45,016 bases of DNA from an uncultured Anaerovibrio sp. (GTDB lineage Bacteria > Bacillota > Negativicutes > Selenomonadales > Selenomonadaceae): contig CADACU010000034.1 in NCBI GenBank assembly GCA_902786545.1, positions 1 to 45,016 of the forward strand. The letters are read 5' to 3'. Shown here in pieces: positions 1-45,016 of this stretch; the first letter of the stretch is position 1, and every line of letters starts with the position of its first letter. The position numbers and the translations under genes are program-made. The notes below the pieces were generated by a model. The model saw only the letters and a list, made by a program, of their open reading frames with translations. It was not told the DNA's origin and did no database searches.

Positions 1-6
1 GCTTTT

Positions 7-40
7 AAAGGCGGTCGGCACATTGCTGTCCGCTTTTATT
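7..40 (+). terminator. Probable terminator of a gene upstream of the window
   Basis: AAAGGCGG (7-14) pairs with CCGCTTTT (30-37), allowing one G-U pair, around a 15-nt loop, and a short T-rich tail follows. It probably ends a rightward gene lying outside the window. Confidence 0.5.
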
Positions 41-102
41 GTAGAAGCAAATACCTATAATTTTATATAGTTATAAATTTAATATTTTGTGGAGATAATA
101 TT

Positions 103-522
103 ATGTCAAAATTTTGAAGTAATTGTGGTGAAAAAGTAGATGATAATATCGCTTTTTGCCCGGAATGCGGACGAAAAATCGATGTAAATGTTCAACCTAA
201 ACAACCAATGCAATACGAACAGGATTATCAAGCTACGCAGTATAGTCAGCCTGTTCAAAATAATCAACCCATACAGCCTATGCAGAACATTCCAAATCAG
301 CCAATAAATTACCAGAATGACTACAACCTATACGGCCAGCAGACTGATGGCTATCCGCCAAACAATTACCTGCAAAACACCTATCAAAATCCAAATTATC
401 AGGAAAATAGCTATCAAGGTGCCCCTGCCACCGGCATTGAGGCCCTGAAATGGACCTCCTAAACGGCCGGCTTGAACTGCAAAAGATATCTTTTGCTTGG
501 TCTTATATCTTGTATTATTTAG
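103..522 (+). pseudogene. Decayed zinc-ribbon membrane protein gene
   Basis: A ribosome site (GGAG at 91-94) precedes ATG at 103. The frame reads MSKF-stop-SNCGEKVDD, continuing to CPECGRKID. The TGA at 115-117 falls exactly where the first Cys of a CxxC...CxxC zinc ribbon is expected; the intact relative at 2107-2586 (minus strand) begins MARYCNNCGGKMDED. The same frame continues through a Gln/Asn/Tyr-rich linker of about 85 residues to further stops at 460 (TAA) and 520 (TAG). The peptide around 472-519 (LNCKRYLLLGLIS) resembles the start of a DUF805-like membrane segment, but weakly. The product was probably a zinc-ribbon protein with a disordered linker and membrane tail. A selenocysteine reading of the TGA is unlikely because more stops follow. 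Confidence 0.6.
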
Positions 523-685
523 GCTGTGGAAAAATATTTTTATGTAGTGTCTGGGGTGTTTTACAGATATCGTTAGAATTATTCGTGAAGATTATATCAA
601 GCAATGTTCAGTTCGTAGAAAATTTTTTAAAACGAGTTTTTTATATAAAGAAAACAGAAAAACCCTTGGGAGAGTAAACTGAAAA

Positions 686-745
686 AACAAATGCTTTTAT
701 GAACAAAACATTTGTTACCCTATATTAATGCATCCGTGTTATAAT
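686..745 (+). promoter_or_regulatory. Promoter region with inverted repeat before the toxin-antitoxin pair
   Basis: AACAAATG (686-693) and CATTTGTT (709-716) form a perfect 8-bp inverted repeat with a 15-bp spacer. TATAAT at 740-745 is a good -10 box, while the -35 is poor (TTACCC at 715-720). A palindrome next to the promoter of an antitoxin-first operon would suit autorepression. That role is inferred from position only. Confidence 0.4.
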
Positions 746-777
746 GTATGTGAGGAGATATATAGGAGGTGAGATAT

Positions 778-1281
778 ATGAAAGCACTGGATATAGCAAT
801 CTATTTTTTGCGTATGGATACCAATAAAGAGGTTTTTCAAAAGAATTTAGTAAACAAAAACGGACGCAATTTTTATGATGGCAATGCCAAGCTTAATAAA
901 TTCCTACATTTAGCACAAAATATTTTCTTTGCAAAAAATGAAAAGCTTTTATTTGAAGATGACCTTTATGCATATGATAATGGTGCTGTAATCCCATCCG
1001 TTTTAGAACAATATGCCAGAATATACCAGAACAGAAACACTATCCAAGTGGAAGATATTCCAGAGGATATAAGCATGTTCTTGAAAAAATTCTTTTTAGC
1101 GTTTAAAAACGCCTCATTGGAAGATTTAATATCTTTGTCCCATGAAGATGTCGAATGGGAGAGCAAGAGTCATTATTACAAAAAGCCTGACAAAAAAATG
1201 GATACGAAAAAAAATCTACAGCAATACAAGAAACAGTATGCAGATATTATCAAAATTATGGACAGGATGGCGATAGCGTAA
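778..1281 (+). CDS. Panacea-domain (DUF4065/SocA-like) antitoxin
   Basis: Protein of 167 residues. The block KLNKFLHLAQNIFF, followed by the LLFEDDLYAYDNGAVIPSVL stretch, matches the Panacea/DUF4065 fold (typically KLQKLLYYAQ then a Y-GPVVP motif). Panacea proteins are known as antitoxins that pair with many unrelated toxins. The ATG at 778 is preferred over the in-frame GTG at 769 because AGGAGG (764-769) sits 8 nt upstream of it. The stop overlaps the start of the next gene (TAATG at 1279-1283), so the two are translationally coupled. The C-terminal 35 residues are very Lys-rich. Expected role: neutralise the downstream product by direct binding, and perhaps repress its own promoter. A phage-associated Panacea protein without a toxin partner is the alternative, but the tight overlap argues against it. 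Confidence 0.72.
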   Translation: MKALDIAIYFLRMDTNKEVFQKNLVNKNGRNFYDGNAKLNKFLHLAQNIFFAKNEKLLFEDDLYAYDNGAVIPSVLEQYARIYQNRNTIQVEDIPEDISMFLKKFFLAFKNASLEDLISLSHEDVEWESKSHYYKKPDKKMDTKKNLQQYKKQYADIIKIMDRMAIA

Positions 1282-1700
1282 TGTTAGAAGTCGGTCAGGT
1301 GCTATCATTGCGTATAAGGTTTAACAACAACGGACTTTTATCCAGAGGAAGGCATCCTTATCTGATTTTGTCGGTCTCAGATGAAGTCATTGAGATAGCA
1401 CAACTTGATTCGTTGGAGGGCAAGGAACACAAGGCTGCCTTCAACTCCAACAAGGTAATCTATTGTGATGAGCCAATAGAGACTGTTATTGATAAGGATA
1501 GTTATGTACAGTTGGACAACAAGATTACTTTGGAAAATTTTGACAGTCTTACCTACTACAGAAGGCAGGAGGATAAACTAAGTTCTGGAAAATTACATGA
1601 TGTTTTGGCTAAATATCAAGAATATCACGCCAATCATCATATTGACGAATTAAAAATTGTGTACATGGACAAAGATGAAATTTTGTCATTAAATCCTTAA
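1281..1700 (+). CDS. Probable toxin partner, MazF/PemK-like small protein
   Basis: Protein of 139 residues starting inside the stop codon of the Panacea gene. The N-terminal half reads as a small beta-barrel: GQVLSLRIRF, then GRHPYLILSVSDEVIEIAQL, then a later DSYVQLDNKI strand. This layout resembles MazF/PemK and related SH3-like toxins, where an early RG-HPYLIL-type strand is typical. The C-terminal half is helical, with His and charged residues. If it is MazF-like it would cut RNA; that is inferred from fold resemblance and from pairing with an antitoxin. No catalytic residue can be assigned with confidence. A non-toxic partner of unknown function remains possible. Confidence 0.5.
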   Translation: MLEVGQVLSLRIRFNNNGLLSRGRHPYLILSVSDEVIEIAQLDSLEGKEHKAAFNSNKVIYCDEPIETVIDKDSYVQLDNKITLENFDSLTYYRRQEDKLSSGKLHDVLAKYQEYHANHHIDELKIVYMDKDEILSLNP

Positions 1701-2106
1701 ATACAGATTTTTTACTCTCTTTATCAAAAAGAGAACATTTATATTTTTTTAATTATTCTATTCATATCTGATAATCGAACCCAAAATAGAGCTTCTGCGC
1801 CTAATGAAAAAAAAGGGTATGGCCTTTTCTTGGACACCTATACGACAAATCCAAGGATCTGTCTGTGCCCCCCGATTCTTACGAAAATCGGCTTGAATAT
1901 TAGGCTATTTCTTGTTACAGCTTTATTAAAATTGAGGCCTAGAGCCAGTCCTCAGTTTGTTGAGTTGTCTAAAAATACAGATACGAAAAATGCTGGAACC
2001 GGTTTCAACCAATTCCAGCAAAATTGCGAAATATATAGTTTTTATTGTCATAGGAGATGCGATTTACAGAGTTCTTTCACAGGCTCGCAAAAAACATAAA
2101 ATCACA
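1701..2106. other. Intergenic stretch, possibly a gene remnant
   Basis: About 400 bp without a convincing gene. Two overlapping open frames (1830-2099 and 1957-2172) lack ribosome sites and resemble nothing I know. One frame near 2010-2100 encodes a short hydrophobic run followed by basic residues, like the tail of a membrane protein, so this may be eroded coding DNA. No strong hairpin terminator was seen after the toxin gene. Confidence 0.4.
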
Positions 2107-2586
2107 TTAATGAGCAAGAGTTCCAGCTGCTCCAAACATACCGACACATGCGACGCAAGCAACAAAATATAATCCATTAAATATTAAACCTATTAACGAA
2201 CACACAAACCCTGCCGTTTGCATCCCGCCATTATAGCCACTACTTTTTGCCTTAGTCGCACAAACAACACCAACAATGCTCACAACCAATCCAACAAGCG
2301 GGAAAAAAATTATAAAAAGGAGTGATACTATACCCAGCACCAAAGAAGCAATAGCAAACCCCTTTCCCGGTTGTGAAATATCGTTAGAGTTTGAATTATT
2401 ATTTGTTGTCAAATCATAATGACCAGTGTTAAAATTTGTCACTTGTTGCATGCCTTGACCATCATCGTTTATCGACTGTATTGAGGTATTATACTGCTCA
2501 TCATTAATTACCTTTTGTCCACACTCCGGGCAAAATGCAACATCTTCATCCATTTTTCCTCCACAATTATTACAATATCTAGCCAT
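2107..2586 (-). CDS. Zinc-ribbon and DUF4190 membrane protein
   Basis: Protein of 159 residues. The N-terminus has a complete zinc ribbon: CNNC at about residues 5-8 and CPEC at about 19-22. An Asn/Gln/Ser-rich linker runs to about residue 75. Two hydrophobic helices follow (FAIASLVLGIVSLLFIIFF to VVSIVGVVCATKA, and TAGFVCSLIGLIFNGLYFVA), the pattern of DUF4190 proteins. Function is unknown; such proteins are small membrane proteins of many Firmicutes. The start overlaps the end of the Lgt-like gene by 8 nt, so the two are probably co-transcribed leftward. Its zinc ribbon is clearly similar to that of the broken gene at 103, suggesting they are paralogues. Confidence 0.75.
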   Translation of the reverse strand: MARYCNNCGGKMDEDVAFCPECGQKVINDEQYNTSIQSINDDGQGMQQVTNFNTGHYDLTTNNNSNSNDISQPGKGFAIASLVLGIVSLLFIIFFPLVGLVVSIVGVVCATKAKSSGYNGGMQTAGFVCSLIGLIFNGLYFVACVACVGMFGAAGTLAH

Positions 2587-3346
2587 TTAATTCATCTCCA
2601 TTTTTACTATTATTTTTTGAAAAAATTATATGCAAAGTAATTATAACAAAAATTATTATACTAATCCACTGTGAAGTTGATAAAATCCATAAAAAACCAC
2701 GATCAATATCACCTCTTAGAAATTCCAAAAAAAATCTAAATATACTGTACATATAGAGATATGTAATCAACACTTTATTTCTATATTTCTTTTTTGAAAC
2801 AAGAATTATCAAAATTAAAAAAATTACAAAATTTCCAAGGGCTTCTATTAACTGTACGGGAAATAATTTGGTATGCAGCGGAGCATATGGAGAATTTTCA
2901 TATATTACGCCATATGTTTCTGTTTCTATTCCATAACAACATCCAACAATGGCACATCCAATCCGTCCAAAAGTATGGGCCAATGGCATAGCTGGCGTAA
3001 TTAAAGCAACTACTTTATTTATATTCAACTGAAGATATTGACAAGAAAAAATAGTGGCTATTAAAGCACCTGCCAGTCCACCATAAAAAACAAATCCCCC
3101 ATTTAATATGCTTATAATATTTTCAAATGAAACACCTTCAGAAATTAAAAAGTAATTTATTCTTTTATAATCAACAATAACATAAAGAACTTTTGCTCCT
3201 AACATAGCACCTATACCGGCCCATGTATATACATAAATAAGATCTTGAAATTCTCGATTTTTGCAAACAAAAAATAAATATATAAAACCTGATATAAAGC
3301 CAAGAATTCCTAATAAACCATAGGGTGAAATATCCATTATTTCCAT
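2579..3346 (-). CDS. Prolipoprotein diacylglyceryl transferase family protein (Lgt-like)
   Basis: Polytopic membrane protein of 255 residues with about seven hydrophobic helices. Lgt family landmarks are visible: GGFVFYGGLAGAL, HTFGRIGCAIVGCCYG, FPVQLIEALGNF and FLEFLRGDIDRG. Genuine Lgt moves diacylglycerol from phosphatidylglycerol to the lipobox Cys of prolipoproteins. Here the usual GRxGNFxNxE signature is replaced by GRIGCAIVGCCYG, as in a divergent subgroup, so this may be an accessory paralogue with another substrate. ATG at 3346 is chosen because GGAG lies 4 nt upstream. It overlaps the zinc-ribbon gene, hinting at a two-gene operon. Confidence 0.68.
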   Translation of the reverse strand: MEIMDISPYGLLGILGFISGFIYLFFVCKNREFQDLIYVYTWAGIGAMLGAKVLYVIVDYKRINYFLISEGVSFENIISILNGGFVFYGGLAGALIATIFSCQYLQLNINKVVALITPAMPLAHTFGRIGCAIVGCCYGIETETYGVIYENSPYAPLHTKLFPVQLIEALGNFVIFLILIILVSKKKYRNKVLITYLYMYSIFRFFLEFLRGDIDRGFLWILSTSQWISIIIFVIITLHIIFSKNNSKNGDELNG

Positions 3347-3483
3347 AATTCTCCATCAATAAACCAAACTTGACCAACGAATACACACAATCCAAGTTTC
3401 ACCGGTCATACATAAAGTTAGTATTATTATAAATCTGAGTAAAAACCATACTAATGACACAGACAAATAAATGTCTAAAAGTC

Positions 3484-4656
3484 TCAATGATGGAACAGCC
3501 GTATATGGGTAAAGGCCATAGTAATGTCATATTTATTAGCTGTTTCAATTACATTGTCATCCCGAATAGAGCCACCGGACTGAGCAATATATTTAACACC
3601 ACTCTTATGCGCCCGCTCTACATTATCTCCAAATGGGAAGAAAGCATCCGAACCCAGGGCAACCCCAGTAATAGTCTTTAAATATTCCTTCTTTTCTTCC
3701 CGGGAAAGTGGAGCAGGCTTTTCAGTAAATACCCGTTGCCAATCATCGGTTTCCAGCAAATCCTCCCATTCCTCGGAAATGTATACATCGATAGCATTGT
3801 CCCGATCAGGACGCCTTACATCATCCTTGAATGGTAGGGACAATACCTTTGGATGCTGACGCAAATGCCAAACATCAGCCTTATTACCGGCCAGTCTGGT
3901 ACAATGAACTCTTGACTGCTGCCCAGCACCGATGCCGATGGCCTGACCATCCTTAGCGTAACATACAGAATTTGACTGGGTATATTTTAATGTTATTAAC
4001 GCAATAAGCAAATCCCGTCTGGCCTCTGCTGAAAATTCCTTGGAATCAGTTGGTATATCCTTCAGGCATTCTTCGGAAATTTCGATATCATTACGCTGCT
4101 GCTCAAAGGTAATACCAAAAACCTCCTTGTGCTCCAATGCCGCCGGCTGAAAATCATTGTCCATCTGTAATACCAGATAAGTGCCCTTTCGCTTGGTCTT
4201 TAAAATTTCCAGTGCTTCATCAGAGTATGATGGAGCAATTATGCCATCAGAAACCTCTCTGGCCAGAAATGACGCCGTCTGGGCATCACACTCATCAGAC
4301 AGTGCTACAAAATCCCCATAAGAAGACATCCTATCTGCCCCTCTGGCTCTGATATAGGCAGTAGCTATAGGAGAAAGCTCTATTCCTTCCACGAAATAAA
4401 CCTTTTGAAGAATTTCAGACAATGGTGCAGCCACAGCGGCACCAGCCGGACTAACATGCTTAAAGGAAGCAGCTGCCGGAAGGCCTGTAGCTTTTTTTAA
4501 TTCTTTAACCAGCTGCCAGCTGTTCATGGCATCCAACAGATTGATATAACCTGGCTTTCCGTTTAAAACGGTGAAAGGCAGCTCCCCTTTTTCCATAAAT
4601 ACTCTGGCCGGCTTTTGATTTGGGTTGCAACCATACTTCAATTCTAATTCCTTCAT
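3484..4656 (-). CDS. Stand-alone AICAR transformylase (phosphoribosylaminoimidazolecarboxamide formyltransferase)
   Basis: Protein of 390 residues that transfers formyl from 10-formyltetrahydrofolate to AICAR, the penultimate step of de novo IMP synthesis. It covers only the C-terminal half of the usual two-domain PurH; the N-terminal IMP cyclohydrolase domain is missing, so that step must be encoded elsewhere. The catalytic Lys-His pair lies in SFKHVSPAGAA near residue 66. Other conserved blocks are RARGADRMSSYGDFVALSD, REVSDGIIAP, KYTQSNSVCYAKDGQ, GIGAGQQSRVHCTRLAG and FFPFGDN. Several of these, and the C-terminal RLFHH, look closer to the eukaryotic bifunctional enzyme than to standard bacterial PurH. 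AAAGGAG precedes the ATG. It diverges from pfkA across a 127-bp AT-rich promoter region. Confidence 0.9.
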   Translation of the reverse strand: MKELELKYGCNPNQKPARVFMEKGELPFTVLNGKPGYINLLDAMNSWQLVKELKKATGLPAAASFKHVSPAGAAVAAPLSEILQKVYFVEGIELSPIATAYIRARGADRMSSYGDFVALSDECDAQTASFLAREVSDGIIAPSYSDEALEILKTKRKGTYLVLQMDNDFQPAALEHKEVFGITFEQQRNDIEISEECLKDIPTDSKEFSAEARRDLLIALITLKYTQSNSVCYAKDGQAIGIGAGQQSRVHCTRLAGNKADVWHLRQHPKVLSLPFKDDVRRPDRDNAIDVYISEEWEDLLETDDWQRVFTEKPAPLSREEKKEYLKTITGVALGSDAFFPFGDNVERAHKSGVKYIAQSGGSIRDDNVIETANKYDITMAFTHIRLFHH

Positions 4657-4783
4657 TCTTTTTGCTCCTTTATAAAATTTATAAAATATATTATAATCTA
4701 ATAATAGATGATATATATTTTATCGCTAGTTTAATGTAACATTAGCATATTTTTTTGTCAAGAAAACGAGAGGGGTATAAGAT

Positions 4784-5746
4784 ATGTTAAAGTGCATAGG
4801 TGTTTTAACAAGTGGCGGCGACAGCCCAGGTATGAATGCAGCAGTGCGGGCTGTAGTACGCACCGCATTATTTGAAGGGGTAAAGGTTTGGGGTATATAC
4901 AACGGCTATCGAGGCCTTTTGGATGAAGAAATGCAGGAAATGAACTCCCGTAGTGTAGGTGACATAATCCAGCGAGGTGGTACAATTCTGGGGACAGCCC
5001 GCTGTAAACGGTTTATGACCCCTGAGGGCAGAGCATTAGCCTATGAAAATATGAAAAAGCGGGGAATAGAAGGCTTGGTAATAATTGGTGGCGACGGCAG
5101 TCTCCGAGGGGCAACCCAGCTCAGCCAGGAAACCGGTGTACCAATTGTTGGATTACCTGGCACTATTGACAATGATGTATGGGGAACAGATTATACCATT
5201 GGTTCAGACACAGCAGCCAATACTATTATTGATGCCATAAACAAACTGAGGGATACTGCTTCATCCCATAACCGTATTGCAGTAGTAGAGGTTATGGGCC
5301 GTCATTGCGGTTGGCTGGCTATGCTGGCTGGTATCGCTGGTGGTGCTGAGTTTATCCTCATTCCCGAAAAAGAATACAATCTTGATGATATTTGTCAAGG
5401 CATTATAAAATCCTACGAAAATGGCCGCCGATACTCTCTGATAGTTGTTGCTGAAGGTGTAGGCAGCTCCATCGATATTGGTAAATACATTGAAGAAAAA
5501 ACCCAAATGGATGTAAGGGTATCTGTTCTGGGACATATCCAACGCGGTGGATCACCATCGGTACAGGACCGGGTAAAGGCTAGCCAGTTGGGCGAACGGG
5601 CCGCTTTAGCCCTTATTGCCGGCCAATCCGATGTAGTGTTTGGCTTTAATCAGGGTAAGGTTGTGTCAATTGATTTACACGATGCCATTACCAATAAAAA
5701 ACAGCTTGACAGCGAATTTATCAGATTAGCCGAAGAGCTAGTCTAA
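4784..5746 (+). CDS. pfkA: ATP-dependent 6-phosphofructokinase
   Basis: Protein of 320 residues, the usual length of bacterial PfkA. It phosphorylates fructose 6-phosphate to fructose 1,6-bisphosphate in the cytosol, the committed step of glycolysis. Visible motifs: the N-terminal GVLTSGGDSPGMNAA nucleotide loop, GGDGSLRGA near residue 105, PGTIDNDVWGTD near residue 125 containing the catalytic Asp, MGRHCGWLA for substrate binding, and LGHIQRGGSP near residue 245. The GGD in the ATP loop fits an ATP- rather than pyrophosphate-dependent enzyme. GAGAGGGG lies upstream of the ATG. It is a single-gene unit ended by a strong hairpin. Confidence 0.96.
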   Translation: MLKCIGVLTSGGDSPGMNAAVRAVVRTALFEGVKVWGIYNGYRGLLDEEMQEMNSRSVGDIIQRGGTILGTARCKRFMTPEGRALAYENMKKRGIEGLVIIGGDGSLRGATQLSQETGVPIVGLPGTIDNDVWGTDYTIGSDTAANTIIDAINKLRDTASSHNRIAVVEVMGRHCGWLAMLAGIAGGAEFILIPEKEYNLDDICQGIIKSYENGRRYSLIVVAEGVGSSIDIGKYIEEKTQMDVRVSVLGHIQRGGSPSVQDRVKASQLGERAALALIAGQSDVVFGFNQGKVVSIDLHDAITNKKQLDSEFIRLAEELV

Positions 5747-5761
5747 GCATAATATACGAAA

Positions 5762-5801
5762 AACGCCTGTAAGGTGCTAATTAAAGCATCATACAGGCGT
5801 T
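5762..5801 (+). terminator. Terminator after pfkA
   Basis: AACGCCTGTA (5762-5771) pairs perfectly with TACAGGCGTT (5792-5801). An inner GGTGCT/AGCATC stem extends the hairpin, and a T-rich tail follows. Confidence 0.8.
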
Positions 5802-5810
5802 ATTATTATG

Positions 5811-5885
5811 TTATCCACAAGGTTATTAACATATCCACAAATTTGTTCTATTTTTTTGTGGATAATCTCAATATTATGTTGATAA
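5811..5885. promoter_or_regulatory. DnaA-box cluster outside the main origin (left)
   Basis: Between pfkA and the secreted-protein gene are TTATCCACA (5811-5819, perfect), ATATCCACA (5831-5839, one mismatch), TGTGGATAA (5857-5865, perfect on the minus strand) and TGTTGATAA (5877-5885, one mismatch). The spacing and AT-rich setting resemble the origin clusters. It lies about 7.4 kb left of the main upstream cluster. Possible roles are DnaA titration or an auxiliary origin element. Confidence 0.65.
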
Positions 5886-5962
5886 AAGGAAAATCAATCG
5901 AACATCACTATCAAACACCCTATGAAGTAGCTGGATTTTAAACTTTACTTAACTGACAAATG

Positions 5963-6544
5963 TTAAATGGAAATTCTAAATACATCCTCCAGCACTTCGC
6001 TGAACTGTTTTATAGTTCCATCACCCTTCTTTTTCCCCATTTTTCTCACTATAGCATGAAATATTCTGTCTTCCATACTTTCCGGAACAAGCCCTTCCCA
6101 ATTAGCCGGGTCGTATTTCCGTTGTGTAATATTATTTTCCGGGCGCCCGGTAACCTCTACTTCACAAAGAAATTGGATTTTATTTGTCTCCGGATCGATG
6201 AGATAATGCTCTAAATAGTATTTTCTGTCCTCGCTGGGTTCAAGTAATTCCTGTTGGGTTGATAGCTCATATGGCATCATCTTTACCCAGGCATCTATAA
6301 CATATTTACGGACATCATATGGCTTTCTTATCCAACCGGTATTTTCCTTGTCCAAAAGATATATGAAGGTTTCATCCTCAAATAATATCTCATATTTGGT
6401 ATCCTTGGCAGCTTCATTATTTTCCTCTTCTGCAGCATTTTCAGCAGCATCATGCCGGCCATCACCAGCCTCGTGGGCACTAACCACGGTCCAGCTGCAC
6501 AACAATACTGCACAGACTGCCAGAAGAATAAATAATTTTTTCAC
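5963..6544 (-). CDS. Secreted or periplasmic protein of unknown function
   Basis: Protein of 193 residues with a GTG start and AGGATGTG upstream. A signal peptide is clear: KK, then a hydrophobic core LFILLAVCAVLLCSWTV, then a likely cut after VVSA. An acidic, Ala/Glu-rich linker (residues about 25-47) precedes a domain with many aromatic and charged residues (YEILFEDETFIYLLDKENTG, then YYLEHYLIDPETNKIQFLCEVEV). No Cys pair or catalytic motif is seen. I do not recognise the family; the mature part looks like a small beta-rich extracytoplasmic domain. It is a single gene facing the rightward pfkA. Confidence 0.7.
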   Translation of the reverse strand: MKKLFILLAVCAVLLCSWTVVSAHEAGDGRHDAAENAAEEENNEAAKDTKYEILFEDETFIYLLDKENTGWIRKPYDVRKYVIDAWVKMMPYELSTQQELLEPSEDRKYYLEHYLIDPETNKIQFLCEVEVTGRPENNITQRKYDPANWEGLVPESMEDRIFHAIVRKMGKKKGDGTIKQFSEVLEDVFRISI

Positions 6545-6636
6545 AAAATCACATCCTTTTATGAAAATTTACCCTGCACTAAAGGCTGCTAAGTCTCCCA
6601 CCTCTTAAGCAGGAGTAAAGCACCCATAAAGCCTAG

Positions 6637-6687
6637 GATTTATTCGGCTACATTCAATTGGAGTATAAAGCTCCAGCTGAATAAATC
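6637..6687. other. Long imperfect hairpin downstream of rsmG
   Basis: GATTTATTC (6637-6645) pairs with GAATAAATC (6679-6687). The stem continues inward through GGCT/AGCT with one G-U, giving 13 bp. The loop contains a second stem, GGAG (6660-6663)/CTCC (6671-6674). No clean T-run follows on either strand, so this is not a textbook terminator. It may still end the leftward mnmE-mnmG-rsmG transcript. Confidence 0.45.
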
Positions 6688-6758
6688 TCATTTTACTAAT
6701 AAATATACCTGACCACTCTTTTAAGACTTCTATAAAAAACCTTAAAACCCTTTTTCTG

Positions 6759-7475
6759 TTATAGAGGATTTTTATCCGGAGTTCCGGCCTTCCTTGGATA
6801 AGCCTTTGGCGTTGACTTTTCTTTTTTTATGTATATTACCGCCCGCTTATCCTCCAAATATGGCAACTTTATTGCCACACACTCCGGCTGACTGCCGCCC
6901 AGCACTGACAAGGCTTTTTTTGCATCAGTCGCTTCTTCAGCAAATTTCATACCCTTTAGTGCAGCAAATATGCCACCTGTCTTTACAAATGGCAGACAAT
7001 ACTCAGCCAGTACCGGTAATCGGGCTACAGCCCGGGAAACAACCAAATCAAATTTTTCCCGCAAAGCTTTATTTCGGGCTGCTTCCTCCGCTCTGGCGTG
7101 TATACATTTTACATTCTCTAATCCAAGCTCATCCACCACAGTTTGGAGAAATTTTATCCGTTTATTTAATGAATCCAATAAGATAAGCTTTATATCCGGC
7201 CTGTATATCTTCAGCGGAATACCGGGAAAACCAGCTCCTGTTCCTACATCTATAACAGCAATACCAGCTTCAAATAAATCAGCCTGCCAACAGGACAGTG
7301 AATCAACCATATGCTTTATGGCCACTTCCCTTGGCTCAGTAATAGCCGTGAGATTTATTTTTTCATTCCATTCCACAAGCAGCTGGTAATACTTGTCAAA
7401 CTGGTCCAGCTGTTCATCAGACAGGGAAATACCGTATTTTTCTGTAGCATCCTTTAAGTAATCCTTAAAGTTCAT
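6759..7475 (-). CDS. rsmG: 16S rRNA (guanine-527-N7)-methyltransferase
   Basis: Protein of 238 residues, typical of RsmG/GidB. It methylates N7 of G527 in 16S rRNA using S-adenosylmethionine. The motif [17 protein letters not shown] (about residues 74-90) is the SAM-binding loop. [35 protein letters not shown] follows in two family blocks, and [14 protein letters not shown] is also conserved. The C-terminus is basic. GAGGAG precedes the ATG. The start overlaps the end of mnmG by 11 nt, so it is the coupled last gene of the leftward operon. Confidence 0.95.
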
Positions 7476-9369
7476 TTTGTTTGTTCTCCTCTATCCTTTT
7501 CTGCTGTTCCAAATAAATCATCAATACGGAAACATCAGCTGGTGATACCCCGGAAATTCGCCCAGCCTGTCCAATGGACAATGGTCGAATATTTGCCAGC
7601 TTCTCTCTGGCCTCATCCCGTAGATTTGCAACCAGATCATAGTCAATGTCCTCCGGAATAAGCTTTTCCTCCAATTTTTTCATCTTCTCCACCTGCTCCA
7701 GCTGTTTTTTGATATAGCCTTCGTAAGTAATGGAGATTTCCACCTGCTGCTTGACCTCATCTCTGATTTCCGGTAAATCAAACATTGATTGTAATTTATC
7801 ATAATCAACATTTGGCCGTTTCATCAAATCATACAGGGAAGTAGTATTCTTTATTTCATCTATGTCATTCTCTGCCAATAATCTCAATGTTTCATCATTT
7901 GGATTCAGCTTGCGGTCCTGCAAAATAGCAACCGTTTCCTGTATTTCCTGCTGTTTTTTCGTAAATCTTTCCCAACGGTCATCCTGCACCAATCCCACTT
8001 TTCTTCCCAACGGGGTCAAACGCTGATCTGCATTATCCTGCCGCAAAATCAACCGATATTCTGCCCGGGAAGTCATAATACGATATGGTTCACTGGTGCC
8101 CTTGGTAACCAGATCATCAATCAAGACGCCAATATAAGCATCGGAACGCTTTAATATTAACGGTTCCTGTCCTTTTACCTTCATGGCAGCATTTATGCCG
8201 GCTATAATGCCCTGAGCAGCTGCTTCCTCATATCCTGAGGTTCCATTAGCCTGTCCGGCAGAAAATAATCCGGAAATATTTTTCAATTCCAAGGTTGGTT
8301 TCAACTGCATGGGATCCAGACAATCATACTCAATGGCATAGCCGGCCCGCATAACCTTGGCGTTCTCCAAACCTGGTATAGTGTGAAGAAAATCAATCTG
8401 CACATCCATCGGCAAACTGGTAGACATCCCCTGGACATAAACTTCGTTGGTGTGCCGTCCCTCCGGCTCCAAAAACAACTGATGCCGCTCTTTATCCGGA
8501 AATCTAATCAGCTTGGTTTCAATAGATGGACAATACCGTGGACCAATACCCTTTATTATCCCATTGGCCATAGGAGCCCGATCAATATTATCCATGATTA
8601 TTTTATGGGTCTGTTCATTTGTATAAGTCAGCCAGCAAGGTACCTGCTCCCTGGTAATTTCATCACTCATAAAAGAAAAACTATGAGCTTCCTCATTGCC
8701 CGGCTGGATAGTCATCTTGCTATAATCCAATGTACGTGCATCCACTCTGGCCGGTGTTCCTGTTTTAAACCGCATCAGCTTTATGCCAGCCTTCATTAAG
8801 GACTGGGACAGCTTTTCGGCACTTCTTTGTCCACTTGGTCCACCGGAATAGGTCTGCAATCCAATGATTATTTTTCCTTTAAGATAAGTCCCTGTAGCAA
8901 TAATGGCAGTTTTGCACATATATTGCTCCATATTTTCAGTAATTATACCCTTTACCTGATTATCTTCAATAATCAACTCATTGATAAGAAGCTGCTTTAC
9001 ATCCAGATTATCCTGATTTTCGCAAACTTCCTTCATACGGAATTGATAATGCTTTTTATCAGCCTGTGCCCTGAGTGCATGTACTGCTGGTCCTTTGCCG
9101 GTATTTAACATTCTAAACTGAATACAGGTTTCGTCGGCATTTATGCCCATCTGTCCCCCTAAAGCATCCAGCTCCCGCACCAAATGCCCCTTGGCCGGAC
9201 CACCAACTGATGGATTACACGGCATCATGGCAATATTATCCATACTAAGGGTAGCCAGAAGGGTGGAACAACCTATCCTGGCTGCAGCTAAGGCCGCTTC
9301 TACGCCGGCATGACCAGCGCCTATAACAATAACATCATATTCTCCAGCTACAAACAGCTTGTCACTCAC
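7465..9369 (-). CDS. mnmG: tRNA uridine-5-carboxymethylaminomethyl modification enzyme, FAD subunit
   Basis: MnmG (GidA) works with MnmE to build the cmnm5 group on wobble U34 of tRNAs, using FAD, methylene-tetrahydrofolate and glycine. The Rossmann FAD motif is [20 protein letters not shown] near residue 14. Other signatures are [31 protein letters not shown] and [15 protein letters not shown], with the C-terminal GISPADV-type helix seen as [18 protein letters not shown] choose GTG at 9369 (634 residues) because GGAGG sits 8 nt upstream; a TTG at 9399 would add ten residues. It lies 19 nt after mnmE in the leftward operon. Confidence 0.95.
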
Positions 9370-9388
9370 TTCTAAATCCTCCACAGAA

Positions 9389-10795
9389 TTACTTTCCAAT
9401 GCAGAACTGACTAAATATCTGGTCCACTATATCATCATCCAGGGTTTCCCCGGTGATTTCCCCCAGCTTTTCCCAGGCAGACCGTAAATCTATCACGATA
9501 AAATCTTCACTCATACCCATATCAATGGTAGTTATGGTTTCTTCCAACAGCTTTAGTGTTTGGCGCAAAATTTCTCCCTGACGGGCATCACAAAGAATTT
9601 GACTATCCATTGTTTTTGTCTTACCACCATAAACAATCTCTGTCAGCAGTGCTTCCAAATCTTCCTGCCCATCACCACTTTTAGCCGACATTGGAATAAT
9701 ACCAATAATTTGTTCATTATGAACTTCCTTCAGCTTTTTAGTAATAATATCATCATTTATATCTGCTGATAAGTCCATTTTATTCAAAATGGCAATGATA
9801 TTTCCAGGACAATTATCCAGAAGCTTTATTATTTCCTCGTCCTCATGGGTAAAATGTTCCGTACGATCAAATACAGCAAGTATCAGCTCAGCTTCCTTGG
9901 CATAAGAATATGCCTTGTCCACTCCTATTTTTTCCACCAAATCATCAGTAGTCCTTATGCCGGCTGTATCAATAAGTTTAAGTGGTATACCACCGATATT
10001 AACATATTCCTCTATACTGTCCCTGGTAGTACCTGGGATATCAGTAACAATAGCCCGCTCTTGGCCCAAAAGCAAATTCATAATACTGGATTTCCCGGCG
10101 TTTGGCTTGCCAATAATAGCCGTTTTCAGCCCATCCTTAAGAATAATACCGGTATTGGCACTTTCCACCAGCTTTTCTACTTTTTCCACCAGCAGCTTTA
10201 CCTTTTCCCGTATATCCTCAATATCCAAATTCTCTATATCATCCTCCGGAAAATCAATGGAAGCTTCCAAATGAGCGATCATTGCCAGTATATCATGGCG
10301 AAATCCCTTTATTTTACTGGAAAAATTTCCGGAAAGATGTCCCATGGCCATATCCAATGAGGCTTTTGTTTTGGCATTTATCACATCCATTACCGCCTGA
10401 GCCTGACTTAAGTCCAGACGCCCGTTTAAAAATGCCCGTTTAGTAAATTCGCCCGGCTGGGCAGGTCTTGCTCCCATCCGGTAGGTAAGGGATAAAATTT
10501 CCCGCATGACCACACTTCCACCGTGACACTGGATTTCTACCACATCTTCACAGGTATATGAATTTGGAGCATTCATGATTATGCAAATGGCTTCATCTAT
10601 TGTTTTTCCATCTTCATTTTTCACATAGCCATAGACTGCCGCTCTGTTTCCATATTCATCTAAAGATTTTGCAGAAAATGGCCTAAATATTTTTTTTGCA
10701 ATGGAGACAGCATTTTCTCCACTCAATCTTATTATGCCAATACCGCCTTCCCCAGGTGGTGTAGCAATGGCACTTATTGTCTCATCCTGCTGCAT
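9389..10795 (-). CDS. mnmE: tRNA modification GTPase
   Basis: MnmE (TrmE) is the GTPase partner of MnmG. The N-terminal tetrahydrofolate-binding domain begins [23 protein letters not shown]. The GTPase domain shows G1 GKPNAGKSS (about residue 227), the PGTTRD loop, DTAG and NKMD, and the protein ends with the invariant C-terminal CIGK carrying the catalytic Cys. ATG at 10795 gives 468 residues, matches the family N-terminus and has GGAGG upstream. A start at 10831 would lie inside a hairpin (10820-10844), so it is rejected. It heads mnmE-mnmG-rsmG, downstream of jag. Confidence 0.95.
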
Positions 10796-10819
10796 AAATC
10801 CTCCAAAATCATATACAAA

Positions 10820-10844
10820 AGGCTGTCCCATTACGAGACAGCCT
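10820..10844 (-). terminator. Hairpin between jag and mnmE
   Basis: Read leftward, AGGCTGTC and GACAGCCT pair perfectly (8 bp) around a 9-nt loop and are followed by TTTTG. It probably partly uncouples the rpmH-to-jag genes from mnmE downstream. The tail is short, so read-through is likely. Confidence 0.6.
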
Positions 10845-10867
10845 CCCTAAATCCAAATCACAGAGAA

Positions 10868-11545
10868 TCAATTATCTACTTCTCTGTCCCTGCGTTCATG
10901 ACTATCACGACGGCCGCCACGCTTCAGTTCAATAACAACTTTGCGGTAAGGCTCATCGCCGGCGCTGTATGTCGCTACCCGATAATTGTCCTGCAGGGCC
11001 ATATGAATAATTTTTCTTTCATGTCTGTTCATAGGCTCCAGAACAACTCTTTCACCGGTTCTTCTTACCTTGTCAGCCAATCTGACAGCCAGACGACGCA
11101 AAGTATCCTCCCGGCGACTCCGATAGTTCTCAATATCAATTATGATACGAACCTTATTATCAGACATTCCATGGTTGGCTGCAAGATTGGAAAGGTATTG
11201 CAAAGAGTCCAATGTTTGACCGTGTTTTCCGATCAAAATTCCCAGATTGTCACCAATCAAATTAAATATGGTGCCATCTTCACACTCACTCTTTTCAATG
11301 CTGACTTCCAAATGCATAGCAGCGAAAATGTCACTTAAAAACTTCTCTGCCTTGTCGACAGGGTCAAGCTCACGGACTACGGCCTTTACCTTGGCTGGCT
11401 TACCGCCAATCAAACCTAAAAAACCCTTCGTAGGTTCAACTACTTCTACAAAATCTACTAAATCCGCTGAAATACCCAATGCCTCTATAGCAGCGTTTTT
11501 TGCTTCTTCAACTGTTCTACCAGTCTTTTCTACTTCCAAAGACAT
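10868..11545 (-). CDS. khpB: RNA-binding protein KhpB/Jag (SpoIIIJ-associated)
   Basis: Protein of 225 residues with the three standard parts: a Jag-N domain (VEKTGRTVEEAKNAAIEALG, residues about 5-55), a KH domain with the loop GKHGQTLDSLQYL (about 120-150) and an R3H domain (about 160-210, including RRTGERVVLEPMNRHERKIIH). KhpB binds RNA with its partner KhpA and affects cell division and elongation in Gram-positives. It is next to yidC, as is usual in Firmicutes. The tail is Arg-rich. Confidence 0.93.
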   Translation of the reverse strand: MSLEVEKTGRTVEEAKNAAIEALGISADLVDFVEVVEPTKGFLGLIGGKPAKVKAVVRELDPVDKAEKFLSDIFAAMHLEVSIEKSECEDGTIFNLIGDNLGILIGKHGQTLDSLQYLSNLAANHGMSDNKVRIIIDIENYRSRREDTLRRLAVRLADKVRRTGERVVLEPMNRHERKIIHMALQDNYRVATYSAGDEPYRKVVIELKRGGRRDSHERRDREVDN

Positions 11546-11550
11546 TATAA

Positions 11551-12240
11551 TCAGGCATCTCCCTTCTTGGCATTTGCCGGTGCAGCAATATCGTCATTTC
11601 TAAAAATAAACCACTGCTGTACAATCTGGCAGAGATTCATAACAACCCAATACAGAACCAAACCAGATGGGAAATTGATGGAAATATAACCAATGAATAT
11701 TGGCATTATATACATCATCATTTTCATCTGCTGATTATCCTGACCATTGGACATCATAGTTTGCTTCTGGGTCAGATAGGTAGTCAATGCTGAAAGCAAT
11801 GGCAGAATGTAAGTAGAGTCGACTTCAGACAAGCTGGTCAACCACAAGAAGCCTGGGTCGCCCTGATACTCAAAACCATAAAGGGAATAATAAACACCCA
11901 TCAAAATCGGCATTTGCACCAAAAGTGGCAAGCATCCGGCCAACGGATTTACGCCGGACTCCTGATAAAGCTCGCCCATTTTCTGCTGCATAAGCTGAGG
12001 GTTGTTCTTATAATTCTTCTGAATTTTCTTCAGCTCAGGCTGAATTTCCTGCATGGCCTTCATAGACCTGATCTGCTTCTTATTTAATGGGTATAAACAA
12101 CCTTTTACGCAAATAGTCATCAAAATAATGGCTACACCATAGCTTGGAAACCCAGTCATGGCAGTTATTGCATAAAAACCGCCCATCAATATGCGGAACA
12201 GCTCTACAATCGGCTCAAAAAGCGATGACAAAAATTCCAA
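11551..12240 (-). CDS. yidC: Membrane protein insertase YidC (short form)
   Basis: Protein of 229 residues that inserts proteins into the inner membrane, alone or with SecYEG. It has the five-helix core without the large periplasmic domain of proteobacterial YidC. Family blocks include IILMTICVKGCLYPLNKKQIRSMKAMQEIQPELKKIQ, GCLPLLVQMPILMGVYYSL and the NFPSGLVLYWVVMN helix. The groove Arg is probably in the KKQIRSMK stretch. No lipobox Cys is seen at the N-terminus, unlike Bacillus SpoIIIJ. The start is TTG at 12240 with AGGATGTG upstream; the only nearby ATG runs into a stop. Confidence 0.94.
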   Translation of the reverse strand: MEFLSSLFEPIVELFRILMGGFYAITAMTGFPSYGVAIILMTICVKGCLYPLNKKQIRSMKAMQEIQPELKKIQKNYKNNPQLMQQKMGELYQESGVNPLAGCLPLLVQMPILMGVYYSLYGFEYQGDPGFLWLTSLSEVDSTYILPLLSALTTYLTQKQTMMSNGQDNQQMKMMMYIMPIFIGYISINFPSGLVLYWVVMNLCQIVQQWFIFRNDDIAAPANAKKGDA

Positions 12241-12291
12241 TTTAACACATCCTAATTTCTACAGAAAATCTGTCAAAACAAAAATCCTATA

Positions 12292-12501
12292 TTACGGAAC
12301 CGGATCATATCCACCTTTATGAAAGGGGTGGCAACGCAGTATACGCTTCACTGCCATATATCCACCCTTCATTGGCCCGTATTTTTCGATAGCAATTTTC
12401 GCATATTCCGAACAGGTCGGAACATAACGACAGGAAGGTGGTTTAAGTGGTGATATATAGGACTGATAAATCCCTATGAGAAATAAAAAAAATCTCTTCA
12501 C
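12292..12501 (-). CDS. yidD: Membrane protein insertion efficiency factor YidD
   Basis: Small protein of 69 residues. It shows the family pattern [28 protein letters not shown], then the [20 protein letters not shown] ending, with three conserved Cys. It helps membrane insertion by YidC and sits between rnpA and yidC as usual. GTG at 12501 gives the familiar MKRFF start; TTG at 12504 adds one residue. GGGAGA of the rnpA tail serves as the ribosome site. Confidence 0.93.
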
Positions 12502-12509
12502 CAATTAGT

Positions 12510-12857
12510 TCATCTCCCAAAAATTTTGGCCTTTCTGCCCAAATCGAGAAAAGCCTTTTCGATAACATCGTATTTTTTTTCAACAGCTGGCTTACGGCCT
12601 ACCAACAGTATACAAATATCTTTCCTGATTTTGTCCTGATTTAATCTGTAACACTCCCGCATAAGACGCTTGACTCTATTACGCGTGACAGCATTACCCA
12701 GCTTTTTTCCGGCAGCGAAACCAACCTTGTCCTCCAGCCCAGTTGCTGTAAAGACATACAATACTAAGTACCTGTTTGCATAGGATTTCCCAAAACGGTG
12801 GACCTTTTGAAAATCGTTTCTACGGCGTAGAATGCGACTTTTAGGTAACTTTAACAT
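12510..12857 (-). CDS. rnpA: Ribonuclease P protein component
   Basis: Protein of 115 residues, highly basic. It binds the catalytic RNA of RNase P and improves 5' processing of pre-tRNA. Family blocks: LRRRNDFQKVHRFGKSYANRYLVLYV at the N-terminus and the RNR signature in LGNAVTRNRVKRLMRECYR (about residues 50-68). It follows rpmH across a hairpin and ends 8 nt before yidD. Confidence 0.95.
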   Translation of the reverse strand: MLKLPKSRILRRRNDFQKVHRFGKSYANRYLVLYVFTATGLEDKVGFAAGKKLGNAVTRNRVKRLMRECYRLNQDKIRKDICILLVGRKPAVEKKYDVIEKAFLDLGRKAKIFGR

Positions 12858-12936
12858 GGCAAAATCCTCACTTCAGCAATTAGAAGATAGAACCATTAAG
12901 CTAAACATAAATAAAAGCTTAAACAGCCCTATAGAG

Positions 12937-12960
12937 AAAAACAGGCCACCGAAGTGACCT
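12937..12960 (-). terminator. UUCG-tetraloop terminator or attenuator after rpmH
   Basis: Read leftward, AGGTCAC (12954-12960) pairs with GTGGCCT (12943-12949) with one G-U around a TTCG tetraloop. A G-TTTTT run follows at 12937-12941 after one intervening C-G step. Partial termination here would make more L34 than RNase P protein. Confidence 0.75.
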
Positions 12961-12965
12961 CTTAC

Positions 12966-13100
12966 TTATGCAGAAAGCTTCTTTCTGCCTCTAGCTCTTC
13001 TTCTTGCTAAAACCTGACGACCACCCTTAGTCTTCATACGCTCACGGAAACCATGGGTCTTTTTCTTCCAATGATTATTTGGCTGATAAGTCTGCTTCAA
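12966..13100 (-). CDS. rpmH: Ribosomal protein bL34
   Basis: Protein of 44 residues with the L34 sequence: [20 protein letters not shown], then [17 protein letters not shown], ending RKKLSA. It is a component of the 50S subunit and the first gene of the leftward origin operon. The start codon is TTG at 13100 (the usual ATG is replaced), with GGGGGTG about 6 nt upstream. There is no alternative ATG. Confidence 0.96.
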
Positions 13101-13127
13101 TTATCGCACCCCCTTTTATTTTACGAG

Positions 13128-13156
13128 TTAGTATACTGACACTAACACTCGGTCAA
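13128..13156 (-). promoter_or_regulatory. Promoter of the rpmH operon
   Basis: Read leftward, TTGACC (13151-13156) is a good -35. TACTAA (13128-13133, 17-bp spacing) or TATACT (13130-13135, 15 bp) is the -10. It drives rpmH-rnpA-yidD-yidC-jag and lies just beside the DnaA boxes. Confidence 0.6.
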
Positions 13157-13252
13157 ACCACAATTACACATAGTACTTGAATTTAACTAACAAGATTATA
13201 GACCACAGTATTTTTAGTGTCAAGAAATTTTACTAGGCAGAGCATTTGTATC

Positions 13253-13474
13253 TGTGGATAATTTACATTCTTTCACATACATACCCACTATTTTTTGTTG
13301 ATAACTTCACGATATTTTGATATTATTATGAAGGCGTTCAACAGATATTTATCAACAATTTTTAGTGAATATTTTTGCATTTACACATTTATATTGAAGA
13401 AACATTATCAAATAATCAAATAATCATTTCTAAAACTCGGATTTATCCACACAGTTATTAACAAATGTGGATAA
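13253..13474. other. oriC: oriC, upstream part (DnaA boxes before dnaA)
   Basis: Three perfect boxes, TGTGGATAA (13253-13261), TTATCCACA (13443-13451) and TGTGGATAA (13466-13474), occur with two one-mismatch boxes, TGTTGATAA (13296-13304) and TTATCAACA (13349-13357). The DNA between is very AT-rich, with the tandem AAATAATC near 13409-13425. The region separates the leftward rpmH operon from rightward dnaA, the usual position of an origin, and dnaA is probably autoregulated by these boxes. Confidence 0.85.
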
Positions 13475-13517
13475 ATTTATTTATCTGTTGATATATTTTT
13501 TGAGGAGCAGATTGTTA

Positions 13518-14918
13518 ATGGATCAAGAAAAGCTTAATGAAGTATGGAAAAACATAACTAATGAACTAAAAAATTTCCTTTCAGAAAAAGTTATCGAAAA
13601 CTGGTTTTCCCCAATAGTAGTAAAGGAAATAAACTTCCAGAACAATACCCTAATCCTTAGTGTACCAAACAAGCTTCGAAAGGATTTTATTGAGCAGCGG
13701 TATATTATGGATCTTACAGATGCCTGTAAAAATGTTTTAAAAACCGACCAGGTTAATCTTGAATTTGAAATTCACGAAACGCCGGAAGAATTACCAAAAG
13801 AAGAGGTTTCATTATTTAACAATTTGAATGAACCTTCCAATGGAGAAACATATGTAAAACCAGAAGCACCAGGTCAGATAGCCCCTGGAGATGCTTCATC
13901 TCTTAATCCTAAATATGTATTTGAAACCTTCGTTACCGGTAGCTTTAACCGCTTGGCTCACGCAGCAGCTCTTAATGTGGCCAAAAATCCTGGACAGGGC
14001 AATAATCCATTATTTATGTATGGCGGTGTTGGACTTGGTAAAACCCATCTGATGCACGCCATCGGTCATGAAGTACTGAAAAACGATCCAGATAAGCGGG
14101 TTCTGTACATTACCAGTGAAAAATTTACCAATGAACTGATTAACTCAATCCGTGATAACACTCCGGAAGCCTTCCGTCAAAAGTATCGCAATATCGACCT
14201 TTTGATGGTGGATGATATTCAGTTCCTTTCCAAGAAAATACAGACCCAGGAAGAGTTTTTCCATACATTTAATGCCCTATATCAGGCCAATAAACAAATT
14301 GTTCTATCCAGTGATCGTCCACCAAAGGAATTAAAGGACCTGGAGGAAAGACTGAGTTCCCGGTTTGCCGGAGGAATGGTAACCGATATTCAGCCACCAG
14401 ATTTGGAAACAAGGATAGCCATTTTGCAAAAAAAGGCTTATATGGAAAAAATAGATGTGGATAATGAAGCCCTGGCTTATATTGCCAACCGTATTGACAG
14501 CAATATAAGAGAGCTGGAGGGTGGTCTTACCAGAGTAGTTGCTTATGCTGATTTGATTGGTGAAAATATCACCACTGATCTGGTTGCTGATGCCTTAAAG
14601 GATGTTTACCCTGAAAGTCATTCCAAGGAAATAACCATGGATGTTATTCAAGAAGTAGTGGCTTCTTACTATAACCTTAAGGTAGACGACCTAAATTCCA
14701 GCAAGCGTACCAAAGCCTTGGCTTTTCCACGGCAGATTGCTATGTACCTTTGCCGTGAGCTTACGGATACTTCCCTACCGCAGATCGGCGAATTTTTTGG
14801 CGGTCGGGATCATACCACAGTTCTTCACGCCCATAACAAGATAAGTGAAGAAAAAGCAGAAAATATAAAACTTGATAATACTCTTCAGGAACTGGTCAAT
14901 AAAATAAAAAGAATTTAA
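13518..14918 (+). CDS. dnaA: Chromosomal replication initiator protein DnaA
   Basis: Protein of 466 residues. Domain I is about 1-85, a flexible linker runs to about 125, and the AAA+ domain starts at LNPKYVFETFV. Walker A GGVGLGKTH is at about 169, Walker B LLMVDDIQF near 230, and the DNA-binding domain IV carries the signature FFGGRDHTTVLHAHNKI near 424-440. It binds DnaA boxes and opens oriC. ATG at 13518 (GAGGAG at 13502-13507) matches the family start; the longer in-frame extension to 13467 would run through a DnaA box. Confidence 0.97.
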   Translation: MDQEKLNEVWKNITNELKNFLSEKVIENWFSPIVVKEINFQNNTLILSVPNKLRKDFIEQRYIMDLTDACKNVLKTDQVNLEFEIHETPEELPKEEVSLFNNLNEPSNGETYVKPEAPGQIAPGDASSLNPKYVFETFVTGSFNRLAHAAALNVAKNPGQGNNPLFMYGGVGLGKTHLMHAIGHEVLKNDPDKRVLYITSEKFTNELINSIRDNTPEAFRQKYRNIDLLMVDDIQFLSKKIQTQEEFFHTFNALYQANKQIVLSSDRPPKELKDLEERLSSRFAGGMVTDIQPPDLETRIAILQKKAYMEKIDVDNEALAYIANRIDSNIRELEGGLTRVVAYADLIGENITTDLVADALKDVYPESHSKEITMDVIQEVVASYYNLKVDDLNSSKRTKALAFPRQIAMYLCRELTDTSLPQIGEFFGGRDHTTVLHAHNKISEEKAENIKLDNTLQELVNKIKRI

Positions 14919-14960
14919 AAATCCTTTTTATTTTTCTGGCGACATTTTATCCATTTTTTT

Positions 14961-15146
14961 TGTGGATAAGGTTGTAAATTCCCTGTAGAAGAAATGTACA
15001 TAATTTTGAGGGAAGGATTATTCTGTGTTTTTTGTGGATATCCTTCCCTGTTTTATCAACTTTTTATAAACACTATTTTTTTTTTGCCATTACTGACTTA
15101 AAACAGCTTATCCACATTTCCACAGGCCCTACTACTACGGCTACTA
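14961..15146. other. oriC: oriC, unwinding part between dnaA and dnaN
   Basis: TGTGGATAA (14961-14969) and TTATCCACA (15108-15116) are perfect DnaA boxes. The second is followed by TTTCCACAG (15117-15125), a GC stretch, and then a CTA-repeat tract CTACTACTACGGCTACTA (15129-15146) leading into AT-rich DNA. This box, GC cluster and trinucleotide order matches the basal unwinding system with DnaA-trios known from Bacillus subtilis, so strands probably open here. Confidence 0.8.
15009..15049 (+). terminator. Terminator-like hairpin after dnaA
   Basis: AGGGAAGGAT (15009-15018) pairs with ATCCTTCCCT (15040-15049), a perfect 10-bp stem. The 21-nt loop contains a near DnaA box, TGTGGATAT (15033-15041), and GTTTTATC follows. 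Confidence 0.55.
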
Positions 15147-15190
15147 ATTTTTAATATTTAATAATCATAATACAATAAGGGGTGCATAAC

Positions 15191-16306
15191 ATGAAATTTA
15201 AGTGCGCAAAAACAGATTTGACCCAATCAATTCAAACTGTATCAAAAGCAGTTTCAGTTAAAAATCAAAACCCAATTCTTTCAGGTATATATATTAAAGC
15301 AGAAAACAATATTCTGGAATTACAGGCAACTGACTATGAGGTAGGTATCATTGCTCAAATTCCGGCTCAAATAGAAGAGCCTGGTCAGATTGTACTTCCC
15401 GGCAAATATTTACAGGAAGTGGTAAAGAAGCTTCCCGGTGTTAATGTCGAAATAGAATACAATTCACAAGAGAAAAATGCACACATAAGATCAAATAAAG
15501 CTAATTTTACTCTACATAGTATGTCAGCAGAAGATTTTCCGATTATCAACCGCATAAACGGTGATTTTAACTTCAAGATAATGGATAATGTACTTCATGA
15601 ATTGATTTACCGCACTACCTTTGCTTGTTCAACTGAGGAGGCACGACCAGTATTTACCGGCTGTCTTTTGGAAATAAATGATTCATTGGTAACTATGGTT
15701 GCAACTGATATCAAACGATTGGCTGTAAATTCAAAGAACATTGAAGGAGTTGAAGGGAAAAGAAATATGATTATCCCGGCAAAAATTCTCAATGAATTGC
15801 AGCGGTTGTTGAATTCTGATACTCCTAGAGAAGTAAATATCAAATATAATTCCAATCAGGTAAGCTTTGAGCTGGACAACACCTATATAGCTTCCAGAAT
15901 TATAGATGGACAGTTCCCTGACTACAACAAGGTCATTCCAAGCTCATTTAAGACCAGAATAAAGGTAAATACCGAAGAATTCCGTTCTGTGGTAGATAGA
16001 ATAGCTTTGATTTCCCGTACAAATGAATATAAAATAGCCAAGATGGAATTTGGTGCAGGTATGGCAAGAATTACTTCCAATAATCCTGAAATAGGTCAGG
16101 CAGATGAGACTATGACTGCCGAAATAGATGGAGAGGATATAACCATATCCTTTAATGTAGATTTTATTTATGATGCTTTGAAAATAATTGATACCAAGGA
16201 ATTCTATATCTGTCTGAATGATACCTTGCGTCCGGCAGCTATTCGGATGATGGACGATGACTCATTTACATATGTTATTACCCCGGTTCGTAATAATGAT
16301 ATTTAA
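15191..16306 (+). CDS. dnaN: DNA polymerase III beta subunit (sliding clamp)
   Basis: Protein of 371 residues forming the ring that tethers the replicative polymerase. Three repeated clamp domains of about 120 residues are present. Conserved parts include NPILSGIYIKAENNILELQATDYEVGI near the start, TGCLLEI in domain 2 and the C-terminal VITPVRNND. ATG at 15191 is preferred over GTG at 15182 because AAGGGG lies 7 nt upstream of it. It begins the dnaN-S4-recF-DUF721 operon. Confidence 0.97.
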   Translation: MKFKCAKTDLTQSIQTVSKAVSVKNQNPILSGIYIKAENNILELQATDYEVGIIAQIPAQIEEPGQIVLPGKYLQEVVKKLPGVNVEIEYNSQEKNAHIRSNKANFTLHSMSAEDFPIINRINGDFNFKIMDNVLHELIYRTTFACSTEEARPVFTGCLLEINDSLVTMVATDIKRLAVNSKNIEGVEGKRNMIIPAKILNELQRLLNSDTPREVNIKYNSNQVSFELDNTYIASRIIDGQFPDYNKVIPSSFKTRIKVNTEEFRSVVDRIALISRTNEYKIAKMEFGAGMARITSNNPEIGQADETMTAEIDGEDITISFNVDFIYDALKIIDTKEFYICLNDTLRPAAIRMMDDDSFTYVITPVRNNDI

Positions 16307-16324
16307 TCAGAGGTAAAAAATTAT

Positions 16325-16546
16325 ATGGAAAAAGTTGAAATAAATACTGATACAATACAGCTGGATCAGTTTTTAAAATGGGCTGGTGCTGTTGAATCAG
16401 GCGGTCAGGTAAAAATTATGCTGGAAGATGAGCTTATATTTGTGAATGATGTTTTGGAAACTGCTCGTCGTAAAAAACTGAAAAATGGCGATGTGGTTAA
16501 AATTACTGATATAGGTTCCTGGCAGGTTGTGACCAAGGGAGAATGA
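16325..16546 (+). CDS. S4-domain RNA-binding protein (YaaA/RlbA type)
   Basis: Protein of 73 residues, almost entirely one S4 domain: LDQFLKWAGAVESGGQVKIMLEDELIFVNDVLETARRKKLKNGDVV. The same gene lies between dnaN and recF in most Firmicutes (yaaA in Bacillus). It probably binds RNA, perhaps the ribosome; its precise role is unsettled. It ends 6 nt before recF. Confidence 0.9.
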   Translation: MEKVEINTDTIQLDQFLKWAGAVESGGQVKIMLEDELIFVNDVLETARRKKLKNGDVVKITDIGSWQVVTKGE

Positions 16547-16552
16547 TAGGCC

Positions 16553-17671
16553 GTGAAGCTCAATAATTTGAAGCTGGTAGGCTACCGCAACTATTCTGAA
16601 TTAAATTTGGATTTTTATGATTGTACGAATATATTGATTGGGAAAAATGCTCAAGGTAAGACAAATATTCTTGAGTCAGTTTGTTATGCCTCTATGGGGA
16701 GTTCCTTCCGTACCAATAATGAAAGTGATTTGATTATGTGGGGACGGCCGGGCAGCAGTATAACTCTTCATTTTCAGCGGATGGGGGTAGATAACAAGCT
16801 GGAATTTATTTTTGAGCGGGAAAAAAGAAGAAGAATTATTCATAATGGCAGTAATATTAGGGTAAAGGACCTTATTGGTGTATTTAACGCTGTTTTGTTT
16901 TCACCTGAGGATTTAAATTTAATAAAAGGTGCTCCAGCCGGACGAAGAAAATTTCTTGATGTGGAAATTTCTCAGGCAAGTCCGGCTTATTATGATGATT
17001 TGGTAAAATATAACCGACTTTTACAGCAACGAAATACCCTTTTAAAAAATATCAGAGAACATCGGGCTAACAAATCAATGTTGGATATGTGGGATGATCA
17101 GCTGGTGGAATGTGGTACGCGAATTATAAAAAAAAGAATAGAGGCTGTAAAAAAATTAAATATGCTGGCCAATCTTATGCAGCGGCGTATTTCTACCAAC
17201 GAAGAAAATCTTTTTATAAGTTATTTTATAAAGGGTTTGAATGAACCTGTGGACAAGATAGAAGAAAATCTAAATTTATGGTATAATGAAGCGTTGCTGC
17301 AAGTAAAAGATGAAGATATTTTTAAGGGATCTACCAGTATAGGCCCTCATCGTGATGACATAAATATCTATGTGAACGGTATAGATTTAAAGTCTTTTGG
17401 GTCACAGGGACAGCAGCGTACCGGTGTGTTATCCATGAAGCTTTCTGAGCTGGAATTTATCCGTTCTGAAAAAGGTGAATATCCTGTGCTGCTTCTTGAT
17501 GATGTTATGAGTGAACTGGATAGGGATCGGCGGCAGCAGCTATTGGATTTTATAAAAAAAGAAAATATCCAGACTATAATTACGGCTACTGATCAAGCCT
17601 ATTTTCCTGAGTTGGATACCGGAGTTTTTTATTTAGTTAATGACGGTAATGTTGATATTATTGGCGGGTGA
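16553..17671 (+). CDS. recF: DNA replication and repair protein RecF
   Basis: Protein of 372 residues with a GTG start. This SMC-like ATPase helps load RecA at gaps with RecO and RecR. The Walker A motif GKNAQGKTN is at about residues 30-38, the ABC signature lies in FGSQGQQRTGVLSMKL, and Walker B is PVLLLDDVMSELD near the end. GHRDD-type family residues are seen as GPHRDDI. It lies 6 nt after the S4 gene and 4 nt before the DUF721 gene, so they are probably co-translated. Confidence 0.96.
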   Translation: MKLNNLKLVGYRNYSELNLDFYDCTNILIGKNAQGKTNILESVCYASMGSSFRTNNESDLIMWGRPGSSITLHFQRMGVDNKLEFIFEREKRRRIIHNGSNIRVKDLIGVFNAVLFSPEDLNLIKGAPAGRRKFLDVEISQASPAYYDDLVKYNRLLQQRNTLLKNIREHRANKSMLDMWDDQLVECGTRIIKKRIEAVKKLNMLANLMQRRISTNEENLFISYFIKGLNEPVDKIEENLNLWYNEALLQVKDEDIFKGSTSIGPHRDDINIYVNGIDLKSFGSQGQQRTGVLSMKLSELEFIRSEKGEYPVLLLDDVMSELDRDRRQQLLDFIKKENIQTIITATDQAYFPELDTGVFYLVNDGNVDIIGG

Positions 17672-17675
17672 CAAT

Positions 17676-18155
17676 ATGGCAACTCATCGAAAAGGGAAGC
17701 TGGAAAAAATGAATATTATATTTTCCCAGTCCATAAAAGAAATGGGTGTGGGAAAGGAATTTTTCAGCCATATGGTACTGTATTATTGGCCTAAAATTGT
17801 TGGAAAGCATATTTCTGCCAATGTAAAACCTGTAAATATAGAATTTAAAAAATTATTTTTATATACTTCTCATCCAATATGGGCTAATCAGCTGTCCTAT
17901 ATGAAGGATGAAATAAAAAATAAAATAAATAATTTTATGGGTGAATATTTGGTTGAAGATATTGTTTTTACAAATAATAGACCGGTAAATATTACTGAGG
18001 AAAATAATTCGCCTGCAGTAAATATTGGATATGAAATAAATAAAATAAATTTAAGCGATAAAAAAATAGAAGAAATAAAAAATGATTTAAATAATGTCAA
18101 AAATGATGATTTAAAAAAAGTTATTTTTAAAGTTCGTCTTAATGATGAAAAATAG
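17676..18155 (+). CDS. DUF721 (DciA-like) protein
   Basis: Protein of 159 residues. The N-terminal 90 residues fit DUF721: a helix MNIIFSQSIKEMGV, then LYYWPKIVGKHISANVKPVNIEFKKLFLYTSHPIWANQLSYMKDEI. DUF721 includes DciA, a loader or modulator of the replicative helicase in bacteria without DnaC. It follows recF, the customary place. The C-terminal 65 residues are Asn/Lys-rich and look disordered. ATG at 17676 is preferred over 17640, which would overlap recF by 32 nt. Confidence 0.82.
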   Translation: MATHRKGKLEKMNIIFSQSIKEMGVGKEFFSHMVLYYWPKIVGKHISANVKPVNIEFKKLFLYTSHPIWANQLSYMKDEIKNKINNFMGEYLVEDIVFTNNRPVNITEENNSPAVNIGYEINKINLSDKKIEEIKNDLNNVKNDDLKKVIFKVRLNDEK

Positions 18156-18510
18156 TAATGAATGTAAAAGAAAGGCCAATATAGAACGGCTTGCTTCCAT
18201 TAGAAAATTTTTGATGGATATGCCTTGGGCCAGATACTGTGATATTGAAAAGGAAATTCCTTGCAATGCTGATGAAGTAAATGAAGAGCGGATAATTTTG
18301 ATGCAAAAATTAGCTGCAAAAATAAACATAAAAAATACTGATTGTTTTGAAATGTCATTATTGACCATGCTTTATAAATCAGTTCCGCCGGAAAAAGTGA
18401 CTGATGAATTAAAGGAAAGTACCATAAAAAAATTCCGTTATGATTTTATTGATGGTTATAAATATGCCAGAAAAGATAATATAAAAAAATATAAGAAATA
18501 TAAGAAATAA
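18142..18510 (+). CDS. Small basic protein of unknown function between dciA-like gene and gyrB
   Basis: Protein of 122 residues overlapping the DUF721 gene by 14 nt (a start at the next ATG, 18145, is also possible). The middle reads FLMDMPWARYCDIEKEIPCNADEVNEERIILMQKLAAKIN, mostly helical, and the C-terminus ends in a Lys/Tyr-rich tail (KKYKKYKK). I do not recognise the family. Its place inside the replication operon and translational coupling suggest a conserved role in that context, perhaps nucleic-acid binding given the basic tail, but this is inference. Confidence 0.7.
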   Translation: MMKNSNECKRKANIERLASIRKFLMDMPWARYCDIEKEIPCNADEVNEERIILMQKLAAKINIKNTDCFEMSLLTMLYKSVPPEKVTDELKESTIKKFRYDFIDGYKYARKDNIKKYKKYKK

Positions 18511-20544
<2,034 letters not shown>

Positions 20545-20673
20545 TTTTTTGATGTTTTTTAATTTATTTTTCATCAAAAAGATGTATAATCTCTTTATAT
20601 AAAGGCTTTCCTTCCATAGAGAAGGTGGTAGTCTGAAATATGATATTTAATATTAAAGAGGTGAAATATTATT

Positions 20674-21537
20674 ATGAATACCATAAAAACTACAGTATTG
20701 ATGGCCCTGTTAATGGGTATTATGGTTGCTATAGGCAGTGCTTTTGGCGGTCGTCATGGTGCCATGCTGATGCTGATGATTTCGCTGGGAATGAACTTTT
20801 TTACCTACTGGTTCAGTGATACTATGGTGTTGAAGATGTATGGAGCCAGAGAAATAACTGAGCAGGAAGCTCCACAGTTGTATGGTATGGTGGCCGGATT
20901 AGCGGCTCGGGCTGAATTGCCTATGCCAAAGGTGTGCATTGTAAACAGTGCTATACCAAATGCTTTTGCCACCGGTCGTAATCCGTCCCATGCGGCGGTA
21001 GCAGTTACAACTGGTATTATGAATGCATTGTCACCACAGGAATTAAGTGGTGTACTGGCTCATGAGCTGTCCCATATAAAACATCGCGATACATTGATTT
21101 CCTGTGTTGCAGCTGCTATTGCCGGTGTAATTTCTATGCTGGCCAATATTGCCCAATGGTCAATGATTTTTGGTAGCTCAGATGATGAAGATAACGGTGG
21201 AAATATCATTGGTTTGCTGGCTACCATTATTTTAGCCCCAATAGCGGCTATGCTTATTCAGATGGCAATATCAAGGTCCAGAGAATATGAAGCTGATAAA
21301 TCCGGCGGTGAAATATGTGGAAATCCAAACTTTTTGGCTGATGCACTGCAGAAGATAGAGTATTATTCTTTGCATGCACGACCAATGGATCAGGCAACTC
21401 CGGCCACATCCCATATGTTTATTATCAATCCGCTTTCCGGATCAAGAAAGACCTTTACCAGTCTGTTTAGTACTCATCCGGATACTGGTGAAAGAATTGC
21501 TCTTTTGCGTCAGCAGGCTGCTGCTATGGGAAAATAA
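20674..21537 (+). CDS. htpX: Zinc metalloprotease HtpX
   Basis: Protein of 287 residues, an M48-family membrane protease for misfolded membrane proteins. It has two N-terminal hydrophobic helices (residues about 5-60), the zinc motif HELSH near residue 130 and the third ligand region SREYEADKSGGEICG near 207. Hydrophobic segments around 145-195 complete the HtpX pattern. It lies 129 bp after gyrB with its own TATAAT-like box at 20585-20590 and ends in a strong terminator. Confidence 0.94.
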   Translation: MNTIKTTVLMALLMGIMVAIGSAFGGRHGAMLMLMISLGMNFFTYWFSDTMVLKMYGAREITEQEAPQLYGMVAGLAARAELPMPKVCIVNSAIPNAFATGRNPSHAAVAVTTGIMNALSPQELSGVLAHELSHIKHRDTLISCVAAAIAGVISMLANIAQWSMIFGSSDDEDNGGNIIGLLATIILAPIAAMLIQMAISRSREYEADKSGGEICGNPNFLADALQKIEYYSLHARPMDQATPATSHMFIINPLSGSRKTFTSLFSTHPDTGERIALLRQQAAAMGK

Positions 21538-21546
21538 GGACAAATT

Positions 21547-21589
21547 AAAATGACTTACTTTGAAGTATTATTTCAAAGTAAGTCATTTT
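21547..21589. terminator. Bidirectional terminator between htpX and the kinase-like gene
   Basis: An 18-bp perfect stem, AAAATGACTTACTTTGAA (21547-21564) with its complement at 21572-21589, closes a 7-nt loop. A-tract and T-tract flanks allow termination of both convergent genes. Confidence 0.9.
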
Positions 21590-21590
21590 T

Positions 21591-22163
21591 TTACATTTTT
21601 GAAATCATATCAGGAGTAAAATTGGCGGTAAGTCCCATAATTGCCATCAGCTGATTGAAGGATTTCTCACCATTGCCATTATTTTTTATAACATGATCTG
21701 TTATTTTCCAGTTTTCAAACTCACCGTTATTTTCTGCATATTCCAGATGATATTTCATATCTATGTTGTTATGGCCCATCTTTAACATTCGGTCTATCAG
21801 GGTTACATAATCAGCCATAATATATATGGTCTCAAGATTTTTTGGAAAAATCTTGCTAAGCTGCTTTACCCCATTGGAATTTAGAAAAGTAACGCATACA
21901 CGGTGACTGTTTAGGGCATTTAGCACATCATCCTTCAGAAGACCATAATAGTCACCCTTGTAGTTTGTTTTTACAATCCATTCCTTTTGCATAAAGTTTG
22001 ACTGACTTAAAAAAATAGTAGTTTTCCTATTTTTATCCTGGGGAGTTGGAACCCTGGTGGTATGCACTGGAATACAGTAAACACCCATTTCTATTAGTTT
22101 GTGTATCAGCGTAGTCTTACCACAGGCATGAGGTCCTACTAATGCATAAATCTTACTGGTCAT
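21591..22163 (-). CDS. Guanylate-kinase-like P-loop protein
   Basis: Protein of 190 residues. The P-loop GPHACGKTT lies at residues about 9-17 and is followed by HTTRVPTPQ, which resembles the TTRxP nucleotide-binding stretch of guanylate kinase. The later FLSQSNFMQKEWIVKTNYKGDYYGL matches the region where guanylate kinase has F-x-E...G-YYGT. The C-terminal part (residues 120-190) is less conserved. It probably phosphorylates or binds a nucleotide, but a dedicated Gmk is normally linked to rpoZ, so this is likely a paralogue. It is a lone gene convergent with htpX. Confidence 0.6.
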   Translation of the reverse strand: MTSKIYALVGPHACGKTTLIHKLIEMGVYCIPVHTTRVPTPQDKNRKTTIFLSQSNFMQKEWIVKTNYKGDYYGLLKDDVLNALNSHRVCVTFLNSNGVKQLSKIFPKNLETIYIMADYVTLIDRMLKMGHNNIDMKYHLEYAENNGEFENWKITDHVIKNNGNGEKSFNQLMAIMGLTANFTPDMISKM

Positions 22164-22310
22164 ATGAAATCACCATCAATTCTTTTTACATAAAGCTAAT
22201 AAAAGTACGCTATATAAAGATATTATCACAAAACAAAATAAAGATAAACAATAAAAACCCTAAATATTATTAAAAACAAGATTATTTATAAATTATTGGG
22301 AATATTTAAT

Positions 22311-22404
22311 TTATAACGAGCTTTAAGATGTCCCCCACCTCGTTGAAACGCTAATTGGAAGATTTTTCTTCTAAAGAAGAAAAATTTGAACAATGGCGTT
22401 ATAA
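22311..22404 (+). repeat. Modular hairpin repeat, copy 1 (short form, 94 bp)
   Basis: Runs from TTATAACGAG to GGCGTTATAA. The right module AACGCTAATTG...CAATGGCGTT with its inner AGATTTTTCTTC/GAAGAAAAATTT stem is complete. The left module is reduced: after CCCCCAC it jumps directly to CTCGTT, but the outer AACGAG/CTCGTT stem is kept. It lies between a leftward and a rightward gene. Confidence 0.85.
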
Positions 22405-22409
22405 AACAT

Positions 22410-22485
22410 AAAACGGGCAGCAACCGAACGCTACCCGTTTTACGCCATCTACCTATTTCCACCAAAACACTGTCCCCACAGTGTT
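22410..22485. other. Two hairpins before the ppx gene
   Basis: AAAACGGGCAG (22410-22420) pairs with CTACCCGTTTT (22431-22441) with one mismatch. AACACTGT (22466-22473) pairs perfectly with ACAGTGTT (22478-22485) around CCCC. The intergenic region 22164-22571 holds these, repeat copy 1 and an AT-rich promoter segment. Their role is unknown; terminators on either strand or a small RNA are possible. Confidence 0.4.
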
Positions 22486-22571
22486 CACCCAAGTCCTATA
22501 TTAGCATAATTTTATATGTTTAGCAATGTAATTATGGTATTATAAAGGAAAAAGTTTTGGGGGAAATAAAA

Positions 22572-23477
22572 ATGATTCAGGCGATTATCGATATAGGCTC
22601 AAATACTGTACGGATGGCCATTTACGATATAGAAGGAGACAAAATAGAATTTATTCATAAAAAAAAGCATATGCTGGGACTGGCAGCCTATCTTGATAAA
22701 AATGTAATGACCCAAGCGGGGATTGATAAGGTATGTGAAATTTTGGATGAATATAAGTCGTTCCTTCAAATATTCAGTATTGATAATGTTATTGCCTTTA
22801 CTACGGCAGCTCTTCGCAATTGTCATAACAGCCGTGAGGCAGTAGGAGAAATTATAAATAGGACCGGTATTGATATAAGGATTTTATCCGGGGATCAGGA
22901 AGCTGAATACGATTATGTTGGTGCTACAAGAAATATAAATATGGATGATGGATTGCTGGTAGATATCGGTGGGGGAAGTACTGAGCTGGTATATTACAAG
23001 AACAGGCATATAAAAAATATAATAAGTTTACCTATAGGTTCTTTAGGGTTGAAAACTGAATTTTGTAATTCAGTAATACCCAATAATGACGAAGTGGAAA
23101 AAATGTATGTGAAGGTCCGGGAAATAATGGCGGCTGCCACGGATTTTTCTGATATTAAAAGTGAGTCAATATGCGGGATTGGCGGAACATATAAGGGAAC
23201 CATGGCCCTTTATAATGCCCTTTACACTAATGATAAACGAAATGTGATGGCAGATTCAGGAAAAATAAAGGAAATGATAAGTCGTTTTGGAAAAAATGGA
23301 CGATTAAACCAGACTGATGCGGTTATATTTATGAAAAATATACCTGATAGGATAAATACTATTATTTCAGGTATGGTAATAGCCGATGTGATATCCGATA
23401 AATTCGGGGTAAAAAATATAGTTTACAGTGATTCCGGCGTAAGGGAAGGATTTATATATTCAGAAATAATAAAATGA
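22572..23477 (+). CDS. Ppx/GppA family phosphatase
   Basis: Protein of 301 residues of the actin-like fold. IDIGSNTVRMAIYD at the N-terminus and DIGGGSTELVYY near residue 133 are the phosphate loops of exopolyphosphatase and guanosine pentaphosphatase. It probably removes phosphate from polyphosphate or pppGpp, linking it to the stringent response. It is at the short end for the family and lacks the HD-like C-terminal domain of longer Ppx. ATG at 22572 has GGGGGAA upstream. It precedes gyrA by 113 bp. Confidence 0.85.
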   Translation: MIQAIIDIGSNTVRMAIYDIEGDKIEFIHKKKHMLGLAAYLDKNVMTQAGIDKVCEILDEYKSFLQIFSIDNVIAFTTAALRNCHNSREAVGEIINRTGIDIRILSGDQEAEYDYVGATRNINMDDGLLVDIGGGSTELVYYKNRHIKNIISLPIGSLGLKTEFCNSVIPNNDEVEKMYVKVREIMAAATDFSDIKSESICGIGGTYKGTMALYNALYTNDKRNVMADSGKIKEMISRFGKNGRLNQTDAVIFMKNIPDRINTIISGMVIADVISDKFGVKNIVYSDSGVREGFIYSEIIK

Positions 23478-23590
23478 TCCGGTAAGGACGGCTGTCCTAT
23501 TATTAGTGCCGGTGGTATTCCTAAAAGCCTTAAAATATGGTATAATTAAGCGTTGATTGAATTTCGAAATATGATTTTTGAGGTGAGATA

Positions 23591-26020
23591 GTGGAATTTG
23601 GTGAAGGTAAGATTTTACCTGTAAATCTGGAACAGGAAATGCGTAATTCTTATATAGATTATGCCATGAGTGTTATTGTATCCAGAGCAATCCCAGATGT
23701 GCGTGATGGCTTAAAGCCAGTTCATAGAAGAATTTTATATGCCATGCAGGAAGCGGGTATGACTTCCGGCAAGCCTTATAAGAAATCTGCCCGTATCGTC
23801 GGTGAAGTACTGGGTAAATATCATCCACACGGTGATAGCTCAGTATATGATGCTATTGTTCGTATGGCTCAGGATTTCTCCATGCGGTATCTTTTGGCAG
23901 ATGGGCACGGAAATTTTGGCTCTGTGGATGGAGATCCGGCGGCGGCCATGCGTTATACCGAGGTCCGTATGTCAAAAATTTCCGAGCTGATGCTGCAGGA
24001 TATTGACAAGGAAACGGTAGATTTCGTACCTAACTATGACGAATCATTAAAGGAACCATGTGTACTTCCGTCCAAATTTCCGGAGCTGTTGGTAAATGGT
24101 ACATCCGGTATAGCGGTAGGTATGGCTACCAATATTCCTCCACATAATATGAATGAGGTTATTGATGGCGTGCTTATGCTGATTGATAATCCTGATGCTA
24201 CAGCTGAGGAGCTGATGACTGTTATTAAGGGGCCTGATTTCCCTACTGGCGGTCTTATTATGGGAAACAGTGGTATCAAGAATGCTTATACCACTGGTCG
24301 CGGTCAAATAAAAATGCGGGCAAAGGCCAATATCGATACCATGGCCAATGGTAAGCCGCGGATTATTGTCAGTGAACTTCCTTATCAGGTAAACAAGGCT
24401 AAGCTGATTGAAAAGATTGCTGAATTGGTGCGGGATAAGCAAATAGAAGGTATTACCGACCTCAGAGATGAGTCGGACCGTAGCGGTATGCGGATTGTTA
24501 TTGAACTAAGAAAGGATATCAATCCTGATGTATTGCTGAATCAGCTGTACAAGCATACTCAGATGCAGGAAACCTTCGGTGTTATTATGCTGGCTTTGGT
24601 GGATAACCAGCCTAAGGTACTTACCTTAAAGCAGGTTCTTCACTACTATATCAAGCATCAGGAGGATGTAATTACCCGTCGTACCAGATATGAGCTGGCA
24701 AAGGCAGAAGCCAGAGCCCATATTTTGGAAGGATTGAATATTGCTCTTGATCATATTGATGCGGTAATCAGCACTATTAGGAGCAGCAGAACAGCTGACA
24801 TTGCCCGGGAAGCTCTGATGGAGGGCTTTAGTCTCAGTGAAAAGCAGGCTCAGGCTATTCTTGATATGCGTCTCCAGCGGCTTACCGGCTTGGAGCGGGA
24901 AAAGATTGAGGAAGAATATCAGGAAATCTTGAAGAAGATTGACTGGTTGAAGTCAGTATTGGCTGATGAGTGGAAAATTATGGAAATCATCAAGGAAGAG
25001 CTGACTGAGGTTAAGCAGAAGTTTGGTGATGAGCGCCGTACCAATATTACTCACGATATGAGTGAGATTGATATTGAGGATATGATTGCCGATGATGATG
25101 TAGTGGTTACTATTACCCATCGGAATTATATCAAGCGCATTAAGCTTGATACCTATAGAAGACAGAACAGGGGTGGTACCGGGGTAAATGGTATGCCAAC
25201 CAAGGAGGATGATTTTGTTGAAAATCTTCTGATTACCACCAACCATCACACTATTCTGTTCTATACCAACAAGGGTAGGGTATATTATCTCAAGGCTTAT
25301 CAGATTGCAGAAGCCAGTCGTACTGCCAAGGGAACGGCCCTGATTAACCTGTTGAAGCTGGATACAAATGAGAAGGTAACGGCGGTTATTCAGGTGCGGG
25401 ATTATGATCCGGAGAAGTATCTCTTTATGGCGACCAAGATGGGTATTGTAAAGCGTGTCAGCCTGTCTGACTTCAATACTTCCAGAAAGATTGGCGTTAT
25501 TGCCATTAACCTGGATGAAGGCGATGACCTGATTGGGGTTAAGATTACTGATGGTAAGCAGAAGATGATGCTGGGTACCAAAGATGGTATGGCCATTGCT
25601 TTCGACGAAGAACAGGTTCGGGTAATGGGACGAATTGCCCGTGGTGTAAAGGGTATCCGCCTTTCTAAGGGTGATGAGGTTGTAGCTATGGACACTCTGA
25701 AGGAAGATGCAGATGTACTTACTGTAACCGAATGTGGTTTAGGCAAGCGTACTACCATTGACCAGTATACGGTTCAGAACCGGGGTGGCAAGGGTTTGAT
25801 TAACCTGAAGGTTACGGAAAAGACCGGATCTGTTATCGGTATGTCTGTGGTGAAGGAAGATCATGAGCTGCTTTTGATTACAGCTTCCGGTGTGGTTCTT
25901 AGAACCTCTATCAGTGGTATAAGCCAGATTGGCCGGAATACCCAGGGGGTTATCATTATGAAGCCAGCTGAAGGGGATAAGGTATCGTCTATGGCAACCC
26001 TTCTGCAAAAGAACGATTAA
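23591..26020 (+). CDS. gyrA: DNA gyrase subunit A
   Basis: Protein of 809 residues, GTG start with GAGGTGA upstream. This is the cleavage and DNA-wrapping half of gyrase. The catalytic Tyr is Tyr122 in AAMRYTE. The quinolone-determining region reads [11 protein letters not shown] with Ser83 and Asp87, the residues of the susceptible form. A coiled coil with ARAREAL-type sequence follows, and the C-terminal beta-pinwheel has repeated blades; the GyrA box is seen as [12 protein letters not shown] (QRGGKG in many species). It is separated from gyrB by three genes. Confidence 0.97.
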
Positions 26021-26036
26021 GTTAATTTCAAAGCAT

Positions 26037-26070
26037 AAAAAATCGCTCTCATAAGAGAGCGATTTTTTTT
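26037..26070. terminator. Terminator after gyrA (bidirectional)
   Basis: AAAAAATCGCTCTC (26037-26050) pairs with GAGAGCGATTTTTT (26055-26068) around ATAA, with T-runs on both strands. It serves gyrA and the convergent LCP gene. Confidence 0.92.
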
Positions 26071-26076
26071 AACCAA

Positions 26077-27318
26077 TTATTGAGCAGTTTTGCCGGCAGA
26101 TGGTATACCTGGCGATGGTGCCGGTGATCTACCACCACTGCTTGGCTTTTTGCTAGGAACCGAATCCGATGTACTATCTTCTTGTTCGTACGGATCCTTT
26201 AACAGTCTGCTGTCAGTGGAAGGATTTTTAGCCTTCTTTCGGGTTTTTACCTCATCCTCATTTTCCTGCCGGTTCAACCGCTTGGTTTCCTCTGCGTTGA
26301 GTTCTACGGCATTGGTTGGTATAGATTCCTCATACTCCAGTGCATCCCTTTCCATGGAGTTTCGGATGCTGGTACTCATTGGCACATCCAGAGTATTGGC
26401 AATGGTAGTTCTGAGCTTGGATAAATCAGGCACCCAGTAGCTTACTCCATCAATATAGACAGGTTTGCCCGGCAGCATTTCTGATTGCAATCCTGAGTGC
26501 TTGGCTTCCTTTAAAGTAGTTAAAAATTCTATAATCTGTTTTACTGATAAATCAGTTCTGATACTGCTGACTACTTCTTTGACAATAGCCGGTATGCGTG
26601 GAATGATAGCCGGTGAAGTCAGCTTATCCATTACTGCCTGCATAAATTTTTGCTGGCGGCTGATACGGCCAATGTCACCCTCTTCGTCACGATAGCGTAC
26701 ATAGGTAATGGCTGTTTTGCCGTCCATATGCTGCATACCTGGTTGCAGGTCGATTAACAAGCCACCGTCATCATCCCAGATATCTTCGTAGTACATCCTT
26801 TTTTCAACATTTATATCCACACCACCGATGGCGTCAATAATCTTCTTAAAGGATTGGATGTTAATGATGACATAATGCTCCATCTGAACTCCAAGCAGAT
26901 TTTCTACTGTATCCTGAGTCAATTGGTAACCACCATAGGCATATGCTGCATTGATTTTATCAAATCCATTGCCCTTGATTTTTACTCTTGTATCTCGTGG
27001 GATAGACAGGATAGCTGCTTTTTTCTTTTTAGGGTCAAGAGTAGCCACCATTAAGGTATCGGAACGGCCCACATCGCCTTCACGCTCATCTACGCCCATA
27101 ATCATAACCATAATCTTGTCTTTGGCTACCATGAGATTTTCTTTATTAGGTTTGGCCGGTTTACTGAAAAAACCTGAGGAGGCAAAAAAAGCACCTGCCA
27201 AAGCGGCCATGATAAAGGCAACTAACAGCAAAAATATAGGCCAAAAGTGGCTTTTCTTTTTCCGGTGCCGTCGTGACCGGTATATAGGCTGTTGTTGCTG
27301 ATAATTTCTCTTTTGCAA
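26077..27318 (-). CDS. LCP (LytR-CpsA-Psr) family protein
   Basis: Protein of 413 residues. A basic N-terminus (RSRRHRKKKSHF) precedes one membrane helix at about residues 25-50. The LCP domain follows, with VMIMGVDEREGDVGRSDTLMV, LSIPRDTRVKI and AYAYGGYQLTQDTVENLLG, and the Arg-rich ITYVRYRDEEGDIGRISRQQKFM stretch. LCP enzymes move lipid-linked polymers onto peptidoglycan. The C-terminal 90 residues are disordered, rich in Ser, Pro, Glu and Lys. The start appears to be TTG with only a weak ribosome site. A role in attaching cell-wall glycans fits the family but not specifically this organism. Confidence 0.88.
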   Translation of the reverse strand: MQKRNYQQQQPIYRSRRHRKKKSHFWPIFLLLVAFIMAALAGAFFASSGFFSKPAKPNKENLMVAKDKIMVMIMGVDEREGDVGRSDTLMVATLDPKKKKAAILSIPRDTRVKIKGNGFDKINAAYAYGGYQLTQDTVENLLGVQMEHYVIINIQSFKKIIDAIGGVDINVEKRMYYEDIWDDDGGLLIDLQPGMQHMDGKTAITYVRYRDEEGDIGRISRQQKFMQAVMDKLTSPAIIPRIPAIVKEVVSSIRTDLSVKQIIEFLTTLKEAKHSGLQSEMLPGKPVYIDGVSYWVPDLSKLRTTIANTLDVPMSTSIRNSMERDALEYEESIPTNAVELNAEETKRLNRQENEDEVKTRKKAKNPSTDSRLLKDPYEQEDSTSDSVPSKKPSSGGRSPAPSPGIPSAGKTAQ

Positions 27319-27432
27319 AAATGTCGCTTCTTTCTATAATATGTAGGAAATTATAAAACAAACTGCCTTGATATTATACGGTTAAAAAAAAACTAATGCA
27401 ACAAATATGTGAAATTTATTAAAAAAATTAAA

Positions 27433-27592
27433 ATATCCACAGAATGAGTTGGATATTTTGGTAAATTATTATCTATATATTGTGTATGAGGAGAATTTTA
27501 CTACCATATATTGAGTTTTCCACAAAGTTATCAACATTATCCACAGAAAATGGACACTTTCTATGTGAATATTTACAGGAAAATGTGGATAA
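27433..27592. promoter_or_regulatory. DnaA-box cluster outside the main origin (right)
   Basis: The 400-bp gap between the LCP gene and cdd contains ATATCCACA (27433-27441, one mismatch), TTTTCCACA (27516-27524, one mismatch), TTATCAACA (27528-27536, one mismatch), TTATCCACA (27537-27545, perfect) and TGTGGATAA (27584-27592, perfect). It is about 14 kb right of the dnaA-upstream cluster. A 61-codon open frame across it is not believed to be a gene. Confidence 0.65.
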
Positions 27593-27717
27593 CTTATGTA
27601 TTAAAGCAATGAATTTTATACTTGAAATTAAAAATTACATTGATAAAATTGTATATATAGAATAAAATTAACTTGTAGAGCTGTACATTTAATTGAAAGA
27701 AAAGGAGCCAGGATAGT

Positions 27718-28182
27718 ATGATTAACGAAGAAATTTGTGATACCATGATTAAAATGGCCAAGGATGCCAGAATGAAATCCTACAGTCCTTATTCAAAGAT
27801 TAAAGTTGGTGCCTGCATTTTGGCATCTGATGGTACCTTGTATTCAGCCTGCAATGTTGAAAACGGCTCAATGAGTTTGACTGTATGCGCTGAGCGTGCG
27901 GCGGTTTATAAGGCTGTATCCGATGGAAAAAGAGAATTTGATGCTGTGGCAGTAGTTGCTGACACAGAAAATCCATTTGTGCCTTGTGGTGGATGCCTGC
28001 AGGTAATGGCTGAATTTGATATCAATGAAATTGTTATGGCCAATCTTGATGGCGATATAAGAGTTATGCAGCTCAGTGAACTGGCCCCGTTTGTTTCTTA
28101 TATGGGTATTAACCATGTCAAGGAGCACTACGAAGACCACTTCAGTATCTTTGGTTTTGATGATGAAGATGAGCTGCTGTAA
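27718..28182 (+). CDS. cdd: Cytidine deaminase
   Basis: Protein of 154 residues that converts cytidine and deoxycytidine to the uridine forms for pyrimidine salvage. The zinc site is visible as CNVENGSMSLTVCAERAAV (catalytic Glu in C-A-E) near residue 50 and PCGGCLQVMAEF near residue 85. The SPYSKIKVGACIL N-terminal block is typical. The C-terminal 25 residues extend beyond the common 130-residue form. AAGGAG precedes the ATG, and the gene ends in a long hairpin terminator. Confidence 0.94.
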   Translation: MINEEICDTMIKMAKDARMKSYSPYSKIKVGACILASDGTLYSACNVENGSMSLTVCAERAAVYKAVSDGKREFDAVAVVADTENPFVPCGGCLQVMAEFDINEIVMANLDGDIRVMQLSELAPFVSYMGINHVKEHYEDHFSIFGFDDEDELL

Positions 28183-28207
28183 GACAATAGAATAGTGCTG
28201 TGCCTAT

Positions 28208-28258
28208 AAAAGTCCTATGGAAATTGCAATAATAATTGCCAAAGTCATAGGACTTTTT
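28208..28258 (+). terminator. Terminator after cdd
   Basis: AAAAGTCCTATG (28208-28219) pairs with CATAGGACTTTT (28246-28257). An inner GCAAT/ATTGC stem stabilises the loop and five T follow the stem. Confidence 0.88.
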
Positions 28259-28326
28259 GTATAATGTAAAAGTGTTTCAGTTAATAACTAATAGCATTAA
28301 AGATAAAGGATTATTTAAGGTATATT

Positions 28327-30051
28327 TTGAAGATTATGGAATGGAAAAAGATTGATTGTAGGGAAACAAGTAAGCTAAAAGGGATAATGGTGTTAATCGG
28401 CTGGTTTGCTTTAATGTATGCAGCCAATGCCTTAATGCCACTTTATCGGGACGATTATTGGTCCGGGCTGATTTGGAAAACCGGTAATCACCTGGAATCT
28501 ATGGGTGATGTGGTTTTATCCCTTGAGCGGTATTATTTGTTACATGGTGGACGATTGGTCAGCTTTTTTATACAGTTTGTATTTATGCTGGTAGGGAAAA
28601 ACTGGTTTAATATGGCCAATGCCTTAGTGTTTGCCGTGATGTGTGCCGTGATGGTAATGCATGTGAGAAGAAGAATAGATTGTCTGGATAAACCGGGGCT
28701 GCTGTTTTTGGCTGGGCTGTTTATGTGGCTTGGATTATCCCATTTTGGTGAGGTAGCCATCTGGCTGTGCGGCTCGACAGTTTATTTATGGACAGGGCTT
28801 TTTACGGCTATTTTCCTTATCCCATATAATTTTTCCTTGGCTGGTACCATGCAGCTGCCCGATGGCTGGCTGACCATTACTATGCTCCTATTGGGGGTAA
28901 TTGCTGCCTGCTCGGTCGAAAATCTTACTGTTACAACCACATTACTGGTTTTTTGGTGTTGCTGGCATGCGCATCGGCAAGGATGTTTTAAATACTGGAT
29001 GGGTACCGGTGCAGTGGGCTCATTGATAGGAAGTGTGATTTGCCTTATTGCTCCCGGTAATTTCGTTCGTATTGAGGAGGATCAGGATCGGTCTTGGCTG
29101 TTTCATTTTCTTAACCAGATTGTTGGAAATTTGGAAATGATTTTGTATATGATGCCAATTATTATGACATTGGTGTTGGCCGTGCGGCTGCTATATCTTG
29201 AGACAGCAAAACGGCGGGGGATAGAGGCAGTTCCTGTATCAAAAGGCCAGCATCCCTATCTTCTGCTGACTATTTTGCTGGTGACTATAGTTTCATTTTC
29301 CACGACCGGGTTTGTGGGGCAAACTATCGAGGATGCCATTGTTTATGGCTTTTTTTTGCCATTAGGTATAAATGACTTGGTGTTATTTGATCATTTTCAT
29401 AATACAATGCAGGGGTTTGAGGAAGCATTTATCTATTTGGCGGGTATCGCATATGTATACCTTATCAGTGTACGATCCCTGGGGGTGTTTAAGGAACGCA
29501 TCCGTTGTGTGAAAGAAAAAATTCCTTGCCGATTGCTGGTAGAGGATTTTCCAGAGCTTCGTTATGGGGCATTTCTCATAGGCCTGTGTTTTTTCAATAA
29601 TGTAATGATGATAGGGGCACCATCCTTTCCAGGCAGGGCCTTGTTTAGCTCAACAATAATGTTTATTATTGGTGTTATGGTGATTTTGGACATTGACGAG
29701 GTAAAGGAAAGATTATTTATTCGGCCGGAGGGTAGAAACTGGCGTGTAGGCGGTTCTTGTCTTCTTACTTTCATTGTATTGGCAACTATGTTGGTACTAT
29801 ATAGTATTTGGCGGGAAGACACCACCCGGATGGCGTATATTGCCCAGGAAGCTGCAGCAGGGAAAAAGGTTGTTCATATTGCACCCAGTGATATTCCGGA
29901 GCAGCGGCGTGTTCTACGTCATATTGCCTATGACGATTTTGATACCGGGCTGACCCATGATCCTGTTTGTGATTATTATGGATTGGATAAAATAATCATT
30001 GATGGGAATATGACCATTGAAGATGTTAAATCGCAGATTTCAAAGAAATAA
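28327..30051 (+). CDS. Polytopic membrane protein, DUF6056-like (possible GT-C glycosyltransferase)
   Basis: Protein of about 574 residues with ten or more membrane helices. After the first helix comes PLYRDDYWSGLIW, where the paired Asp in the first outer loop resembles the catalytic site of GT-C glycosyltransferases; HGGRLVSFFIQFVF follows. This layout matches DUF6056 proteins, which probably move sugars from lipid carriers. The C-terminus ends in a soluble domain of about 90 residues. The TTG at 28327 has AAGG 6 nt upstream; ATG at 28336 would shorten it by three residues. No substrate can be assigned. Confidence 0.6.
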   Translation: MKIMEWKKIDCRETSKLKGIMVLIGWFALMYAANALMPLYRDDYWSGLIWKTGNHLESMGDVVLSLERYYLLHGGRLVSFFIQFVFMLVGKNWFNMANALVFAVMCAVMVMHVRRRIDCLDKPGLLFLAGLFMWLGLSHFGEVAIWLCGSTVYLWTGLFTAIFLIPYNFSLAGTMQLPDGWLTITMLLLGVIAACSVENLTVTTTLLVFWCCWHAHRQGCFKYWMGTGAVGSLIGSVICLIAPGNFVRIEEDQDRSWLFHFLNQIVGNLEMILYMMPIIMTLVLAVRLLYLETAKRRGIEAVPVSKGQHPYLLLTILLVTIVSFSTTGFVGQTIEDAIVYGFFLPLGINDLVLFDHFHNTMQGFEEAFIYLAGIAYVYLISVRSLGVFKERIRCVKEKIPCRLLVEDFPELRYGAFLIGLCFFNNVMMIGAPSFPGRALFSSTIMFIIGVMVILDIDEVKERLFIRPEGRNWRVGGSCLLTFIVLATMLVLYSIWREDTTRMAYIAQEAAAGKKVVHIAPSDIPEQRRVLRHIAYDDFDTGLTHDPVCDYYGLDKIIIDGNMTIEDVKSQISKK

Positions 30052-30066
30052 ATGTACATATACCAT

Positions 30067-30109
30067 AATAAAATGGCTGTGAAAAAAATTTTTTCACAGC
30101 CATTTTATT
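30067..30109. terminator. Bidirectional terminator
   Basis: AATAAAATGGCTGTGAAAAA and its complement form a near-perfect stem of about 20 bp with almost no loop, T-runs on both strands. It separates the DUF6056-like gene from the convergent rrf2 gene and overlaps the last codon of the latter. Confidence 0.88.
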
Positions 30110-30518
30110 ATAAGTTTTTTTCCTTCACCAAGTCACTTAGCTTTTTGTGGTAAAAAAATTCGTGTACCAGCTTGTCATATTCGGACCACATTGGCAGAGT
30201 CTGGCAAATTCCCTTTCTTGGGCAGTTGTTATTTTTTTCAGTAAGGCATGCCACTGGGGAAATGGTGCCTTCCATCAATTCAAGAATTTCGCCAACAGTG
30301 TATTCATCCGGTTTACGGCATAGCTTGTAGCCGCCTCCTTTGCCACTGGCTCCTACGATAATGCCACCAGCCACCAAATCTTTTACAATTATTTCCAAAT
30401 ATTTTTTTGATATTTCCTGCCGTGCGGCAATTTCTTTTAATGGTATGTATTTGTCTGAATCCTGTTCAGCCAGGTCAATCATTATGCGAATGGCGTATCG
30501 GCCTCTGGTTGAAATCAT
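30108..30518 (-). CDS. Rrf2-family transcriptional regulator (CymR/IscR-like)
   Basis: Protein of 136 residues. The winged helix is STRGRYAIRIMIDLAEQD...IPLKEIAARQEISKKYLEIIVKDLVAGGIIVGASGKGGGYKL. Three Cys follow in ACLTEKNNNCPRKGIC (about residues 90-106), the arrangement that binds an Fe-S cluster in IscR. CymR of Bacillus, which acts with cysteine synthase, lacks such a cluster. The context of cysteine desulfurase, scaffold, metY and cysK is compatible with either sulfur or Fe-S sensing. Its own promoter overlaps an operator site (30548-30570), so autoregulation is likely. Confidence 0.85.
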   Translation of the reverse strand: MISTRGRYAIRIMIDLAEQDSDKYIPLKEIAARQEISKKYLEIIVKDLVAGGIIVGASGKGGGYKLCRKPDEYTVGEILELMEGTISPVACLTEKNNNCPRKGICQTLPMWSEYDKLVHEFFYHKKLSDLVKEKNL

Positions 30519-30544
30519 TTTTTTGCCTCCTTGTAAAAGAATCT

Positions 30545-30624
30545 TTTACCTATTATACCCCAAGGTGAATTGGTAAAGCAAGTATTATTTACCTATTGAC
30601 ATCTAGGGTGAATAGGAATATAAT
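30545..30624. promoter_or_regulatory. Divergent rrf2/nifS promoters with two operators
   Basis: Rightward: TTGACA (30596-30601), 17 bp, TATAAT (30619-30624), a consensus promoter for nifS. Leftward: TTGCTT and TATAAT (plus-strand ATTATA at 30552-30557) for rrf2. Operator 1 is ACCTATT at 30548-30554, 8 bp, AGGTGAAT at 30563-30570. Operator 2 is ACCTATT at 30591-30597, 8 bp, GGGTGAAT at 30606-30613, overlapping the -35 and spacer. A wider palindrome TTTACC...GGTAAA spans 30545-30577. Confidence 0.8.
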
Positions 30625-30655
30625 TGGCACAACGAAGGGAAGGAGGACAATATCA

Positions 30656-31840
30656 ATGATTTACGCTGATAATGCGGCTACTACCAAGATGAGTGATGCC
30701 GCGATAGAAATAATGATAAAACATATGAAGGAGAATTATGGAAATCCGTCCAGCCTGTATGAATTTGGTCAGCAGGCCAAGGAAATTCTGGAAGCAGCCC
30801 GCAGGGATGTAGCCGGAATAATCAATGCCAAGCCAGAGGAGATATATTTTACTTCTGGCGGAAGTGAGGCTGATAATCAAGCCATATTGTCAGCAGCAGA
30901 GCTGGGTAAAAAACAGGGGAAAAAGCATATTATTTCATCTGCCTTTGAACATCATGCAGTACTGCATACTTTGGAAAAGTTGAAGAAGCAGGGCTTTGAC
31001 ATTACTTTGTTGGATGTTCATGAAGATGGCCTGGTTCGGCCGGAAGAGGTAGCAGCAGCAATTCGGGAAGATACCTGTCTGGTGACAATTATGTATGCCA
31101 ACAATGAGATAGGTACCATTCAGCCTATCAAGGAGATTGGAGCTATTTGCCGGGAAAAAAAGGTTATTTTTCATACGGATGCGGTGCAGGCCATCGGTCA
31201 TGTGCCAGTAAATGTGCAGGAAGAAAATATAGATATGCTGTCATCCTCCGGGCATAAGTTTCATGGTCCGAAGGGTACGGGATTTTTGTATGTGAAAAAA
31301 GGCATTGCTCTTGCCAATCTTATTGAAGGTGGAAGTCAGGAAAGGGGCAAGCGGGCCGGCACAGAAAATGTACCGGGGATTGCGGCCATGGCAGAAGCTT
31401 TGAAGGAAATATGCGATAATATGGTGGAAAATACTGCCCATATTCAGGCTGTTCGTGATAAAATAATAAGTGGTTTGGCGGAAATTCCTCATTCTGTTTT
31501 AAATGGTGATGCTGTGAAACGACTGCCAAGCAATATTAACTTCTGCTTTGAAGGTATTGAAGGGGAGTCCTTATTGTTATTGCTGGATGATAAGGGAATT
31601 CAGGCTTCTTCGGGCAGTGCATGTACTTCTGGTTCCCTTGATCCAAGTCATGTTCTGTTGGCTATTGGTCGGGTACATGATGTGGCTCACGGATCTCTGC
31701 GTTTGAGTCTGGGTGAGGATATCACTGAGACTGATGCAAATTATATCATCAAATCAGTAAAGGAAGTTGTTGAACATCTGCGGAGCTTTTCTCCGGTTTG
31801 GCGTGATTTGACAACGGGAAAGGCAAAGCACCTGATTTAA
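30656..31840 (+). CDS. nifS: Cysteine desulfurase (NifS/IscS type)
   Basis: Protein of 394 residues that takes sulfur from cysteine for Fe-S cluster and thio-modification work. The PLP Lys lies in SSSGHKFHGPKGTG (K201), and the catalytic Cys is in SSGSACTSGSLDPSHVL (about C323). The N-terminal YADNAATTKMS is typical. ATG at 30656 has AAGGAGG upstream; the longer in-frame start at 30596 would lie within the promoter. It is followed after 37 nt by the scaffold gene. Confidence 0.95.
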   Translation: MIYADNAATTKMSDAAIEIMIKHMKENYGNPSSLYEFGQQAKEILEAARRDVAGIINAKPEEIYFTSGGSEADNQAILSAAELGKKQGKKHIISSAFEHHAVLHTLEKLKKQGFDITLLDVHEDGLVRPEEVAAAIREDTCLVTIMYANNEIGTIQPIKEIGAICREKKVIFHTDAVQAIGHVPVNVQEENIDMLSSSGHKFHGPKGTGFLYVKKGIALANLIEGGSQERGKRAGTENVPGIAAMAEALKEICDNMVENTAHIQAVRDKIISGLAEIPHSVLNGDAVKRLPSNINFCFEGIEGESLLLLLDDKGIQASSGSACTSGSLDPSHVLLAIGRVHDVAHGSLRLSLGEDITETDANYIIKSVKEVVEHLRSFSPVWRDLTTGKAKHLI

Positions 31841-31877
31841 ATCATATTATGTATTTGTTTTTAGAAGGAGAAATAAA

Positions 31878-32249
31878 ATGGCGTTATACAGTGAAAAAGT
31901 GATGGACCACTTCCGCAATCCCCGTAATTTGGGTGTTTTGGAGGATGCCAATGCCATTGGGGAAGTGGGCAATGCCAAGTGTGGCGATATTATGAAGATG
32001 TATTTGAAGATTGAGGATGATGTGGTCAAGGATGTAAAATTTGAGACCTTTGGCTGTGGCAGTGCCATTGCATCCAGCTCTATGGCCACTGAAATGATTA
32101 AGGGAAAACCACTAAGTGAAGTGGAAAAATTGACTAATCAGGCAGTAACTGAAGCTTTGGATGGATTGCCTACTCATAAAATCCATTGTTCAGTGTTGGC
32201 TGAACAAGCCATAAAGTCAGCCTTGGAAGATTATCGGAAAAAAATCTGA
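31878..32249 (+). CDS. nifU: Fe-S cluster assembly scaffold (NifU N-terminal/IscU-like)
   Basis: Protein of 123 residues. It has the three cluster-binding Cys of IscU/NifU: GNAKCGDIM, FGCGSAIASSSM and HCSVLAEQAI. YSEKVMDHFRNPRNLG is the family N-terminus. It receives sulfur from NifS and builds the cluster; the C-terminal NifU domain is absent, so it matches the short scaffold form. It shares the operon and promoter with nifS. Confidence 0.93.
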   Translation: MALYSEKVMDHFRNPRNLGVLEDANAIGEVGNAKCGDIMKMYLKIEDDVVKDVKFETFGCGSAIASSSMATEMIKGKPLSEVEKLTNQAVTEALDGLPTHKIHCSVLAEQAIKSALEDYRKKI

Positions 32250-32262
32250 TATTTTTTATAAA

Positions 32263-32296
32263 ACCTATTGACACGATAGGTGAATGGTGTTATATT
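32263..32296 (+). promoter_or_regulatory. Promoter and third operator before the Cys-rich leader
   Basis: TTGACA (32268-32273), 17 bp, TATATT (32291-32296). The operator ACCTATT (32263-32269), 8 bp, AGGTGAAT (32278-32285) has the same spacing as the two rrf2/nifS sites. The core ACCTAT...ATAGGT is a perfect palindrome. Confidence 0.78.
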
Positions 32297-32329
32297 TTCA
32301 TCAGTAAGTTAGAAAAGAGGTGTAAAGAT

Positions 32330-32455
32330 ATGAAAGCCAATGTTATCAGGAAAGTGAACAATATGATGTGTTGTCGAATGTGCAGCAGCCGGGCATTTTG
32401 TATGACTGGAGGCTTTGACAGTATGTCTTTGCACTCCTTGACAATGCGATGTTAG
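32330..32455 (+). CDS. Cys-rich leader peptide of the metY-cysK operon
   Basis: ATG at 32330 with AAGAGGTG upstream opens a 41-codon frame: NNMMCCRMCSSRAFC is at about residues 10-24, with Cys at 14, 15, 18, 24 and 41. It is separated by about 35 nt from a terminator hairpin (32483-32514). Six bases CCGGGC plus AT at 32389-32396, inside the frame just after Cys14/15/18, are complementary to ATGCCCGG at 32481-32488, the 5' arm of the terminator. This suggests that ribosome stalling on Cys codons would allow an antiterminator. The peptide itself need not have a function. Confidence is for translation as a leader. Confidence 0.6.
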   Translation: MKANVIRKVNNMMCCRMCSSRAFCMTGGFDSMSLHSLTMRC

Positions 32456-32482
32456 TTATCTAACTGGCGGTGTATGTCATAT

Positions 32483-32514
32483 GCCCGGGAACTTATAACA
32501 GGTCTCGGGCTTTT
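32483..32514 (+). terminator. Candidate attenuator before metY
   Basis: GCCCGGGA (32483-32490) pairs with TCTCGGGC (32503-32510) with one G-U, 12-nt loop, and TTTT follows. Its 5' arm can alternatively pair with 32389-32396. A small GTTAG/CTAAC hairpin (32451-32464) sits at the leader stop codon. Confidence 0.65.
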
Positions 32515-32552
32515 CTATATCAAAAAATAAAAGGAAAAGGGGATTTATTATT

Positions 32553-33833
32553 ATGAGCAATTACAAATTTGAAACCTTACAGTTACATGTTGGTCAGGAG
32601 CAGCCGGATCCGGCTACCGATGCCAGAGCCGTGCCAATTTACCAGACTACTTCCTATGTATTCAGAAACAGTCAGCACGCGGCCGATCGCTTTGATTTAA
32701 AGGATGCCGGCAACATATATGGACGCCTTACCAATTCAACTCAGGATGTTTTGGAAAAGCGCGTAGCAGCCTTGGAAGGAGGCAGTGCTGCCTTGGCGGT
32801 TGCTTCCGGTGCAGCTGCTATTGACTATACAATTCAGGCGTTGGCTGCCAATGGTGGACATATTGTAGCCCAGAAGACTATTTATGGTGGTAGTTACAAT
32901 TTGTTGGCCCACACTTTGCCACAATATGGAATTGAAACTACCTTCGTCAATGCCCATGATTTGAAAGAGGTTGAAGGCGCCATCAAGGAAAATACCAGGG
33001 CTATTTACCTGGAAACTCTTGGTAATCCAAACAGCGATATTCCGGATATTGATGCTATTGCTGAGATTGCCCATAAGCATGGTCTGCCACTGGTAATTGA
33101 CAATACCTTCGGTACGCCATACCTTATCCGTCCAATCGAGCACGGTGCTGATATTGTGGTTCATTCTGCTACGAAATTCCTCGGTGGTCATGGTACTACC
33201 TTGGGAGGCATCATAGTTGATGGTGGTAAATTTAACTGGAAGGCCAGCGGCAAGTATCCAAATATTGCTGATCCAAACCCTAGTTATCATGGAGTGTCCT
33301 TTTATGATGTAGCTGGACCTGCTGCTTTTGTAACTTATATCAGGGCAATTTTGTTGAGAGATACTGGTGCAGCTATTTCACCGTTTAATGCCTTCCTGCT
33401 TTTGCAGGGTGTGGAGACCTTGTCTTTGCGGCTGGAGCGTCACGCGGATAATACCAAGAAGGTTATTGATTTCCTGTCTAAGCATCCAAAGGTAGAAAAG
33501 GTAAATCATCCTTCATTAAAGGATCATCCGGATCATAAGCTGTATGAGAAGTATTTCCCTAATGGTGGTGGTTCCATCTTTACCTTTGAGATTAAGGGTG
33601 GTAAGGAGGCTGCCTGGAAATTTATAGATAATCTGGAAATATTCTCTCTGTTGGCCAATGTGGCTGATGTAAAGAGTCTGGTAATTCATCCGGCATCCAC
33701 TACCCATTCCCAGCTGAATGAGGCTGAGCTGGCTGATCAGGGCATCAGTCAGAGTACCATTCGCTTGTCCATTGGCGTGGAGCATATTGATGATATTATT
33801 GCTGATTTGGAAAAGGGATTTGCCGCTATTTGA
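32553..33833 (+). CDS. metY: O-acetylhomoserine sulfhydrylase (aminocarboxypropyltransferase)
   Basis: Protein of 426 residues of the Cys/Met PLP family. It makes homocysteine from O-acetylhomoserine and sulfide. The start KFETLQLHVGQEQPDPATDARAVPIYQTTSYVF is characteristic of MetY, as are the NIYGRLTNST block and the PLP Lys in HSATKFLGGHGTTLGG. The C-terminus STTHSQLNEAEL and TIRLSIGVEHIDD are also conserved. AAGGGG lies upstream. It is 44 nt before cysK, and codon use is biased, suggesting strong expression. Confidence 0.92.
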   Translation: MSNYKFETLQLHVGQEQPDPATDARAVPIYQTTSYVFRNSQHAADRFDLKDAGNIYGRLTNSTQDVLEKRVAALEGGSAALAVASGAAAIDYTIQALAANGGHIVAQKTIYGGSYNLLAHTLPQYGIETTFVNAHDLKEVEGAIKENTRAIYLETLGNPNSDIPDIDAIAEIAHKHGLPLVIDNTFGTPYLIRPIEHGADIVVHSATKFLGGHGTTLGGIIVDGGKFNWKASGKYPNIADPNPSYHGVSFYDVAGPAAFVTYIRAILLRDTGAAISPFNAFLLLQGVETLSLRLERHADNTKKVIDFLSKHPKVEKVNHPSLKDHPDHKLYEKYFPNGGGSIFTFEIKGGKEAAWKFIDNLEIFSLLANVADVKSLVIHPASTTHSQLNEAELADQGISQSTIRLSIGVEHIDDIIADLEKGFAAI

Positions 33834-33877
33834 TGAGTTGATATTTCGTTTGGGCAATAGTGATTGGAGGAATTGTT

Positions 33878-34810
33878 ATGTCAAATATATATAAAGGAAC
33901 TTTGGGCCTGGTAGGCAACACACCTCTGGTTGAAGTAACAAATATTGAAAAGGAACTTGGTCTAAACGCCACTGTGCTGGTAAAGCTGGAATATTTTAAT
34001 CCGGCAGGCAGTGTAAAGGATCGTATTGCCAAGGCAATGATTGAGGCAGCTGAGGAAAAGGGGCTGTTAAAGGATGGTTCCGTTATTATAGAGCCGACTT
34101 CTGGTAATACTGGAATTGGCTTAGCTGCTATTGCTGCTGCCAAGGGGTATCGGATTATTTTGACCATGCCGGAGACTATGAGTGTTGAACGCCGCAATAT
34201 CTTGAAGGCATATGGGGCAGAGATCGTCCTTACTGAAGGGGCAAAAGGGATGAAGGGCGCCATCGCCAAGGCAGAAGAGCTGGCCAAGGAAATTCCGGAC
34301 AGCTATATTCCAGGCCAATTTATCAATGGAGTCAATCCAGCTACACATAAAGCTACCACTGGTCCGGAGATTTGGAAGGATACAGATGGCAAGGTAGATA
34401 TTTTCATTGCCGGCGTTGGTACTGGTGGCACTGTAACCGGTGTAGGAGAATTCCTGAAGGAACAGAACAGTAAGGTTAAGATTGTTGCTTTGGAACCAAA
34501 GGATTCACCGGTTCTTTCTGAGGGAAAGGCTGGATCCCACAAGATTCAGGGCATTGGGGCCGGTTTTGTACCGGATGTATTGAACACCAAGATCTATGAT
34601 GAAGTATTTAAGGCCGCCAATGAGGATGCTTTTGCAGCTGCCAGATTGCTGGCTCACAAGGAAGGTATTTCTGTAGGTATTTCCTCCGGAGCAGCCCTTC
34701 ATGCAGCTATTGAGTACGCCAAAAAGCCGGAAAACAAGGGTAAGGTTATTGTAGCCTTGTTGCCGGACAGTGGAGATCGTTATTACTCTACGCCGTTGTT
34801 TACAGAATAG
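33878..34810 (+). CDS. cysK: Cysteine synthase A
   Basis: Protein of 310 residues that makes cysteine from O-acetylserine and sulfide. PLP Lys47 lies in [22 protein letters not shown] binds substrate, GTGGTVTG contacts the cofactor phosphate, and [12 protein letters not shown] is conserved near residue 265. ATG at 33878 has TGGAGG at 33865-33870; an earlier in-frame GTG is not needed. In CymR-type systems CysK also binds the Rrf2 regulator, so its regulon position is suggestive. Confidence 0.95.
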
Positions 34811-34928
34811 AACAACTAGCAGGCCGCACTCCCTTGCTGGGATGGTAAGGGAGCAGTGGTGGGGGTAAAGGCTGCTGTCTACACTCAAAAAGTTAATGCC
34901 ATTTGAAGATCTCATACATGACCCCATT

Positions 34929-34972
34929 AAAATACCGCATATAGCCTTTTTGACGGCTATATGCGGTATTTT
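34929..34972. terminator. Terminator after cysK, abutting repeat copy 2
   Basis: AAAATACCGCATATAGCC (34929-34946) pairs perfectly over 18 bp with 34955-34972. The final T residues are shared with the TTATAACG end of the repeat. A second stem, CTCCCTT/AAGGGAG (34829-34835/34847-34853), lies closer to cysK. Confidence 0.88.
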
Positions 34973-35140
34973 ATAACGAGCTTTAAGATGTCCCCCACCT
35001 TTTTAGGTGAGGGAAAACAAACTACAACAGCTGGCGAGCATATCTCCCAGCTCGTTGCGACGCGAAGCTAGTCCTTTAGGGAAACGCTAATTAGAAGATT
35101 TTTCTTCTAAAGAAGAAAAATTTGAACAATGGCGTTATAA
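34971..35140 (+). repeat. Modular hairpin repeat, copy 2 (170 bp)
   Basis: Full form: TTATAACGAGCT, the CCCCCACCT/AGGTGAGGG arms, CAGCTGG...CCAGCTCGTT, a linker containing GACGCGAAGCTAGTCCTTTAGG, then the right module to GGCGTTATAA. The left outer stem is AACGAGCT with AGCTCGTT. Confidence 0.88.
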
Positions 35141-35176
35141 TTTAATGTATGGATTTTTTCTTAAAGCGGCCACCTA

Positions 35177-36139
35177 CTATATCATGAACCGGAAGGCATT
35201 GTCATCCTTTTCTATGGCAATGTCTTTTAGTTTGTCCACCTCCAAACGGGTAACTACGCAATAAATTACTTTCTTTGGATCACCGGTGTAGGCTCCCATG
35301 CCCTTTATAAAAGTGACGCCCCGGCCCAACCGGCTCATAAGTGCATCAGCTATTTCATCACTTTCATCCGAGACAATCATTACCGCGTAAGATTCATCCA
35401 GACCTTTTATAACTACATCAATCATCTTGGAAATAACGAAATAGGCTACCAATGAATACATGGCCTTGTCCCAGCCAAAGATGAATCCGGCGGCACCCAG
35501 AATGAAGACATTGAAGAAAAGTACTACTTCCCCAACGGAGAAGGTGGAGCGTTTGTCCACTATTATGGCTACGATTTCCGTACCATCCAGGGAGCCACTG
35601 TTACGGATAATCAGACCAACACCAGCCCCGGCGACAATACCACCGAATATGGCCGCCAAAAAGAAATCATCGGTTACCTGGGCAATTGGTTCAAAATATT
35701 GCGTCCACAGCGACAGCAAAACAATGGCTATAATAGTTGATATGGAAAAGGTTTTTCCAATATGTTTATAACCTAAATACAGAAATGGTAAATTGATAGT
35801 CAGCATAAAGACGCTGAATTCAATATCGGTCAGATAGGACGCCATAATGGAGATACCAACTACGCCACCATCAATAATCTGGTTAGGAATCAGAAATATC
35901 TCCAGTCCGGCTGCGTATAGACAGGCTCCGACACAGAGAATAATAAATTTCTTTATATAGCTGCCAATGGTTTTCTTTTTCCTGATCAATTTCTTTTTGA
36001 TACCGATATCAGTTACTATTTGATCTTGTGCATTTGTATCATTGATTTCAGCTGTATTTATATTGTTATCTACAGTGTGGTCATTTATTTCATTATTTAT
36101 GATCTTTTCATCAGTATGGTTTTTGTTCTGTTCATTCAT
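35177..36139 (-). CDS. YitT family membrane protein
   Basis: Protein of 320 residues with two standard YitT parts. Five or so membrane helices (about residues 65-230) begin with FIILCVGACLYAAGLEIFLIPNQIIDGGVVGISI, and a soluble DUF2179 domain follows at about 235-320 (SYAVMIVSDESDEIADALMSRLGRGVTFIKG). The function of YitT proteins is not established. An unusual hydrophilic, Asn/Asp-rich N-terminal extension of about 60 residues comes before the first helix, ending in KKKLIRKKK. AGGTGA precedes the ATG. Confidence 0.87.
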   Translation of the reverse strand: MNEQNKNHTDEKIINNEINDHTVDNNINTAEINDTNAQDQIVTDIGIKKKLIRKKKTIGSYIKKFIILCVGACLYAAGLEIFLIPNQIIDGGVVGISIMASYLTDIEFSVFMLTINLPFLYLGYKHIGKTFSISTIIAIVLLSLWTQYFEPIAQVTDDFFLAAIFGGIVAGAGVGLIIRNSGSLDGTEIVAIIVDKRSTFSVGEVVLFFNVFILGAAGFIFGWDKAMYSLVAYFVISKMIDVVIKGLDESYAVMIVSDESDEIADALMSRLGRGVTFIKGMGAYTGDPKKVIYCVVTRLEVDKLKDIAIEKDDNAFRFMI

Positions 36140-36194
36140 AGTCTCACCTCTGTATTATTATTAAAGCACAATACAGGGACTGGTACAAGAGAAA

Positions 36195-36228
36195 TAAAAA
36201 GAACCCAGCCCCAAAAGGAGCTGAGTTC
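36195..36228 (-). terminator. Terminator after the phosphodiesterase gene
   Basis: Read leftward, GAACTCAGCTCC pairs with GGGGCTGGGTTC (12 bp with two G-U) around TTTT and is followed by TTTTT. It works only on the minus strand because the G-U pairs become mismatches on the plus strand. Confidence 0.85.
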
Positions 36229-36251
36229 AATTTGTTTATCCAAGCAGGATA

Positions 36252-37424
36252 TTAGTAAGCTGCGTCAGTACCGCCAGCCATCTTGTGAGTATCAACTTCA
36301 CGATGGTTTGGCTCGAGGTGATACTTAGCTACGGCTACCTTCTTGGTAGGACGGAGCTTAGCACCCTTCTTCTCGAGGTAAGCACGGAGAATCCAAGGCT
36401 TATCGGAAATCATACCGTCAACGCCCATGTTGTAGAGCTGATCCATAGCTTCGATGCTGTTTACAGTCCAAGGAACAACCTTCATGCCCAAGGAATGTGC
36501 AAGATCTACATCATCAGTGCTGATTTCTGGATAGTATGGAGAAATAACTTCTGCACCGAAGGAATGAGCTGCATTGATAACCTTAGCATTTACGGAGCTG
36601 CCTGGGAACTTTCTTACATCCAAGCCACCGAGCCATGGAGAAATGTTTGGCTCGAACATACGGATGCACTCGGAATCACGACCCCAAGAAGGCTGCTCGC
36701 ACCACAGAGCGGAGCAAGTGATGTTAGGGTCAATCTTCTTCATTTCAATCAAGGTAGCCCAGTCGAAGGACTGCAGAACTACATGATCCTGCATGTTGTA
36801 CTGCTTAACCTTGTCATAGAATACGCGAACGAACTTCTTGACATCAGGAGTATGCTTGTAACCCTCTGGATACTCAGGATCTGGATAGGACTTAGTCTCG
36901 ATGTTTACGAGGCCCTGATAACCGGAATCCTTGATCAGCTGGAAGAGTTCATCAATAGTAGGAATCTCAGCACTAGCTGGAGTTACCTGAGACTTACCAT
37001 GACCATTGTAGTAATGATCTGGATTGGTAATAGGGTCCATAACACCAACATCGAACTTCTTGATTTCAGGAACAGTCATAGTACGGAGATCGTACTTGCC
37101 AGCCTCAACATACTTGTTGGTTCCCTTATAACGAGTGATGTCTGGGTTCAGTACAGGGTTATGGCTCATTACGATCTGGTTGTCAGCAGTGAGCTGCATG
37201 TCGCACTCGATGGAAGTACCACCCATCTCGATTGCATAAGCATAAGAGTAAAGAGTGTTCTCTGGACGAGCATCACGACCACCACGATGTGGCTCAAAAT
37301 CGAAATAAGTGTCGAGGTCTGCCTTTGCCTCAACCTGTGCTGGAGCTACGAAGCTCTGGATACCCATAGTTGCTACTGCAGCTAATACCCCCGCTGCTAA
37401 AGCATGTTTCTTAGAAAGTTTCAT
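36252..37424 (-). CDS. glpQ: Secreted glycerophosphodiester phosphodiesterase
   Basis: Protein of 390 residues that splits glycerophosphodiesters into glycerol 3-phosphate and an alcohol. A signal peptide (KKHALAAGVLAAVATMGIQSFVAPAQVEA, cut about residue 32) precedes the GDPD barrel. Motifs: HRGGRDARPENTL with the catalytic His, ECDMQLTADNQIVMSHNP with metal ligands, and NIETKSYP near the middle. ATG at 37424 with GGAGGT is preferred over the longer frame from 37499. Codon use is strongly skewed to CTC, AAG, GGT and CGT, suggesting high expression. Substrate is inferred from family only. Confidence 0.9.
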   Translation of the reverse strand: MKLSKKHALAAGVLAAVATMGIQSFVAPAQVEAKADLDTYFDFEPHRGGRDARPENTLYSYAYAIEMGGTSIECDMQLTADNQIVMSHNPVLNPDITRYKGTNKYVEAGKYDLRTMTVPEIKKFDVGVMDPITNPDHYYNGHGKSQVTPASAEIPTIDELFQLIKDSGYQGLVNIETKSYPDPEYPEGYKHTPDVKKFVRVFYDKVKQYNMQDHVVLQSFDWATLIEMKKIDPNITCSALWCEQPSWGRDSECIRMFEPNISPWLGGLDVRKFPGSSVNAKVINAAHSFGAEVISPYYPEISTDDVDLAHSLGMKVVPWTVNSIEAMDQLYNMGVDGMISDKPWILRAYLEKKGAKLRPTKKVAVAKYHLEPNHREVDTHKMAGGTDAAY

Positions 37425-37805
37425 CAATAATACCTCCTGCTTGTTAATTAAGTTTATTAACCATAGCCTAAGTATAAAAGCTGATATTTCAAATGTCAAG
37501 AGAGTAAAAGTGGTTATGAATGTTGATGCTATCTACGATAGGCGGATTTTAACCTTAATTCTGAATAGTAAAAAATCCTCAAAGCCTTGCTGTGTAGGCA
37601 CTTAGACAATTATGACCAAGTGATAATTAGTAATATAAATCAAGATAAAATATTGGTAAATAAATTTATAATTTTTCAGAATTTTTTCATCTCTTGATGC
37701 TAAATACTTGATTTTTACATTTGTAACATAGATAATGAAATTGTGTTTACAATTATGTGAACAAGAATTCTTATCTGTAGGAAATTGTGGGGGAGGATAG
37801 GGGTT
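37425..37805. promoter_or_regulatory. Divergent promoter region with a candidate SorC operator
   Basis: The 380-bp gap is AT-rich. GTTTACA (37745-37751) and TGTGAAC (37756-37762) form an inverted repeat with a 4-bp centre and 6 of 7 matches, about 45 bp before the SorC start. No promoter is clear for either gene. The rest holds no recognisable feature. Confidence 0.4.
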
Positions 37806-38744
37806 ATGAACCGCGATAGGGATAAGCTTTCCATAAATGTGGCAAGGCTTTATTACCGGTCTGAATACAGCCAGCAGCGTATTGCCGAGGAGCTGGGCAT
37901 ATCCAGGCCATCAGTATCAAGATTGTTGCAATATGCCAAGGACAAGGGGTATGTAAAAATCCAGATTATGGACCCGATAGAGGATATGTCCAATATGGAG
38001 CAGATGCTTGTGGAGAAGTATCATCTCCAGGAAGTCCGGATAGCTTCGTCTACACTAAATGACGAAAATGAAATTAAAAAGTACATTGGTATAAAGGCAG
38101 CTGAGTATCTGGATTCTATCGTTCAGGATGGCGATATTATTGGTGTTGGTTGGGGGACCACATTATATAATATGTCCTGTTCGTTACTGCCGAAGGAACT
38201 GAAGGGGGCGCAGATTGTTCAGCTGGAGGGTGGTGTTACTCATTCCAAATGGCGGAACTATGCCAAGGATATATTGGATAATTTTTCCAATAACTATACC
38301 ACTATTGCCCAGTATCTGCCGTTGCCGGTTATATTTGGCAGTCGCGAGGTAAAGGAAATGGTGGATCAGGACCGTCATATAAAACGGGTTTTGGAGTTGG
38401 GTAACCATGCCAATATAGCTATTTTCAGTGTTGGTACTGTGCGGCCAAATGCCCTGTTTTTCCGGTTGGGCTACACTGATGCAGATGAAAAAACCAAAAT
38501 TCAGAAAACAGCTGTGGGAGATATTTGTTCCAGATTTTTTGATGCAGATGGACGGATATGCAACAAGGAATTGGATGCAAGAACAGTAGGTATAACCCTT
38601 GATGAACTGCGGTCAAAGGAACATAGCATAATGATTTCCGGTGGCGAAGCCAAGGTTCAGGCCATCAAAGCAGCGTTGAAGGGCCGTTATGCTAATGTAC
38701 TCATAACGGATCAGTTTACTGCCAAGCAGCTGCTGTCAGAATAA
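37806..38744 (+). CDS. SorC-family sugar-binding transcriptional regulator
   Basis: Protein of 312 residues. The N-terminal helix-turn-helix is YSQQRIAEELGISRPSVSRLLQYAKDKGYV (about residues 20-50). The effector domain resembles phosphosugar isomerases: GVGWGTTLYNMS near residue 120 and the IVQLEGGVTHSKW block. Regulators of this family, such as DeoR and CggR, respond to phosphorylated sugars. No sugar catabolic operon is adjacent, so the target is unknown. ATG at 37806 follows a GGGG-rich stretch. Confidence 0.87.
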   Translation: MNRDRDKLSINVARLYYRSEYSQQRIAEELGISRPSVSRLLQYAKDKGYVKIQIMDPIEDMSNMEQMLVEKYHLQEVRIASSTLNDENEIKKYIGIKAAEYLDSIVQDGDIIGVGWGTTLYNMSCSLLPKELKGAQIVQLEGGVTHSKWRNYAKDILDNFSNNYTTIAQYLPLPVIFGSREVKEMVDQDRHIKRVLELGNHANIAIFSVGTVRPNALFFRLGYTDADEKTKIQKTAVGDICSRFFDADGRICNKELDARTVGITLDELRSKEHSIMISGGEAKVQAIKAALKGRYANVLITDQFTAKQLLSE

Positions 38745-38754
38745 TTTAAAAAAT

Positions 38755-38812
38755 AAGGACAGGAACAATTTGTACCCCACGCTAACGGGTGCAAATTGCT
38801 CCTGTCCTTTTT
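38755..38812 (+). terminator. Terminator after the SorC gene
   Basis: AAGGACAGGAACAATTTGT and its near-complement (GCAAATTGCTCCTGTCCTT) form a long stem with few mismatches and a loop of about 9 nt, followed by TTT. Confidence 0.85.
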
Positions 38813-38825
38813 GTATGTAGTTTTC

Positions 38826-38970
38826 TATAACGAGCTTTAAGATGTCCCCCACTTCTTTAGGTGGGGGAAAACAAACTACAATAGCTGGCGAGCATATCTC
38901 CCAGCTCGTTGAAACGCTAATTGGAAGATTTTTCTTCTAAAGAAGAAAAATTTGAACAATGGCGTTATAA
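38826..38970 (+). repeat. Modular hairpin repeat, copy 3 (about 145 bp)
   Basis: Starts TATAACGAGCT (the first T is C here) and ends GGCGTTATAA. The left module is full with CCCCCAC/GTGGGGG and AGCTGG...CCAGCTCGTT. The linker found in copies 2 and 4 is missing, so CTCGTT joins directly to GAAACGC. It follows the SorC terminator. Confidence 0.87.
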
Positions 38971-39087
38971 TACCGGTTTTTAATTTGTTATGACACAATC
39001 CTGACAACACTTTCTAATTAGTTATTGTCCATTCATGCTTTTTAATCAGTAGCTTCTCATTTCGCATTCTTCATTCATAATTAGTAA

Positions 39088-40854
39088 TTACCCTATTCCC
39101 ACCATCTTTAGCAAGAATTGTGCATTGGTGGTTTGGCATGGCCCATCCTTCATCAGGTAATCAAAGACGAGTTCATTATCCCTATAGTGTTCTTCAAAAT
39201 GATAATTGTTAACTGGCAGTTCACTGCCGACTTCAATACGGCACAGTTCAAAATCATGGGTGGATACCATGGTGATGACATTTCTCATGGTTAAGTGGTC
39301 AAGGGCCGTTTTGGCACAGATGATGCGGTCTGCGGAATTAGTTCCTTTGAATATTTCATCGATAACCAGAAAAAGCTGTTTATTTTGTTCTGCTTCGGTA
39401 ATCATAGCCTTTATTCTGGTCAGTTCGGCATAAAATGTGGAGATGCCGTTAGCCATATCGTCATTTACCCGGATGGAGGTAAGGACAGTCATAGGAGTGA
39501 TAGCAAATCTTGTAGCGCATACCGGCGCTCCGGCATAAGTCAGTATGCAGGCACTGGCCAAAGTTCGTAGCCAGGTGGTCTTGCCGGACATATTTGAACC
39601 GGTGATAATGTTCAGTGATGGGGTTAAGTCAATGGAATTGGCAATGCTGTCTTTTTCTGGAATAAGCACATTATGGAGATTTTCTGTTTCCAGTTTGGGA
39701 CTTGTTGCCTCGATGAGTATTGGCATAACGGTGTCATTTCTGGTGTGACCAATGGTGGACAAGCTGATGGCTGCTTCTGCTTCATTCCACAAGGAAAGCC
39801 AATAGGTCAGCTTCGTACCGTATTTTTTTTGCCAATTTGTAAAGAGATTTACAATATGAAAATCCCACAGGAAGAGAAAATTTAATAGAAAAAGAAGAAT
39901 GAAATTATGGCGCATTTCGGCCAATACACATAATTTTCCCAGCTGTTTAATGGGTGCCAGAGCTTTTTTTATTTCATCCCGGCTGATATGACCGATGGTG
40001 TCAGGCAGTATATCCTGCATGGCATTGAGCAGTTGATAGTAATATACCAGTTCCTTATTTAGCCTGTATAATGGCGTAATATGGGTGCTGGTTTTAGGTA
40101 ACAGCAGCAGGGCAGCGGCCAACTGCAGGGAAAATAGAATCAAGGGTACCTGCATCGGTACTACATTGAACAAGGATAATACCAGCAGTCCCATGGATAG
40201 TAAAGGAAAATAAATGCTTATTTTGGTAAAGAAAGCCGGATAATCACCTTCCCGGTCGGCCAGATAATTCAGCAGTTTATCCATACGGTGATTTAAGGGG
40301 ATTTGTAGACTGAGAGCTTGGAGATGCAGGGCATCTGTAGGATGTTCAATAAAAAATTGTGTTTCTGCCTGCCGGCACAGTAATTCTTCTTTGGTTACCG
40401 GAAAGGGGGTCAGTCGATTGGCCAGCAGGCGCCGCCCGGCATGGGTTCTGGCCACAGAGCAATACTGATATATTGAGGATGGGCCGATTATATTGAGATC
40501 TGCATCTTGAGTAAACCCTCGTTCAGTAAAATCGCTTCCATTGTCAGGAAATTTTGACCACTGACCGGTATATCTTGCCAAATAATTGTTTATGACCTGA
40601 TACTTATTTTCTGCATAGATAAGGTCATCGTGCAAATCGCTATGGGCTTTTATCAAATAAAAGAAACAGGCCAAAATAGCTACAGACAGGGAAAATAGCC
40701 AAGTATGGCCAAAGTCATAGGCAGCCGCCACCGATATGACAATGAGGATAAAGGCAATAGTCCGTTTGGTGGTATAGAGTTGACTCTTCTTTTTATATTC
40801 CTCAATAGTGGCCTTTGTTTGGGCGGCAAGCTGTTCAAAAAAATTTTGTTCCAT
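39088..40854 (-). CDS. Membrane-anchored MutS-family ATPase
   Basis: Protein of 588 residues. An N-terminal pair of helices (residues about 28-65) and a second hydrophobic group near 215-255 and 325-345 mark it as a membrane protein. The C-terminal ATPase domain of MutS follows: Walker A GSNMSGKTTWLRTL near residue 416, DDMANGISTFYAELTRIK, and Walker B LFLVIDEIFKGTNSADR, with the switch His-like STHDFEL. The mismatch-recognition domain of true MutS is absent, so mismatch repair is unlikely. This subgroup of membrane MutS paralogues has no firm function. Confidence 0.8.
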   Translation of the reverse strand: MEQNFFEQLAAQTKATIEEYKKKSQLYTTKRTIAFILIVISVAAAYDFGHTWLFSLSVAILACFFYLIKAHSDLHDDLIYAENKYQVINNYLARYTGQWSKFPDNGSDFTERGFTQDADLNIIGPSSIYQYCSVARTHAGRRLLANRLTPFPVTKEELLCRQAETQFFIEHPTDALHLQALSLQIPLNHRMDKLLNYLADREGDYPAFFTKISIYFPLLSMGLLVLSLFNVVPMQVPLILFSLQLAAALLLLPKTSTHITPLYRLNKELVYYYQLLNAMQDILPDTIGHISRDEIKKALAPIKQLGKLCVLAEMRHNFILLFLLNFLFLWDFHIVNLFTNWQKKYGTKLTYWLSLWNEAEAAISLSTIGHTRNDTVMPILIEATSPKLETENLHNVLIPEKDSIANSIDLTPSLNIITGSNMSGKTTWLRTLASACILTYAGAPVCATRFAITPMTVLTSIRVNDDMANGISTFYAELTRIKAMITEAEQNKQLFLVIDEIFKGTNSADRIICAKTALDHLTMRNVITMVSTHDFELCRIEVGSELPVNNYHFEEHYRDNELVFDYLMKDGPCQTTNAQFLLKMVGIG

Positions 40855-40882
40855 AAGTGAACCTGCTTTCTGTCAAATTACT

Positions 40883-41060
40883 TTATAACGATCTTTAAGA
40901 TGTCCCCCACCTCTTTAGGTGGGGGAAAACAAATTACAACAGCTGGCTAACATATCTCCCAGCTCGTTGCGACACGAACGAAGTGAGTTAGTCCTTTAGG
41001 GAAACGCTAATTGGAAGATTTTTCTTCTAAAGAAGAAAAATTTGAACAATGGCGTTATAA
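40883..41060 (+). repeat. Modular hairpin repeat, copy 4 (178 bp)
   Basis: The longest copy: TTATAACGATC, CCCCCACCT/AGGTGGGGG stem, CAGCTGG...CCAGCTCGTT, an expanded linker with GACACGAACGAAGTGAGTTA, then the full right module to GGCGTTATAA. One outer-stem base is changed (ACGATC for ACGAGC). Confidence 0.87.
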
Positions 41061-41241
41061 TTATACTCTAAAAGCACTGTTTTTTTGCTGGAAAATGAAG
41101 AATTTTAATTTTTTGGGGGAACAAATTAAAAAATGTTTTTCATCGGTGGACAAAACAGGCTGGAATTACTATAATTGATTTAGGAAAGATTGGAAATTGT
41201 GCGAATTTTCAATTAAATTTAGTTTTAGGAGGAGAGAAAGT

Positions 41242-42477
41242 ATGTCAGAAGAAAGTAAGGGTTCAATTCTCGACAGCCTGGGCAAGTGGATTATAATTGC
41301 CACTGTACTTGGTGCTGTTGTTGGTCTGGTGATGGGTCCACCAGCCCACATGTTTGCTCCAATTGGTGATTTGTTTATGTCACTGATCAAAATGGTAGTA
41401 GTACCTATGGTTTTTTTCTCATTGGTGGGTGGAGCTGCTTCTTTGGGAAATTCCAAGGGTGCTGGAAAAATCGGTCTTATAACCTTTATTTATTATGGTG
41501 TTACCACGGCGGTAGCAGTAGCCCTGGGCTTGTTCTTCAGTGAGATGTTCAAGCCGGGTGCTGGTATCAATATGGCTGCTATTTCCGAGGCAGCTATCGA
41601 TATCGATATGTCCCAGAGTGGTCAGATACCAGGTTTTTGGGAGACGGTAATAGGTTTCGTTCCAACCAATCCGTTTGCTGCCCTGGTACAGGGTAATATT
41701 CTGCAGACCATCGTATTTGCTCTGTTTGTAGGTTTTGCTCTTTCCGCTCTCGAGGCTGAGAAGAAAGAGTTTATGGTTAAAATTTTCAATTTCTTTACTG
41801 AAATCTTTATCAAGGTTATGACTGCCATTATGTGTGTAGCTCCTATCGGTGTATTTGCATTGATGGCTGACGCCACTGGTACCTTTGGTTATGATGTGCT
41901 GGTGAAAATCATCAACCTTATTGTTCTATATGTAGTTGTTTTGGCTATTGTTACCTATGTGATGATTGGTGGAACTGTGGCCATGTTCTCCAAGAAGGTT
42001 GGGTATATCCAGTTCTTTAAGAGCATGTGGAAATGCCAGGTATTCGCCTTCTCCACAGCTTCTTCCATGGCTACTTTGCCACTCAATATGAAGACCAATG
42101 AGGAAGAGTTCGGTTTGAACAAGGGTACTGTTTCCTTTGCTCTGCCATTGGGTGCTACCATCAATATGAATGGTAATGCTGCATACTATGCCATGGCAGC
42201 TACCTTTATTGCCCAGATGTATGGCATGGAGCTGAGCTTTGGTCAGTATGTGGCCATCATCGTTACTTCTACCTTGGGTGCAGTTGGTCAGGCTGGTGTA
42301 CCTGGTCCTACCCTGCTGGTAGTTGCTGTACTGGTAGCTGCCGGTATTCCAATCGAGGCTCTGCCAATTCTCTTCGGTGTAGACCGTATATTTGATATGC
42401 TTCGTACCGCAGTTAATATCACCGGTGATGCTGCCTGCGCTTGTATCGTAGACCGCTTCCGGGAAGAAGAAGCATAA
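41242..42477 (+). CDS. Dicarboxylate/amino acid:cation symporter
   Basis: Protein of 411 residues of the SDF (glutamate/dicarboxylate transporter) family, which takes up C4-dicarboxylates or acidic amino acids with Na+ or H+. Eight membrane helices and two hairpins are expected. The Ser-rich hairpin appears as FSTASSMATLPLN and the unwound helix as GATINMNGNAAYYAM (many relatives have NMDG). The C-terminal DRIFDMLRTAVNITGDA is a substrate-binding signature. ATG at 41242 has AGGAGG upstream. Codon use is strongly biased. Confidence 0.9.
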   Translation: MSEESKGSILDSLGKWIIIATVLGAVVGLVMGPPAHMFAPIGDLFMSLIKMVVVPMVFFSLVGGAASLGNSKGAGKIGLITFIYYGVTTAVAVALGLFFSEMFKPGAGINMAAISEAAIDIDMSQSGQIPGFWETVIGFVPTNPFAALVQGNILQTIVFALFVGFALSALEAEKKEFMVKIFNFFTEIFIKVMTAIMCVAPIGVFALMADATGTFGYDVLVKIINLIVLYVVVLAIVTYVMIGGTVAMFSKKVGYIQFFKSMWKCQVFAFSTASSMATLPLNMKTNEEEFGLNKGTVSFALPLGATINMNGNAAYYAMAATFIAQMYGMELSFGQYVAIIVTSTLGAVGQAGVPGPTLLVVAVLVAAGIPIEALPILFGVDRIFDMLRTAVNITGDAACACIVDRFREEEA

Positions 42478-42493
42478 TTCATAAGCCTTTCCC

Positions 42494-42522
42494 AAAGGGA
42501 CTAGCGTAGCTAGTCCCTTTTT
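42494..42522 (+). terminator. Terminator after the symporter gene
   Basis: AAAGGGACTAGC (42494-42505) pairs perfectly with GCTAGTCCCTTT (42509-42520) around GTA, followed by T. The arm resembles the linker of the hairpin repeat (GCTAGTCCTTTAGGG). Confidence 0.88.
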
Positions 42523-42546
42523 GTATGTTGTTATTTAAATTTCGAC

Positions 42547-42608
42547 GAAACGCCAAATAGAATATTTTCCCATTTAATAATGGGAAAATTTGAACAATTG
42601 CGTTATAA
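42547..42608 (+). repeat. Modular hairpin repeat, copy 5 (divergent right module)
   Basis: GAAACGCC to CGTTATAA. The inner stem is ATTTTCCCATT/AATGGGAAAAT instead of AGATTTTTCTTC/GAAGAAAAATTT, so the sequence is changed on both arms but pairing is kept. TTTGAACAAT...CGTTATAA matches the other copies. No left module with TTATAACGAG is present. Confidence 0.78.
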
Positions 42609-42630
42609 TTTTTAAAAATGGGGTGGTAGG

Positions 42631-42780
42631 ATGGCACTTAGTCAGGAAGTAAAAGAAAAGCTGCAAAAGCGCATAGAGGAGCTGAAAAAGCGGATGCAAT
42701 ATGATGCCAACGATTTGGATTATGAAACGCATCTTAACCAAGTGCGTGAACTGCAGCAGCTAATTGATAGAAGTAAATAA
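42631..42780 (+). CDS. Small coiled-coil protein, function unknown
   Basis: A 49-residue frame: ALSQEVKEKLQKRIEELKKR, then MQYDANDLDYETHLNQVREL, then QQLIDRSK. It is almost all amphipathic helix with heptad-like Leu and Ile spacing. GGGTGGTAGG lies before the ATG, only 22 nt after repeat copy 5. No hydrophobic segment or known motif. It is tightly packed between the repeat and the SIS gene and looks real from its composition and ribosome site. Confidence 0.6.
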   Translation: MALSQEVKEKLQKRIEELKKRMQYDANDLDYETHLNQVRELQQLIDRSK

Positions 42781-42793
42781 GGAAGCCACCGGT

Positions 42794-42875
42794 ATTGCGA
42801 CGCGACGCGAAGCTAGCCCTGTAGGTGGATGAGGTGTGAGGCGGATGAGGATCGACCCGACGGGTATTACCTCAT
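42794..42875. other. GC-rich structured intergenic segment
   Basis: GTATTGCGACGCGACGCGAAGCTAG resembles the linker of repeat copies 2 and 4. Further on, ATGAGG (42845-42850) and CCTCAT (42870-42875) enclose ACC-CGACG-GGT. The run is much richer in G+C than its surroundings. It may be a decayed repeat or a leader structure for the SIS gene. Confidence 0.4.
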
Positions 42876-42926
42876 TGGCAAGTAATTTTACATTAGACTC
42901 ATAAAAGATACGAGGTGACACATTTT

Positions 42927-43574
42927 ATGAAAGAAACTACATTTTCCAAGGTGGATGATTTGATAGCCAGATATCCGGCCTTGGCCGCCTGTAGGGAAAG
43001 TCTGAGGGATGCCGTAAAGGCTCTCTGTGAGTCCTACCGTCATGGCGGCAAGCTGTTGGTGTGTGGCAACGGTGGCAGTGCTTCTGACGCAGAGCACATT
43101 GTGGGGGAGCTGATGAAGGGCTTTATTTTGAAACGGCCCATTGATGATGCCCTGTATGAAAAAATGAAAAAAATATGCCCGACGGAGGCAGATTATCTGC
43201 GGGATAACCTGCAGGGAGCCCTGCCAGCGGTTTCTCTTATGAATGCGGTGGCTTTAAACAGCGCGTTTGCCAATGATCAGGCTCCGGATTTAGCTATGGC
43301 TCAGCAGGTGTTGGGTTTGGGTAAAGCGGAGGATGTTCTGATTGGTATCAGTACCTCCGGCAATTCTGCCAATGTCATTTATGCGGCGCAGATGGCCCGG
43401 GTCAAGGGGATAAAGACTATCGGTCTCATTGGCAATCGGGAATGCCGTCTGAAGGCTTTGTGCGATATTGCCATTTGCGTGCCAGAAACGGAAACATATA
43501 AAATTCAGGAATTACATTTGCCGGTATATCATATGTTGTGCATGGCCGTGGAAAACGAATTTTTTGACAAATAA
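42927..43574 (+). CDS. SIS-domain phosphosugar isomerase (GmhA-like)
   Basis: Protein of 215 residues with one SIS domain. The GKLLVCGNGGSASDAEHIVGEL block near residue 42 and the GISTSGNSANV loop near residue 145 are typical of sedoheptulose 7-phosphate isomerase (GmhA) and DiaA-like proteins. GmhA makes the heptose precursor of LPS, which fits a diderm cell. An insertion of about 30 residues (ILKRPIDDALYEKMKKICPTEADYL region) makes it longer than E. coli GmhA. ATG at 42927 has CGAGGTGA upstream. It is 30 nt before the permease gene. Confidence 0.83.
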   Translation: MKETTFSKVDDLIARYPALAACRESLRDAVKALCESYRHGGKLLVCGNGGSASDAEHIVGELMKGFILKRPIDDALYEKMKKICPTEADYLRDNLQGALPAVSLMNAVALNSAFANDQAPDLAMAQQVLGLGKAEDVLIGISTSGNSANVIYAAQMARVKGIKTIGLIGNRECRLKALCDIAICVPETETYKIQELHLPVYHMLCMAVENEFFDK

Positions 43575-43604
43575 GTTGTAAGCGGCTATAGATGGAGTTG
43601 AAAA

Positions 43605-44897
43605 ATGAATTTTTCTCAGTGGTTTTCCATAAAAGAACGCAATACTAACTGGTTAACGGAAATTTTAGCCGGTGTGACTACATTTTTGACTATGATGTAT
43701 ATAGTCATTGTCAACCCAACCATGTTCGCGGCCGGTGGCATGGATTTCGGCGGAGTTTATCTGGCAACTATTGCAGCCGTAGTAATTGCTACACTAATAA
43801 TGGGAATAGTAGCCAATTATCCGATTGCTATAGGGCCAGGCATTGGTATAAATGCCTATCTGGTATATACTGTCATGCGGGCAGGCGGGGTGGCTTGGCA
43901 GTCGGCTCTGGGAGCTGCACTGTTGGCTTCCGGACTGTTTATTGTTTTGTCACTTACCTCTTTCCGGGAAATGCTGATAAACTCTATTCCCGAGTCTCTC
44001 AAAATGGCTATGGGCGCCGGAATTGGATTGTTTGTAGCCCTTATTGGTCTGGAAAATGGTGGATTGGTAGTGGGGTCAACCAGCTCTCTGGTGACAATGG
44101 GGGATGTTACCAAGCCAACGGCCGCCTTGACGATTTTTGGGCTGTTCATTACCATGGGGTTAACGGTGCTGCGGATAAAGGGTGCTATTTTTCTGGGAAT
44201 GGTTGTCACAGCTTTGGTGGCTTGGGGGTTAGGCGAGTTAGTTTTGCCGGAGCATTTTTTTTCCATGCCACATGGCTTGGAGCATACCTTTTTGCAGTTA
44301 AGTTTTCAGGAAATACATCTACTGCCCATGGTAATATTTACCTTGCTTTTGGTAACTCTGTTTGATACTACTGGAACTATGCTGGGGATTGGCCGTCAGG
44401 CGGGGCTTATTAAGGATGGTAAATTTCCCCATTTGAAAAGTGCTCTTTTGGCTGACTCAATTGGTAGCTTCTGTGGGGCTATATTTGGCACGGGACCAAC
44501 CTCAGCCTATGTGGAATCAGGAACTGGTGTATTGGCGGGTGGCCGTACCGGGTTTGCTTCCGTGGTAACGGCGGTACTGTTCCTTTTACTGATATTCTGT
44601 GAGCCAATAGCGGAATGCGTGGCAGCGGTGCCAGCTATTACTGCTCCGGCGCTGATTTTGTCCGGTGCCTTTATGGTGGAAAGTTTGGTTGATATTGACT
44701 GGCATGACAGTACGGAAGCCTTTCCGGCCTTTTTCACTATTGTGGGAATGCCGCTTACCTTCAGTATAGCCAATGGAGTAGGGATGGGAATCATCATCTA
44801 TGCGCTGCTGAAGCTGGTAAGTGGACAAGGGAAAACAGTTCATCCATTGCTGTACCTTTTGGCCATATTGTTTGCTTCACAGATTTATTATCAGTAA
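43605..44897 (+). CDS. NCS2-family purine permease (AzgA/PbuG type)
   Basis: Protein of 430 residues with about 12 to 14 membrane helices. The N-terminal EILAGVTTFLTMMYIVIVNPTMFAAGGM, the ANYPIAIGPGIGINAYLVYTV block and GTGPTSAYVESGTGVLAGGRTG are signature parts of the guanine/hypoxanthine/adenine transporters of the AzgA branch. It probably takes up purine bases, which would complement the AICAR transformylase of this window. It closely follows the SIS gene. The last 119 bp of the window after it show no gene. Confidence 0.92.
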   Translation: MNFSQWFSIKERNTNWLTEILAGVTTFLTMMYIVIVNPTMFAAGGMDFGGVYLATIAAVVIATLIMGIVANYPIAIGPGIGINAYLVYTVMRAGGVAWQSALGAALLASGLFIVLSLTSFREMLINSIPESLKMAMGAGIGLFVALIGLENGGLVVGSTSSLVTMGDVTKPTAALTIFGLFITMGLTVLRIKGAIFLGMVVTALVAWGLGELVLPEHFFSMPHGLEHTFLQLSFQEIHLLPMVIFTLLLVTLFDTTGTMLGIGRQAGLIKDGKFPHLKSALLADSIGSFCGAIFGTGPTSAYVESGTGVLAGGRTGFASVVTAVLFLLLIFCEPIAECVAAVPAITAPALILSGAFMVESLVDIDWHDSTEAFPAFFTIVGMPLTFSIANGVGMGIIIYALLKLVSGQGKTVHPLLYLLAILFASQIYYQ

Positions 44898-45016
44898 TTT
44901 TCAAGAAAAATATTGTTTAACTCAAACTTCCCACATAGAAAATACCAACGGCTCCTTGAAAACCGTATATCTCAAGAGATAAAATCCTCAAGCCGCCTGC
45001 AATAGGTGTTGCATGG

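Follow-up and report, generated by a model that had tools for sequence, protein, structure and literature searches.

The bcr1 repeat of the Bacillus cereus group is a dispersed, structured repeat of ~155 bp whose mobiliser is not known, and the BOX elements of Streptococcus are built from modules, some internal ones being optional, and occur as dispersed copies. To our knowledge, many small structured bacterial repeats are still without a known mobiliser. ERIC/IRU, RUP and Correia/NEMIS are small, MITE-like bacterial repeats as treated in PMC2229807, a source that leaves the mobiliser of such repeats as a question for future work, and promoters within small repeats of this kind are already known according to PMC10969869. 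The element described here is carried by rumen bacteria of the Anaerovibrio/Selenomonas group, where it lies between genes at TATA. It was examined starting from a stretch of 45,016 nucleotides of an uncultured Anaerovibrio sp. (contig CADACU010000034.1 of assembly GCA_902786545.1; hereafter the window), whose genome, G000, is a draft of 2.23 Mb in 105 contigs; G and L numbers below denote genomes and locus sequences, respectively. The window holds five copies:

22312..22403, + strand: copy 1, an internally deleted left module and a full right module (22347-22403), with TATA at both ends.
34972..35139, + strand: copy 2, left module (34972-35056), linker (35057-35082) and right module (35083-35139), with TATA at both ends.
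38826..38969, + strand: copy 3, left module (38826-38910), GA junction (38911-38912) and right module (38913-38969), without a linker.
40884..41059, + strand: copy 4, left module (40884-40968), a longer linker (40969-41002) and right module (41003-41059).
42547..42607, + strand: copy 5, GA junction and a diverged right module (42549-42607); its left module is decayed, with a boundary perhaps at TTAT (42531-42534).

All five copies score 66-69 bits with a model of the right hairpin, while the next-best match in the window reaches 14.3 bits (reverse strands of copies 1 and 3). A preliminary description made from the letters of the window had located all five, and had correctly reported a linker in copies 2 and 4 and none in copies 1 and 3, yet it counted copy 1 as near-complete. 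Here, the right module is indeed full, but the left module is reduced to AACGAG..CTCGTT and contains neither GGTGGGGG nor CAGCTGG. Copy 5, which had been called partial, has a full right module preceded by the likely 3' arm of a decayed left hairpin (CGAC-GA), and represents a diverged lineage. The left module had also been drawn as nested stems, a structure that had to be abandoned, as AACGAGCT and CAGCTGG compete for the same AGCT of the 3' arm and are thus alternatives. The family had not been recognised, and it is no known riboswitch or RNA family as judged by Rfam 15, of which no family reached its gathering score in the window; a resemblance to preQ1-II was dismissed at 23.9 bits, with 47 required.

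The part between the two TATAs can be read as two adjacent hairpins, TAT-left-(GA or linker)-right-ATA. The right module consists of AACGC, an A/T-rich hairpin and TTTGAACAATNGCGTTATA, and its hairpin shows compensatory changes. Across 32 diverse modules, 94.5% of cells are paired compared with 88.0% in shuffles and 34.5-50% when the structure is slid, the base stem of the aligned modules being partly imposed by the search pattern; both partners have changed in 8 of 13 pairs, and double-change cells number 24 vs 7.1 in shuffles. These modules were taken from 46 representatives after dropping 14, namely palindromic or inverted forms (L105, L222, and L119 and L191 twice each), those with an internal duplication or deletion (L009, L012), those with odd spacing (L084, L142, L150, L159, L220) and an artefact (L063). 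Some copies, such as L105, L119 and L191, are near-palindromic with ~20 bp inverted right-type ends, while the left end of two-hairpin copies has only TATAAC(G) in common with the inverted right end. Copies fold much better than their shuffles: copies 2 and 3 reached z -6.4 and z -8.0 as RNA of the + strand, and z -5.1 and z -4.9 were obtained for folding as DNA and on the other strand, respectively. A strand preference seen as G.T 106 vs A.C 8 was dropped, as the scoring had favoured G.T. With neutral scoring, the right hairpin, clear in 158 of 210 right ends, gave G.T 15 vs A.C 6, while alignment A1 gave 6 vs 3 without the sixth base-stem pair and 17 vs 3 with it, so that there is at most a lean towards folding of the + strand, and no strand is established.

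The left hairpin differs in that its whole sequence changes between copies while self-complementarity from TAT to GA is kept. In its short form, it lies directly after TAT and directly before GA-AACGC, and 23 different outer stems occur among 69 distinct modules, which had been chosen by pairing. A less biased comparison used all 48 distinct 8-letter 3' arms before GA, derived from those right modules that follow a GA (126 of 148 distinct ones) and including long-linker copies. An exact 5-bp complement stands right after the upstream TAT for 21 of these arms, vs 0.1 with shuffled upstream sequence and 5.3 with swapped arms; for a 6-bp complement the figures are 18, 0.03 and 3.0. Roughly a dozen of the 27 misses are long-linker copies, and in a few (L260, L271) the hairpin loops are shorter than the script allowed.

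The element inserts at TATA and leaves one TATA on each side, i.e., a 4-bp duplication. The edges of 117 distinct copies read W-TATA/A..(left)..GT/TATA-A, with A at +5 in 115, W at -5 in 97 and T at -4 in 111; as the copies were found with patterns containing TATAAC (one mismatch allowed) and GTTATA (three allowed), the innermost TATA letters, at -3 to -1, are partly imposed by the search. The comparison of filled and empty sites that the preliminary description had recommended revealed precise empty sites. When flanks were joined by 0, 2, 4, 6 or 8 letters of the TATA repeat, exactly one TATA was best alone in 12 of 19 distinct comparisons and tied in 4, and the remaining three, two best with '0' and one with TATATA, all have poor flank alignment. 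The TA duplication first suggested was never best alone (0 of 19, with a share in two ties), and gives way to the four-letter TATA. Six of the 12 comparisons are against the right end of another element, representing nesting rather than simple empty sites; among these, L191 and L104 (86% over 195 bases) look like one locus that has a second element in one case and lacks it in the other. The other six represent five sites (L066/L135, L074/L138, L121/L079 in two rows, L165/L151 and L183/L182). In the clearest pair, L121 of A. lipolyticus LB2005 reads CATGGA-TATA-element-TATA-AAGGACAAG and L079 of A. lipolyticus DSM 3074 reads CATGGA-TATA-AAGGACAAG, with 32 of 32 bases in agreement; L079 also contains two filled sites with similar flanks, i.e., a repeated flank in both states. 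These comparisons do not tell gain from precise loss; slippage can delete short direct repeats that flank a hairpin.

For the copies in the window, copy 1 has an element-free counterpart in L289 of G004, for which '0' and TATA tie, and the right TATAAT of copy 5 aligns with a TATAAT of G008 and G015, both without the module. Copies 2 and 4 are missing from the syntenic spacer of G010, and copy 3 from those of G006, G008, G010, G012, G013 and G015, spacers that lack the element and are not alignable base by base.

Copies are numerous in the genomes that carry the element. Copy 2 as a 167-base blastn query gave 43 matches in G000, and matches in at least 18 of 60 genomes, G000 included. A genome-wide search with a covariance model had also been recommended, and it returned dozens of copies per carrier congener: R1, built on the right module, gave at least 83 matches in G000 and at least 21-98 in each of nine congeners (G002, G004, G006, G008, G009, G010, G012, G013, G015), with counts that may be low because 98 candidates were scored per genome under strict filters. 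Six further congeners (G001, G003, G005, G007, G011, G014) had none among the matches listed. Overall, at least 19 of the 60 genomes match R1, again with G000; one of the 19 is G052, which lies outside the family and has 7 weak matches. More broadly, a right-end pattern with one mismatch allowed was found in at least 39 of 121 Selenomonadaceae genomes, while its reversed control gave no genome among the matches listed for the same 121. At least 107 stretches in named records share the right end; among the 80 listed, titles are mostly Anaerovibrio, followed by Selenomonas, Selenomonadaceae, Veillonellaceae and a few unrelated ones. No match was found in phages and plasmids by blastn with copy 2, nor in viral contigs with one exact right-end pattern, and the papers listed in literature searches on such repeats in Anaerovibrio, Selenomonas or Negativicutes, and on a TATA target duplication, yielded no description of the family.

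The carriers are on the whole closer kin of G000, a pattern that may reflect one gain in the clade together with presence in other genera. Near-identical copies sit at unrelated loci, and element identity is far above gene identity. Among the matches listed, copy 3 is 99% identical to copies in G013 and G006, copy 4 is 98% identical to one in G013 and copy 2 to one in G006, whereas window genes are 66-86% identical to those of G013 and 69-80% to those of G006; copy 2 and its best listed match in the other carriers agree at 92-97%, with 81% in G004. As far as such identities can tell, this points to recent or horizontal spread, either as recent movement between species or as replenishment from very similar masters in each species.

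Gene calls and context classes were obtained with a simple ORF script, and no predicted ORF contains any of the 117 copies. Transcription of the right neighbour runs away from the element in 79 copies and toward it in 34, with 4 unclassified. Where the context is codirectional, it is the right end that faces the downstream start in 53 of 67 cases (binomial p 2e-6). A start follows the right end at a distance of 10-70 nt in 37 of 79 cases, compared with 8 of 39 for the left end (p 0.008). Insertion aimed at the -10 boxes of promoters is indicated weakly at most and was set aside: T at +6, giving TATAAT, is not commoner near starts (19 of 37) than beside a right neighbour on the opposite strand (14 of 34; p 0.48), and -35-like matches (4 or more of 6) occur in 11 of 37 and 6 of 34, respectively, with 13.8% in shuffles. 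With a crude classifier, 21 of 118 right ends lacked a recognisable left part or base stem, some of them cut by contig ends, and for 8 of these 21 a same-strand gene begins 34-58 nt further on. Such half-right ends are shared by similar genes of two genomes in L271 and L286, presumably the gene for glucose-6-phosphate isomerase as read from translations, and in L272 and L274, which we take to be a 306-codon methionine aminopeptidase-like gene (from the translation in L272, and from equal length and leader in L274). In one case, a tRNA-Thr gene begins 11 nt after the end of a TATAAT, with an upstream gene ending close by. Through its right end, the element gives the downstream flank a TATAA(T), and the solo form may be part of a gene promoter. 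Promoter activity alone would not be new, since promoters within such repeats are known from PMC10969869.

The search for a mobiliser covered several places. The preliminary description saw no transposase nearby, which is borne out for the 15 distinct ORFs scanned (8 and 10 in two sets, three in common) of the 61 listed in the window. Across 16 genomes of the genus, none of PF01797, PF13358, PF01609, PF00078, PF00665 and PF13751 tracks the carriers. Y1_Tnp (PF01797) is missing from five carriers (G000, G010, G012, G013, G015), three of which are at least 99% complete; the IS630-type DDE_3 (PF13358) occurs in 0 of 16; PF01609, PF00078 and PF13751 are each missing from at least two carriers of at least 99% completeness, and the reverse transcriptase PF00078 from six carriers in all. 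The rve domain (PF00665) is found in the most complete carriers, and as it is missing only from the less complete G000, G009 and G010, an IS3-like mobiliser is a possibility. A transposase gene with matching ends, another thing that had been suggested as worth looking for, was not found in the locus sequences examined: in this sample around matches, no element has an evident transposase inside, and most copies have ends that share only TATAACG/CGTTATA, with no partner of matching ends seen. Inverted right-type ends 0.6-6 kb apart occur as two pairs only among 327 locus sequences, and L084 (5.2 kb) and L155 (2.0 kb) were rejected as autonomous partners, the enclosed genes not being transposase-like. 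Left ends without a right end within 260 bases number 20 of 132, three of them with one further off. The distant-right-end spans of L136, L157 and L282 contain no evident transposase; two look like chance, and L136 holds a solo left module, its span covering three ORFs that appear ordinary by eye. No TATAACG-type inverted ends flank the IS1634-like IS of G004 and G015, aligned on both sides, nor the IS1182-like loci of G008, G009, G010, G014 and G000, some of which are cut or degenerate. The non-carrier G001 has in L246 a pair of TATAAC ends matching at 14 of 20 positions.

The preliminary description had read the repeats as a mobile miniature element whose family it did not recognise, and dispersed copies together with precise empty sites support this: the element is very probably a non-autonomous mobile element with a TATA duplication. 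Most copies are ~140-177 bp long. They would arise by insertion between genes at W-TATA-A, leaving TATA on each side, and a tandem array would form when one copy inserts into the TATA that ends another copy on the right. Somewhat more specifically, we favour, with some reserve, a MITE-like transposable element moved in trans by an enzyme that would read the sequence of the conserved right end (TTTGAACAATNGCGTTATA) but mainly the shape of the left end, since the left sequence is not conserved but its fold is kept. Recognition of the left end by its fold, taken on its own, is a plausible but tentative proposal drawn from comparison of copies. An extended version, in which fold rather than sequence defines the left end, any hairpin placed between TAT and GA would do, and the enzyme joins folded single-stranded DNA, or an RNA copy, to a TATA that melts easily, as it does in promoters, seems unlikely. 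The main rival to fold recognition is homogenisation by template switching, as part of an account in which a double-strand DDE transposase moves an ordinary MITE via short inverted ends (ACG..CGT plus subterminal right-end sequence), the hairpins are incidental and the arms are kept complementary by template switching during replication. DDE chemistry in general is compatible with a 4-bp duplication and with inverted ACG..CGT ends, and the near-palindromic copies with their inverted right-type ends, as well as the loss of strand preference under neutral scoring, agree with such an origin. Template switching between imperfect inverted repeats has itself been described (PMC7202029, PMC8604942). 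However, the left end of two-hairpin copies shares only the TATAAC(G) noted above with the inverted right end, and none of the few DDE families tested tracks the carriers, although the rve pattern leaves room for an IS3-like enzyme. Overall, we regard the DDE account as a serious, if doubtful, alternative.

Structured ends, and a 5' foot of the right hairpin that pairs with its own 3' end, would also suit an element of the IS200/IS605 or REP/RAYT type, which moves as a single strand by means of a hairpin-recognising Y1 HUH transposase. Yet, a duplicated TATA is not expected for the IS200/IS605 family, and Y1_Tnp, while missing from the five carriers named above, is present in five of six non-carriers, making this origin very improbable. 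Alternatively, a cis-acting regulatory element, promoter or RNA leader, could be under selection and be spread by recombination rather than transposition, as the orientation of right ends toward downstream starts and the half-right ends near same-strand genes might indicate. Against this, 19 of the 117 copies lie between convergent genes, T at +6 is not in excess, near-identical copies occupy unrelated loci and empty sites are precise to the TATA, and we consider a purely regulatory origin improbable.

If the left end is indeed read by shape, the family would offer a natural experiment, with many hairpins of different sequence at the same functional position. Because some congeners have dozens of copies and others none, it is practical to search for the enzyme. 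The element may remodel promoters in rumen fermenters, as its strict TATA target and its orientation toward gene starts suggest.

In comparison with known systems, the element is short, contains no ORF and has many dispersed copies, and its target-site duplication (TATA) is seen against empty sites, all as in MITEs in general. It differs from MITEs of the IS630/Tc1-mariner type in that the transposase is absent (PF13358 in 0 of 16 genomes) and the duplication is not the 2-bp TA. It differs from bcr1 in sequence, host and target, and from BOX in modules, boundaries and target. It shares hairpin ends with REP/BIME/REPIN and their RAYT, and with IS200/IS605, as presented in PMC2817692, PMC3116915 and PMC6006769, but Y1 does not track its carriers and it duplicates TATA. 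Like ERIC/IRU, RUP and Correia/NEMIS as characterised in PMC2229807, it is <200 bp, A+T-rich and without proteins, has TA at its termini, duplicates its target and folds, and some of those repeats contain promoters. While RUP resembles IS630-Spn1, no matching IS was found here, in line with the absence of DDE_3. Unlike those repeats, it has unrelated sequence and host, a 4-bp TATA duplication and two hairpins, the left of which is conserved in fold and not in sequence. The TATA duplication and the sequence-free left hairpin set this element apart from its known kin.

The following sites carry parts or variant forms of the element (L-numbers denote sequence stretches around element matches, with the position after the colon):

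L105:5795-5846, L119:4356-4410 and L191:594-653, near-palindromes of the right end, with inverted ends of about 20 bp
L136:2790-2885, solo left module, with TATA directly at each end
L158:2550-2588, solo right end, whose TATAAT ends 11 nt upstream of a tRNA-Thr gene
Window 42802-42825, L056:1501, L060, L147 and L148:2429, linker core outside elements, by pattern match

The inverted ends of the near-palindromes begin TATAACGCNATTGTTCAAA, and these structures are possibly the simplest form of the element family. As the solo left module is flanked directly by TATA, it may be able to move or persist without the right module. Among the matches listed, contigs C7, C14, C16 and C24 of another searched genome, G017, carry tandem right ends spaced about 70-77 nt apart, probably representing nested insertions. 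The solo right end before tRNA-Thr is a candidate outward promoter. CRISPR-like repeats reading GTTTTAGTTCTATGTT were also observed at L028:1300-1500 (contig C5 of the window's genome), adjoining an element copy truncated at the left, with an NNN gap.

Searching for the linker core, GCGACGCGAAGCTAGTCC, with up to two mismatches permitted gave 61 occurrences inside elements versus seven alone, one of the latter sitting in a diverged element. Its presence outside elements suggests that the linker core may be a small repeat in its own right.

Window 35013-35124 resembles a preQ1-II riboswitch weakly (23.9 bits, with 47 required), and this assignment was rejected. Right-module matches extend to G052, a genome from another family of the same class, with seven among the matches listed (best E 1.9e-6).
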